From Ryuthela nishihirai (taxonomy: Eukaryota > Arthropoda > Arachnida > Araneae > Heptathelidae), in contig JAWZYU010000009.1 in assembly GCA_038380435.1 (NCBI GenBank), positions 64,943,901 through 65,007,900 on the forward strand: 64,000 bases of DNA, given 5' to 3'. The position numbers were made by a program, and so were the translations under genes. Below the pieces are notes generated by a model. That model did no database searches and was not told the DNA's origin. It was given only the letters and a program-made list of their open reading frames with translations. Positions 1-64,000 of this stretch are shown here, piece after piece (positions within the stretch are counted from its first letter, which is position 1; each line of letters begins with the position of its first letter).

Positions 1-139
1 ATTGGTGTCCCCTACTGACCGTGGGCAGGGCAGGGAATTTTGCAGAGATAAATCTCAACGCTGACCCAGCTGAGACTCGAACCTGGGAACTACAGATTAC
101 GAGCCTGGTGCGCTACCGACTGAGCCACCCCCGCCCCCT
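1..139 (-). mobile_element. SINE-A copy 1, cut by the window edge
   Basis: This is the tRNA-like head of the commonest SINE here. On the minus strand it reads a box A like TGGCTCAGTCGGTAGCGC, an anticodon-like loop CTCGTAA and a box B GGTTCGAGTCTC. The body of the element runs off the left edge of the window. Confidence 0.85.
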
Positions 140-144
140 GATAT

Positions 145-1110
145 ATTAAAGACTGCAGTTACTACGCCTATTTTTAAAAGTGGCAGTAGAATTAATATAA
201 CAAACTACAGACCTATTTCTACATTATAGTATAAGTTACTGCAAAAATTATTCAAAAATATACTTGAAGTATATTTATGAATGAATATAAAATTATGAAC
301 AATAAACAATTTTGCTTTCAGGCAAAAAAGAAACATTACTCTCAGGGATACCTAACAAACATAAATCATACAGTCTGAAATACTAATAAAACTATTTTAG
401 CTTTTGTTTTTTGTACCTGAAAAAAGGTTTTAATTTAGTAGACTATGAATTATTGTTAGATAAATTGAATAATCTCAATACAAGAGATTTTTGTCATAAC
501 TGGATCTCATCATGCTTAAAAAATCGGAAAATCTAGTAGTAAAATAAACTTTATGTTTAGTGATGTAAATTTTGCAAATTCTAGTATACCATAGTTCTCT
601 TTATGGACCAATACTTTTTAATACTTTACTAAATGATAATTTCCAAATAAATTTTTTGAGATATTATTGTATTTGCAGACGACACTAGTTTTATACATTA
701 CTGAGGATAATAAAAAAAAAGATGCAATACACAAAGACATGCATTTGCTACATAATTGGTTAAATAAAAACAAATTACTTTTGAATATAAATAAAGAAAA
801 ACATTAATTTCTCAGTTACATATAGATAAACTGATATTGGCAGAATTAGATACATTCATGTACTTGTAATAAGTTGAAAGATGGTTCATGTACTAAAACT
901 GAAAATGTTTCTGAAATTAAGTATTTTGAATTATATTTAGATAAACAGCTGTCATGGAATAGACATAGAACATGTGACTACAAAATGAAATATGTGATAA
1001 AATATCTTAATGAAAAAAAAAATGTTTAAGTATTTAAAACTTATTGCAATTTTACTATTCATGTGTTCAATCATATTTGCAATATCATCAACTTCTACAA
1101 AAGAGAAAAG
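145..1110 (+). pseudogene. Decayed Jockey/CR1-like LINE reverse transcriptase
   Basis: Broken frames on the plus strand still show reverse transcriptase motifs in the right order. They are a finger motif (IFKSGSRINITNYRPIST, about 175-232), a palm-like segment resembling GFNLVDYELLLDKL (about 428-470), the catalytic FADDTS at 672-689, a WLNKNKLLLN-like segment (about 757-790) and an LDKQLSWNRH-like segment (about 940-970). Many stops and frameshifts are present. The style (FADDT, NYRPIS) differs from the YADDL RTE-type LINEs elsewhere in the window and resembles the fragment at 26 kb. It is a dead remnant in an intron or flank of the host gene. Confidence 0.7.
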
Positions 1111-1378
1111 TGTAGTGTATGCTGCCTAGTTCATGACTCTTTCCTGTCTTTCAACTCTCAATAATTAAAGCTTGCTGGCAACTTTTCATTCATCTATATC
1201 TTATCTATTGGAAACAGAACTTATGCTCTTAAATGCGTACCTATAACAAATATACTGAAGTGAAGTACTTAGAAAGGAGAAATTGTTCTAAATGGCTCAT
1301 TTATATAATACTCCTCCATTCACACACAAAAAGAAAATTGCATGTGGAATTTTATGCACCTGTAGCCGAGAAGACTAC

Positions 1379-1412
1379 CCACCTCCCAATATTGATTAAT
1401 GGCATTGGCTAT
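1379..1412 (-). CDS. Candidate exon X of the split host gene
   Basis: A 34-nt open stretch lies between an acceptor (TTGCTTAAATAG) and a donor (G|GTAGTC). Read in phase 0, the phase left by the exon at 1598-1682, it encodes IANAINQYWEV and leaves one base. It is short and its acceptor has only a weak pyrimidine tract, so this is the least certain exon. If wrong, the next exon lies beyond the window. Confidence 0.4.
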
Positions 1413-1597
1413 CTATTTAAGCAACATTGCTTTCAGGAAAATTATCTTCATATGTGACTTCTCAAGCATAACATGTAGATGTGCTTTCAAGAATTTTAAA
1501 ACACTGAGCCAATGCTTTTTAATTTTATAAATGTAAAATATAAGTATCACTTTTTTTAAAAATAAGTATTTGTTCCCCATTATATAATGATATTCAC

Positions 1598-1682
1598 CTT
1601 GATTGGTCCCAATTCAACGTTTTCATAATGGAAATGTGCACACTCATCTAGCTTTGGAAATCTACTATCTCCAGAAGAATTT
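1598..1682 (-). CDS. Exon IX of the split host gene
   Basis: This 85-nt exon has acceptor TATCTCTTTATAG and donor AAG|GTGAAT. Its first base completes the arginine codon left by exon VIII (AG|A). It then encodes 28 residues, beginning NSSGDSRFPKLDEC and ending HYENVELGPIK, and exits in phase 0. Codon use is clearly protein-like and G+C is higher than in the flanks. The intron to exon VIII is only 191 nt, the shortest in the gene and free of transposons. I do not recognise the family. The next exon is either 1379-1412 or beyond the left edge. Confidence 0.8.
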
Positions 1683-1873
1683 CTATAAAGAGATAAAAAA
1701 ATACTAAATTAATTATAGAAATTATTCAATTCATGGGAAAAAAAACTATACTATATACTAGAGCACAAAACATTAATTACAGTTCAATTTATTAAAAAAA
1801 TTATGATAAAGAGTACATCTTATTCTCGCAATTAGTTATTTTGCCTCAGGTTTTATCAGTCTGGATTTTTCAC

Positions 1874-1994
1874 CTCTGAATATTCTTTTCTTCTTGAACA
1901 AAAATACCTAAATAATCAAGCCACAAGCTTTGGTGAATTTTTCTCAATAAATCTTCTGGGGATAATTTCTGTGGATGGCACTGGAATGCTTCTT
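1874..1994 (-). CDS. Exon VIII of the split host gene
   Basis: This 121-nt exon opens after TTTTTTGAG and closes at CAGAG|GTGAAA. An alternative acceptor 3 nt further in (GAGAAG) keeps the same frame. It takes one base (G) from exon VII to make a Glu codon and exits in phase 2. The peptide includes FQCHPQKLSPEDLLRK and LWLDYLGIFVQEEK, a helical-looking, well-ordered segment with no stops. An internal AG|GTATTT could serve as an alternative donor but would leave the wrong phase for exon IX. This is one of the strongest exons by coding appearance. Confidence 0.83.
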
Positions 1995-2045
1995 CTCAAA
2001 AAATGTAAAATGTAAATGTATAATATTTAAATATCTATAAACTTA

Positions 2046-2230
2046 AATCCCCCAAGCTCCTGCTTGCCACATAGGTTTGGCAGGAGCCTATCAGTATAAT
2101 GTGTTAATGATATCATTGAGGAAGGAAAAAGACCTCAACAGAAAAACAACACAGAAACATTCATATCTTAACAGGGGCTCAAATCGAAGTTCCTTTGATC
2201 AGTAGCTAAATGCATTAACCACTAAGCCAT
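2046..2230 (-). mobile_element. SINE-B copy 1, diverged
   Basis: The plus strand shows the 3' end (CCCCCAAGCTCCTGCTTGCC, then TTTGGCAGGAGCCTATCAG) and, at the right, the tRNA-like head with a degenerate box B. It is an old minus-oriented copy with many substitutions. It lies in the intron between exons VII and VIII. Confidence 0.65.
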
Positions 2231-2263
2231 CAAAACAGTTTATTTAAACTTAAAATTAAACTA

Positions 2264-4671
2264 ATTCATCATCATCATCCTCAAGCAGCCATGGGTTACG
2301 GAGGTCCAACCAGACCATGCAGTTTAATTCTCCAAGCATATCTATCCTAAGCTACATCTGCTGCATCCGGCCACTGCACACCAATTCTAACAAGGTCCTG
2401 TTTGACACTGTCTACCCATCGCATCCTAGGTCTGCCCCTCCTTCTGAGGCCTCTAGGCACACTGTTCATAACCTTATTCACCAATCTATAATTATCCATA
2501 CAGGCAACATGGCCAAACCAGCGGAGTCTCTCTCTGCACAATATGCTGCTTAAAGGAGGTTGCCGACTCCTTTGTCTAACCTCATCATTAATTACAAAGC
2601 TGAACCACCTAATGCCCAAGATACTGTGTAAGCATCTAGTTTCCTGTTATCTTGTTTACAAAGCATCCAAGTTTCACTACCATAACTAACCCTAGAAAGA
2701 ACCAAACTATTACACAGTCTAATTTTAGTCTTTAGGTGTATGCACCTATTTCTCCACACTCTCCATAGATTCTTAAAAGTCCCAGCAGCAATCCCTATTC
2801 ATCTGTTAATGTCATGCCACACATCACCAATATATGTTACATAGCTCCCAAGGTAATTAAACTGTGACACCTGCTCAAGACTGGGACCATTCAGATAAAC
2901 TGAATCACAGCCTGCCTGACCAATTTTCATCATTTTAGTTTTCTCTCTGTTTATATCCAAACCTACTCTACTGCCAGTCTCATCAACAGCTCGAATGAAA
3001 GAGTTCATCTCATCAACATCATTTGCCAAAAGGGCTAAATCATCAGCATAATCTAAATCAGAAATTTTCATATCTCCAGCCCATTTAAGTCCAAAATCTT
3101 TCCCTTGAAGTGAATTTCGCATAACATAATCAAAACCAAACTAAAGAGAAAAGGAGAGAAAATGCACCCTTGTCAAACACCAGAAGTAATGCTAAACCAA
3201 TTGCAACAAGCCTTACCGACTCTCACACATTGACTCAGTGTTATTACAGAGAGCTTTCATTAGGTTAACTAACTTGTCTGGTATACCATATGATCTCACA
3301 ATCAACCACAAATTATGATGATCAACAGAGTCGAAAGCCTTTTTAAAAACTGAAACTCTAAACATTTCTCAAGAATCTGCCTAAATGAAAATATCTGTCC
3401 ACACATCCCCTACCACTTCTGAATCCACATTGCTCATCACGCAATTGACTGTCAACCAGATTCTTAATTCTATTGAGCACAATCATGGAAAGAACTTTAC
3501 CTGGAACAGAGAGTAGGCTGATACCCCTATAGTTATCACAAGAACTGCGATCACCTTTTTTGAAAATAGGGATAATAATAGCTCTGGTAAAATCTTTAGG
3601 AACCATGCCTTTATCATAAAAGATATTCAGAATTTCAGTCATCTATGTGTTAACTGAAACATTACCAGCTCTAAGCATTTCTGTAGTAATTTCATCTACC
3701 CCTGGGGATTTATGAAGTTTAAGTTTAGAAATAGCCAAAATAACTTCAGATTGTGTTATAGGGCCAACATTAAAGCCACCAATGCATCTATCATCATTAC
3801 AAATAATGGGAGTAGAACTAACCACATTGTTTAGAACATCTCATAAATACTCAGCCCACCTAACCATGACAGAATCCTTACCTTCTATAACCTTACTTTG
3901 TTTATCCTTTAATCCTTGTATGCCTGTCCATTTTCTACCACATAAAACATTAACTATCTGGTACAGTTCTCTGCTGTTGTGCTGCCTAACTGCTTCCTCA
4001 GCTTTGTCAGCAAAGCCATCAAGCCAAAGATTCTTATCAGCAGCTAACTGATCCTTTACACATTTATTAAGCTCTCTGTAACCCTATTAGGACTAGTAGG
4101 GTACTGATTAAGGACATTCCTGCAGTTCCTTCTTTCTGAAATAAGCTCAAGTGCCTTATCACTTAAATAATTCTGCCTCCTCTGCTCCTTTTTTTGTAAA
4201 AGAGTGTTGTTAGTGTCCAAAAAAGCCTGTTTAAAATGATCCCATTCTTCTTCAACTTCAGTAGTAGGCAAACCATGACTATCATAATAACTAAGTAACC
4301 TATCATGGTAAGCTTTGGCTATAACTGTGTCTTTCAGAGCATCAGTAGTAAAAGTAAATTTTTTAACCCAGCACAACACTTTTTAAGTTGCAAGGCACTT
4401 TTAACAAGGTAATGGTCAGATCCAATTTCATCTCCCCTATATGACCTGGTATTCCTAACAGAACTAGCCCATTTGCTGTTAATAAATATATAATCAATCA
4501 TATTCTTATGCAGCCCATCAGGTGAAATCCATGTGTACTTATGTATGTTGCGGTGTTTGTAATATGTGTTAATTATTCTGAAACCATTGAGTTTACTTAC
4601 CTGTAGGAGACGTTGCCCATTGCCATTGCAGCTACCAATACCAAAAGAGCCTATCACCCCTCCCCTGGGAT
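2264..4671 (-). mobile_element. RTE-type LINE copy 1, 5'-truncated and broken
   Basis: This is a minus-strand non-LTR retrotransposon. From its 5' side it holds the end of the endonuclease domain (4334-4657: TWISPDGLHKNMIDYIF, then GSDHYLV), a linker, reverse transcriptase blocks (KSPGVDEITTEML near 3710; IIIPIFKKGDRSSCDNYRGI near 3520; GFRSGRGCVD near 3400; LDYADDLALLAND near 3040), and a C-terminal RWFGHVACMD-like segment ending near 2290. The 3' tail is a GATGATGATGATG repeat (2266-2278) rather than poly-A, as in RTE/BovB-type elements. Several frameshifts and stops show that it is dead. It is truncated within the endonuclease and meets an oppositely oriented copy at 4672. Confidence 0.82.
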
Positions 4672-5790
4672 TAACAGACGAATAGGGATTGCTGCCGGGA
4701 CTAGCTAGGGGTAGCTGGGAATGTTTCGGTTACCACATGGATGACTGAATTGTTAAATACCATTTATGGTCAAGGCATGGTTCCTAAGGATTTTACCAGA
4801 GCTATTATCATCTCTATTTTTTAAAAAATAGTGATTACAGTTCTTGTGATAACTATAGGTATATCAGCCTATTTTCTGTCCAGATAATGTTCTTTGCATG
4901 ATTGTGCTTATAATAGAATTAAGAATCTGGTTGACAGGCAATTGCTTGAGAGTAATGTGGATTCAGAAGTGGTAGGGGATGTGTAGATCAGATATTTCCA
5001 CTGAGGCTGATTCTTGAGAAATGTAAAGTTTCAGAAACCTTTGGTTACTACCTTCTTTGATTTCAAAAAGGCTTTCAACTCTGTTGATTGCCAAAATTTG
5101 TGGTTAATTTGGGATGTATGGCATACCAGACAAGTTAGTTAACATAATGAAAGCTCTCTATAATAACACTGAGTCATGTGAGAGTTGGTAAGGCTAGCAG
5201 CATTTGTATCTGGTGTTGGACAAGGATGCAATTTTTCTCCTTTTCTCTTTAGTTTGGTTATTGATTATGTTATGTGAAATTCACTGCAAGGGAAAGATTT
5301 TAACATTAAATGGTCTGGAGATCTGAAAATTTCTGATTTAGATTATGCTAATGATTTAGCCTTTTTGGCAAATGATGTTGATGAGATGAACTCTTTCATT
5401 CGAGCTGTTGATGAAACTGGTAGTGGAGTAGGTTTGGTTATAAACAGAGGGAAAACTAAAGTGATGAAAATTGGTCAGGCACGCTGTGATTCAGTTAATC
5501 TGAATGGTTGCAATCTTGAACAGGTGTTAGTTTATCTTGGGATCTCTGTAAACAGATACTGGTGATGTGCGGCATGAGATTAACAGACGGAGAGGGATTG
5601 CTGCAGGGACTTTTAAGAATCTATGGAGATTGTGGAGAAATAGGCGTATACACCTAAAGAATAAAATTAGACTGTATAATAGTTTGGTTCTTTCTAGGGT
5701 TAGTTATGGTAGTGAAACTTGGATGCTGTGTAAACAAGATAACAGGAAACTAGATGCTTTTGATTCTAGATGCTTACTGGCTCTGATTTG
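4672..5790 (+). mobile_element. RTE-type LINE copy 2, fragment, head to head with copy 1
   Basis: On the plus strand the same LINE resumes with a short misplaced piece (ATTAACAGACGAATAGGGAT near 4671, normally close to the 3' end), then the RT finger region (GTTCCTAAGGATTTTACCAG near 4777), and the palm with LDYANDLAFLAND near 5340, where the catalytic YADD reads YAND. It ends near KLDAFDSRCLL at about 5785 without the GATG tail. Frameshifts are frequent. The misplaced 3' piece at the junction suggests a rearranged insertion rather than two clean copies. Confidence 0.75.
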
Positions 5791-5796
5791 GTGTAT

Positions 5797-6660
5797 CTAT
5801 AATAAATACACAGATTATCTGTAGAAATAGACTTCAATAATGGTCTGGACAAACATCTGAAAAAATTATTGCTGACATGGCAGTAATCGAACTTGCAACT
5901 CTCTAGGGACATACCAGAGAACTCTACCATTAAACATGCATCATGCTAAAATCTTCCAGAATAAGACCTATAAATCTTGCACTTAGATGAGGCAGACCAT
6001 GTGCCATCTATACTTCAGGAGAGGCAACTTTTCCAATTGTTGCTAATGATTTAAATGTTAATGAGGAGGTCACACTTAAGTGTTCGTTATTGAAAATCCA
6101 TCCTAATAAATATACAGATTACCTGTAGACTTTTTACTGTAGTTCAACAAATGATTTCTGTAGTTCAACAATTATTACAAACATCTGAAAAGATGGTACA
6201 AATTATAGGTCTTATTCTGGAAGATTATTAGCATCTGATATTGGTAGAGTGCTCTAGCATATATCTAGAGAGTTACAAGTTTGATTCCCGCCACATCAGC
6301 GATAATTTTTTTCAGATGGAGCTTTAAGTTGTAATAATTGTTGAAGTCTATTCCTACAGGTAATCTGTGTATTTATTATGGATGGATTTTCAATAATAAA
6401 TGCTTAAGCATGATTGAGCTCCTCATTAACATCTAAATCATTAGCAACAATTGTAAAAGTTGTCTCTCCTGAAGTATAGATGGTGCAAGGTCCACCACAT
6501 CTCAGTGAAAGATTTATAGGTCTTATTCTGGAAGATTTTAGTGAGTGATACAAGTTTAATGGTAGAGTGCTCTGGCATGTATCTAGAGAGTAGTGGGTTT
6601 GATTCCTGCCACGTCAGTGATAATTTTTTTCAGATGTTTGTAATGTTTTGGGGTATTTTC
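5797..6660. repeat. SINE-C: cluster of tRNA-like repeats in both orientations
   Basis: At least three related units lie here: a minus-oriented one (about 5797-6128) and two plus-oriented ones (about 6137-6380 and 6349-6660). The plus units carry TGGTAGAGTGCTC (box A-like), a CTCTAG...CTAGAG anticodon-like stem and TTTGATTCCTGCC (box B-like), followed by GATAATTTTTTTCAGATG. Outer segments repeat TACAGGTAATCTGTG and TTTATTATGGATGGATTTTC. The central unit is bounded by a perfect 17-bp inverted repeat (6164-6180 and 6329-6345). Confidence 0.65.
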
Positions 6661-7016
6661 TTTCTAAGTGACTCTCTTATATGTATATAGTCACTGAAGG
6701 ATAAAGTTCGAAAGTTCAAATGTTTTCCTGCTGAAAAAAGTAAAAAATTATGTTGGCACAATTGCATGCATTGTGAGAAACCTGATACTTAAGGTTTAAA
6801 GAAATTTTATGTTTAGAACCACAGTTCAAATTCTTTGGATGTTTTAAGTAATATCATATGGATGACATGATGATGGACTGCAGAGAGCCTAATAGATGCT
6901 ATGTACAATGTAATAGCTATGGACTGCAGACTCGCAAGTTATGACATTTGATATCGTAACATACAGCAAAAGATGTGCTGCAGCATGCTAAATGTTAGCT
7001 CCAACTGGATATTCAC
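6661..7016. other. Intronic stretch, no feature seen
   Basis: AT-rich sequence between the SINE-C cluster and exon VII. I see no coding frame, element ends or strong repeat. Confidence 0.5.
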
Positions 7017-7054
7017 CTTCAACTGGATACCATCTACCAACATGGACATTCAAG
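7017..7054 (-). CDS. Exon VII of the split host gene
   Basis: This 38-nt exon lies between acceptor AAGATTTTATTAG and donor GTTGAAG|GTGAAT. Its first base completes AG|C (Ser) from exon VI. It then encodes LNVHVGRWYPVE and leaves one G for exon VIII. Taken alone it would be unconvincing. Its value is that it is exactly the phase 2-in, phase 1-out exon needed between exons VI and VIII, which do not join directly without a stop. Confidence 0.65.
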
Positions 7055-7498
7055 CTAATAAAATCTTGTGATAATAAGTTCCATGTGACCAGAAATATGG
7101 ACTTAAATGTGAAGTTTCTACTTTATATAAAAATAAGGTAAACAGTAAACTCAAAATGTAAGTAAATTAATAAATAGATCTATGCTGAATATTGTTATTC
7201 AACAGAAAGATAATGTCATATACTTACTATTAAGCCTGTACAATAATTTGTTTTATGCTTGTTGCTAATGTGATTTCAGTACTATGTATAGCATTGGTAC
7301 ATCTGAAATTAGCATTGTTGCTAGTAACCCAGTATGATAATGCAGCTGACATCTGTCTGAGGAATCCACCCCTCATATGAGGAGGTTCATCCCTTGTTAA
7401 TTATACAATGTAAATTCTAGATATTATATTATTAAACATATTCATTGTGAATATAGCTGGATATATTATGGATATATTTTATAATACACATCCTTTAA

Positions 7499-8457
7499 CC
7501 CTTCCAGTTTCCAGGACATATATAGTATATCCATTTTTAGTACAACAAAAAAAATCGATTGGCTTGATAAAAAATATATTTCTTTTTTTCCTTTGATGAA
7601 TATTTTATTAAACTATGACATAAATAATTTGCTGAAACCACCTGATTGCCATTTCTTTGAAGTGATATAAGGTATATTTTGCAACTCTCTAGATACATGC
7701 CAATTTGTTTATTAACATTACTCTCTGCTGAAGCAATCACCTATTTTAAGCTCAGAAGTTTGATTTCAACTATTATTAACAAATTTTTCCTTCAAGTTTC
7801 TAAAATCTCCTGATAATTAACAAAAAAATGCTATTTTTAAAAATTAGAACAGTTTGGAAGTATATGAAATATGTACTTTTTTTGGTATACTTACCATTGT
7901 AAAAAGTGTTATTAAAATTAATATTACTACAATGTCCAAATTTTGTACTTCAATAAAATTCAGTATTAATTCTCTTTAATTTGATATATAACATGACCTA
8001 TTTCTGTTGATTAGTTTTTTATTAAAATATTCTAAAGTTGACTTGTTTATTGGACTTTGCAACAAGCCTGGACTTTTCTCAAAGTATGATATGAAGAAAA
8101 AAATTTAAAAATGGAAGAAATGTTTACTTTAAACAAGGAAAAATTTTTTTTTGTTATTCAGAAATAGCTATTCATGTACATTATAATCATTACTATCTAT
8201 TAGTATTTTTAAATAAATTTTTATTTGTGTTGCCAGATTCATTTTTTTTTTTACTACATGACTAAAAAAAGTCCTATTAAAATAAAAATTATCCTTTTAG
8301 TTAAATATTTTATTTTCATAAAATCCAAAATTAAATGTTGATTAATTTAGCATATAACATGCCAAAATTCCTTTCATTAGTTATTTGACAAAAAAATTGT
8401 AAAGTTAAATTTGGCCTCTGAATCTAAACCAGTTTTTCAGGCTAGACACTGGAAGGG
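7499..8457. mobile_element. piggyBac-like non-autonomous element, 959 bp
   Basis: The left end is TTAA (7495-7498) followed by CCCTTCCAGTTTCCAGGAC. The right end is the inverted match GACACTGGAAGGG followed by TTCG, a degraded TTAA. CCCTT-type termini at TTAA sites are typical of piggyBac-like elements. The interior is very AT-rich and has no transposase frame, so this is an internally deleted or decayed copy in the intron between exons VI and VII. Confidence 0.6.
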
Positions 8458-8461
8458 TTCG

Positions 8462-9143
8462 AGTTCATTTTTGACTGGCATTATTATTTTTTTCATTCAT
8501 GATTCTTCTCATTGAAGGAGTATCATATGATTAACCCTTTGCACTCGAGAAGCGACCCTCACTCACCACTTGGTTTGATGCAGCAACTCGAATGGTGATA
8601 GAGGCAACAATAAGTAAATCTTATTGTATATATGCACTTCATAGTACAGCATTGTGTTTAATTAATATTATTATTTTAAACTTAGTCTGTATTTAGTGGT
8701 TATAAAAATTAAGCCAAATGATGAAATTAGTAGCAGTGAAGATGAGTTTCATTTTACGTTGTTTATGTATGATTTATTTTTATGTTAGTTGTAAAAAATT
8801 TCATAAACTTTTTAGCAAAAAACGTCAAGTTGCTACTTCCCTGTAGCAAAAAAACCTTCAGGTGCAGAGTTAATAGTCAACCAAATGTGATCAGCAAAGG
8901 TAAAAAAACTCAGCATAGAAAAAATCTATTGACAGAATCTGAAAATGATATGCTGATAGATCAAATCATCCTGCATAGAACTGTAATAACTAGGCTCATT
9001 TCATAAATTTTATTTAACCAAAGATGTTTACATGCTTAATGCCTTTCTATTACAACAATTAGTTTGAAATTTGTTTTTAATAATTTCCTTCCTCTGAAAA
9101 TTTAAACAGACTTGTATAAGAAAATAAAAGAAATAAAAATTAC
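8462..9143. other. Intronic stretch with one solitary piggyBac-like end
   Basis: At 8531 the sequence TTAACCCTTTGCACTCG looks like a second piggyBac-type terminus. I found no matching inverted end. A 74-codon open frame at 8782-9006 has no recognisable motif and is AT-driven. Nothing else is visible. Confidence 0.4.
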
Positions 9144-9273
9144 CTGGTTATATGTTTAATTTTGACACTGGGAGGGGCCATAAGAACAGATGAGCTGTCC
9201 ACTGTTATGCTTTCCTCTTTCTCCAGTGCACAGCCGGTGTTATCCTGCATATAAATTATCTCATCAAATACTT
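9144..9273 (-). CDS. Exon VI of the split host gene
   Basis: This 130-nt exon has acceptor GTGCAATTTTATTAG and donor ACCAG|GTAATT. It takes one G from exon V to form a Glu codon and then encodes VFDEIIYMQDNTGCALEK, ITVDSSSVLMAPPSVKIK and HIT,, exiting in phase 2. It is visibly G+C-richer than its flanks and stop-free in only this frame. The other two frames hit TAA within the exon. The frame also stays open upstream of the chosen acceptor as far as another AG, but that border would break the phase with exon V. No known domain recognised. Confidence 0.85.
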
Positions 9274-10151
9274 CTAATAAAATTGCACAGTTGCAACTAA
9301 TCTATTCAATAACAGGAGGAAAATTACAAACACGAACCTTAAGAATGACAGTTTTTGAAAATAGCATTGCATAACAACCATATTTGAAATTTACCAGAAC
9401 TTTATTAGAATTTTATTTTTTTTACTTTAATAATTTTTTTTTCACTTACAACACATAGGCCACAGAAGAATTCTAGAAGCTACTCCTAGCTCTTACAAGT
9501 CTTCTTGGATAAGGACATGCCCTACTAAGACTGGAGTAACTGCTGACAACTGCCTCAGATAGAACTAACTACAACACACACAACATTTTCCAGTAAAGTC
9601 ATAACTTCATTTATCAGCAAAAATCTTCAAGGGAATGGATTGCCATAACAATTAACGCACATGGAAATTAAACTCCTTTAGCTCCTAACATAATAAAATA
9701 TTTATATAGTCTATTTGAGCTGAGAATTTACAACTTAATATTACATGATATTCAGTTGTCTCTATTTCTAATTATTTTTGTCTGTGTATCGTTTTTCCTC
9801 ACAATTGTGCCTGCAACATTTGTTAAGCTCTAAAAATATATTTGAATCATTTGGGCCATAAAAATTATTTTGTTTTGAAAACAATTTTTTCAATTAAAAA
9901 GATTACTCTATAGGAACTTTTGAACATCAATGCGCTGATCTTTTTCCATCGGAATACCCATTAGTTAAAAAAATGAGCCAAGTATTTCCACATACTTTGT
10001 GACTAACGTAACACCTAGTGTATATGAAGTAATCATTTTCATTATATTACTTACTGTGTTTTTACATTTTTTTACATGAAGCCATAAATGACAAAATTCA
10101 AAAAATTTAAATCAGTTTATTGATTTGTTTCTTCAGTCTACAAAATCAATA
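9274..10151. repeat. Intronic stretch holding repeat family E
   Basis: About 9410-9570 (with CTAGAAGCTACTCCTAGCTC and AAGACTGGAGTAACTGCTGA) matches 31372-31520 with roughly 75 percent similarity by eye, so it is a dispersed repeat. The rest of the stretch is AT-rich with no gene seen. Confidence 0.5.
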
Positions 10152-10153
10152 TA

Positions 10154-11459
10154 CAGAGGGCATTTAAAAAGTTATTGATATGTGTCTGTAGATTTGCACT
10201 CATTCTTTCAAAGTTAATGAGCTATGACTTGTTTAAAAGCTTTCTAAACTTGTCATTATATGTTAAAAACAAAAGCCATATCATCATTTCTCTCTTCACT
10301 GGTGGCACTTAAAGTTCAGTCTGCAAATCTGTGCGTTGTTGCTGTGAAACCTACTAAAGACAGGGAAAGATTTTATATTTATACAAAGATGCAGCTTGGT
10401 GATGACATGAAAACAATTCATGCTGATTTATCACAGATATTTTGGGATCATGCCTGTTCATATGGCACTGTTTTGAGATGCATGCACAAATTCAGAACAC
10501 AGCAGAGCTTTGAAGACCTCCCTCGTGCAGGAAGATGAAAGGAGGCTGTGAACGAGAGAATCATTGCTGCTATTCACGAACTCATTAAGGAAAACACATA
10601 CAGCATCATTCAGGTAATAAGTTTAAATGTCAGTATATCGTTTGACAGTTTGGAAACAATTATCACCAAAATTTAAAGTTCCAAAAGATCTGTGCCAAAT
10701 GAGTACCCCACAAACTGAGAGAACAGCAAAACAAAAGTTAGAGTCAACTTGTGGAAGGAGATGCTAGCATGTTTGAACCTAGTGACCCCAAATGGTTAAT
10801 AGACACATGTGATGAGATATGGTTTTATTACAACTCCCAGAAAGACCAGCAACCATGCTTGGGTTGTGGAAGATAAACCGAATCCCCAAATACTTTGACA
10901 AGACTTTCACTCAAGGAAGAGGATGTTCACAATTTTTTTCAATTCCCAAGGAGTGGTTGCCATGAACATCTTATTTCAAAAAATTACTATAAATGGTCAA
11001 TATTACACCAACATTGTTTTGCCAAAATTGATTAAGGAGATGAAGGAGCGTCCAACAACAGGCGTGATAAGGGTTCTCCTCCTTCTATGGCAATTCCAGT
11101 GCTCACAAAACCTGGCACGTTGCGGCCTATCTGGAGTAGGTAAAAAGTCAAACAGCTACCCCATCCTGCAAATTCACCCGATCTTGCACCAGGCGATTTT
11201 TGGTTGTTTCATAAAATTGAAAAGGAGCTTTCTGGGACTCCTTTTTCAAGGGTGCAAGACCTTGCAAAATGCATTCATTCAGAGTTGCAGAGTATTTTGC
11301 AGCAGGAGTATCACAAGCATTCCAGAATTGCTGTAGACATCTGCAACTTTACATGGATTCTGGAGGTGTGTACTTTGAAGGACAGTAAAAGTTTTGTTGA
11401 GGTAAGTGCAATAGCTTTGTTCTGCAGATGTATGTTAAGAACTTTTTGAATGCCCCTCA
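10154..11459 (+). mobile_element. mariner element copy 1, full length, dead transposase
   Basis: Inverted ends CAGAGGGCATTTAAAAAGTT (left) and its counterpart AACTTTTTGAATGCCCCTCA (right) are flanked by TA on both sides (10152-10153, 11460-11461). The length of 1,306 bp is normal for a Tc1/mariner element. Broken frames give a DNA-binding N-terminus (10260-10538, ending SFEDLPRAGR), a segment with WVPHKLREQQ-like sequence in a shifted frame near 10700, a YYNSQKDQQP catalytic-core remnant near 10830, FFNSQGVVAMN near 10930 and a C-terminal KELSGTPFSRVQDLAK segment (11204-11300). Stops and frameshifts throughout make it inactive. Confidence 0.85.
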
Positions 11460-11994
11460 TATTAGACATTTTTTTTTCACAAGCAAAACAAATGTTGGTA
11501 ACATAAGAATAATAAAAAAAAGAGCTTTAGAACACTCCATTAAACATTTTGGAGTAATACTGTGTTTTATTTCTGAATAATGAATTAATGGACTATGTAC
11601 ATTCAGCTTCTGTATATGGACACTGTAGACTGATTCTAAGGAAGTCCTGGTTGACACTGCGTGCCCACCACATCCTAGGTCTCCCCCTCTAAGACCTTCA
11701 GGCACACTGTTCATAACTCTATTTGCTAATCTATAGTAATACATATGGGCAACATGGTCAAACCAACTGTCTCTCTCTCTGCACAATATACTGCTCAAAG
11801 GAGGTTCCGACTCCTTCGCCTAACCTCATCATTACTTACAAAGTCAAACCACCTAATGCCCAAGATACTGCATAAGCATCTAAAATCAAAGGTTTCAATA
11901 TCTTGTTATCCTGCTTACAAAGGGTTCTAAGTTTCGCTAGCCATATGTTCGCATACCATATGCATACTAGAACCAAACTATTAAATAAATAATA

Positions 11995-12194
11995 ATAAAT
12001 ACCCCCTCAAGCAGCTGCTTGCCACAGAGGTCTGACAGGAGCCTGTCAGTTTATATGCCAGAGTAGAAGATCTGAGAGGATGGCAGGACCTCAGCAGAAA
12101 AACAACACTACGACCATGCCTTATCCAGGGCTCGAACCCAGGTCCCTTAGATCAGTAGCCAAGCACGCTAACCACTCGGCCATGGGACAGCCTA
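11995..12194 (-). mobile_element. SINE-B copy 2, nested in LINE copy 3
   Basis: A near-canonical copy. The 3' end is CCCCTCAAGCAGCTGCTTGC, the inner palindrome is CTGACAGG...CCTGTCAG with changes, box B appears as GGGCTCGAACCC on the plus strand, and the head ends CTAACCACTCGGCCATGGGA. It interrupts the LINE between AACTATTA and CTAATTTTAG, which are contiguous in LINE copy 1. Confidence 0.85.
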
Positions 12195-12522
12195 ATTTTA
12201 GTTTTTAGGTGCACATGCCAATTTTTTCACACTCTCCATAGTTTCTTAAAAGTCCCAGTGACAATCCATATTCTTTCATTTATCTCATGCCACACATCAC
12301 CAGTATCTGTTACATAGCTCCCAAGATAATTAAACTGAAACACTTGCTCAAGACTGCAGCCATTCAAAGCAACTAAAGCACCATCTTGCCGGACCAATTT
12401 TCACTACTTTAGTTTTTTCTCTGTTTATCACCAAACCTATTCTATTAACAATCTCATCAACATCATTAACCAACAGCGCCAAATCATCTGCATAATCTAA
12501 ATCAGAATTTTTGAAATCTCTA

Positions 12523-12636
12523 CTAAGTAATTACCATTTTGAATCAATTCGAATTTTAAGAGGAAAAATTGTCTTGAGATGGGTGGGATACGAACTCATG
12601 ACCTCCTGATAACATATCAGGTGCTCTGGACCATTT
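12523..12636 (-). mobile_element. SINE-D: 114-bp tRNA-like insert with a 7-bp target duplication
   Basis: Inside LINE copy 3 a 114-bp segment absent from copy 1 is flanked by direct repeats ATCTCTA (12516-12522 and 12637-12643). On the minus strand it shows a tRNA-like core: GGTCCAGAGCACC, a CCTGA...TCAGG stem with loop TATGTTA, and box B GAGTTCGTATCCC. Its tail is AT-rich. Only this copy is seen in the window. Confidence 0.7.
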
Positions 12637-13731
12637 ATCTCTAGACCATTTAAGGCCAAAATCTTTCCCTTGCAAAGAATTCTGCATAACATAATCAATA
12701 ACCAAACTAAAGAGGAAAGGAAACAAAATGCACCCTTGTCTAACTCCACTAGCAATGCTAAACCAATCGCTGCAAGATGTACCAACTGTCACACACAACT
12801 CAGTGTTATTATAGAGAGCTTTCATTATACTAACTTATCAGGTATTCCCCATATGATCTAACAATCGACCACAAATTATGTCGATCAACAGAGTCAAAAG
12901 ACTTTTTGAAATTTATAAAGCTAGCAACCACAGGTTTCTGAAACTAAACATTTCTCAAGAATCTGCCTATGTGAAAATTTTGATCAATACATCCCCTACC
13001 ACTTCTGAATCCATACTGTTCATCACATAGTTGTCCATCAACCAAATTCTTAATTCTATTAAGTATAATAGTGCAAATAACTTTACCTGGAGCAGAAAGT
13101 AAACTAATTCCCCTATAATTATCACAAGAACTGTGATCACCTTTTTTTAAAGATCGGGATAATACTAGCTCTAGTAAAATCCTTATAAACATCTTTATCA
13201 TAAAAAAAAATCCAAAATTTCAGTCAACCATGTGACAACACAAATGTTCCCAGCTCTAAGCATTTTAGTGGGTGATTTCATCCACCCCTTGGAATTTATG
13301 CAGTTTTAATTTAGAGATAGCCAAAGCAATTTTGGAATGCGATATAGGGCCATCATTAAAGTCAGTAACGCATCTATCCTCATTACAAACAAGGGGAGTA
13401 ATAATAAAACAAGGGGAGTAGAAATAATCGCATTTAGAACTTCTCTGAAATGCTCAGCCCACCTAGCCACCACAAAATCCTCACCCTCAACCACCTTGCC
13501 ATATTTATCCCTCAATCCCTGGGCACTTGTCTGTTTCTTCCCACATAAAATATTAACAATCTGGTATGACCACCTGATGTTGTGCTGTCTAACTGCTTCC
13601 TCTGCTTTGTCAGTCAAATTATCAAGCCAAAGATTCTTATCAGCTGTTAACTGATCCTTGCATGTTTATTAAGCTCGTTGTAATGCCTTCTGTTAGGTTT
13701 TAGATTATGCAGATGATTGATTGCTTCTGTT

Positions 13732-14467
13732 AGGCATGGGGAAAAGACCTGCTCCTCCTCTGCTGAATGCTGAAATCACCTATGCTGGCGGGGCGGGGGT
13801 GGCTCAGTCGGTAGCATGCCAGGCTCGAGTCCTAGCTGGGTCAGCGTTGAGATTTATCTCCACAAAATTCCAACCCCTGCCCACAGTCAGTAGGGGACAC
13901 CGATGGGCTTGAAAAGGCAGTCATCCGTCGGATGGGATGTTAAGCCATGGCCCTGTGTGTGGGAGAGCCATACCCTGTGCACGTTAAAGAATATGCTGGA
14001 TGGCCTTGACAGGAGGCTACCATCTGTCTCCCAATAGCTGTTCCAGTGGGTCCCCTCCTCCAACCTTCTCCGAGTCTTCGGGGTCCATGTGACCTGGCCA
14101 TTTAGCCCATGGTGTGCAAAAAAGTGGCACTCAGAGGTAAAACAACCCAACCCATGCTGGTAGGAACTTCAGGTACCACCTTTTTAAAATGTGGATCTTT
14201 TCTAGAGCCATATGACCTGCCTGAGAACATTACTCCAGGGCTAGTAGGGTGTTGGTTCATATTTATCCTGATCCAAATCCATTGCAGGTACCTGAACCCT
14301 CACTTAGCTAGTTGTGCATCATCAATCCTAAACTGGAGTAATGTGTCTCGGGCAGGTCATATGGCTCTAGAAAAGATCCATACTGGAAAAGGTGGTGCCT
14401 GAGGTTCCTACCAGCATCTGTGATTTCAGCCTTTAGTGGAGGAGGAACAGGTCTTTCCTCCATGCCT
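13732..14467. mobile_element. Foldback/long-TIR element, with SINE-A inside
   Basis: The ends AGGCATGGGGAAAAGACCTG and, inverted, CAGGTCTTTCCTCCATGCCT begin arms of about 140 bp. The left arm is 13732-13788 continued at 14161-14240, and the right arm is about 14333-14467. Both arms contain TCTAGAGCCATATGACCTGC or its complement. Removing the SINE leaves an element of about 370 bp with a short loop. It interrupts LINE copy 3. No coding capacity. Confidence 0.8.
13789..14153 (+). mobile_element. SINE-A copy 2, with 7-bp target duplication
   Basis: The only plus-oriented SINE-A copy, 365 bp, flanked by ATGCTGG (13782-13788 and 14154-14160). It starts GGGGCGGGGGTGGCTCAGTC, although about 25 bp covering the anticodon and box B region are deleted, and ends GGTAAAACAACCCAACCC. 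These borders define the unit: tRNA-like head first, GGTAAAACAACCCAACCC last, no poly-A. Confidence 0.9.
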
Positions 14468-14574
14468 GTATCAATTCTGCACTTCCTTCTTTCAGAAATA
14501 AATTCCATAGCCTTATCATTCAAATAATTTTCCTTCCTCTGTTCTCTTTTACCCAAAAGATTACTGTTGGTTTA

Positions 14575-16792
14575 AAAACCTATACAATATGTGACACTTA
14601 CTTAAAATTTTATCCTTATATCTTAAATAATTAATTGATGCAAGCGTTACTTTGTGGCATTCCATTTTCAAAATAAAACAAAATATTAATAAATAGTGGT
14701 TTTTTGCAAAGAAATAATTTGGTTTATTTTCTTATATCTTAAATTTGTGGCCTTTTTTTACAGATAACAGTATGAGTGAGCCGAAGAAAAAATGCAGACA
14801 ATATAGTGTTGAACATTTAAAATATGGCTTTATTCCGTTACCAGGGAATAGTACTATACCTATGTGCCTTCTATGCAATAAAACTTTGTCAAACGATTCA
14901 ATGAAACCTTCTAAGCTTAAGGAACATTTGACAAAAGTCCATAGTGACAAAAAAGGTAAAGATTTAACTTTTTTTTAAAACAGTCAAAGAACAATATTTG
15001 AAAACACCGTCATTGCGACAACTCTTAACGACAACATCTGAGCGAGATGACGATGGACTGCATGCTTCTTATAACATTTCTTTACTGATTGCAAAGTCCA
15101 GAAAGCCGCACACCATTGGTGAAGAACTTATTCTACCAGCTGTAAGTGAGGTAATACGCACCGTGCTGCATAAACCCGCTTTCGATATTATAAGAATTCC
15201 ACTGAGCAATAATGCAGTACAAAGAAGGATTGACGAAATGGCTCAGTGCGTAGAAAATTCTTTATGTGAGTACTTAAAAACATCTGAATTCTCTATACAG
15301 CTTGACGAGTTAACTTTGCTAGGAAATGAAGCTTTACTTTTAGCTTATGTGAGATTTGTAAAAGAAGGAAAAATTTCCCAAGAATTGTTATTTGCCAAAT
15401 GTTTGGAAACTGATATGAAAGGTGAAACAATATTTAATGAATTAAAAAGATTTTTCGTTGCAAAAGCTATATCCTTGAGTAATATCCTCTCCGTTGCTAC
15501 TGACAGTGCTCTGGCAATGGTAGGACGACACCAAGGCTTTCTGGCATACTTAAAACAAGCTATACCAAATGTATTATCTGTACATTGTGTCATTCATCGA
15601 CAACATTTAGTTGCCAAAAATCTTAGTGAACGCTTGCATGGCTCACTAGATTATGTCATTAGAGCAGTTAATAAAATCAAAAGGAATGCCTTAAATGAGA
15701 GATTATTTGCTCAACTTTGGAAAACGATGAAGATTATAATCATTTACTACTTAACATGGAAGTTCGTTGGTTATCTAAAAGTGCATGTTTGGATCGATTT
15801 TATGCACTCTTTGATTCAGTGTTGGAATTCCTGGTAAGTAAAGACAATGACTTGCAGCTCAATTTAATTAATTCAAAAAATGACATAGCTTATATGACTG
15901 ACTTATTTGCAAAATTTAACGAAACCAATTTGAAGCTACAAGGTGATCAATTAAATTTAATCAAAACTAAAAGTATAATATCTGCATTTGTTGCAAAACT
16001 TTTTCTATACAAACAAAACTTGGGGAGAGAAGAATGCTCTCAGTTTTCAAATCTTTCAAAATTGCAAAAACGAGATGAAGATTTGCTTGCTTATTGTCAA
16101 CACTTAACGGCTCTTCATTCTGACCTCAGCCAAAGATTTGAAGATATTCTTCACTTGGTTATCCCCGATTGGGTGTTGGACCCTTTTGCAAAGTAGACCC
16201 ACAAACTCAGATGAATCCATACTAATACAGGAGCAATTTATTGAATTATCCACAAATGAGGAGCTGAAACCAATGTTTGAACAACAAGGATACCACAAAT
16301 TCTGGTTACAAAAACAGATACCAATTTTATATCCTGCATTATGGGTCACTGTACAGAAGCTGTTGATTGCTTTCCCATCTTCCTATTTAGTAGAACGTGG
16401 ATTTAGTGCAGTTATGAGCCTCATCACGAAAAAAAGAAACCAACTGGAAATTAGTGCTCGTGGAGACTTACGAATGTTACTCACAAACATAGAGCCGAAC
16501 ATAGATAATCTCATATCATCCCATCAGGTTCACCCATCTCATTGAAAAAAAAAATTATGTGTTTTTGTATTTTAAAACAAAAGTTATAATTTCAATAAAT
16601 ACTACTTTAAATATCAAAATGTTTTATTTATATTTTATTTTTACGTCACCATTTACCATTCAAGACATCAAAGTTAAATTTGTAATTTTTCTATTATGCA
16701 GTTATGTAGAGTTATTTCACTTGGAGGTTCATGGTCAGGTTTTTGCTATAAGAAGGGGTCCATGGGCATAGTAAGTTTGGGAACCACTGTTC
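14575..16792 (+). mobile_element. hAT element 1 (BED-finger type)
   Basis: The right terminus is GTTTGGGAACCACTG at 16778-16792, the usual hAT-type end (complement CAGTGGTTCCCAAAC). No matching left terminus is visible before 14600, so the 5' end is lost or rearranged. The left flank is minus-strand LINE copy 3, while the right flank is plus-strand LINE copy 4 (TTCTAAACAATG). A TTTTTTTACAG acceptor precedes the transposase ATG, which suggests an intron in the 5' part. Confidence 0.75.
14772..16545 (+). pseudogene. hAT transposase, BED zinc finger type, about 590 codons, frameshifted
   Basis: A transposase that would cut and paste the element. From the ATG it has a BED-type zinc finger (CLLCNKTLSNDSMKPSKLKE, with His residues in HLTKVHSD), then IPLSNNAVQRRIDEMA, the RNase H-like core (IQLDELTLLGNE; VATDSALAMVGRHQGF; HCVIHRQHLVAKNL), MEVRWLSKSACLDRFYALF and the C-terminal dimerisation segment (FPSSYLVERGFSAVMSL). 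Three breaks are visible: an extra T in the run near 14970, a shift near 15717 and a shift near 16190. It resembles the ZBED5/SCAND3-related hAT group. The frames are long and similar in divergence, so it is fairly young. Confidence 0.85.
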
Positions 16793-17579
16793 TAAACAAT
16801 GTGGTTAGTTCTACTCCCATTGTTTGCAATGATGATAGATTCATTGGTGGCTTTAATGTTGGCCCTATAATGCAATCTGAAGTTTTTTTGGCTATTTCTA
16901 AACTTAAACCTCATAAATCCCCAGGGGTAGATGAAATTACTACGGAAATGTTTAGAGCTGGGAGTGTTTCGGTTACCACTTGGATGACTGAAATTTTGAA
17001 CATCTTTTATGATAAAGGCATCGTTCCTAAGGATTTTACCAGAGCTATTATTATCCCTATTTTCAAAAAAGGTGATCGCAGTTCTTGTGATAAGTATAGG
17101 GGTATCAGCCTACTCTCTGTTTCAGGTAAAGTTCTTTGCATGATTGTGCTCAATAGAATTAAGAATCTGGTTGACAGGCAATTGTGTGATGAGCAAAGTG
17201 GATTCAGAAGCGGTAGGGGATGTGTAGATCACATATTTTCATTTAGGCAGATTCTTGAGAAATGTTAGAGTTTCAGAAACCTTTGGTTTCAAAAATGCTT
17301 TTGACTTTGTTGATCATCATAATTTGTGGTTGATTGTGAGATCATATGGCATACCAAATAAGTTAGTTAGCATATGAAAGCTCTCTTTAATAACACTAAG
17401 TTGTGTATGAGAGTTGGTGAGGCTTGTAGCAATTGGTTTAGCATTGCTTCTGGTATTTGACAAGGGTACATTTTGTCTCCTTTCCTCTTTAGTTTAGTTA
17501 TTGATTATGTTATATGAAATTCAGTGCAAGGGAAAGATTTTGGGTTTTAAAGGTCTGAAATATGAAAATTTCTGATTTA

Positions 17580-17745
17580 CCGCATTTTAACGTGTATAAG
17601 GAACCCCTTTTTGCCAAAAATTGGGTCCCAAAAATAGGGGGGTTTCTTATACATGGATAGTATTATAGTATATATATGTATATGAGGTATATGTATATGT
17701 ATTTGATGAAAAATCAGGGGGTTCCTTATACACGTTAAAATACGG
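17580..17745. mobile_element. 166-bp MITE with about 28-bp TIRs and TA duplication
   Basis: The LINE sequence TCTGATTTAGATTATGCTG is split, with TA on each side of the insert (17578-17579 and 17746-17747). The ends are CCGCATTTTAACGTGTATAA and the inverted TTATACACGTTAAAATACGG, each followed inward by GGAACCCC or its complement. The empty site is seen directly in the other LINE copies. TA duplication and long TIRs suggest a Tc1/mariner-type family. Confidence 0.85.
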
Positions 17746-18201
17746 TAGATTATGCTGATGTTCAGCCCTTTTGGCAAATGATGTTGATGAGATGAACTTT
17801 TCAATCGAGGTGTTGATGAGACTGGTAGTAGAGTAGGTTTGGTTATAAACAGATAGAAAACTAAAGTGATGAAAATTGGTCAGGCAGGCTGTGATTCAGT
17901 TAATCTGAATGGTTGCAGTCTTGAGCAAGTGTATCAGTTTAATTTTCTTGGGAGCTATGTAACAGATACTGGTGATGTGCAACAAGATTAACAGAGAGAT
18001 AGGGATTGCTGCTGGGACTTTTATGAATCTATGGAGAGTGTGGAGAAATAAGCATACACCAAAAAACTAAAATTAGACTGTATAATAGTTTGGTTCTTTC
18101 TAGAGTTAGTTATGATAGTGAAACTTGGGCCCTTTGTGCACAAGGTAACAGGAAACTTGATGATTTTGATTATAGATGTTTCTGCAGAGTCTTGGGCATT
18201 A

Positions 18202-18415
18202 GGTTGTGTTGTTTTACCTCTGAGCAGCAATGTTTTGCACACAATGGGCTAAATGGCCAGGTCACAAGGACCTCGAAGGCTCAGAGAAGGTTGGAGCAGG
18301 GGACCCATTGGAACAGCTGTTGGGAGACAGATTGTAGCCTCCCGTCAAGTCCATCTAGCGTGTTCTTTAACGTGCACAGGGTATGGCTCTCCCGCACACA
18401 GGGCCACAGCCTTTC
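18202..18415 (-). mobile_element. SINE-A copy 3, tRNA head missing
   Basis: Tail-to-middle portion of SINE-A (GTTGTTTTACCTCTGAGCAG to GGCCACAGCCTTTCC), inserted in LINE copy 4. The LINE resumes near 18421 (GTAAGGGCATGTTGTCC). Confidence 0.8.
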
Positions 18416-18739
18416 CCGTTGGTAAGGGCATGTTGTCCATATACACAGTTATAGATTAGTGAATAGAATTATGAACAACATGCCTAGAGGCCTCAAAAGA
18501 GGGGGAACCTAGGATGCAGTGTGCACACAATGTCAAACAGGAGCCTGTTAGAATTGATCTACAGTGGCCAGATGCAGCAGATGTAGCTCAGGACAGATGT
18601 GTTTGGAGAACTAAACTACACATTCTGGTTGAATCTCTGTAGCCCATGGCTGTATGATGATGATAATAATGGCATAGCCTTCCTATTATCAAAGCTTAAA
18701 AATAAAACTATTTTAAATTCAAATATCTGTAGTTTGATC

Positions 18740-18875
18740 AAACGGACCCAGGTTCAAGCCCCAGATAAGGTATGGGCATCTCTGTGCTATCTTTCACACC
18801 TTCCACACAGATCTCTAATACCATTATTAAACTGAAAAGCTCCTTCAGATCTATATGGCAAGCAGCTGTTTGGGG
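18740..18875 (+). mobile_element. SINE-B copy 3, plus-oriented, partial
   Basis: Box B region GACCCAGGTTCAAGCCCCAG is followed by GGTATGGGCATCTCTGTG and ends with GGCAAGCAGCTGTTTGGGGA. Box A is lost. It lies immediately downstream of LINE copy 4. Confidence 0.7.
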
Positions 18876-19399
18876 AGTAATTTATTATTTTATAAAGATT
18901 CTGGAATTATCCTGCCTCAAGAAATATGTTGAAACATAGTGGTGACTGTTGGGATAAAATGTGGAAAGAAAATAGAGGTCAAACTGATATGACTGTGATA
19001 ATAAAATTGCTATATGGAGCTAGAGAGAAATGCAGAGATCTGCTGAAACAACTGAATCATTTCTGATTCAAATTGTATCCCAGAAGATTTAGTAGCTTAA
19101 AAGATAAAAAAAAAACTAGATAAAACAAAGATTAAAGCATTTTTGAATTATTATTATAATTATGTGTTGGAACCATTTTTTACCCTGCTTACTTTCAGAA
19201 TAACTTTATTGTAGCACCTGTTTAAGAGCAAGAAGTAAAAAAATGCAGTCCTACCTTTTCTCCAAGTATATTCTACTTTTTTTTTTAACTCAAAAACAAA
19301 TCAGCTTTATGCCTTTATTTTAGAAAGATAAGTCATAAAATTCACATTTGAAGTGCTGAAAAGGGTAAACCGACTCTGCCAACTAAAATATCATGATAC
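18876..19399. other. Intronic stretch, no feature seen
   Basis: AT-rich sequence on the donor side of exon V. A possible short minus-strand exon (about 19254-19290) was examined and rejected because its phase fits neither neighbour. Confidence 0.5.
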
Positions 19400-19446
19400 C
19401 TGCACACAGTGCCACCCTTAACCGGGCCTCTTGTTTCTCCTTTGAA
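19400..19446 (-). CDS. Exon V of the split host gene
   Basis: This 47-nt exon has acceptor CCGAGATTTCTAG, preceded on the minus strand by a long C-rich tract, and donor TGTGCAG|GTATCA. It takes TG from exon IV (TG|T, Cys), encodes SKEKQEARLRVALCA and leaves one G. In this frame it joins exons IV and VI without a stop. The other two frames do not. Introns on its two sides are 21.8 and 10.1 kb, both filled with transposons. Confidence 0.7.
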
Positions 19447-19971
19447 CTAGAAATCTCGGGGAATGGGGGGGGGGGGTCTTAAAGTAGGCTTCTCTTTTTC
19501 TTGTAACATTTTTTATTATTATTTTTGTACGTATTCCTTCAGTCTTTTCTATTTTTTGTCCACTAATGTTAATTTTTCATTGCAGCACATGGCCCCTCCT
19601 TCCCCTTCATGCACAGAAGAGTTTGGGTCTAAATATTTAATTACTGAACCAAATTCCTTTAGAAAATGAATATTTTCGACAGTCTTAAAACATACATATA
19701 TAAAAACTGCAACTGCTAAACATGTTTTTTTTTAATTCTTTGTATTACAGGCAATTATAAATTTACAATAAATATTATGTAAAACGAAATTAAAATTACA
19801 ATGTAATTATAACTAAACACACCAAATATAATTCTTAAAAAATGAAATTATTGTTGAGCAACATTGCAATGGGGATTCATTGAGAATCCCTGAAAAAAAA
19901 TCAAAAACTGGATATTTCTTATTAATTTAAATTACTTTAAATTACATAAATCAAAAAAATCTTTTTTTTTT
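19447..19971. other. Intronic stretch, no feature seen
   Basis: AT-rich, with a G run at 19465-19477 that forms the C-rich tract upstream of exon V on the minus strand. No element ends found. Confidence 0.4.
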
Positions 19972-20195
19972 TTTGGTTTGAACGCTTAACCTGCATGGCT
20001 ACGAATTAAAGGGATTCGGGTTTGAGCCAATTATTATTATAATAAGGTTGGAATGTTACTTTTCTTGCACTTTTTTTCTGCTGAGGTCTGGTCTTTCTTC
20101 TAGATTTTTTTTTTTTCTATAGTTTATTATACTGACATGCTCCTTTCAGACCTCTAGCAAGCAGCTATTTCAGCGGTAACTTTTTTTTATAAAAA
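19972..20195 (+). mobile_element. SINE-B copy 4, plus-oriented, diverged
   Basis: The tRNA-like head is much changed (TTCGGGTTTGAGCC as box B). The body TTTCTGCTGAGGTCTGGTC and the tail CAGACCTCTAGCAAGCAGCT identify the family. An internal T run has expanded. Confidence 0.65.
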
Positions 20196-20522
20196 ATAAT
20201 AAGTTCGAAATTAAAATTATTACTGAGCCCGAAACCATCTGTGTTATTTCCAGCCATTCTAAACTCAGAAATCACTTAGAGATTGGGAAATCTGTAAGGG
20301 ATTATGTTACTTCACAATTCTTAAATGAAACTGTTAATTTATATCATAAGTTGTACTATCATGCAAAGACAAACAATAGCTAAAAATCAATAGCATGGGG
20401 AAGATTGGGAGTTTAAGTCAGTTGGAGACATTGCATCTTTTAGATGTCATCAATTCATAAATTTACATCAAACATTAAATTATTGAACTCCCCAAAAAAC
20501 ACTGTTACGCCACTCGGTAAAA

Positions 20523-20728
20523 CTCAATAAAACAAATTACCCTCAAGAGGCTGTTTGCCACAGAAGTCTCACAGAAGCCTGTTAGTTTAACACTGTATAG
20601 AAAAGACCTACGAGGAAGGCGAGATCTTAACAGAAAGTAAACACTAAAAAAGAATCATCCATACCTCATCCTAGGCTCGAAATCCAAGTTCCTTTGATCC
20701 AAAGTCAAGCAAGCCCATCATTCGGAAG
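20523..20728 (-). mobile_element. SINE-B copy 5
   Basis: Starts CCCTCAAGAGGCTGTTTGCC, contains CTCACAGAAGCCTGTTAG and the box B complement GGCTCGAAATCC, and ends in the head near CAAGCAAGCCCATCATTCGG. Moderately diverged. Confidence 0.7.
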
Positions 20729-20884
20729 CAATACAAAAATGAACATGGTTGATTTAAAACTGTCGGTACAATTTTGTTACCATTAAAATAAAATTTAAAA
20801 AAGCTAATTTAAAACGAAACATAAAAAATTTAAATAATTTTTATACGCGCTGATTAGGCTGGTTTGCTTGGACACCATCTTTCA

Positions 20885-22310
20885 ATTTGCAAAATTTCAA
20901 TTTCGATTAAATACAAATTAGACTTTCATTAAAATTTTAAAATTACTTTATTCGGATAAATCACACAAAGCAAAATGTCATCACAAATATGGCAGAATAC
21001 GCTGCCTAGTTTTATATTTACTGGAATGTACAAAATAAAACAGATGTTGCAAGTCATTCACACGAACGACGAAAAAAACAACCCTGAAGTACATGATTCT
21101 AACAATAGAAATAGAATATAAACTTCTGTCAGTTACCTCTGCTGCAACATAAAACTACACATTGATACAAAACTCCTTACCGTTGACTTTCCCGTAACAC
21201 GAAAATATTACACAATATTTTTCACCATAGCCGTACAGAACCATACTCTTAGAATAACGTGCATAACGCAGAGGGAAGTAATTAAAGCACTCGCAGAATA
21301 GAAAACTATCTTGGAATTCAACGAAGTTCAACCAATGAAATTAGACGTTGAACGAACCGGAGAGTTATCACTTCTTTCCTCTCCAACACTCATTACAAGC
21401 AAAAAAAAAAAGCCACTAGCAACCTTCTTCCCACAAACTTCCACCGAAATAAAAAAAAACTAAATATTAACATCTGTGCACTACTTGCAGCAAAGCTACC
21501 AAACAACAGTAGTGTAGCTTACTCTATGTCGCTCCTTTAACTTTTTTTATACTGTTTTTTTGCCCGATAACTCAAGTGTTATTCAACTGGAGATTAGTCC
21601 ACAAATGAAGGGCAACAAGAAGGACACACAAAGGCATCACTTCTTTCAATTATTGGATTATATAAAAAAAGTTTATGACTTTACGTAAGTGTATAAGCAC
21701 CAAAATTTTAATGTAACCTTAATTCAAGCAAAAGCCTATTATGAAGTGTATGCTTTGGCGTTTCAGAACACAAGTTAAAAAAATTTAACTCCCTAAAAAA
21801 TCCTATGTCACTGGGCAAAACTTAAAAAAATTTATTACCCTCAAGCGGGTGCTTGCCATAGAGGCTGACAGGAACCTGTCAAATGCCATAAAAAGACCTG
21901 TGGGGAAAACGAGATCTTAGCAGAAAGACACCAGAAAAGAAACAACCATATAAAGTATGGTGCAGTACGGCAATGTGAAAAACATTTTATATTCGGTATT
22001 TTCGCATCACAGGAAAGTCAACGGTAAAAGATTGTGTGTTAATGTGTAGTTATATATTGCAAAGGACGGAACTGACAAAAGTCTGGATTTCTTTTTTTCA
22101 TTATCTTTCGTGTGAATAACCTGCAGTATCTGCTTTCCATTTTTTTGTTGACAGATTTCAGTAAAGATAAAACTAGACTATTCTGCCATATTCGTGAAAA
22201 TCTTTCTTGAAGTGATTAACACCGAATGAAGTTCTAATTTGTTTGCATATCATTAAAGTTTTCAGTGCACATTTAGTTTTCATGTAATCGAAATTCAAAA
22301 GATACTAGTA
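20885..22310. repeat. Long imperfect inverted repeat, arms about 360 bp
   Basis: The left arm, about 20885-21250, is the inverted match of the right arm, about 21952-22310. Paired landmarks include ACTTTCCCGT/ACAGGAAAGT, CGTTGAC/GTCAACG, ATTCACACGAA/TTCGTGTGAAT and AAATATGGCAGAAT/ATTCTGCCATATT. The arms differ at perhaps a quarter of positions. The 700-bp spacer contains SINE-B at 21830-21960. No transposase frame or clear terminal duplication was found. Confidence 0.65.
21830..21960 (-). mobile_element. SINE-B copy 6, tail half only
   Basis: TACCCTCAAGCGGGTGCTTGCC followed by AGGCTGACAGGAACCTGTCA, then GATCTTAGCAGAAAGACACC. The tRNA head is missing. It sits in the spacer next to the right arm of the 20885-22310 inverted repeat. 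Confidence 0.7.
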
Positions 22311-23643
22311 GGCCTACATTACCATCATCCATTAAAAAATACTTTACACATTAAAACTGCATCGTTCTTTGATAAAAAAAAATTCCACGTGATTTGAACG
22401 GGCTTTTTCATTTATGAAAGGAAACGTTTATGAATTATACACATCAAAGAGCTTTCATTGACAATTTTTTCCACAATCACATTTCAGCGATATAAAAAGA
22501 GCACGAGTTTATTAATAAAGAACCAAAGTAGATTTTGCATATAAAAGCTCTTCAAATATGGAACCAAAAAATATGTTAATATTACGGTGAATTTACTACA
22601 CCCCTAAATCTCAGTCAGGGACGTACCCAGCCCCCTCTCCTGAAAATCCTGTCGTCTTATACGAAATCTCAAACTTTTCTACCTGCTTTGAAATCCAAAA
22701 CAACTGTTTTTCTATAATTTTATTTTAGCCCCATAGTATATGTCCGACACTAAAAAAGATTAAAAATTCCATATAAAGTATCGTTTTAACCTTTCCTGTC
22801 CAACGGAATACTTTAAATTTTTAAATATTGGGAAACCCCATTCGTTATATGAAATAATACAATACTACTACGTGAGTAAATGCGAAATAGAAACAATGGT
22901 TACGCAGCGCAATGGAATTCAGTGCCCCCCCCCCCCCTCGTAACTAAAAGCCCGTCATTTTTAAATGGCATTTGGGATTAGTTGTTCTCTGCTTCAATAA
23001 AAATAATCATGAAACAATCGGTCCAATCTTTCCTCGATTTCTTCTCAATCATTGTCATCCCCACTCAAAAAAGTGTGGATCAATTTCACAAAATAGTTTT
23101 GATTGTTTCGGTTTATTTGGCGCAACAGCAACTAACGCCATAGTGCACCAAACGCAAGATAAACGGTAAAAGATAAAAGTCATATATCCCCTCAAACAAA
23201 AGTTAAAAACAGTAAAAGTGTGAAACGATGCAAAAACAACAAAGAACAAATGTAAATTACAAAAAGGAACAAATGTAATAACAACATAACAAAACGAAAA
23301 AATGTAAATACAATAACAAATATACATACCGGAAAATAACACCGATCCAGGTATAAAACATCCAGGTCAGATAAAACGAATAAATACAAAAACAATAAAA
23401 TTGGTTCCGGTTAAAATACCCTGTAAAGTGTAAATAGTCAAAACAGCTGTATAAGAGAGTCATCAGATAAAAAATATCCACGTGTAAGGGGCTCGGACGA
23501 AAAATCTGAAAGTTAAAATAAATATGTCGTTCAAGGGTAAAAGCAGGGCATGTGGCTAAAATATGTTTTATATTAAAATGGTATCACAAAACTCACACTT
23601 AAGTTCGAAATAGTTTTGTACGCAAGGAAGTAGAACAAAAAAC
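22311..23643. other. Intronic stretch, no gene seen
   Basis: AT-rich. Minus-strand open frames at 23055-23481 are hydrophobic products of A-rich sequence on the plus strand and are not supported. A C run lies at 22926-22938. Confidence 0.4.
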
Positions 23644-24024
23644 TTGGAAACCTTTCTTTGCCAGAAGAGGAGAAAAGATTCGAACACTATTTACAAAACT
23701 TTGAAAGGGAGTGGGGAATTCTTATTTAGTTTACCATCGTGTCCAAATCAAAAAAAAATTATGCTTGGAAAGCATCGTAGAAAACTGGAAAGATATCTAC
23801 AAATTTTAATCTATTTCTGCCAATTTTCCAAATTCTTTACCGTAATCATTGACTCATCTCGAGACAGGCATTTGGGACTATTTGTAGGATTTTCTTATTC
23901 GAGTACTCATCTAACTATTCATTATGAAACTACTTTGAAGTGGTGTGAAAAAACGTTTTTTGAAAAGTTTCCTTCAGCTTTTCAGAAACACGGTTTCGAT
24001 ATAAAGGAAGTAACTTTTAAATAA
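23644..24024 (+). other. Unassigned open frame, possible decayed gene fragment
   Basis: A 126-codon frame starts at TTG. The first ATG is near 23761 and leaves about 88 codons ending GFDIKEVTFK. Just upstream, another frame reads LPEEEKRFEHYLQNFEREWG before a stop, which looks more protein-like. The two together suggest a frameshifted coding remnant about 400 bp long. I recognise no domain. Confidence 0.3.
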
Positions 24025-24379
24025 CTTTTAATAAAGCGGTCATTGTCACAACAGGTGCTTTGAGATCTAACCTTTACATCCTTCTAAATATTTTCAACTT
24101 TCTGATACACACACGATTAACATCATTCACAATCACTAGTCATATATATTGATTCACTCTTTTTTCTACAAGTTCAATTTCATTCCTTCATAGCAGAAAA
24201 ATTAAATGATCTAAAACATAGGTGTACAACATACATGACATTTAGTTTGCATGTTTTAACTCAATTTTAGAGTTTTTTTCTCACCGGACTATACAATAAA
24301 TAGAAACCTACAAAAAGTGTTCTTGATATGCTTAGTGTTTCGCAGATCAACTTGTTCATTATTGCTTTCTGCTGGCATT

Positions 24380-24560
24380 ACACGATGGTTTAACACGCGA
24401 CCGTAATTTCTTCGGCCATTTTCTTTTATTACGGCATTATGAAAAGAGAATCCTGTATTATGATTACGAGGAACCCTGGTGCGATGCGAAAGCGGAAATG
24501 AGAAGAGATAATTGACACAGCGCATGCGCGTATAAGAGACAGTGCTGCCGACTTTCATTC
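24380..24560 (-). promoter_or_regulatory. Possible promoter-like segment with NRF-1-type palindrome
   Basis: On the minus strand AGCGCATGCGCT-like sequence (core GCGCATGCGC near 24524) resembles an NRF-1/EWG site. About 120 bp downstream is AAAATGGCCG, a good start context that opens a 9-codon frame. A second ATG then gives about 23 codons (MPAESNNEQVDL...) up to a GTAGGT. This island is CpG-richer than its surroundings. It could be a first exon of a nested gene, but no downstream exon was found. Confidence 0.3.
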
Positions 24561-24711
24561 AAGGTCAATTCTGACATATGTTCGAGTTTCAGTTGCGCAC
24601 CCCAGAAAAAATATTCCTAACAAATGCTCGCAACAAACAGCTAGCGATGAATTTAATGTAGATTCTGTGATCCTATTGCTGTAGTAGCAAGAAAATATAT
24701 AGGAGTATTAA

Positions 24712-24979
24712 CACTTTGACTGCCGCAATGTTAAAATTTTTTCGAGTCCTGGGGCCACGTCTTTTTTTTTGTTAAATCAACTAAAATTGGTCTTATGCTA
24801 TACAATATAAGTTTACATAATTTTTATAAATTTGTTGCTTAAAAACAAACTTTGAAAGTGTGAATCACGTGTGCTTCACGCGCCCTGAACTACAAATTTG
24901 TATGTGAAGCACGGATGATTCACGCGGCCCCAGGAACAAAATAAGTGAATCGTATATGATTCATACGGCAGTCAAAGGG
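24712..24979. mobile_element. 268-bp piggyBac-type MITE at TTAA
   Basis: TTAA at 24708-24711 and 24980-24983 flanks ends CACTTTGACTGCCG and the inverted CGGCAGTCAAAGGG. Subterminal GTGAATC and GATTCAC motifs also pair. TTAA duplication and short TIRs fit a piggyBac-derived MITE. Confidence 0.85.
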
Positions 24980-24983
24980 TTAA

Positions 24984-25381
24984 ACATTAGGTGATATATT
25001 ATTGCACATTCTTTAAGGTTTTGCCTTTTGATGACCAGTTAACATTTTTATATTGCACCGTTCGATTTCATTTCTATTTGAAAGTTAATTATTTCCAGAC
25101 GAGGAATTCGGGAATGGCAAGTCCCGATGCTTTAAAGCTGAGTTCAGACTCAAATTTCGAGTATATTAAGAGTAAAAAAAATCTGACATAGTCGTAAATA
25201 GGTACAGAAATGTACGCCGCCAAACATTTTTTTTTATTATTCGAATTGCAAACTTTAAAATAATTTGAATTATTTGAGGACAAAATTAAAATTATTTCGA
25301 ATAAAAAATACTAAAACTAATTCGTAAAAACTGGAAATTCTAGAGTACTGTCACTGCAAACGAAAATCAGTAGTTGGTTAA
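24984..25381. other. Intronic stretch, no feature seen
   Basis: AT-rich sequence with no recognisable element. Confidence 0.4.
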
Positions 25382-25757
25382 TTGTTTTACCTCTGAGCGG
25401 CACTTTTTGCACACCATAGGCTAAATGGCCAGGTCACATGGACCCCGAAGGCTCAAAGAAGGTTGGGGGAGGGGACCCACTGGAACAGCTGTTGGGAGAC
25501 AGATGGTAGCCTCCCGTCAAGGCCATCCAGCGTGTTCTTTAAACGTGCACAGGGTATGGCTCTCCCGCACACGGACCCACGGCTTAACGTCCCATCCGAC
25601 GGACGGCGGCCTTTCCAAGCCCATCGGTGTCCCCTACTGACCGTGGGCAGGGCGGGAATTTTGCGGAGATAAATCTCAATGCTGACCCAGCTGGGACTCG
25701 AACCTAGGAACTACAGATTACGAGCCTGGCGCGCTACCGACTGAGCCACCCCCGCCC
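25382..25757 (-). mobile_element. SINE-A copy 4, near full length
   Basis: From GTTTTACCTCTGAGCGGCAC to CGACTGAGCCACCCCCGCCC, with box B complement GGGACTCGAACC. Close to the family consensus. I could not make out its target duplication. Confidence 0.88.
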
Positions 25758-25805
25758 CAGTAAGAGAGAGAGAGAATCCCTGGAAAAACAATAAAACGCT
25801 GAATA

Positions 25806-25985
25806 ATGTTAAAAAAATAAATTACTCCTCAAGCAGCTGCTGACAAGAACCTGCCAGTTTATTTCACGCCAGAGCAATAAAACTGGCATCTACGCCATAT
25901 AGTCTGTGCAGAAGACGAGACCAACAAAAAGACAAAACAAAAAATAATTTTTGAGTTTGAGCGATTTTTGAGTTTGAGTCAATAG
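25806..25985 (-). mobile_element. SINE-B copy 7, head lost
   Basis: TACTCCTCAAGCAGCTGC followed by TGACAAGAACCTGCCAGTTT and GACGAGACCAACAAAAAGAC. The tRNA head is replaced by a short tandem of TTTTTGAGTTTGAG. Confidence 0.6.
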
Positions 25986-26008
25986 TATATAAAGGAATAA
26001 ACGAAAAT

Positions 26009-27296
26009 TTGAAAGTGGCTAAAATTTTCCTTGATATACATAAGGCGTTTGATTCAGTTCCATATGATCTTTTTAAACTGTATAGCTGTAATCTAAGAGA
26101 GTCAATTTTTAATTGGTGTAAAAGCTACTTATGCGACAGATTACAGAGAGTAAAAATAAATGATTGTATAAGTAATGTAAATAAGGTATGTTTCGGTGTA
26201 CCACAAGGTTCAGTGCTAGGACCTATTGTATTTTTAATTTATATAAATGATCTATGTAATCTGAAGTTAAATGGGAACATATTACTTTTGCTGATGATAC
26301 TGTACTAGTGATTACTGCTCCGGATTTGGAGTCTTTAATTACAACGGTAAATTCCGATTTGAATAACATTAGAGGTTGGTTTCTGTAAAATAAATTACTT
26401 TTAAACAAAAACAAAACATTCATTCTTTAGGCCTAAGGGAGAAAATGATTTATTGCAAAATAAAATTACCTATTATGACATGTGATGTATATTAAACTGA
26501 TATGATGTGTGTATTAAACTGCTGCCTGGATGTGACACGCTTGAAGAAGAAGACATTGAAAAATGGTTAAAAGGTAAAAGTTGGAAAATGAAACACTGAA
26601 TGATGACGAAATTATCAATGCAGTCTGCCAAGAAGGGAACGGAGAAGAAGCAGAGATTGAAGAAGAGGTAGAAGGGAAAGTTAGCTATATTGAAGGAAAG
26701 GCAGCTTTTGATGTTGCAGTAAGATACAATGAACAACAGGCTTCATCTGCGATTGATGTGATGTTTATTAAAAAACAGCAAGACTTTGCAGGTAAAAAAG
26801 TGTTAAGTTCAAAGAAACAAAAGAAAATCACGGACTTTTTCAAGTGTGTGAGTAAATTGTTAATATTGTACAACAAATTATTAATTAAAATACAGTACAG
26901 TTAGTATTTTTGTCATTTGCCGTTTTCATTTATTTTCTGACACGATTTTCGGATTAACAGGGCTTTCGTTCATCCCGCCAGCGGTCCGGTCCCGTAACGC
27001 CGGATAACAGAGTCTACTGTATATTAAAAAAAACTAATGTTATAATACCAAAACTGTATTATGTTCGAAACTTTCTCAACATTTCATTATTAAAATTGTT
27101 ATATAACTGTTGGGTCATGTATATAACTGTTGGGTCCTACTTGAAACATGGAATTATGTCATGGGGAGGTATGTATTTTATTAACGTAAAAAGCCTTATA
27201 ACAATACAGAATCGTGTAATACGATGCATTATGAAAATAAGAAAATTTGATAGCGTTGAAATCTATATGTTACCACTAAAGCTCGAAAGCCGTTAA
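26009..27296 (+). pseudogene. Jockey/CR1-like LINE reverse transcriptase, split by a Tigger fragment
   Basis: RT palm motifs: FLDIHKAFDSVPYDLF (26030-26078), RLQRVKINDC, CFGVPQGSVLGPIVFLIYIN near 26190-26250, then TFADDTVLV in a shifted frame near 26283. After the interruption at about 26480-27018, the C-terminal part resumes near 27040 with GSYLKHGIMSWGG and NRVIRCIMKIRKF. The same type as the remnant at 145-1110. Confidence 0.75.
26480..27018 (+). mobile_element. pogo/Tigger-like transposon, 3' part
   Basis: The right terminus reads CGCCGGATAACAGAGTCTACTG and is followed by TA (27019-27020), matching the TTATCCGG-type ends of pogo/Tigger elements. The 108-codon open frame at 26581-26904 is the acidic C-terminal tail of such transposases (LNDDEIINAVCQEGN; YNEQQASSAIDVMFIKKQQD; KQKKITDFFK). 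The catalytic DDE domain and the left end are missing. Confidence 0.75.
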
Positions 27297-28108
27297 TGTG
27301 CACATTACCTAGCTATTCTGCAGATTAACTGTTCTGCTCCGTTAACGTGCGGAATCAAGAGTTTTCCGCATTTTACCTAGGTAATGTGCACATTAACGGC
27401 TTCCGTATCGTTAAAGTTCAAAAGTTTGTTTCTCATAGTGGTGAATCTCTTGAATATGAATCTTCGTGTCACGAGATTCACTCGTCCGCATTATAAAAAA
27501 CGCCCCGGATAAGCGGAGGCCAAGTGAGAATGAATCGGTAAAGTGATTCATTCTTGATAACGAATCACTAAAATGAATCGTTCTCACTTGACCTGCTCAT
27601 TTTGGGGGCGTTTTTTATAATTCGGACGACTGATTCATGTTGACAGAGGGATGACCCTGGTTTCAACCCCTCTCTCGGACACTAGATAAATAACATCATG
27701 TTAATTTAAGCGTACAGAAACGTTCCTGTTGTTCCAGCAAAGATCTTATTTTCACTTTAACGAGTGCCTAGTAGGTAATGTGCAGATTATCCAGGTAATT
27801 TGCAGATTACCTAGGTAATTTGAGAAATGAAACAATTTTCCGCACGTTAACGGATCACCCTAGTTAATCTGCACAATGTCATCGACACTAGATAAATAAC
27901 ATTATGTTAATTTAAGCGTACAGAAACGTTCCTGTTGTTCCAGCAAAGATCTTATTTTCACTTTAACGAGTGCCTAGTAGGTAATGTGCAGATTACCTAG
28001 GTAATTTGAGAAATGAAACAATTTTCCGCACGTTAACGGATCACCCTAGTTAATCTGCACAATACCTAGATAATCTGTAGAATAACTGATTTCTGCACTT
28101 TAGCGGTA
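27287..28108. repeat. Inverted-repeat complex with a 206-bp tandem duplication
   Basis: Segments with GTTAATGTGCACATTACCTA, CTGCAGATTAAC and CCGTTAACGTGCGG recur in both orientations. At 27291-27312 and 27391-27415 they form a hairpin, and 27310-27352 pairs with 27835-27875 and with 28018-28060. The stretch from 27678 is repeated from 27884 (period 206 bp); the second copy lacks 20 bp around AGATTATCCAGGTAATTTGC. The outer parts look like long TIRs of one unclassified element. Confidence 0.6.
27474..27638. mobile_element. 165-bp hairpin element inside the complex
   Basis: The arms ACTCGTCCGCATTATAAAAA and the inverted TTTTTATAATTCGGACGACT extend inward through ACGCCCC, AAGTGAGAA and GTGATTC pairings, leaving a small loop near 27555. 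No coding capacity. Confidence 0.65.
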
Positions 28109-28172
28109 ACATATATAATAAAAGGCGTCTGTGTGTCTGTATCAGCCATAACTCATCGAGAAATCAACATAT

Positions 28173-28417
28173 CGCACCCCGGCAAGAAAAGTGACATAAC
28201 TCAAAAAATGCGTATTTTGAGGTTATGTCAGTGATAAATAGGTATTGTGTTCCTCTAGGTGAACGAAAAACGTCACATCTCTAACTCACAAATTAACCGC
28301 CAGGGAGCAGTTGTCAGTTTTACTTTTAGGCTACTCCACATTCATCATGATTTCTTTAATTTGTTATTTCTCAAATACTGCATTTTTGAGTTATGTCACT
28401 TTTCTTGCCGGGGTGCG
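28173..28417. mobile_element. 245-bp MITE with about 45-bp TIRs
   Basis: Ends CGCACCCCGGCAAGAAAAGT and the inverted ACTTTTCTTGCCGGGGTGCG, continuing inward through GACATAACTCAAAAA. ATAT flanks both sides (28169-28172, 28418-28421) and is the probable target duplication. The family is not recognised. Confidence 0.8.
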
Positions 28418-28421
28418 ATAT

Positions 28422-28960
28422 ATACTTCAAATTTTCTGAGAATGTTTCTGGTTGTGGTCCTGATTGTAGTGCCAAATTTCAGGTCTAAAGTTCAAAAGGG
28501 GGGCTTGCTAGAAGCAAAAATATTTACCACTCTATTCCTACGGGAAACGAGAATAGCTGTCAAATTTATTATTGCCATTTACTGTTCCCTAACTGTAAAA
28601 TTAAAGAGTTAAAATAGAATTTAAATCTACTGCCGTTGCCAGATTCCCCGCATTTCCAAAGGCATTAGGCATTATTTAAGCGTTCTATGATTTTCTAACC
28701 AAACATGGAGTCCGGCAGGGTGAACCCGCCTACGAAATTTGGGAAATTTGGGAATAACAGAATGCCAAAAAATCTGACGAAATAAATATCTCTATCGTTT
28801 GCCACGGGCTCTGAGAGCGCGCGCCGTCAGCAGTGACCTTTGCAACACAGGGAAATTCTTAGTGTTCAAACCGTGTAAAATGTCGGGGGCGGGGGAGGAG
28901 AATACTCACAAAACTAACCTTTAGTGCAGGTTAGTTTTGTGAAAACAAGGAACAGTAAAG
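28422..28960. other. Intronic stretch, no gene seen
   Basis: Mixed sequence with a GAGAGCGCGCGCCGTC island near 28814 and a duplicated CTTTAGTGCAGG (near 28920 and again right after the SINE-A at 29315). No reading frame of note. Confidence 0.4.
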
Positions 28961-29314
28961 GTTGGGTTGTTTTACCTCTGAGCGTCACTTTTTTGCACAC
29001 CATGGGCTAAATGGCTGGTCACATGGACCCCGAAGGCTAAGAGAAGGTTGGGGAGGGGACCCACTGGAACAGCTGTTGGGAGACAGATGGTAGCCTCCCG
29101 TCAAGGCCATCCAGCGTGCTCTTTAACGTGCACAGGGTATGGCTTAACGTCCCATCCGACGGACGGCGGCCTTTCCAAGGCCATCGGTGTCCCCTACTGG
29201 CAGTGGGCAGGGCGGGGAATTTTGCGGAGATACATCTCAACGCTGACCCAGCTGGGACTCGAACCTGGGAACTACAGATTACGAGCCTGGTGCGCTACCG
29301 ACTGAGCCGCCCCC
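28961..29314 (-). mobile_element. SINE-A copy 5
   Basis: Begins GTTGGGTTGTTTTACC. A short internal deletion removes the CTCTCCCGCACACGGGGCCA region. It ends with the complete tRNA-like head CTACCGACTGAGCCGCCCCC. Confidence 0.88.
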
Positions 29315-29454
29315 TTTAGTGCAGGAAACAAGAGGATATGCAGATTAAGAGTGAGGGACGAGCTGTCACAATTTGGGTAGAAACAAAGCCACGGGCCAAG
29401 TGAGAACCTTATATTGAAACCAATCGCTGGGGCACAAGGGGGATGCTGTGCAGG

Positions 29455-30545
29455 AAATTTGGACCTGTTGATCGTCATAATTTGTGGTTGATTGTGAGAT
29501 CATATGGTATACCTGACAAGTTAGTTAACATAATGAAAGCTTTCTATAATAACACTGAGTCGTGTGTGAGAGTTGGTAAGGCTTGTAGCAATTGGTTTAG
29601 CATTACTTCTGGTGTTCGACAAGGGTGCATTGTCTCCTTTTCTCTTTAGCTTGGTTATTGATTACGTTATGCGAAATTCAAGGGAAAGATTTCGGCCTTA
29701 AATGGACTGGAGATACGAAAATTTCTGATTTAAATTATGCTGATGACTTAGCCCTTTTAGCAAATGATGATGATGATGAGATGAACTCTTTCATTCGAGC
29801 TGTTGATGAAACTGGTAGTAGAGTAGGTTTGGTTATAAACAGAGAGAAAACTAAAGTGATGAAAATTGGTCAGGCAGGCTGTGATTTAGTTAATCTGAAG
29901 GGTTGCAATCTTGAACAGGTGTCACAGTTTAATTATCTTGGGAGCTATGTAACAGATAATGGTGATGTGCGGCATGAGATCAACAGACGAATAGGGATTG
30001 CTGCCGAGAATTTTAAGAATCTAGGGAGAGTGTGGAGAAATAGGCGTATACACCTAAAGACTAAAATTAGACTGTATAATAGTTTGGTTCTTTCTAGAGT
30101 TAGTTATGGTAGTGAACCTTGGACACTTTGTAAACAAGATAACAGGAAACTAGATGCTTTTGATTCCAGATGCTTACGCAGTATCTTGGGCATTAGGTGG
30201 TTCAACTTTGTAACTAATGATGAGGTTAGGCAAAGGAGTTTGCAACCTCCTTTAAGCAGCATATTGTGCAGAGAGAGACTCCGTTGGTTTGGCCATGTTA
30301 CCCGTGTGGATAATTATAGATTGGCGAATACGGTTATGAACAGTGTGCCTAAAGGCCTCAGAAAAAGAAAGGGGAGACCTAGGATGCGGTGAGCAGACAA
30401 TATCAAACAGGACCTTGTTAGAATTGGTGTGCAGTGGCCGGATGCAGTAGATGTAGCTAACGATAGACTTGCTTGGAGAACTAAATTGCACGGTCTGGTT
30501 GGACCTCCGTAGCCCATGGCTGCTTGAGGATGATGATGATGATAG
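29455..30545 (+). mobile_element. RTE-type LINE copy 5, 5'-truncated, best preserved
   Basis: Starts within the RT domain. A frame from 29443 carries GIPDKLVNIMKAFYNN and GVRQGCIVS, then a 2-bp loss shifts the frame. A 255-codon frame (29625-30392) holds LNYADDLALLAND, the thumb and the C-terminal region (KIRLYNSLVLSRVSYGSE; RLRWFGHVTRVDNYRL). It ends at TGA (30390-30392), where other copies have TGG, so the last 45 codons are cut off. The 3' tail is GATGATGATGATGATAGG. Truncation at the 5' side is typical of target-primed insertion. Confidence 0.87.
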
Positions 30546-31124
30546 GATGGCAAAATCTGTGATAACGGAAAAAAAAATTTCCATACCTCACGCAGAAACT
30601 AAGCCAAGGGCTATGAGACTGACGTCAAAAACGATCCAAACCGACATTGGGCAATTTTCTTCCTGTTGAAAATCTGTGCTAAAGGTCGTGGGTGTGTGTG
30701 GGAGGGGGGGGTACTTATAAAATTTTCCTTTAGTGCAGTGAAAATAAGAAAATACAGGTTGAAAAATGTATTTACAAATATTCAAAATATCTTTAAGAAT
30801 ATGTTGATGAAATAGAAAATACTGAAACGATGTTATGAAGAAATAATCATTATAAAAGCGATTATTTTTAAGTAAATCATTGTATTACAGTTATTATCGA
30901 GTTCACATTACTGTTGATAATATTTAACTAATGTATAAACTTTTAGTTTACTAACACTACGGGCAAGTGTCTTACTCTTGTGGTGTAGTTATTTTTGCAA
31001 AACATTTTGTATGCTACTAGTTCAGGGTATATTGTAACAGTATAAACCATGTATTCATATCTAAGGAAATAAAAGATTGATTGATTGGTTACAGTGGTAA
31101 CCTGTAATTTTGATTGATATATTA
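30546..31124. other. Intronic stretch, no feature seen
   Basis: AT-rich with a GGGAGGGGGGGG run near 30700. No gene or element ends seen. Confidence 0.4.
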
Positions 31125-31520
31125 CAGAGGTCTCTGAGCCCAAGGGCTGAAGAGAAGATTGGAGGAAGGGGATCCATTGGACAGAGGACAGATGGTAGCC
31201 TATCGTCAAGGTCATGCAGCGTGTTTTTTAACGTGCTATGGCTCTCCTATACACGATCACGGCTTAACGTACCCTCTGATGGACAGCGGCCTTTTGAAGT
31301 TCATCAGTGTCTCCTTTCTGACCGAGACAAGATGTGGGTTAGTGGAGATAAATCTCAACGCTGGCACAAGGACTTTTATTTTTTCTTTCATTTACGACAT
31401 ATAGGATAGAGAAGAAACCTAGAAGCTACTCCTAGCTTTTACAGCCTTCTCATACAAAGACAAGCCCTACTAAGACCGAAGTCACTACTGACCACTGTAA
31501 GAGCTAACACTAATTATCTC
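31125..31520 (-). mobile_element. SINE-A copy 6 (diverged) joined to repeat E
   Basis: 31125-31365 is an old SINE-A body (GATGGTAGCCTATCGTCAAG; ACGGCTTAACGTACCCTCTG) that stops at TCTCAACGCTGGCACAAGG, before the tRNA head. From 31372 the sequence belongs to repeat family E, also seen at 9410-9570. Confidence 0.65.
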
Positions 31521-31679
31521 TTAAGGAAATATATTGTTGCAAAAGGCAAGATACTTCAAATCACGAATGGCAATGTCAAAATATTCTTTTAAAAGCACAA
31601 TTTACAAATTTATAACTTCTACATGATCACTGAGACATTCATAAACTCTTTCAAAAAAAGGGGGGAATAACCCATACCT

Positions 31680-31841
31680 TAATAAATACCCCCTCATGTA
31701 GCTGCTTGCCACAGAGGTCTGACAGGAGCCTGTCAGTTTATACGCCATAGTAGATCTGTGAGGATGGCGGGACTTCAGCAAAAAAACAATACGAACATCC
31801 ATGCCTTTGTCCAGGGCTCGAACCCAGGTCCCTTATATCAG
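31680..31841 (-). mobile_element. SINE-B copy 8, head cut off
   Basis: Canonical from TACCCCCTCATGTAGCTGCT through GTCTGACAGGAGCCTGTCAG to box B (GGGCTCGAACCCAGGTCCCT). It then breaks at ATATCAGTA, where the composite element begins, so the tRNA box A is missing. Confidence 0.8.
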
Positions 31842-31844
31842 TAT

Positions 31845-32822
31845 ATTGTACCATCATGACTGATGGTACAATCAGTCATGAGTTCGTATTCACTTCAAAG
31901 GAAGATAACAAGATTGCCGGCGCCCTATCTTCCTTTGAAGTGAAATACGAACTCGGTGACTGATTGCATCATCGATATTCTTTAGGTTTATTTTCTACCT
32001 TTTCGGGATCTACAGGAAGATAGGTATTCACAAAAATTTTTAATTCGCTTGTTTTATATTTGTCACTAAAAATATCTCCTTCAGAAACTTTCATATATGA
32101 CTCAAACATCAACCAGTTTCCCTCTCTTTTGGAATCGTGTTTGAGATAGCCCATGACATTGGAGACCTCACACACTTTGAGACACAATTCGTTAACGTCT
32201 AACCGTGCGAAAATCCCCCTCCCTTTAATCAGGATGGGAAATGGGGGGGGGGGGGAATTTCGAAATAGATTCGATGAGTCGTTATATGAGCTTCCATTTG
32301 ACACCTAACTGGTAACTGTAGGCTCTCGTGTTTGGATGATATAATAGACAAATGACTAATATTTCCCGTTTTTAAGTGGATTAGAAAGCAAGGGGAATAC
32401 TTTTATTTCCCACAACACTCCCCACGTCACAAGCTTTCATTTGCATGTTACATGCATGTTACATACATGTTACTTTCGGCACTCGCATTCTGGAGATATA
32501 GCGGAAATCATTAGGGGTCAATTTTTTTTTACAACCTGTGACACTCCCTGGTCAGAAGCTTTCATTTGACGCATAGCTTGTTACTTTCCGCACTTGCGTT
32601 CTGGAGATATAGGGGGCAATCGTTTTCATATTTTTCCCTTTGTTTAGGGGGGAGAAAGAATGGAGGGTCTATAACACTCCCCGCGTCATAAGCTTTCATT
32701 TGACACATAAATCATTAAGTTTCTCCATCGCGTTCGAAAATTATGGTGAAACAACTGTTTTGACAAACCAACTTACCGCCAAATTTACAAATGTCAAGCG
32801 AAAATAGGAAGATAGGTAAAAA
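31845..32822. mobile_element. Composite repeat copy 1: hairpin plus tandem modules
   Basis: Unclassified. The left part is a hairpin: GAGTTCGTATTCACTTCAAA pairs with TTTGAAGTGAAATACGAACTC, and the right arm ends with AGGAAGATAGGT at 32011-32022. Then come modules of about 130-140 bp, each with AGCTTTCATTTG-like sequence (32288, 32430, 32561, 32689) and TTCTGGAGATATAG. The right end is AATAGGAAGATAGGT at 32808-32822. A second copy lies at 45836-49510. A 111-codon minus frame (31969-32304) overlaps it, with no known motif. Confidence 0.6.
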
Positions 32823-33019
32823 TGTTAATACATTACTTAATGTCTCCCAAACTCTAGATACATGCCTTGCATTCAAGTTTAAGATTTTATATTCAGTTTA
32901 TAGAGCAACCTTTATATTTTAGACGACTACAATGTCGACTTATAGGCCATGATATGCAGTAGTTGTTCCTCTTCTTTTATGGTAATTCACATTAAAGTTA
33001 ATTTCAAGTTACATTTCAG

Positions 33020-33235
33020 ATACTGGGCTTACAGTTACATACAGGACTGATAATTCTGTTGGAAGCGCAAATATTCTTAAATAATTGTATGCAAGTGAGA
33101 CAAGTGTTGAATCACCAAGTTCTCAGTTTCTCTCTCGTGGAGCAAATCAAGCTTTTGAGGAACCTTGGTTTCCGCCAAACACTGTTTGAAAAGTCCAAAT
33201 CTAGCATGCACAATGGAAAAAGGGTTAAAATTAAA
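33020..33235 (+). CDS. Candidate plus-strand exon, product unknown
   Basis: Borders are AAGTTACATTTCAG and AAA|GTGAGT, a consensus donor. One frame is open for all 72 codons (ILGLQLHTGLIILLEAQIFL ... KRVKIK). A second frame has one TAA and one TGA but looks equally protein-like (ETSVESPSSQFLSRGANQAF; EEPWFPPNTV). It may be a real exon of a plus-strand gene or an exon-like piece of a decayed one. It is not part of the minus-strand gene. Confidence 0.4.
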
Positions 33236-35321
33236 GTGAGTTTATAAGCGTAAAAAGTAAGTTGAAACAGGAGAAACTCCAACTTGCTTAAACAGTCCAA
33301 TTCCTGATTTACTTAATTTGTAAAATAATAAAATGAATCACTTCGCGGGGAACTGCAAGTCACGTATATTTGACAGGTTCGTTTCATGCTAATCATCACA
33401 CAGATCTCGGAGAAAAATAAGCCTCAAAAGAAAAATAACTCGACTATGCCTTGGCTAGTGTTCTAAACCACATCGTTTTACTCAGCAATTGATAATGTTC
33501 TGGCTACTAACCGACGAGTCCGAGACGTTTTTAAATTCCTCAGCATTTCGAGCTATTTCGTAACCTGAGATGTACCAGGTTTTTATCAAATTCTAACCTC
33601 GCTCCTTCAGGGCTCAAATATATGACCCATACTACTCATTATCAATGAAATGTAGAAATTAATGAATTCAAAAGTGCTAAATTTGGAAAAACTTAAATCG
33701 CATTGTTCACGAAATATTTATATATCCCATTTTTTAAACTCTGTGACCAAAGTTCTTGAAAATTGTTATATATATATGTCAGTCTTTTTCCTCAAAAGTA
33801 GAACATTAAACAAACAACATTAAATTTTTCACTTTTGCAACTAGCTGCATACGAAAGAAAAATCCTTCTTTTAGCATCTGAGTTGAAACTATTTACTCAC
33901 GGTTGAGTAAAAAGTTTCCAATCGGTTGCATTGATAACTTCTTTTTAATATTTTTATTTAAAGCACTATGTCAATGAAAATAATAACTTAGGGAAATTAG
34001 TTGCTTCGCCAAGCAGTAAACAATACTTCAGATTCACTGGTAAAAAATATCACCTTTCTACTTGTTTTTTACTCGACATCCTGTAACAGCAAAAAGTGAA
34101 TTTGATATGATGATGCATCATTATTACGTAACCATATATAAGGAAGTATATTTCATACCACTATTACGAATACATCTGGAGATTTTTTTTGTCACTGAGC
34201 TACTGTGGTTTCCGAAGTTGGATAGCATTACCTTCTTCTCCTCCTCCCACCCTCCCCGATGATTGCGGTTTCCGAAACTGGGTACCATTAACCTCCCACG
34301 GTGGAAAATCAATCTTCTTTCAATCCAGACATCATACAAAACTATAAACGTATGTCTCTTTTTTTATATGCACTGATTTAAAAAAAAGGGAAAATAAAGT
34401 CTCTTTTTAACATCTTGTGCTGTTTAATGACTTCTAAGAATAAAAACACAATGATATGAAACAGATGTCTATGTTGATGTCACTAGTCCGTTTATCCAGT
34501 TTTATACTATACTCTGTAGGTTAGTAGGCTTGCACTGAATAAAGGATAATACTGAACAATAAAGACGTTAAAATCAGTGTTTCAACATAGATTAAGAAAT
34601 AATATAAACAATTCTATTTTTTTATATAAAGAATATGATCACAAACTTTCGATTTCAGAAGAAAAATTTTCTAATGGCTATTCACAGCAAGGGAAATTCG
34701 ATAATAAAACAATTCTTGAAGTTGAATAAGAAGTCATTTGAATAATTAAGCTGATCAACTTATAAACATTAATACAAGCGATTTCAGTTCAACCTTTGAA
34801 TTGTCATCAGGTAACTCTGATAAAGTTCTTTGTTCTTGATCTTAAATAATAAATTATTGAATACATAATGTAACAATTATCATGAACATTAAAAAATGCT
34901 CATAGTACGCTATTGTGTATTATGTGTTTGCATATCGATCTGCTAGTTGAGCGCGTGTACGTTGGTATCATTGTCACATGGCGCTCGGGGTTAATTTTTA
35001 GTTCTCTTTTAAAGAAACGAGCCACTGTTTTCCTGGTTTTTTTTTTAGTAGATGAAAAAGACTTTTTTTGTGTTGGACTGCAAATTAATAAAATATTACA
35101 ATACGCATTTTCGGAATCTTTGGATAATTTGAATTTCCATCTCTATATGTCACCAAAGTTAGAAAAAGGCAAAAATTAAACTTAATATCCATGCCAACAC
35201 TTTGAAATTTAAGAGGTAGAGTAGTCAAAAGGTTTGCACTGACAGCATAACTTGAGCGTTACTCCAAGAAAATGGGAAAAAACTAAGTTTGATATTTACT
35301 AATATTAAAATAAGAAATAAA
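33236..35321. other. Intergenic or intronic stretch, no supported feature
   Basis: AT-rich. A pair of similar segments (GGTTTCCGAAGTTGGATAGC at about 34208 and GGTTTCCGAAACTGGGTACC at about 34266) is a short tandem-like duplication of unknown origin. An 88-codon frame at 34913-35179 has no motif. Confidence 0.4.
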
Positions 35322-35512
35322 TACCCCCTCAAGCAGCTGCTTGCCACAGAGGTCTGACAGGAGCCTGTCAGTGCCATAGTAGAAGGTCTGAGAGGATGGC
35401 AGGCCCTCAGCAAAAAAAAGACACAAACAGCCATGCCTTGACCCGGGGTTCGAACCCCGGTCCCTTAGATCAAATAGCCAAGCGCGCTAACCACTCGGCC
35501 ATGGGACGGCTT
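35322..35512 (-). mobile_element. SINE-B copy 9, near consensus
   Basis: Complete from TACCCCCTCAAGCAGCTGCT to CTCGGCCATGGGACGGC. It contains CAAGCAGCTGCTTG, CTGACAGGAGCCTGTCAG and box B (complement GGGTTCGAACCCCGG). The best reference copy for the family in this window. Confidence 0.92.
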
Positions 35513-36583
35513 AGTAATATTACTATTCGCATCTTCTGAATCTTCCATAAGTCTGAACTGCCACTGTCAGAGAAGGATATATTTATAACTTTTTTCTTTT
35601 TGAGAACGAGAATTCCATATTCATAAGAGATGAAGAACCTTCTAGTTTAGTCTATTATATAAACTAGATTTTCGATGCAAACTCTTCCCCAATATATTGC
35701 TTACGTAATATTCTCTACTGAGCATGGGGAATAGTAAGTGATATGTATTAGAATAATTTTTCTAGTTGAAAAAAAATGTAATTAGTGTTTAATAATATTG
35801 ACATTGCCATGAGCTGTAATTATGAGGGCGCGACTGAATTCGAAATAGCTTTGTCAACCATTACTACTGTAGATAAAATTGTGAAAAACTGAGGGGGTTT
35901 TTTTAAGGTGTTATTTTAAACTCAATGATTTTTTTTTCTTACGCTGAGTAGCTTTACATATTTCATACATAAGACAATATTGCAAGTTCTGAATTATTTT
36001 CGAATATTTGAAATTCAATAGGAATTATATAAACTCCTCCGAGATTTTCAGAAGCACCTCTGACATTTTTAACAATATTAAAAATATTGTTAATGGCTCC
36101 CACTGAAACATTGTGACATTATACTATTAAAAGTATCGTTAAGTGAAAGTAAATACGGTAAAACTGGAGTATATTTCCTCTTCTAAATATTGTTATATTT
36201 GATAAGGTTGTTGAATTTTTCTCTTCACTATTTGTAATGTTCTATTAATTAAATATAAGATAACAGGGTTTCTGATTTCTCGATAATTTTAAATTCTCAA
36301 GAAACGGGAATCCGATATCTGAATTCTAAAGAAATCCTGAAAAATCTATTGGATATAATTATTTTTTCATTTTTTCAAAATCTTTTATGAAGATAAAATT
36401 GCAATTACTAAAAAATTTAACTACGAAACTGTAACAATAACAACGAATAAAAAGTAACAATAACAACGAATAAAAAGTAACAATAACAACGAAACTGTAA
36501 ATATAAAACAAACATTTGTATGCTTATTATATTTATTAAAAAAAATTACTTTTATTTAACAAAGCTCTTTTAATATAACAATT
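35513..36583. repeat. AT-rich stretch with a 25-bp tandem repeat and a palindrome
   Basis: AACAATAACAACGAATAAAA repeats with a period of about 25 bp (36427-36497, three units). TTAACAATATT...AATATTGTTAA at 36069-36093 is a perfect 11-bp inverted repeat with a 3-nt loop. No gene seen. Confidence 0.6.
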
Positions 36584-36769
36584 TTAGTTAAAATAACTAC
36601 TTGCGCATTGTTCAAATTGATACTTGTCCTTTGTTTTGAAAAAAAAATTCCTAAGTCGAGAAATTTCGTTTTGTGCTGATGTTGGTTTTAGAGTTAAAAG
36701 AGTGTCCAAATAAAGTTTTATGTTTCGTGTTATTTTGTACATTTCATTGGTGTTGAACTCCTTTGTCAA
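36584..36769 (-). pseudogene. Possible hAT transposase C-terminal fragment
   Basis: A 61-codon frame reading LYLDTLLTLKPTSAQNEISR and ending in CASSYFN. LKPTS plus AQNE/SERxFS is a common pattern in the hAT C-terminal dimerisation region, here without the following FS residues. Upstream minus-strand sequence to about 36970 looks like related decayed coding sequence. The assignment rests on one short motif. Confidence 0.35.
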
Positions 36770-37421
36770 TGTTAATTTTTCGAGGGATGGAAATGCTTTG
36801 CTTTTGACGTAGATATTATCTTTTCTAGTTTCTTTTTCAAACTTAGTTTCGCTTCCACTTCGGCATCCGTTTACTAGTCTCTGTATTTTTCTCCTCTACT
36901 GGATTGCTGAATTCTTTAGAAAAATCTTTCCAAAATTACTTTTGCCAATTTTCTCACTTGTTTTAGTGGACATAAAAAACATTGTTTTGTTTCTCGTGTG
37001 AGCAATTTGGATTATTCAAAAACATAAAACTTAATAATTTATTTCTTTGTTTGAATATATATATTCCTTGATAACACTAGACAACAAATTGATTTTTTTT
37101 TATAACATTGGTCAAATAGGATGTTTTTAAATAATTTTGGGGTGCTGATTTCAAATATGGCTGTGAAAGATCTGCAACAGTATTGATATATTTCAAATTT
37201 CAATGAATACGCATATATGGGAAATGAAAATAAATATGACTATTTTATTAAATTGCAACTAAAAACTCATTAATTAATTACATGATTACAGTGAAAAAAT
37301 TAGAAACATCATAGTTATAGACCACTGAATATAAAGTAACAAATGAAATAATATTGAAATGCAAAATAAGAAAACATGAGTAAGGGATCTTTTATACTTA
37401 CAAGAAGTTCATTTTTGTCTT
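36770..37421. other. Stretch downstream of the 37-39 kb pseudogene
   Basis: AT-rich. Contains GGTGCTGATTTCAAATATGG at 37141-37160, a motif that recurs near both copies of the dispersed gene family. Confidence 0.4.
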
Positions 37422-39428
37422 TTATGTGCTGAGGTATCTTCCTTCTGCAAAGAACCAGCAGTAGTCACCTATCATTGCTGGGTCCCACCTACCTTGGTAT
37501 CTCTCCTCCATGGTTAGGATATCCTGGTGAAATATTTCCCATTGCTCATCTCTGACAGCTCCTAAGTTCTTGGGAAAAAAGTCGAGATGCAAGTGCAAGA
37601 AATAGATCATCAAAGACATTCGGCAGCCAAGATTTTCATAGTTTTTGAGAACTTGAATGAGCTGATGATAGTTTTCCTCTTTGTGAATCCCCAGAAAATC
37701 CTGAACCACAGACGTGAAGGATTTCCATACAGCGCGTTCCTTCATATTCAGTTTTTCTTCGAAGACAGTATCATTCAGTAGCTTCTTGATCTGAGGATCA
37801 ACAAGGATTATTTCTTTGAGTTTGGCATCACTTAGCTTTGAAAAATTTTCCTTCAAGTGCAAAAACCCTTTACCAGTTTTGTCCATAGCATTTACAAAGT
37901 TTTTCATAAGCCCCAGTTCGATGTTCAGTGGTGGGAGCAGAACATCCGAGGGGTCAACTAGAGGCTTGTACCTCACATTACTCTTTCCAGGAATAAAAAA
38001 ATCTCTTTTGGGCCATTCTTTTGTTTTGCAGTGTTCCTTTCTGGCCCCTACTGTCCCACAAACATAGAAAACAGAAAACTTTTGTGAAGCCTTCTTGAAG
38101 CCCGAGCAAGAGAGTTGGGTTGGGTTGTTTTATCTGAGCGGCACTTTTTTGCACACCATGGGCTAAATGGCCAGGTCACAAAAACCCCGAAGGCTCAGAG
38201 AAGGTTGGGGGAGGGGACCCACTGGAACAGCTGTTAGGAGACAGATGGTAGCCTCCGTCAAGGCCCTCCAGCGTGTTCTTTAACGTGCACAGGGTATGGC
38301 TCTCCCGCACACGGGGCCACGGCTTAACGTCCCATCCGACGGACGGCGGCCTTTCCAAGCCCATCGGTGTCCCCTACTGACCGTGGGCAGGGCGGGGAAT
38401 TTTGCGGAGATAAATCTCAACGCTGACCCAGTTGGGACTCGAACCTGGGAACTGCAGATTACGAGCCTGGCGCGCTACCGAGCAAGAGAGAGATGATTTT
38501 AGGTCACCATACATTTTCCACATAAACTGGTCATATTTTATAGCAGTGAGTATTTTTTCCATACTTTCATAAGTTTCCTTCATTCCCACAGCCTGTGTCA
38601 CTGGAATGGAAGGTTTTTGGTTTCCTTTATGCAAAAGGATAACTTTTAAGCTGAATTTTGACGAATCTATAAATAGACACCATTCTTTAGGGTCGTGAGT
38701 TGCTCCAATTTCTTCCATCAGCCCTGAAATATCTGTGCAGAAACACAAAACCATCTTGCATCTCGTAATAAACAGATAAAGCCAAATTTCTCTTTCTAAA
38801 CAGAGAAACTATGGTACTCTTGGCCGGATGATTCCACTCTTGAACCTAAAACCTCAGCTTGTTATTTGGAAAGTCCTGGGTCTCGAACAAGATCATTTAT
38901 TTCATTTTGTTGAATCAGATGAGGCTTGTCTAACTTTTTAGGGGTGTATGTAGGATCAGGACCTGTATGTGCCTCAAAGTCTTCCTCTAATGAATGTGAA
39001 TCCATCTCCTCCCAGTTGGTTGGATGTGTTGGTATAGAAAGATCTTCTCCATGAAGAATTGGCCTTATAGCTGGAAGACACATTTGAATATTGTATTTTG
39101 TTTTTGCTCATTTTTGAAAAGACCGACAATTTAATTAAACAAAAATACTTGCTAGTGACTAGTTGGCTCACACCAAACTATTGGAACTGCAAAGGGCGTG
39201 GATTTTCTTACCTTTCAACCATTCACTCAGGCCAACAAAGCACAAATGCAGCATGTTTTGAACCCATGTTTTGTCCTGATCTCCAACATGACATCCAAAA
39301 TACAAGTTATAGGCTTTCTTCACAATCTTTGTCAAAGACCGACCCTGGAATTTTAAAATATAATTTCCACACAAATAACAAAACTTATCTGGCACGTTAA
39401 CACATCCGCCACGCTGCCTTTGTGCCAT
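37422..39428 (-). pseudogene. Multi-exon gene of a dispersed arthropod family, decayed, SINE inside
   Basis: Exon 1 (39212-39428) starts with ATG and has CYLCGNYILK, LYFGCHVGDQDKTW and a donor AAAG|GTAAGA; it looks zinc-binding. Exon 2 starts at about 39070 after TCTTCCAG and encodes RPILHGEDLSIP and KPHLIQQNEINDLVRD; it has one in-frame stop and one frameshift near 38800. The reading continues through CTDISGLMEEIGATHDPKEW, is interrupted by SINE-A (38115-38477), and resumes to a long open frame (37422-37976) with LVDPSDVLLPPLNIELGLM, DEQWEIFHQDILTMEERYQG and WDPAMIGDYCWF. I recall similar proteins as a multicopy family of unknown function in arthropod genomes. A diverged copy lies at 58780-59448. 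Confidence 0.7.
38115..38477 (-). mobile_element. SINE-A copy 7, with 13-bp target duplication
   Basis: Flanked by CCGAGCAAGAGAG (38102-38114 and 38478-38490). Lacks the first bases of the tRNA head, so it is 5'-truncated. It splits the reading frame of the 37-39 kb gene. Excising it and one duplication restores colinearity with the family, so it inserted into a once-continuous exon. Confidence 0.92.
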
Positions 39429-39555
39429 TTAAACGCCAAAATTCAACCTTCAACATACAGCACGTGTTCCTCCCACAATGAAAACAACAAGAATGGCGGT
39501 CTGAGGTTAGGTTACTGTTACATGTTTCCCTCTTGGCAATCAGTGTCGTCATGTG

Positions 39556-40131
39556 GACAAATTTCTTCAATAGTAAATGGGGACCACGAAAAATTCCATC
39601 AACATTAAAGGGTCCCGCGACTGTAAAAGTTTGAGAAGTACTGATTAATGGTACGTTAAGGAGAGTAGTGTATATCTACCTCTAATAGCTAAATATAACA
39701 GGCTCTATTTTACACCGGTTTATAAGGTTTTATAACATGAACAACTGTAGCTGCCTTTAACTATTTTTCAGGTGCTGATCTCAGATCTGGCCCTTAATAA
39801 AAAAAATGGCTAGTAAGTCACTTTTTTTTATGTTATTGGTCATTTTGACTCCTATTAAGATCTTCCTATACCAACACCTCCAGGCAACTGGGAGGATACT
39901 AGATATTTTACTTTTTGTGGCTGACAATGTTATACACACATTATAAAAACCTTGTAAACCAGTGTAATTTACATAAACTAGAGCCTATTATATGTAGCTA
40001 TTAGAGGTAGATATACATTACTCTCGTTAACGTACCATAAATCAGTGCTTCTCAAACTTTTCCAGTCGTGGGACCCTTTAATGTTGGTAGATTTTTCGTG
40101 GTCCCCATTTACTATTGAAGGAAATTGTCTT
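39556..40131. repeat. Inverted repeat with arms about 180 bp, built around hAT ends
   Basis: The left arm, about 39556-39740, and the right arm, about 39950-40131, match closely: AATAGTAAATGGGGACCACG, GTTTGAGAAG, GGTACGTTAA, GTATATCTACCTCTAATAGC all recur inverted. Each arm contains a hAT-type terminus (AAAGTTTGAGAAGTACTG on the left, CAGTGCTTCTCAAACTTT on the right), pointing away from the centre. The spacer holds GGTGCTGATCTCAGATCTGG at 39771. Confidence 0.75.
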
Positions 40132-40424
40132 ATACATTCCTTTACCAATGAAAAGGGTAACTTGAATTGTTTAAAATATTCTCACAGCAGAGTGCTCAGA
40201 TATTAGTATACGTTGTAGAACTAGAAAGTTCTGGTAAACTATAGAAAGGACGAGAAGGTTGACGAAGGTGGTGGAATATTCTCGGAATAATCCATACGAC
40301 TCAACTTGGTTATTTCATTCGTGTGACAATTATTTTAAACATAGTTCTTCAGAACTTTACGACCACCTTCCAAACTTCTCGAGACTGCCTTTGGGAGTCA
40401 TGACGCACAATTTGAGAGCCACTG
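40043..40424. mobile_element. hAT-type MITE, about 382 bp
   Basis: Ends CAGTGCTTCTCAAACTTT and the inverted AATTTGAGAGCCACTG. The flanking 8-mers (CCATAAAT, TTTAAAAT) are only partly alike, so the duplication is decayed. Its first 90 bp also exist, inverted, at 39556-39643. Confidence 0.65.
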
Positions 40425-40634
40425 TTTAAAATAATCACGAGTTTCTCCATGTTTTATATTTTCTTACCTCAAGTTGATAATGTCAATTTAGATGGCCCTG
40501 GTGAAGTTGATACTGGTAACACTTCTGTGATCTCGCGGCTTTCTTTTTAGGGGGAGGATGGCAAATACAGTTTGAGAAACACTACCACAAAAAAAAGTGC
40601 CTTTTTAAAGCCACTGTTTCCATTCTTCCCGATA

Positions 40635-40722
40635 TCAAAGAAAAATCTCAACTCTAGCAAGGTTGGGGATCGAACCAATAAAATCTCAGATTACGTGCCT
40701 CCTAAGTACTAACCTCTGCCGG
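40635..40722 (-). mobile_element. Old tRNA-like fragment related to SINE-A
   Basis: On the minus strand: GGTTAGTACTTAGGAGGCAC, GTAATCTGAGA, box B GGTTCGATCCCC, then GAGTTGAGATTTTTC. The order and spacing mirror the SINE-A head and the GTTGAGATTTATCTCC that follows it, but divergence is large. Confidence 0.45.
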
Positions 40723-41198
40723 CAGTGCTGCTAAGAACTCTACAAAAAAAGCACGCTGATTAATACATTTATCTCATTCTTTTCTCTTTTTTTGCAATAT
40801 ATAAGAACCGGAACTGAAACACATTAGCTATTAAAAAGTCAATTTTTATCACGAACTTTAATTGAACACAAAAAATATTTTTTATACTGATATAAATTAC
40901 GAAGCAGAGAACACTAGTTTCAGATATAAATAATAAATGCAATATACAAAGCACAAAGAAAACACTGGCTATGTGTAATCTAGTTCTGACAACCATCAGT
41001 CACCGTTTCCCACATGCAACATATGCTTTAGAAAGCAGTCTTGACTACAGTACTCCACTATCAGCTAACGATCATTGTTGCTGCCAAAAAATAGCAGTGG
41101 CCACCCTCTGTCATGGGGTCAAAAGTCTTATGTCGTCGCCTTCGTGTATTAATTAGGTCCATCCGATCTCCACTACTCGAGAAAAACGTCATCCTTAC
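40723..41198. other. Intronic stretch, no feature seen
   Basis: AT-rich in the first half. No element ends or additional exon recognised before exon IV. Confidence 0.4.
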
Positions 41199-41262
41199 CA
41201 GGAAATGCTCATTACAAGCTCTCGGTAACGAATATTGTCAATGCCACAAGATGACAGACATC
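41199..41262 (-). CDS. Exon IV of the split host gene
   Basis: This 64-nt exon has an excellent acceptor (TTTTTTTCTTTCGTGATAG) and donor TCCTG|GTAAGG. It takes one G from exon III (GGA, Gly), encodes CLSSCGIDNIRYRELVMSIS and leaves TG for exon V. The other two frames contain stops. It is separated from exon III by about 820 nt. Confidence 0.72.
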
Positions 41263-42082
41263 CTATCACGAAAGAAAAAAACTTTATGCTCTTCTTCTAT
41301 CAGGCCTCGAAGATCTGTGTCAATACTAAAATTAACATTTATATAAAATAAAAAAGTTCCTTAACAAAATTTTTATGAAACATCTGATGACGCTGAGACG
41401 TTTTCCGTGACATTTGAATTGAGTGCTTGCACACAAAATAATCTACCACTAAAAACAATAGACAGAAAGAACGCTTATTTTTGTGCAGGTAGTTAAATAT
41501 CATTAATAAAAGAACTTTTTTATCACGGGTGAAGAACTTCCGAAAATTTGACCCAGCAATTTTAATCACAAACCAGTGCAGAGATATTTTAATCACAAAC
41601 CAGTGCAGAGATATACACTAACGCAGGTTCCCCAAACTTTATGTAGCATTAGATGGTTTTTTCTATAACTTTTTTTTTTGTTGCCCAAAAATATAAACGC
41701 ATGTAAACAAATCAGTGGAAAAAAAAATTCTCTACTTACTTAACCTTACAACAATAAGTCATTTATTAAGGTGTGCTCTAGAGCCTTTTAAAGACTAAGA
41801 AAAATACGGGGGGAAAAACCACGAACCTTGCGGTCAGAACTAGGTTTATCTTGTCGCGTTCATAAATGTTGGGCAATAATAGGACCATACTTTTAAACAA
41901 TACACTAACGTAGTAGGGGCAATTATTTTTTCATTTATGAGCATTAAAAAAATTAGCTGATTTTATAGAAGGTACACTTATGTAATATTAATAACTTAAT
42001 ATTGATCGAAACATATACTATTACATCATCACCTAAAACGAAAGGAAAAAATTGTCCTGAATAATTTCAGAATGTGTCGTAC
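41263..42082. other. Intron III-IV with a short tandem duplication
   Basis: TTTTAATCACAAACCAGTGC is repeated with a period of about 31 bp at 41557-41618. Otherwise AT-rich with no feature. Confidence 0.5.
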
Positions 42083-42147
42083 CTGATTCTTTAGCTTCTT
42101 GCTTAAATGAATATGAACATTTTTTATTTCCTTTACTGTCACTCATT
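42083..42147 (-). CDS. Exon III of the split host gene
   Basis: This 65-nt exon runs from acceptor ATATATTTTTTTAG to donor AATCAG|GTACGA. Its first base completes CG|A (Arg) from exon II. It encodes MSDSKGNKKCSYSFKQEAKE and leaves G. The acceptor region is the 3' tail of an adjacent SINE-B, so either the SINE landed just upstream of the exon or it supplied the acceptor. The peptide is low in complexity, so this exon rests on phase fit. Confidence 0.58.
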
Positions 42148-42154
42148 CTAAAAA

Positions 42155-42347
42155 AATATATCTCCTCAAGCAGATGCTTGCCACAGACGTCTGACAGGAG
42201 CCTGTCAGTTTACTTGCCATAGTAGAATGTCTGTGAAGAAGGCAGAATCTCAGCAGAAAAACAACACAAACATACATGCCTTACCCGGGACTCGAACCCA
42301 GATCCCATTGATCAGTAGACAAGCACGCTAACCACTCGGCCTAGGGC
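42155..42347 (-). mobile_element. SINE-B copy 10, abutting exon III
   Basis: Complete copy from TCTCCTCAAGCAGATGCTTG to AACCACTCGGCCTAGGGC, in the same orientation as the host gene. Its tail (TGAGGAGATATATTTTTTTAG on the minus strand) ends at the AG of the exon III acceptor. Confidence 0.88.
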
Positions 42348-43519
42348 ATTGCCTCGGGGCAGCTCCACCATTCTAAGCTTAACAAATTTGGCTAAGAGCA
42401 TGCAAAGAAATTATTGATACTATATTCACGATAAAAGTTTATGTTCTTTCGTCTGAAAATATTTTAAGGTTGTAATTTTTACTAACTTCGAAAATAACAG
42501 ATCACGCCAGAAAACCCATTCGCTGTTCGTGAGTGGGGGCAGTGAATTTCCCCAGTTTTGCTTTTTACACAACACTAAAATGAGTGCAGAATATCCGACA
42601 ACTTATATTAGCTGATAAGTTTAAGCATCTTCTATACTTCGTTCTTAAAAAAATACTTCCTACACATAAAAGAATCTACATAAAAAATTAACAATTAAAA
42701 GAAATTAACATAAAAAACACATAAAAGTGGCGTATCCCAGGGGAAGTTATTGAATTAAACCCGCCCCCCACCATCACCACTCTCTTGACGGCTTGAATAA
42801 TAATTTTCTACAGTAATCCCCGCATATCAGAGCTTCAAGCAGCCAAACTTTAAGCTTTACATTCAAAAATGACAAACCTCATTAGAACTTTTGAGTATGC
42901 CATCGAAGACAAATAAATGCTTGAGCAAACCTCTTCCTAAACTTATTTATACTCAAAACTACTACTTCTGCAAGATTTTATCCAAAGAGAGCGAAAACAC
43001 AATTTTCCACTCTCATCTCGTTTTTCTTTAATATATAAAAAATAGAAATAAAATCCATTTTTAGGGTGCTGCAAAGTGTATTTGCATAAGGAATCCATGC
43101 TAAAATTAAACTAGGCCCAGAAATTGAGTAATCCAACCCATAAATTAGCATATTACTTCAGTCAGTCGACTATACGGGATTTTTTTTTGGGGGGAACCTA
43201 TTTTTTTTTTCAGTAGCTTAAAAAAGCAGTAGCTTAGTCAAGACATTTGCTTTTAGGTTGGACGACTGAGTTTCAAATACAGCACAATCCAGAAGTATAC
43301 CTCAAAAATTCATTCTCCCCTCCCCCTCTTCTCCCATTTCCCTTCGGTCTTAGAATCTTTAATATTGTTTACCTGACAAAAAGGCTAATTTTTCTTTTCG
43401 TTTCCCTGATTAAAAAAAAAAAGGGGGGGGGGGTAAAAAAATGTTCCCTGGTAAAGCTATTAATTTCTCCTTTTCCTTCCATAACTTTTCAAGATCTCAA
43501 CTTAAGATTTAGTTATTAA
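42348..43519. other. Intronic stretch with possible TE ends
   Basis: AAGTGGCGTATCCCAGGGG near 42726 resembles the end of the element at 43525. No partner was found. The remainder is AT-rich with no gene. Confidence 0.4.
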
Positions 43520-43524
43520 GAGTC

Positions 43525-43857
43525 GTAGTGGCGCATCCAAAGGGGGGGGGGGGCAGGAGGCCCTGGCACCCCCCCCCCCAAAGGGAAAAAAAGCACTAGA
43601 AAATTTTCCAAAAATCTTTTCCTAATTGAGATTCATTTTTTATATTTATGTTTTGTCGTGTCTTCTATTTCTATACTACTTATGAATTAGCGGTCACATA
43701 AGGTGGGAATACTCTACAGCTCTCGGGAATCACGGCCGCTGTGAACACCAGGCGAACGAAGTAGTGCTTGGGCGGACCGAGCGCTACTTCGTTTGCCCGA
43801 GCCGGGCCAGTGAGCCCCTCGGCTCCCCCAAGATTAAATCCTGAGTGCACCACTAAG
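43525..43857. mobile_element. Palindromic element with G/C homopolymer arms
   Basis: The left end GTAGTGGCGCATCCAAAGGG and the right end GAGTGCACCACTAAG are loosely inverted and flanked by GAGTC (43520-43524, 43858-43862). The left side has GGGGGGGGGGGGCAGG...CCTGGCACCCCCCCCCCC, itself a hairpin. No coding capacity. The family is not named with confidence. Confidence 0.5.
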
Positions 43858-44428
43858 GAGTCCCGATATTTCGTGACTACAATACACTCGAAAACAAAAA
43901 AAAGCTCCTTTTACGGGAAAGTCGGTTTTTCGCAAAGGTTTTGCACACAAAATAAATGATTGCTCACAAAGCATATATTTCTTCTGACACAAATCAATAC
44001 CTTGACGAAAGCGTTTATCAAGAGTTAAAAATAACAATACGTCACTCATTAGAGAAACAGAGCGTACGCAAGAATGATTTAAACTACGTCAAATATAGAA
44101 TATTAAGCCATAATTAAAACAGCTGATTTGTGTTTCTAAAACTAGGATGCAAAGAAAATATTTTTAAGTTGATTTATAATAGTCATGTTACATTTTTCTA
44201 CCTAGAATTAAAAGCGTTGAATATTATATACCTAACTTTTTACGAAATTAAATTTTGTTCTTTCACATTCTTTTAGAACAAATTATTTTACGATTTTTAT
44301 GTGATTTTATTCTCAAACTTCAGAAACACAAATGTAAAAAAAGCTAATATGAATGAAAAAATTAGCTAATACCAGGCTCGGATTAATGTTTAAATGTAAC
44401 AAATTGTAGCATTTAAATCTCACTCTGT
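43858..44428. other. Intronic stretch, no supported feature
   Basis: A 71-codon minus frame (43834-44049) has no recognised motif and no matching phase with the host gene. Confidence 0.4.
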
Positions 44429-44436
44429 CCCTAGAC

Positions 44437-44757
44437 TAGTGGTTCTCAACGTGGAGTAAGTGGTAAAATTTTTTGGGATACGCCGCGAGAGCTCAAAAGT
44501 CGCTAGATCTAGTAACAAAGTAAAAATAACCATTGTTATACTATAACTATAGTTTTATCAATTTATACAAGGGGTACGCCAGTTATATACACATTTCCAG
44601 TGGGTACGTGATTTCCAGTGGGTACGTGATTTCCAGTGGGTACGTGAATAATAATGAATGAATAATAATAAATAATAATAATTTCCAGTGGGTACGTGAA
44701 TTTCCAGTACGTACATTTCCAGTGGGTACGTGAATCATAAAAGGTTAAGAATCACTG
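44437..44757. mobile_element. 321-bp hAT MITE with perfect 8-bp duplication
   Basis: Flanked by CCCTAGAC (44429-44436, 44758-44765). Ends TAGTGGTTCTCAACGT and the inverted AGGTTAAGAATCACTG. It shares its termini and CTCAAAAGTCGCTAGATCTA with hAT element 2, of which it is a deletion derivative. An 18-bp unit (TTTCCAGTGGGTACGTGA) is tandemly repeated at 44597-44650 and again to 44735. Confidence 0.93.
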
Positions 44758-46820
44758 CCCTAGACAATCGAAAAGGAACTTTTAACGAATATGGACTGCG
44801 AGTCAAAATCGAGGGCGTTCTAAAAGTTCTTGACGCCTGTCTGTAGATTTGCACTTTCCACTGAAGATAATGAGTTACGGCTTGTTTGAAAGCTTATCTA
44901 AACTTGTTATTACCTGTTAAAATCAAAGGTTGTATCATCATTTCTCTCTTCGCTGGCGGCGCGTAAAGTTCGGTTTGAGAAATCTGTGCGTTGTTGCTAT
45001 GAAGCCTACTAAAGAAGGGGAAAAATTTTACATTTTCACAAGGAGGCAGCTTGGGGAAGACACGAAAAAAAATTCATGCCGATTTATCACAAGTATATGG
45101 GGATTACACCTGTTCATATGGTACTGTAACGGGATGGATGCGCAAATTCTGAGAAGGACGGCAGAGCTTCGAAGACCTCCCTCGTGCAGGAAGCCGAAGG
45201 GGGCCCGTGATCGAGAGAACTAGCTGCTGTTCATGAACTGTCATAAACCACACCGGCTGTATAACCCACACATCACCATTCAAATAATAAGTTTGGATGT
45301 CAGTGTGGAAACAATTATTCATCAACATTTAAAATTCTGAAATATCTGTGCCAAATGGGTACCCCACAAAATGACAGAAAGCAAAAAAGGGCTAGAGCCG
45401 ACTAGGGCAAGGAGATGCTGGCAATTTTGAATCTAGTGGCTTCAAACGATTAACAAACATTGTCACAGATGATGAGACGTGGTTTTATTACTATACAAAT
45501 CCCTGAACGATCGACAATTATGTTTGGGTTGCGGAAGGTGAACCACGTCCCCAAATCATCCGACAAGACTTTCGCCCAAGGAAGAGGATGTTCACAATTT
45601 TTTTCAATTCCCATGGAATGGTAGCTGTGGACACCTTACCTGAAAATATGAGGACTCTAAATGGCCAATAATACTACACCAACATTGTTTTGCCCAAAAT
45701 GGCTAAGGAAGATGAAGGAGCAACATTCAACATAAGACATGTTAAGGATTCTTCATGGCAATGCAAGTGCTCACAAACCCGGCAAGTTATGGTGTATCTG
45801 GAGCAGGAAAAAATATAAATTAAAAAATACCTATCTTCCTATAAGGGTCTTAAAAGGTAGAAAATAAACCTAAAAGCATATCGATGGGTACAATCATTCA
45901 CCGAGTTCGTATTCCCTTCGAAGGAAGATAGGACGTTGGTAATTCGAGTAGGGAAATCGGCGCCCTATCTTCCTTCGAAGTGAATACGAACTCAGTGAAG
46001 GATTGCACCATCGATATGGTTTGTTTATTTTCTACTTTTTAGGGCTGTATAAGACACACAGCTCGCTGCTTTCTGCACTTGTGTTCAGAAGATATAGGGG
46101 AACAATCATTCTCACATTGTCCCCTTTTTTTTAGGGGAGAAGAAAGCACAGGGGTCATTTTTTCATAAACTACGACATTCTTCGCATCAGAAGCTTTCAT
46201 TTGATGTATAGCTTGTTACTTTCGGCATTCGCGCTCTGGAGATATAGCAGAACAATTGTTTCGCTTTTTCCATTTTTAGGGAGAAGGATGCATGGGAGAT
46301 CAACTTTTGACAGTCTAGGGCAGGGGTTCTCTACGTGGGGTACGCCGTGAGAGCTCAAAAGTCGCTAGATCTAGTAACAAAGTCGCTAAGTTGGCAACAC
46401 TGTTACTGATTAATTTCTGAGAACTGAGTGGCGAAGCGCGGCGCTGTAGTTTATGTCTGTACACGTTTGTCAATCCTCCCTTCCCTACCTGAGAGCCGAA
46501 CAGCTGATAGCCCAGTCAAAACATCCATTCTAAGTGAATGTGTCTTCTTACTGCTCTATGTATTTGTTGTGATTTATTTCACTTGCTGTGCTTAGTTATT
46601 TTTAGTCTTCAGTTTACTGTGAAGTTAAATGAGCTGTTTCTAAAGTGCTTTGAAACAGATAAATGGATAATTAAGAAGAAAAGTAACGTGGAGCCGGAGT
46701 CGATTGCTTCTACATCTACCGTCATCATCTCATGTAAGTAAAAAGGTGGATTCAGTAGTAACTAAAAAGAACGCTAAATGTGAAACAATCAAGTAATAAA
46801 AAAATTAAAAAAGGAAATAT

Positions 46821-49078
46821 CATGAATCATTTAAAATTTGGCTTTACATTGACAGGAAATTTAGTAGAACTAAATCCACAGTGTGTTGTTTGCTCTGAAG
46901 TCCTGTCACAAAATTCTATGAAACCGTCTCTTTTATAGTGACACTTTGAAACAAAACATGAGCATTTAAAAAATAAGCCCTTAAGCTATTTTGAACGCCT
47001 TTTGGAAGACTTGACTAGTAGAATATAATTTATAATAATAATTATTTATTTCATGCAGGGGGTGACAGTAAAGCCAAGGTACAGGTAATTTTGGATATTA
47101 ATTTAAACGTTCAAGTGGCCGTAATTAAGCATTTTTCTGGTGTAGAAGAAAATGAAAGTGCACTTAAAGCGTCTTTACAGAGAGAGTAAGCCTTCAAATT
47201 GCCAAAGCCGGAAAGGCTCATACAATAGGCAGTCACTAATTCTTCCAGCATTGGAAGAAGTTTCTTGTATGCTTGGTCAAAAAGAGGCAAACCTTGTCAG
47301 AACCATTCCTTTGTCAAACGACACAGTTTCCAGGAGAATTAAAGATAATAAATAATAATATGGTCTGCAATATTAAGGACCAACTCATTCAAGCTATTCC
47401 ATGTACTCCGTGGTTTGTAGCTGGGTTAGCTCAAGCTCAATTACTATTATTCATATGGTACTGTAACGGGATTGTTTTTGTGCGTGGAAAATTCCAGGAT
47501 ACAATATTTGAAAATATTTTATTTTGTAAGCTTTGGTTTGGTTTACCTCTGAGCGGCACTTTTTTTGCACACCATGGGCTAAATGGCCAGGTCACATGGC
47601 CCCCGAAGGCTCAGAGAAGGTTGGGGGAGGGGACCCACTGGAACAGCTGTTGGGAGACAGATGGTAGCCTCCCGTCAAGGCCATCCAGCGTGTTCTTTAA
47701 CGTGCACAGGGTATGGCTCTTCCGCACACGGGGCCACGGCCTAACGTCCCATCCGACGGACGGCAGCCTTTCCAAACCCATCGGTGTCCCCTACTGACCG
47801 TGGCAGGGCGGGGAATTTTGCGGAGATAAATCTCAACGCTGACCCAGCTGGAACTCGAACCTGGGAACTACAGATTACGAGCCTGGCGCTATTTTGTAAG
47901 CCTCTCAAAACTTCTACTATGGTAAACTTCTACTACGGGTGAGGTTATTTTTAATATCATTGATTCATTTTTGGCCGAAAACAACCTTAAATGGAAAAAT
48001 TGTATTTCTTTATGTACTGACGGAGCAAAAGCAATAAGTGGTTATATCACAGGACTAGCAGAGCGTATAAAAACAAGTTGCACCAGAATGTAAGTTCACT
48101 CATTGTCGTCTTCACCGTGAAGCGCTGATAGCTAAATTTCTCCCCGATGATTTGAAAAGAGTTCTGGATGAAAGTGTACAAATGGTTAATTTCATCAAAA
48201 CCCGACCATTGAAGTCTCGACTTTTTCCAATTATGTGTGAAGAAATTGGTAGCCTGCATAAGAGATTGCAGCTTCACACAGAAGTACGTTGGTTGTCACG
48301 AGGAAATGTTCTTTGCCGTGTATTTGAACTCCACAATGAAGTACGGCTTTTTTTTCATGGACCATGAGTTTCGACTTTCTTTGAGACTACAAGGCTTAGA
48401 ACGGCTTCTATGAAGCTGCAGCTTCTATGGTTAGCATATGTAGCTGGTTTTTGAAAAAATGAATATTTTGAATTTATCATTGCAAGGAGACAACGTTGAT
48501 GTGTTTTATGTTGAGAAGAAAACAGAAGCCATGATAAAACATTTCTCTCTGGGAAAACGGAATTAAAAAGAACAGCTGTGACCAATTTCAGCGACTCATT
48601 TCTTAAAGAAAATGAGCAAACGATTGCAGACTTTAAAGACATCAGACAACAAGTAATCGTTCACTTAAGCACTCTTAAAACTCTTATAAGACAGTATTTT
48701 CTATTCCCTGATGAAACGCAAGAATGGATTCGAGACCCCTTCACATTTGATTTGGAAAAATATAAGCTTCCATTGTCCAATAAAAAAGAGTTGATTGAGA
48801 TATCTTGTGACAATAGCTTATAAAGCATTCATTCAAAAAGCCATTGATTAGTTTTTGGATTGGAGTGGAGAAGGAATATCCGACCTCAAGATTCTTACCT
48901 TCACAACAACTTATTTATGTGAAACTGGTTTTTCATCTTTAACTGCTTTAAAAAATAAATAGAGTTACAGGCTGGATGTTGAAGATGACTTGCGACTCTA
49001 CCTTAGCAAGATAACCCCAACCAGTGATGAACTGTACAAGCGCCACCATTTCACTGATTACCCAGTAAAATGTTTATA
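46821..49078 (+). pseudogene. hAT transposase, BED/SCAND3-like, heavily decayed
   Basis: Pieces in order: MNHLKFGFTL and CVVCSEVLSQNSMKPSLL (BED finger, cut by a stop, 46821-46938), LPALEEVSCMLGQKE and IPLSNDTVSRRIK (47250-47350), the catalytic-core remnants KFTHCRLHREALIAKF (48090-48140), KTRPLKSRLFPIMCEEIGSL and LHTEVRWLSRGNVLCRVFEL (48200-48340), and a C-terminal CETGFSSLTAL (about 48920). Many stops and frameshifts, plus the SINE-A at 47532. Different lineage from hAT element 1: the termini differ. Confidence 0.8.
47532..47889 (-). mobile_element. SINE-A copy 8, with 12-bp target duplication
   Basis: Flanked by TATTTTGTAAGC (47520-47531, 47890-47901). 5'-truncated: it stops at GAGCCTGGCGC, inside the tRNA-like head. 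It is the innermost level of the nest. Confidence 0.92.
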
Positions 49079-49155
49079 ATTTTATAAGATTTGTTAAATT
49101 GTTTGTCATTTTTTGTGTTTATCGATATATGTAATTTATGAAGAAAAAATTTAAT

Positions 49156-49251
49156 GTGTATATAAACAATCATATCAGAATAATATGACCAACTACCATA
49201 CACATACTACGGTAGGTGGTCATATTATTCTGACACGATTATGTATATATA
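49156..49251. repeat. About 40-bp hairpin near the 3' end of hAT element 2
   Basis: GTGTATATAAACAATCATAT...GAATAATATGACCAACTACC pairs with GGTAGGTGGTCATATTATTC...ATTATGTATATATAC around a loop near 49200. It may be a small inserted MITE or a hAT subterminal structure. Confidence 0.6.
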
Positions 49252-50139
49252 CGTTTCATTTTATTCCCATTGTTAAACTATAACTATAGTTTCATCTATC
49301 TATACAAGAGGTAGGCCAGTTACATACACATTTCCAGGGGGTAGCATAAAAGGATGAGAACTACCTGCCTAGGGCATTCCCCACGTCACAAGCTTTCATT
49401 TGGCACGTAATTCATTTTCTCTCTCAAGTTCGAAAGATATGGTGGAAGAACATTTTATCAAATCCACAAAAAAAAAACCGACCAACCAACAAATGTCAAA
49501 GCAATAGAAAGATGGCAAAAAAATCAAACAGCTCCTCCATCCTGCATATTCACCGGATCCAGCATGCAATTTTTGGTTGTTTCCAAAAAATAAAAAGGAA
49601 CTTGCTGGGAAACCTTTTTTTTTCAAGGGTCAAGACCTTGCAAAATGCATTCATTCAGAGTTGTGGAGTAAGCCCCAACAGAAGTACCTCAAACGTTCCA
49701 GAGTTGGCGTAGCATCTCTGCACATATATGCTGGAGGGAAGCACTTTGAAGGACAATAAAAGTTTTTTTTTGTTGAGAGGTATGTGCAATGGTTTTTATT
49801 ATGCAGACTCATGTCAGGAAGTTTTTGAATGCCTCTCGTACACTATATTACCCAACGTATTAGGATATTTCGGTGTTATGCGAGTGGAAAACCATGTTCA
49901 AACTACGGAACTTTGAAAAGAAGCTTTTCACAGAAAAATGTTACAGTAGATAAATTGTATATCTCAATTATATTTATCCAGATTTCGATTTTAGAAAATA
50001 TTCGTTTAATATTTAAAGAGTTATTGAGGCCGAAATATTTGGCAGTAGATGCTACTGTGTGTGTCTTAAACACTTTCAAAACTGATGCAAAGTGCAAAAT
50101 ATAATCCAAACTTCTGAAATTACTTTAATTTCAGTAAAA

Positions 50140-50300
50140 ATAATTACTCTTCAAGTAGCTGCTTGAAAATATCAGTTTATACGCCATAAAGAAAGTCTGT
50201 GAAGATAGCGAGACCTCAGCAGCAAGACAACACAAACATTAATACCTTACCTGGGTTCGAACCCAGATCCTTTCAATCAGTAGCTAGCACGCTAACCACG
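50140..50300 (-). mobile_element. SINE-B copy 11
   Basis: TACTCTTCAAGTAGCTGCTTG, then AATATCAGTTTATACGCCAT, box B complement GGTTCGAACCCAGATCC and CAGTAGCTAGCACGCTAACC. An inner deletion removes the second palindrome. Confidence 0.75.
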
Positions 50301-51734
50301 ATTTATTATAATTTTAAGGTAAATTCTTACGAGCAACAACTGTTGTTAAATGTTTCAGCTTCTAGAATCCCTCAAAGAGTAAACAAATATTGTTCAAATT
50401 CGTTTTTTTGAGATTTGCATTTTCTTGTGAAACTTTGCTACAGACGCTTAATTTATAGTTAAGGAGCTTTGAATGTCGTTCTCCATTCACTCAAAACATG
50501 GAAATGTCCCAATGCTTTTGATAATTTGACGTATTTTGTTCATTTCCAGAGAAAAAACGTGGAAGAAAAACGTTCAATTTCAAATGATTAATTTGATTTT
50601 TAACTGTTACTGCCTACTGAATAATACAAGTTATATAAATATATTAATTACATTAATTTCGCTGGTTATTAAAAAATACATTATTAAAATTGCTTCGTCC
50701 ATTTCGATTACATTACTTTCTTTCTTCATGGCTGTGAAAGTAAAAAATTTATACGAAAAACTACTACACATAAGGACGCACTACCACTTGTCAGAAAGAA
50801 GTATGAAACCTTTCTTTTACTCTAGTTAAGTGCAGAAAAATACTTTGGAAATTGAAATCCCATTTGAGACAATAGGAGGCATCAAAACACAGGTTGCTTT
50901 TTATAAATGCATTTGAAATAGTTTATGTAAGAAATTCTGTATATGGAGAGTTAAAGAAGCTGGAAATATTCACAAATAGCAGCACCAGTTGAAACAATTC
51001 ATCTGAAAAGTTAATTCCAACAGATTATTAAAAAGAAGGCAATAATTGTCATAAAGTTTTTGAACTAAAATCTACAAAGTATTTTTAGCAGTTTATGGTT
51101 ATTTCAATTTCATATAATTAATAATGTTTTTTCGACAACGAGCTAAGCTGTTAAACGTTTCAGCTGGATATCAAGACTTAGACTAATTTGAATTATTTTT
51201 CAGTTCCATTTAAAAAAAGCTTGTTTAAGAAGTTAATGAGCTGTGAATTTCTACTGAAATGAGTACATTTCTGATAAAGTGATAATGAATGTGTTTATAC
51301 ATCATATTAAGACTTGATGTTGAATATAAACGAAAAATCTGGTTAAATCAGTTACACGCAAGAAAAAATTATGCAATCTATTTCATGTTATCCTTTGGCT
51401 AACAATATCCGAAATTATAATACTTCTTTCATATCATTACAAACACGGAGTTTATTTTTTATTCATTTAACATGGTGTAAGATTCAAAAATTCCTTTGTG
51501 TAACATTAAACTGCTGACAAACTTCTGAGTAAAAACAAAGTTTCCAGTGCTTCAAACTACTCTTATTCATTAACAGATTGTGCAATGGAAGCATATACAA
51601 ATTTGCATCAGTCTGCAAACGGTTAAAACAGTACTATTATGTCGGTATTTACGTTCAGGTCATGACTTGAAGCAAAGATTAGATATCGCCGCTTCAGACA
51701 ATCAAATGGGTGGGCTAATGGAGTCACAGTTCAC
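50301..51734. other. Intronic stretch, no feature seen
   Basis: AT-rich, no element ends or exons recognised. Open frames at 49903-50829 are AT-driven. Confidence 0.4.
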
Positions 51735-51850
51735 CGAATTACAGACGTAACGCACATAGCCAACAGCGAAACAGCTTCGGCAAGTCGACTTTGCCAGGAA
51801 TTACTACGGGTGAAACACCAAAGCTTTGAAATAGGCCCTTTTCTAATCTT
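51735..51850 (-). CDS. Exon II of the split host gene
   Basis: This 116-nt exon has acceptor GTTTTCTGTGGGCAG and donor AATTCG|GTGAAC. Entered in phase 0, it encodes KIRKGPISKLWCFTRSNSWQ and SRLAEAVSLLAMCVTSVI, leaving CG for exon III. It is the most convincing exon by residue pattern. The same frame stays open upstream past several AGs, so the acceptor could lie a little further upstream, at 51869 or 51888 for example, in the same frame. Confidence 0.8.
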
Positions 51851-52423
51851 CTGCCCACAGAAAACTTTGAACTTCAAGCACAGAACTTGGAACAGAAGAA
51901 AATAGTGTAAATCAATACTTTTAACTGTCTCAGCATGTAAAACTGGATGTTCATATTAAAATCAAAGTATTACATAACCTAAGTAAAATAATAATTTCAT
52001 GAGAGCTTATATTATAATTTATTATAATATTTGTTATTAATAGTCAGAGATGAACGAGGCACTCTGAAACCAAACCTCCCCTTTCACACACTCAAAAAAA
52101 TAGAAAAATTACCGTTCTTCAAAATTACCTTGATTGTATACCACAGAATTTATGATTGCGTATGTGATCTATGAAAATTACACCTTACACACGAAAGATA
52201 AAAAAAATTCTATTTTTCTTGATACATCCACCCTCTTTCTGTTTCTACTTCGCTCATCGCAAAAAAAAGTTGCCGCCCTAAACAAGCGCTGATGCTTGTA
52301 CTCTGATTCGGGCTGAATGGTTAATATTCATGCTTACATATTGATCAGAAAATTATTTTTTATCTGTAATTATCAAATTTGGTGTACTGTGTGACCTGTG
52401 TTGGGTTGAGTTCTGGTTCCTAC

Positions 52424-52495
52424 CTGCTGTGGCTCGGGATTAAATACATTGCGAGTGCACAAAATCTCTGGGGGCGATGTTGTCACCTCGGCTAC
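52424..52495 (-). CDS. Exon I (first recognised exon) of the split host gene
   Basis: This 72-nt exon has acceptor TTATTTCATAACTTTCAAG and donor CAGCAG|GTAGGA. Phase 0 at both ends. It encodes VAEVTTSPPEILCTRNVFNP then EPQQ. G+C is well above the flanks. No start codon, so earlier exons must exist to the right. I found no phase-compatible one with confidence. Confidence 0.72.
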
Positions 52496-52578
52496 CTTGA
52501 AAGTTATGAAATAAGACCGTTATCGATGGAAAATGGGAAAAGTTACCAATAGACAGGTGTTCCGTGTCAAACCTTTGG

Positions 52579-52948
52579 TGGGTTTTATATCTGAGCGCCA
52601 CTTTTTTTTAATACAATGGGCTAAATGAGCAGGCACAAGGACACCAAGGGCTCAGAGAAGGTTGGGGAAGGGTGACCCACTAGACAGCTGTTAGGAGACA
52701 AATGGTAACCTCTTGTCAAGACATCCAGTATATTCTTTAAAGGGCACAGGGTATAATAGGCTCTACTGCACACAGAGCTACGGCTTAACCTGCCATCTGA
52801 TGGACGGCGGCATTTACAAGCCCCTTTCTGGGAGGGCAGGGTGGGGTTTAGCGGAGATATATCTCAACGCTGGCACAGGTGGGACTCGAACCTGGGAACT
52901 ACAGATTACCAACCTGGTGCACTACCAACTAATGAGCCAACCCCCTCC
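52579..52948 (-). mobile_element. SINE-A copy 9, old
   Basis: Diverged throughout but complete, from GGTTTTATATCTGAGCGCCA to CTACCAACTAATGAGCCAAC, with box B complement GGGACTCGAACC intact. Confidence 0.8.
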
Positions 52949-53179
52949 CCTCTTCCGAAGAAACACACACCGATACATGTATGTTTCTTCTTCTAGGACG
53001 TGCTGAAGTCGCATGCAGTAGTTTAAAATACACAAATTATTGAGAAACTTTCATCGACAGATTTCGGCATCACGGAAATCACCAGATACTTGACCGAGTG
53101 GTCTTAAATTTGGTATGCTGGCGATACCAAGGCATCCTGATTTCCATCTCAAACTGATATATTTCACAGTTATTGTGTC

Positions 53180-53365
53180 GTTTCGGTGGCCGAGTTGTTA
53201 GTGTGCTTGGTTTCTGATCAAAGGGACCTAGGTTCGAGCCCCGAGTAATGCATGGATGTTTGTGTTATCTTTCTGCTTAGAACTCCCTTTCTCTTAGATC
53301 TTCTTTTTGGCATATTAAACTGACAGACTCCTGTCAGACTTTCATGACAAGCAGCTGCTTAAGGG
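53180..53365 (+). mobile_element. SINE-B copy 12, plus-oriented, complete
   Basis: Head GTTTCGGTGGCCGAGTTGTT, box B CTAGGTTCGAGCCCCG, body TTTCTGCTTAG, tail CTGACAGACTCCTGTCAG and GACAAGCAGCTGCTTAAGGG. Confidence 0.85.
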
Positions 53366-53549
53366 CTCTTATGGCGTATATGAAAAGCTCCTTTTAAAAA
53401 ACGGGTTTTTCCCTTTGTCCCAAGGGAAAGATACAAAACACGGCTATCAATGTAAACCCTTTGATCAGCACACTATCACCAAAGTATCATACTTTTACCA
53501 TATACTGTTTGAAGTATTAAAGTTTTGCTCTTTCACAACTTCAGCAAAA

Positions 53550-53740
53550 TAAATTTCCCCCTCAAGCAACTACTTGCCACAGACGTCTGACAGGAGCTTG
53601 TCAGTAAAATACAGAAGGTCTGTGAGGACAGTGGGGCCTCAGCAAAAAGTCAACACGAGAAAGAACACATCCATGCCTTATCCAGGACCCGAACCTGAAT
53701 AACTCTGATCAGTAGACAAACACACTAACCAGTGGTCCAC
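53550..53740 (-). mobile_element. SINE-B copy 13
   Basis: From TTCCCCCTCAAGCAACTACT through GTCTGACAGGAGCTTGTCAG to CACACTAACCAGTGGTCCAC. Moderately diverged. Confidence 0.8.
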
Positions 53741-53905
53741 CGAGAACCCTATAAACGATGGGTTTTTAAACTAATAAGTTTCAGAAAATGCGACGTATCT
53801 ATGGGGCCGTTCTTAAATTACTTAACGCTTTGAAAAGTTGCTGCTAAGCGAAACTCGTCCTGAAATGCCAGATCATCATACAGACTCCAGAGGCTCAGAA
53901 ATGAG

Positions 53906-54204
53906 TTGGGTTGAGTTGTTTTACCTCTGAGCGGCACTTTTTTGCGCACCATGGGCTAAATGGCCAGGTCACATGGACCCCGAAGGCTCAGAGAAGGTTG
54001 GGGGAGGGGGGACCCACTGGAACAGCTGTTGGGAGACAGATGGTAGACTCACGTCAAGGCCATCCAGCGTGTTCTTTAACGTGCACAGGGTATGGCTCTC
54101 CCGCACACGGGGCCACGGCTTAACGTCCCATCCGACGGACGGCGGCCTTTCCCAGCCCACCGGTGTCCCCTACTGACCATGGGCAGGGCGGGGAATTTTG
54201 CGGA
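53906..54204 (-). mobile_element. SINE-A copy 10, with 11-bp target duplication
   Basis: Flanked by TCAGAAATGAG (53895-53905, 54205-54215). 5'-truncated at GGGGAATTTTGCGGA. It inserted beside or inside an older SINE-A. Confidence 0.92.
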
Positions 54205-54215
54205 TCAGAAATGAG

Positions 54216-54392
54216 TAGAGACCCAATGGACAGCTGTTAGGCCTCCTGTCAACGCTATCCAGAGTTCTTTAAGGTACACGGGATTTGCTCTCCTGCACAA
54301 GGAATCAGGCTTAACGTCCCATATGACGAAAAACGGCCTTTCCAAGCCCATCGGGGATAGCCGGATTTAACGGAAAATTTTTCAACGCAAGT
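54216..54392 (-). mobile_element. SINE-A copy 11, old fragment
   Basis: GAGACCCAATGGACAGCTGT to TTCAACGCAAGTCGG. It continues the SINE-A body in the order of the consensus but is much more diverged than the neighbouring copy, and its end is cut by a hAT MITE. Confidence 0.7.
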
Positions 54393-54395
54393 CGG

Positions 54396-54582
54396 TAGGG
54401 GTTCTCAACGTGGGGTACAAGGTAAAATTTTTTGGAGTACGCAGTGATTGCTCAAAAGTCGCTAGATATATGTTATCCATTGTTATACTATAACTATTGT
54501 TTTATCTATCTATACAAGGGGTACGCCAATTACATACACATTTCCAGGGAGTACGTGAGGCATAAAATGTTGAGAAACACTG
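54396..54582. mobile_element. hAT MITE related to hAT element 2, about 187 bp
   Basis: TAGGGGTTCTCAACGTGGGG at the left and GTTGAGAAACACTG at the right, with GGTAGGG on both sides (CGGTAGGG/TGGTAGGG). Interior GCTCAAAAGTCGCTAGATAT and ACAAGGGGTACGCCA match the 44437 MITE. Confidence 0.85.
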
Positions 54583-54590
54583 TGGTAGGG

Positions 54591-55154
54591 AATCGAACTT
54601 GGGAACTACCTCAAGGTGAAGTTATTGTTAGCTTTTGCATATTTTTCAAATTAAGCTAATTATTTTAACTTCGGATACGAATTTAGTTTTTGAAGCTTTC
54701 ATTTCAACAAAGAATCTCGTGTTCCGCTTTTCCTTAATTAGAACGATTTCAATATCCACAGAAGTTCGCGATCCAACAAACTGAACAACGAGTTTATCAC
54801 GCGTAATCAGAAATTAGTTTGATGCATTCATTATTTCAAATTTATTGGTAGCAACCGTTAAGGTTCAATCACGCGAAATCAGATATTAATTTAGTTTGAT
54901 ATATTCCTTTTTTTTTCATATTTATTAGTGGCAAGTAATTTTGAAATAAATTAATGGAAAGTTCATGCAAAGTTTGAAGCTTCTAGCTCTTCTGGGGGCA
55001 GAGTGCATAAGCGGACAGACATACAAACTTTCTTCTTTATATATTAGATTATGGCTTTCGCATCCTTAATTAATCAAAACATAGTTGAATATTCATCCGC
55101 AAAATTATATTATGGATGCAACAGAAAAAGCAAAGAAAATAATTAGAGAAGTTG
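54591..55154. other. Stretch with no gene
   Basis: AT-rich. TTTGAAGCTTCTAGCTCTTC and CATAAGCGGACAGACATACA near 54976 resemble a repeat motif also hinted at near 28115. Not assigned. Confidence 0.35.
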
Positions 55155-55515
55155 ATTTAGGTTGTTTTACCTATGAGCGGCACTTTTTTTTTGCACACAA
55201 TGGGCTAAATGGCCAGGTCATAAGGGCTCCGAAGGCTCAAAAGTTGGGGGAAGGGGACCCACTGGGCAGCTGTTAGGAAACAGATGGTCAAGACCATCCA
55301 AAGTGTTTTTTGATGTACACAGATTATAATTCTCTGCACACCGGGCAATGGCTTAACGTCCCATCAGACGAAAGGCAGTCTTTCCAAGCCCTTTAATGTT
55401 CCCTTTCTTATAGAAGGCTTGGTGAGAGTTAATGGAGATAAATTCAACGCTGATACAGCTGGGACTCAAAACCTGGGAACTGCAGATTACGAGCCTGGCG
55501 CGCTGCCGAGGCGGC
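55155..55515 (-). mobile_element. SINE-A copy 12
   Basis: GATTTAGGTTGTTTTACCTA to CTGGCGCGCTGCCGAGG. Diverged, with the last part of the head missing. Confidence 0.8.
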
Positions 55516-55542
55516 TCTTGTCAATAGGAACGATGTGGTCTA

Positions 55543-55922
55543 CAGCAATGGTTCTCAACATATGAATCTTAAGTACCAGCAACCGTTTAATCAAAATTAA
55601 TTCCACCAGAATAAAACATTATTTTTTCTAAAAAAATTTTTTTATGTAATATCTTAGTACTAACATAAATTTTAAGGCTATGAAATATTAAAATAATTCT
55701 GATAAAAAGAAGTTTTATAACTTTAAATAAGAAAAATTGCTTGGCAATATGCAAAAAAGCATTTCAAAAGGTGAATACATAAAAAAATTCAACTGAAATA
55801 TACAAAAATAATTTTATCAATAATTTCAAACAAAAAAATAAAATGTCATTTTCTCGGAATGCCTAATAATTATTTCGAGACTTCAAGTTTAACTTACATG
55901 ATTATGAGGTTCGGAAACACTG
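55543..55922. mobile_element. Probable hAT MITE, about 380 bp
   Basis: Left CAGCAATGGTTCTCAACATA, right GAGGTTCGGAAACACTG. The termini are only moderately similar and no 8-bp duplication is obvious. The interior is AT-rich. Confidence 0.5.
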
Positions 55923-55978
55923 GTCCGAAGAATCGAATGTCAATCAATATACACTGCACCTACCAAAATATTAGAGTT

Positions 55979-56338
55979 AAGGTTGTTTACCTCTGAGCGG
56001 CACTTTTTTGCACCCAATGGGCTAAATGGCCAGGTCACAAGGACCCGAAGGCTCAGAGAAGGTTGGGGGGGGGGACCCAATGGACAGCTGTTGTGAGATA
56101 GATGGAAGCCTCACGTCAAGGTCATCTAACGAGTTCTTTAACGTGCACAGGGTATGGCTCTCCCACACAAGGTGACATGGCTTAACGTCCCACTGACGGA
56201 CGGCGGCCTTTCGAAGCCCATCGGTGTACCCTACTGAACGAGGGAAGGGTGGAGTTTTGCAGAAATAAATTTAAACCCTGGCCCAGGTGGAACTCGAACC
56301 TGTAACTGCAGATTACGAGCCTGACGCGCTACCGGCTT
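55979..56338 (-). mobile_element. SINE-A copy 13
   Basis: GGTTGTTTACCTCTGAGCGG to GAGCCTGACGCGCTACCGGC, with box B complement GGAACTCGAACC. Followed by a C run (56340-56353) where the GCCACCCCCGCCCC of the head would be. Confidence 0.85.
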
Positions 56339-57470
56339 TCCCCCCCCCCCCCCAAACAAAATATTAGATAATGTACATGTTATGTCAATGGGATTCTAAT
56401 TACGAAACCCTAAAACTGCTGAAATATGCATTTAACGGAGAAATCTGGCTAAGATAAATTAAAGATCATAAAACTATTTAAACCATGATTCTCAACAATA
56501 TTCGTTCAGTATTTCAAGTGTTAAGGAGGATGGAATATTTAACAATAAATTATTTTGTTTTATAAAACTACTGTTGAAAATCGAGATTTGACTATAATCT
56601 TCAATTTACTCTTCAATCAAATTTTTTCATTAAACGAATATTTTAAAAACTATTGAGCTTCGAATTTAGATTCCCATTGACATAACATGAAAATTCAAAA
56701 ACTTCGATACAGCAATTTATTAATATTGGCTTTTCAAAAGGAAAACGTTTAACAAAAAAATCGCACTAACAGTAAGATCTGTAAATAACAAAAGCACTAA
56801 ATTTAAGCTTTCAGCATATGATACATCTGCAAATAAAACGTGAAAAAACACTACATGTACCACTATAAAAAAACATTACCAGTTTCGGACAGCAAATAAC
56901 CTATTACTGTAACATATATCACAACTTCTACTACAGCATCATCATTCCGAAATTAAATGAACAGTCAGTACGTTGTAAACGTCGGCTGCCTAGAGCAGTG
57001 TCTTGGACTTTGATCTGCTGAGGACACCACAGAACAGATGTTACTCTTCTTACATTGCTCTCTTGTCATTACTCTTCTTACATTGCTCTCATGTCTTAAA
57101 TAAACCTTTCCTATCGCTTGCCACACCCCATCTAACTACTGTTTGTGGTCTGGTCTACTAGAATTTTGACCAATGCTATAACTCTATACTTCCTCTGAAA
57201 TTTCGATATCTCTCTTTCACTTAGTTTTCCCGTATCATTAGCTCTTTTCGAAAAACAAAAATCCACTAAAGGAACAGCTACAACTGAAGAGCAATACGAT
57301 AAAGTACATTAGGAATTTTTATACCACACTGTGCATGTTAAGCATTATTTGTGTGAAATGATAATGATAATACAATTGAAAGAGATATAGAGAAATCTCA
57401 AATGTGTTTTGAATTAAATGCAATTAGTCATGTAAATGCAAATATATATATATGAACAGGCGCTGACTAA
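56339..57470. other. Stretch with a 28-bp tandem repeat, no gene
   Basis: TTACTCTTCTTACATTGCTC occurs twice with a period of 28 bp at about 57041-57092. The rest is AT-rich. An (AT)n run lies at 57442-57453. Confidence 0.45.
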
Positions 57471-57858
57471 GGGGTTGGGTTGTTTTACCTTTGACCGGCA
57501 CTTTTTTTGCACACAATGGGCTAAATGGCCAGGTCACAAGGGCCTCAAAGCCTCAGAGAAGGTTGGGGGAAGGGGCCCACTGGAACAGCTGTGGGAGACA
57601 TATGGTAGTCTCCTGTCAAGGCCATCCAGCGTGTTCTTTAACGTGCACAAGGTATGGCTCTTCCGCATACGGGGCCATTACTTAACGTCCCATCCGACGG
57701 ATGGCGACCTTTCCAAGCACATCGGTGTCTCCTACTTACCGATGGCAGGGCGGGGAATTTTGCAGAGATAAATCTCAAAGCTGACCCAGAAGGGACTCGA
57801 ACCTGGGAACTGCAGATTACGAGCCTGGCGCGCTACCGACTGAGCCACCCCCGCCCCC
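57471..57858 (-). mobile_element. SINE-A copy 14, full length
   Basis: GGGGTTGGGTTGTTTTACCT to CGACTGAGCCACCCCCGCCC, with all tRNA-like parts present. Its target duplication could not be settled. Confidence 0.88.
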
Positions 57859-58779
57859 TGGTAAGAGGCGCTGGGCGCTATAGCGTCCCGGGCCCCTGGG
57901 ACCTCATACAAGCAAGATCTTTTTATAATAATAATTGATATTGTACAGAATTCCACAGAATTGGAGAACATCTATTTTAAGCTTCATGTACGAACTCTCA
58001 AAAGAACAAATATTGAAATCTTGAAAAACCGAAATTTTTGTCATAACCCGGGCCCCCCTGCAACAGCTGCGTCTTTGAAAAAAGCTCATAGTTCGCCCCT
58101 ATGAGCAAGATCTATAATTGCATTCAAATTCTTATTGTAATAATATAATCAAACATTATTCAACATTAAACTTAGTAATATATAAGGAAACATTTTAAAA
58201 CGCTCACCAAATGCACAGTACAAAGATTTTAACTTTTTTGCTGCCCTGAATTGCCTTGAAATGAAAATTGGTGGTCTTTGTTAATTTGTATGCGCTAAAT
58301 ATGAGCTCGAAATTTTTTTTATCCCCTACTGTGTTTTCAGAAAATTAAATTAAAATTTTGGGTTTGACACGCAAATATGATGCATTAAGAATAATAAAAA
58401 GAAACTTTCCTTATACACCTTCAGTTTGTAATAGACGATCCTTATTAATTTGCCTATGCAAATTGAATTCAGAAACACACACATCACCTAAAATGTTCTA
58501 AGGAAATGAAAATAAATTTATAAAAATATAGTAAACGTATAAGAATTTTCACTTAACGTGTTCTGCTCATAGTTGCTCAATAATTTCTTTAATGCGAAAT
58601 TTGAATCGCATAATAATTTGGATGATCATAATAATTTGGATGAAAATAATTTCGATGCGCATAATTCAAATATGAGCTTATCATATTTGCAGCACCCTAC
58701 ACGTTTGCAGGAAAAAGCAATGAAAATATTAATAAATTAAATTTGAGTTCAAGTATAAACAAAAACATTTCATGTATAT
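57859..58779. other. Stretch with no gene
   Basis: GGGCGCTATAGCGTCCCGGG near 57873 is a GC-rich palindromic patch, and a partly matching GGGCCCCCCTGC lies near 58050. TAATAATTTGGATGA repeats near 58612. No frame supported. Confidence 0.4.
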
Positions 58780-59448
58780 TTAAAAACATATTTTTGCTGT
58801 TTTACTCTTATAGCTGCCGTCTGGAGTTTCAATTAACGACCAGCAGTAATCAGCCAACGTACTGGTGTTCCACCTTCCCTGATCTCGGTTTTCCATATTA
58901 AATACGTCTTGGTGGAATCTTTCGCCATGTTCGGCACTCACTGCTCCTACGTTAAGTGGAATGAAATCCAACTGATAATGCAGGAAATGAATTTTCAACG
59001 ACATATTACAGCCCTCTGCTTTGTAAGCTGTCACCATGTTTTCCCACAATGTTGACTAATTTTCAGATTTTCCTTTGTCCAAGAATTTGGCAGTGACAGC
59101 CATAAAAGATTTACAGATTGATTTTTCGGTGTCGATAAATTTTTCACCTATGTTATAGTACTTGGGCCAATCGACGTGTCCTCTTTTATTCTGGAATCAA
59201 TGATTTAGGAAAATGTTTTTCAAATAACGAAATCCTTCGCCATCTTTGTCCATAGCTTTGACAAGACTTTTCATCAAGTGATGTTTGATATGCAGTAGTG
59301 GCAAGAAAACCTCCTCAACTTGACGAGCGGATGCGAATAACTTTTCTAACCTGGCCCCAAATTCGGCCTGACATGTCATTCTTCGAATATGGCTTTTTTT
59401 TTTCCACTCGCATATAAAAAGGCAATGTTTCTTAAAACCTAGCTCCAT
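58780..59448 (-). pseudogene. Second, diverged copy of the 37-39 kb gene family, 3' part
   Basis: Minus strand from 59448: VEEVFLPLLHIKHHLMKSLV, AMDKDGEGFRYLKNIF, then after a stop MVTAYKAEGCNMSLKIHFLH, AEHGERFHQDVFNMENRDQG and STLADYCWSL. The same block order as 37422-37976, but only about half the residues agree, so the copies are old paralogues. Two or three stops interrupt it. The N-terminal exons were not found before the palindromic element at 59498. Confidence 0.75.
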
Positions 59449-59497
59449 GCCAAGAAGTGTATGCTTAATAAGATAAAAGTAACCTCAGCATATAAGT

Positions 59498-60270
59498 AAT
59501 CAATAATGGAAATTTCAGCAATAATGATTGTTAACATTGTGCAAAAGATGACAAAGATGGTTTCGATCTGATGTCAATAGATATGAATGCACTCACTACA
59601 AAGTTAATAACAAACACTGAATTGAAGAAAAAGTTCCAATTTTAATCAATATCTGGATAGTAGAGGCGCACTTAGTTTTTAGCAGATGGAGCACAAAAAA
59701 CTGCGATACTTGATAATAATGTAGAAACTTACACAAATTCGCATGTGGAATTCTTCATATCTGATGGCTTTCAATAGCAAATCCATATTTTCATGATTTT
59801 TTTCTGATGGAATTGGGTGATATGCATTGTCATTATGTAAAAGTACTGCTTATAAACTAGAACTATAAAAAATGGCATCATAATATATGAAATTTACACA
59901 CAAATCACTGTTGGAAACACCAGCAAACTTGTACAAGAATGATGTTACCAGCATTGCTTTGTTGTGTGAAAATTTCATATATTATGATGCTATAATGAAT
60001 GCACATTTACTTCTATATTGCGAATTTGTATAAGTTTCCATATTATTATCACGAATTTTACTTTTTGGACTCCATCTGCTAAAAGTCGCAGCGTGCCTCC
60101 ACTATCAAGATATTGATTAAAATTGGACCTTTTTGTTTATTCAGTCTTTGTTATTGGCTTTGCTCTCACCATATCATATTTTTTGACATCATACTGAAAC
60201 CATCTTTGTCATTTTCGCACATAATTAACTCATATCAGTGTTATTGGTGAAATTTTCATTATGTGCATAC
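59498..60270. repeat. Palindromic element about 770 bp, arms about 260 bp
   Basis: Left (59498-59760) and right (60000-60270) arms pair along most of their length: GACAAAGATGGTTTC/GAAACCATCTTTGTC, TTTTAATCAATATC/GATATTGATTAAAAT, TTAGCAGATGGA/TCCATCTGCTAA, ACAAATTCGCA/TGCGAATTTGT. An inner hairpin (GCATCATAATATATGAAATT and complement) lies at 59878-59993. It separates the gene-family copy from mariner copy 3. Confidence 0.75.
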
Positions 60271-60339
60271 TTTCAAGTTACCGTATACGCTCCATACGTA
60301 TTCATCGTATTTGATGCTTTTTAAAATATTAACTGAATC

Positions 60340-61361
60340 ACAGTCCTTTTTTTTGCTGTTCTCTCAGTTTGTGGGGTACCCATTTGGCACAGATCTCATG
60401 GAACTTTAAATGTTGATGAATAATTGTTTCCAAACTGCCAATCGATACACTGACATTTAAATTCATTACCTGAACGGTGCTATGTGGGTTTTCCTTAACG
60501 AGTTCATGAACAGCAGCTATAGTTCTCTCATTCACATATATCCTTCGGTCTTCCTACACGGGGGAGGTCTTCGAAGCTCTGACGCTCTTCTCTGAATTTG
60601 CGCATCTATCCCGAAACAGTGCCATATGAACAGGGTTGGGTTGTTTTACCTCTGAGCGACACTTTTTGCACACCATGGGCTAAATGGCCAGGTCACATGG
60701 ACCCCGAAGGCTCAGAGAAGGTTGGGGTAGGGGACCCACTGGAACAGCTATTGGGAGACAGATGGTAGCCTCCCGTCAAGGCCATCCAGCGTGTTCTTTA
60801 ACGTGCACAGGGTATGGCTCTCCCGCACACGAGGAAAGGCCTCCGTCCGTCGGATGGGACATTAAGCCGTGGCCCCGTGGGGCCACGGCTTAATGTCCCA
60901 TCCGACGGACGGAGGCCTTTCCAAGCCCATCGGTGTCCCCTACTGACCGTGAGCAGGGCGGGAAATTTTGCGGAGATAAATCTCAACGCTGACCCAGCTG
61001 GGACTCGAACCTGGGAACTACAGATTACGAGCCTGGCGCGCTACCGACTGAGCCACCCCCGCCCCCCATATGAACAGGCATGATCCCCATATACTTGTGA
61101 TATATCGGCATTAATTTTTTCGTGTCACCAAGCTGCATCCTTGTGAAAAATGTAAGAACTTTCCAATCTTTAGTAGGTTCCACAGCAACAACATACAGAT
61201 TTTCTACATCGAATTTAAGCGCCACCAGCGAAGAGAGAAATGATGATACGGCCTTCGTTTTTAACACATAATGACAAGTTTAGACAAGCTTTCAAACAAC
61301 TCGTTAACTTCGGGAACGAGTGCAAATTTACAGACCCGTTTAAATTTTTTGAATGTCCTCC
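60340..61361 (-). mobile_element. mariner copy 3, 3'-truncated, SINE-A inside
   Basis: Minus-strand: the end GAGGACATTCAAAAAATTTA near 61360 leads into MLKTKAVSSFLSSLVALKF (61267) and, past the SINE, RTIAAVHELVKENPHSTVQV and CAKWVPHKLREQQKK (60340-60535). It then stops at the palindromic element near 60338. Catalytic domain absent. Confidence 0.82.
60634..61066 (-). mobile_element. SINE-A copy 15, with internal inverted duplication
   Basis: Flanked by CATATGAACAG (60623-60633 and 61067-61077). Longer than the others because a 44-bp segment is duplicated in inverted orientation: 60833-60876 and 60879-60922 are exact complements around a 2-nt centre (GT). Otherwise near consensus with the full tRNA head. 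Confidence 0.93.
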
Positions 61362-61793
61362 GTCGTTTTGGTTTAAAAAAAGGAGCAAAAAAAAGCAAAT
61401 TTTTTATTAACTGTCTCACTAGTATTTAACTTTGACTGAGCTCTTTACCACCTGACACTTTATAAGCTATTCGATTCACGAGTGAAACAAAACCAAATTT
61501 CACGCTCTTCAACTAGAAACAAAATGTCTAAAACTCATAATCGCGGTTTTAACAGTCCATCAAAAGGAAATACTACTTGTGGCGAATTTTATACTATTGT
61601 AATGTTTGTATCTAGTTCAATACTATTCTACAATATCATTTGTAACAAACCACAATAATGTTTGTATCTCGATAACTCTAAAGTGTAACACTGTTTGCAA
61701 TTTATTGCTATTCTGTTTGTATTTAATATTTTGTGAACAACTGTAACACTAGATATAACATTTCGTACCACAGGTTGCTGACCTCTGCCTTAA
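61362..61793. other. AT-rich stretch ending in a hAT-type terminus
   Basis: CCACAGGTTGCTGACCTCTG at 61768-61787 is the inverted form of a common hAT end (CAGAGGTCAGCAACCTG). The matching left end was not found. Confidence 0.45.
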
Positions 61794-62009
61794 TCACGCT
61801 TCACGACGTACAGCAACAGTGATTTAGTTGAAACTCCCACATTACATTCACGGCTTGATAACGAGGAAACAGCTGTTTCCTGTAAAACTAAAGAACAGGT
61901 CTCGGCTATAAAAAATATTCCTGACATTCCTCTATCATCGTCGCAGAGAAATAATCATACGAAAATACCGGAAAATGTACTGCATATCAGATTGGCTTTA
62001 TATCGATAA
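61794..62009 (+). CDS. Unassigned coding-like fragment, no start codon
   Basis: A 71-codon open stretch that begins after a stop, has no ATG near its start, and ends at TAA. Pieces: SNSDLVETPTLHSRLDNEET, KEQVSAIKNIPDIPLSSSQR, NVLHIRLALYR. Polar, Ser-rich and compositionally protein-like. It may be a last exon (TTCACGACGTACAG is a possible acceptor) or a transposon-encoded piece next to the hAT terminus. Family unknown. Confidence 0.4.
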   Translation, partial: SRFTTYSNSDLVETPTLHSRLDNEETAVSCKTKEQVSAIKNIPDIPLSSSQRNNHTKIPENVLHIRLALYR

Positions 62010-62075
62010 AATTTTAACATATTTCAAGAAAAATGATGCAACACAAACTTTTATCATTAAACATCCAAATGACAG

Positions 62076-62453
62076 GGTTGGGTTGTTTTACCTCTGAGCG
62101 GCACTTTTTTGCACACCATGGGCTATGGCCAGGTCACTAGGACCCCGAAGGTTCAGAGAAGGTTGGGGGAGGATACCCACTGGAACAGCTGTTGGGAGAC
62201 AGATGGTAGCCTCCCGTCAAGGCCATCCAGCGTGTTCTTTAACGTGCACAGGGTATGGCTCTCCCGCACACGGGGCCACGGCTTAACGTCCCATCCGACG
62301 GACGGAGGCCTTTCCAAGCCCATCGGTGTCCCCTACTGACCGTGGGCAGGGCGGGGAATTTTTGCGGAGATAAATCTCAACGCTGACCCAGCTGGGACTC
62401 GAACCTGGGAACTACAGATTACGAGCCTGGCGCGCTACCGACTGAGCCACCCC
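62076..62453 (-). mobile_element. SINE-A copy 16, full length, 11-bp target duplication
   Basis: Flanked by CCAAATGACAG (62065-62075, 62454-62464). 378 bp, from GGTTGGGTTG to CGACTGAGCCACCCC. It gives the clearest full-length definition of the family in minus orientation. Confidence 0.95.
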
Positions 62454-62716
62454 CCAAATGACAGAAATCAGTATATCGTCAAATCAAATTTTCGAACTCT
62501 TTGCACATTTGTTTCCGCGTGGTAAAGTTACGCAGTTATAATCCCTAACATTTTGTGCCGATACTGTACTTATTGATGGAACAAAATGCTTGCACCTAAA
62601 CGTAATATTTCCCACATTCTAACAATGATTGTATCAAAATAATGGATGCAGAACGTGTAACATTAGTTATAAATTTGGGCTCGATTTCTTTTCAAGGCGG
62701 ATTCAACTGAACTTAC

Positions 62717-62756
62717 CCATCCAACAAATCACTGCAATTTAAGCACGAATACTTTT
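62717..62756 (-). CDS. Candidate minus-strand exon with a CxxC motif
   Basis: Acceptor AAAACCCTTGGCAG, donor GGATGG|GTAAGT (perfect consensus). One frame is open: KYSCLNCSDLLD, entered in phase 1 and left in phase 2. It could be an upstream exon of the same host gene, but another exon would be needed before exon I (phase 0). The short length makes it tentative. Confidence 0.35.
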
Positions 62757-63172
62757 CTGCCAAGGGTTTTTAAAAAAAATAACTTTTTAATGACGAACTT
62801 AAAAATAACAATTTCACACATTTTGCTGAAAATGAGTTCATTAAACTCAGGAAGGTTTACCGACTTAAAAATTAAAAAATTTACCCATTATAATAGAAAT
62901 TATATCAGTATGCATGTTGCATAAATTGTATGATAAAAATTTGAGTACAAACGACAGAACTTAGTTTCGAAACATTACAAAAACAGACTAATACTCTAAT
63001 ATGAAAACAATTCAACAATAACTGTTAAAGCCATAATAACAAAGAGCGTGAAAAATTGTTATGTTAATATAAATTAAGTGGAAGTCTTTTGTCCAGAGTC
63101 ATAGAACTTTGGTGACCCTAAGTCTGAACGGTGCCACATTAGCATAATCTCGAATGTTCGAATCCTCTATGG
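62757..63172. other. Stretch with no feature seen
   Basis: AT-rich, no frames or element ends. Confidence 0.4.
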
Positions 63173-63603
63173 CAGAAGTTCCCAAACTTATTTGTCCTAC
63201 CGCCCCCTTTTCAGAAAAAAAATTACTCAGCGTCCCCCGGAAATCTACCTTCTTTAAGAGAACAAACAAAAACATGTAGTGACAAATTTGCATTCTTTTA
63301 TGTATCTATATTTCTACCTACGTCCTACAACATAGCAAAGAAAGATGTTGTAAATAAGACACCTAGAAGCTTGAAATTATAAAATTATTTATTAAAATCA
63401 ACCATAGTAACATTCGACTTTAATTCTATGTTACACAACAGATGAAACATGTACGAACGGTTTTTCAAAATTTTCTTATCTTCCCTTCTTTCTTTCCACC
63501 GCCCCCCCCCCCCCCCCCCCAGTTGCACCCGAGGCTACTACCGACTCCCTGGATCGTTACAGCGCCCCCCAGGGGGCGGTATTGCCCACTTTGGGAAACA
63601 TTG
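63173..63603. mobile_element. hAT-type MITE, 431 bp
   Basis: Left CAGAAGTTCCCAAACTTATT, right CCACTTTGGGAAACATTG. Both arms continue into CCGCCCCCT. The flanking 8-mers CTCTATGG and CCCTAGGG agree at 6 of 8 positions. The interior contains an expanded C run (63500-63520). Confidence 0.75.
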
Positions 63604-63611
63604 CCCTAGGG

Positions 63612-64000
63612 CATTGTGAAGTTGTGCGAGAAACCCTATATATTAGCTAGAAATTCCTCTTTTTCCGTCCATGTGAAATATAAAGCAAATTTAAAAGAGA
63701 ATACCAACATATCACGTCTGGCGAATATGGGAAGCTCGTGTTAAAAAAATGAGCTTTTCGTTTTCCAGTTTTTTCACGCTTAACAGCAATAATTCGTACC
63801 AATGGGTGATTAAAAAATATAAATTGCAATATATTAGCCCTATACAACGCAAAAAAATTCTTATTTATCCCTTAATATGAAAATGTTGCACTTTCTCATT
63901 CCTTTAATTGTTGGTGGTAAAAAGCCCAAAGTTAAATGTTAGTGGAGACAGCTCAAAACTGAAACACTATATCGCCTGTGACCAATATGGAATAGTCGTT
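63612..64000. other. Right-edge stretch, one unsupported frame
   Basis: A 66-codon minus frame (63647-63847) with KREKTGKRKAHFFNTSFPYS looks weakly transposase-like but has no diagnostic motif. Confidence 0.35.

Follow-up and report, generated by a model that had tools for sequence, protein, structure and literature searches.

Two conserved exons in a window of the Ryuthela nishihirai genome very probably belong to an ARHGAP32/33-family gene

The minus strand of a 64,000-nucleotide stretch of contig C9 from the liphistiid spider Ryuthela nishihirai (hereafter the window) almost certainly carries two early, conserved coding exons of a PX-SH3-RhoGAP gene of the ARHGAP32/33 family; taken jointly with this reading, the remaining islands once assigned to the same gene are open stretches of DNA that is intronic or lies upstream, and three overlap repeats. 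An earlier note had described here a 50-kb minus-strand split gene built from ten islands, with an unrecognised product. A real gene is present, and 9144-9273 (exon A) and 1598-1682 (exon B) are exons of it, with the frame of both, the donor of the first and both borders of the second correctly placed. The other eight islands are unsupported, and so, as described, is the 257-residue protein of which these two exons formed part. Spider homologues, Pfam and solved structures instead point to a recognisable product, a Rho GTPase-activating protein 32/33 homologue, and hence to an ordinary, already well-known cell-signalling gene.

Gene model and predicted product

Eleven exons were modelled, those below the window being located by tblastn with spider proteins and human ARHGAP32 (a provisional sequence) as queries:

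Exon A, window 9144..9273, minus strand; 3′ part MAPPSVKIKHIT conserved in spiders, with the donor and 3′ coding part fixed by homology
Exon B, window 1598..1682, minus strand; RNSSGDSRFPKLDECAHFHYENVELGPIK, directly before the PX-like region
Exon 3, C9:64932276-64932539, minus strand; begins VFLCEKQ, 11 kb outside the window
Exon 4, C9:64928459-64928554, minus strand; gene model
Exon 5, C9:64922064-64922186, minus strand; gene model
Exon 6, C9:64882976-64883053, minus strand; gene model
Exon 7, C9:64869061-64869151, minus strand; gene model
Exon 8, C9:64857910-64858059, minus strand; gene model
Exon 9, C9:64849700-64849802, minus strand; gene model, carries GIYRLSG
Exon 10, C9:64834877-64835021, minus strand; gene model
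Exon 11, C9:64828412-64828599, minus strand; gene model

All eleven are open, with AG/GT borders and fitting phases, and together they span about 125 kb. The gene is not confined to the window, continuing for 115 kb or more below the window's start, and the nine exons found there extend exons A and B into PX-like, SH3 and RhoGAP domains. Exon A, which has a single match in its own genome, joins exon B directly and in frame, …MAPPSVKIKHIT being followed at once by RNSSGDSRFPKLDECAHFHYENVELGPIK. The evidence for it includes MAPPNVKIKHIT, present in proteins P0001 (Caerostris), P0002 (Stegodyphus) and P0003 (Trichonephila), and MAPPNVKIKHITRSPSSSGDTRFPKLDECAHFHYENVELGPIK runs uninterrupted through the same three. 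Their A-B junction contains no insert, nor does that of P0132 from Uloborus diversus, while P0005 (Araneus) starts past the junction. The statement that two junctions worked only once an intermediate exon or an internal acceptor had been located is therefore misleading, because the direct join seen in the spider proteins requires neither. Two C-terminal pieces, PKSLAISTPTKLLSLEEAR… and KKSPSGWKSFF…, lie about 17 and 24 kb below the exon model; between them and the model's end an exon completing the RhoGAP domain is expected, but none was found.

The homologues were reached through the last islands of the proposed chain, which as a protein query gave 11 matches among 19 candidates. Four of these bear spider names (Caerostris, Stegodyphus, Trichonephila and Araneus), P0002 and P0005 being titled "Rho GTPase-activating protein 32" and P0001 and P0003 "hypothetical". 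A profile search of the joined 257-residue product returned Alkyl_sulf_C as the best Pfam family (E 0.09, below its cut-off), the last 153 residues returned the same family (0.041, likewise below its cut-off), and no solved structure matched the joined product at E ≤ 10; with a mixture as query, such searches are uninformative. In the aligned parts, five spider homologues share 68-75% identity with the gene model. The upper figure is that for P0132, titled "rho GTPase-activating protein 32-like" (75% over 451 aligned columns); identity to the provisional human ARHGAP32 sequence is 56% over 451 aligned columns.

In the 483-residue model, Pfam recognises a RhoGAP domain (PF00620, 3.2e-44, residues 340-483, profile positions 1-144 of 148, the model ending within the profile) and, ahead of it, an SH3 domain (PF00018, 2.3e-8, residues 221-264). 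The PX match (PF00787, 6.1e-4) falls just below the cut-off at 20.7 bits against 21.6, and the PX-like region aligns with the corresponding part of P0002, P0003 and P0005, all of which bear PF00787; P0132 has no PX match at E ≤ 0.001 either. The closest solved structure is 3iug, the Rho/Cdc42/Rac GTPase-activating protein RICS (1.3e-68), followed by 6gvc (ARHGAP12, 9.7e-39), so that among solved structures the RhoGAP domain is closer to that of ARHGAP32 than to those of other RhoGAP families.

ARHGAP32 is also known as RICS, p250GAP and PX-RICS, and ARHGAP33 as TCGAP, SNX26 and NOMA-GAP. With both the spider gene shares the order of SH3 and RhoGAP domains, here behind a PX-like region, the motif FPKxxECAHFHYENVE directly ahead of that region, and the GIYRLSG motif, which is intact in exon 9 and whose arginine is presumably the arginine finger of the RhoGAP domain. 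By analogy with the family, the PX and SH3 domains would position the protein at membranes and with partners, and the arginine would enter the active site of a Rho-type GTPase (Cdc42/Rac/Rho) and speed GTP hydrolysis, switching the GTPase off. The predicted role is control of actin and of membrane traffic, as in vertebrate ARHGAP32/33, and nothing suggests that the spider gene would have a function other than that of its family. Mammalian ARHGAP32 and ARHGAP33 are reported both to have PX, SH3 and RhoGAP domains and to take part in receptor trafficking, ER-to-Golgi transport and spine morphogenesis (PMC4742909).

The remaining islands and competing readings

The description of the ten islands is accurate in itself: all have AG/GT borders on the minus strand, the phases 0, 2, 1, 2, 1, 2, 1, 2, 0 are reproduced from the island lengths, and the join is a stop-free 772 nt encoding 257 residues. 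Phase chains of this kind are abundant by chance. With islands defined as stop-free stretches of 34-130 nt between a pyrimidine-rich acceptor and a donor-like GT, and with 150 nt as the minimum intron, the minus strand of the window offers 996 combinations of island and frame, from which about 7.6e18 ten-member chains with compatible phases can be built. The plus strand offers 613 combinations and 5.9e16 such chains, and one mononucleotide shuffle of the minus strand 599 and 4.8e16; two more shuffles gave 607 and 672 combinations. Both the plus strand and the shuffles (599-672) thus hold fewer qualifying islands than the real minus strand, but splice phase alone is uninformative because they too offer vast numbers of chains. 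Splice-site scores serve as a rough guide, since the matrix rests on only 11 exons, giving the real exon A acceptor a low score and some rejected islands good ones. The eight islands outside the gene model are as follows:

52424..52495, minus strand; rejected, inside a dispersed repeat at about 52386-52510
51735..51850, minus strand; unsupported, own place the only genome match, acceptor -2.1 and donor -0.9 bits
42083..42147, minus strand; unsupported, adjoins a very common repeat (42149-42207) at the repeat's end
41199..41262, minus strand; unsupported, 41190-41272 matching its own place only, no homologue detected
19400..19446, minus strand; rejected, overlaps a dispersed repeat, no homologue detected
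7017..7054, minus strand; rejected, dispersed repeat within the intron between exons A and B
1874..1994, minus strand; rejected, intronic with a single genome match, and running into stops when placed between exons A and B
1379..1412, minus strand; rejected, the real next exon being exon 3

The claim that all recognised transposons are intronic fails if repeats are counted, three islands lying in dispersed ones. The island at 52424-52495 recurs in at least 39 other places in the genome (40 of 110 candidate matches were scored), all 39 matches overlapping it and at least 36 crossing it whole, and its donor GTAGG reads CTAGG in all four aligned repeat copies. With flanks, 7017-7054 has 12 other places, every one overlapping the island, and 19400-19446 has 16 other matches, again all overlapping (four over most of it, the rest over its 5′ part only); the latter scores weakly at its splice sites (-0.8 and 2.5 bits). 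At 42083-42147 the neighbouring repeat provides the acceptor tract and occurs 34 further times within the 254 kb examined, with many copies genome-wide; the island itself has one other match, a partial one of 42 bases at 90% on C16, and it scores well as an exon at acceptor and donor (9.9 and 6.6 bits).

That the ten-island chain is correct, with nine or ten exons encoding one unrecognised 257-residue product, has next to no chance. In its favour are the borders and phases, which agree with the description, and the island at 1874-1994, which has good scores for acceptor and donor alike (7.4 and 9.7 bits) and together with 7017-7054 preserves the frame (159 nt). Against it stand the ease of phase chaining, the overlap of three islands with repeats, the direct A-B join in spider proteins, the location of the true sequel to 1598 elsewhere, and the first five islands (52424-52495, 51735-51850, 42083-42147, 41199-41262 and 19400-19446), which have no homologue: placed ahead of the gene model as a query against 725 candidates near 605 residues long, they gave one match, P0132, covering 20% of the query, about the length of A-B. 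Alone, the five match no Pfam family. For the main transcript, homology already contradicts the chain at 1379-1412, 1874-1994 and 7017-7054. The first of these has a donor of -3.5 bits and after exon B would read IANAINQ, where the relatives and the real next exon read V(F/L)LC. The peptides of the other two are in none of P0001-P0003 and P0132, and 7017-7054, for all its good donor (9.3 bits), shifts the frame to a stop when placed alone between A and B. Since the two keep the frame jointly, they could form a lineage-specific, mutually dependent cassette pair of one repeat-derived exon and 1874-1994, for which 1864-2004 has its own locus as sole genome match. This is very improbable; if true, 53 residues would be added directly before the PX domain, and a repeat-derived exon would have been recruited alongside a single-copy partner.

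Some upstream islands, such as 41199-41262, 51735-51850 and 42083-42147, might instead belong to a long isoform of the gene as real 5′ exons, whether coding or untranslated, which we consider very unlikely. P0132 has 115 residues ahead of the shared part, which begins at PPSVRIKH, and the provisional human ARHGAP32 sequence has about 97, so upstream coding exons are possible; moreover, the frame of exon A stays open for ten codons above 9273. On the other side, the acceptor at 9273 is weak (-4.5 bits, leave-one-out score), the models of P0001-P0003 begin at or beside the MAPP methionine, and P0132 is flagged as low quality and is closer to a paralogue on C11. No blastp-short match at E ≤ 10 links the first five islands to the N-terminus of P0132, and a search of 254 kb for upstream exons with the N-termini of P0132, P0011 and human ARHGAP32 (the provisional sequence) gave nothing convincing (best E 1.0), so that no counterpart of the human N-terminal region was found there. 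Exon A may accordingly be the first coding exon of the ARHGAP32/33-family gene, with 9273 as a candidate 5′ border. The existence of the C11 copy also allows the C9 locus to be a decayed pseudogene and C11 the working copy, a highly improbable arrangement given that each of the 11 modelled exons has an open frame and canonical sites and that identity to the five spider homologues is as high as given above.

A paralogue on C11 and implications

Searched at the protein level, the whole genome yielded one further copy of the gene, on the minus strand of C11, with matching exon order and 53-81% identity. Of 13 candidates, 10 gave a match: five lie on C9, four on C11, and a weak one on C19 (E 0.30) was disregarded. 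Two of the four C11 matches include a stop codon; these stops are taken as intron ends caught by the draft query, and in further alignments the matching exon stretches of C11 are stop-free. Its exon B agrees with that of the window in acceptor position and in phase. When nine island peptides were compared with 11.1 kb of C11, from just below its exon B upwards, 1598-1682 matched at 6e-16 and the others at 0.11 or worse. Exon A was not found in this 11.1 kb; its place may be higher upstream, or its sequence may have diverged.

Of the two copies, P0132 is more like the C11 paralogue: three of the four stretches compared are closer to C11, and in the fourth, aligned over unequal lengths, C11 and the window gene are about level. 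An eight-row tree, rooted on the provisional human sequence and its very long branch, groups the window gene with P0001, P0002, P0003 and P0005 at a support of 87/93, below the tool's mark of 95/80. The best COX1 matches are to the liphistiid genus Songthela (91% and 90%), followed by horseshoe crabs at 82%, which makes a mesothele spider the most likely host. The C9/C11 pair fits an old duplication predating the split of mesotheles from other spiders.

With the two exons assigned, an "unknown 50-kb gene" becomes a named, ordinary one, and splice-phase chaining in a large, repeat-rich genome constitutes no evidence on its own. An arachnopulmonate genome duplication has been proposed, as mentioned in a paper that also lists transcriptomes of Heptathela, Ryuthela and Liphistius (PMC11646306), and two ARHGAP32-like copies in a mesothele spider fit that proposal as a small data point.

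Reverse-transcriptase and transposon-like sequences

Four features in the window belong to this group.

2799-3140, minus strand: reverse-transcriptase fragment (RVT_1)
29601-30392, plus strand: reverse-transcriptase fragment (RVT_1)
37422-38808, minus strand: two ORFs of 144 and 235 aa
14968-16545, plus strand: overlapping ORFs with shifted frames

Both RVT_1 fragments apparently come from a single common non-LTR element. The minus-strand ORF pair probably encodes a transposon-derived protein; in a Pfam scan of its 235-aa member, the top match was DNA_pack_N with an E value of 0.038, which falls short of the cut-off. We take the plus-strand overlapping ORFs to resemble a decayed hAT-type transposase; two of their three pieces were compared with Pfam, and neither matched a family.

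At about 52386-52510, the window also carries a dispersed repeat with a core of ~115 bp and alignments reaching about 220-230 bp, and a search of the animal's own genome recovered it in at least 39 other places at 73-81% identity.

COX1 copies in the assembly

Small contigs of the same assembly (e.g., C1316, C1414, C1436, and C1500) contain mitochondrial COX1 twice, ~14.24 kb apart, and appear to be mitochondrial genomes repeated in tandem. Many more COX1 matches, some with TAA/TAG stops, are found in large contigs and are likely nuclear copies.

A second ARHGAP32-like gene

Another ARHGAP32-like gene was located elsewhere in the assembly.

G000 C11:70500811-70659904: second ARHGAP32-like gene (loci L035, L039, L041, and L042)

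The 11.1 kb around exon B of this paralogue contains five copies, at 92-96% identity, of the 137-bp repeat at window positions 1-137. The C11 gene is apparently an old duplicate that has been kept in this spider.
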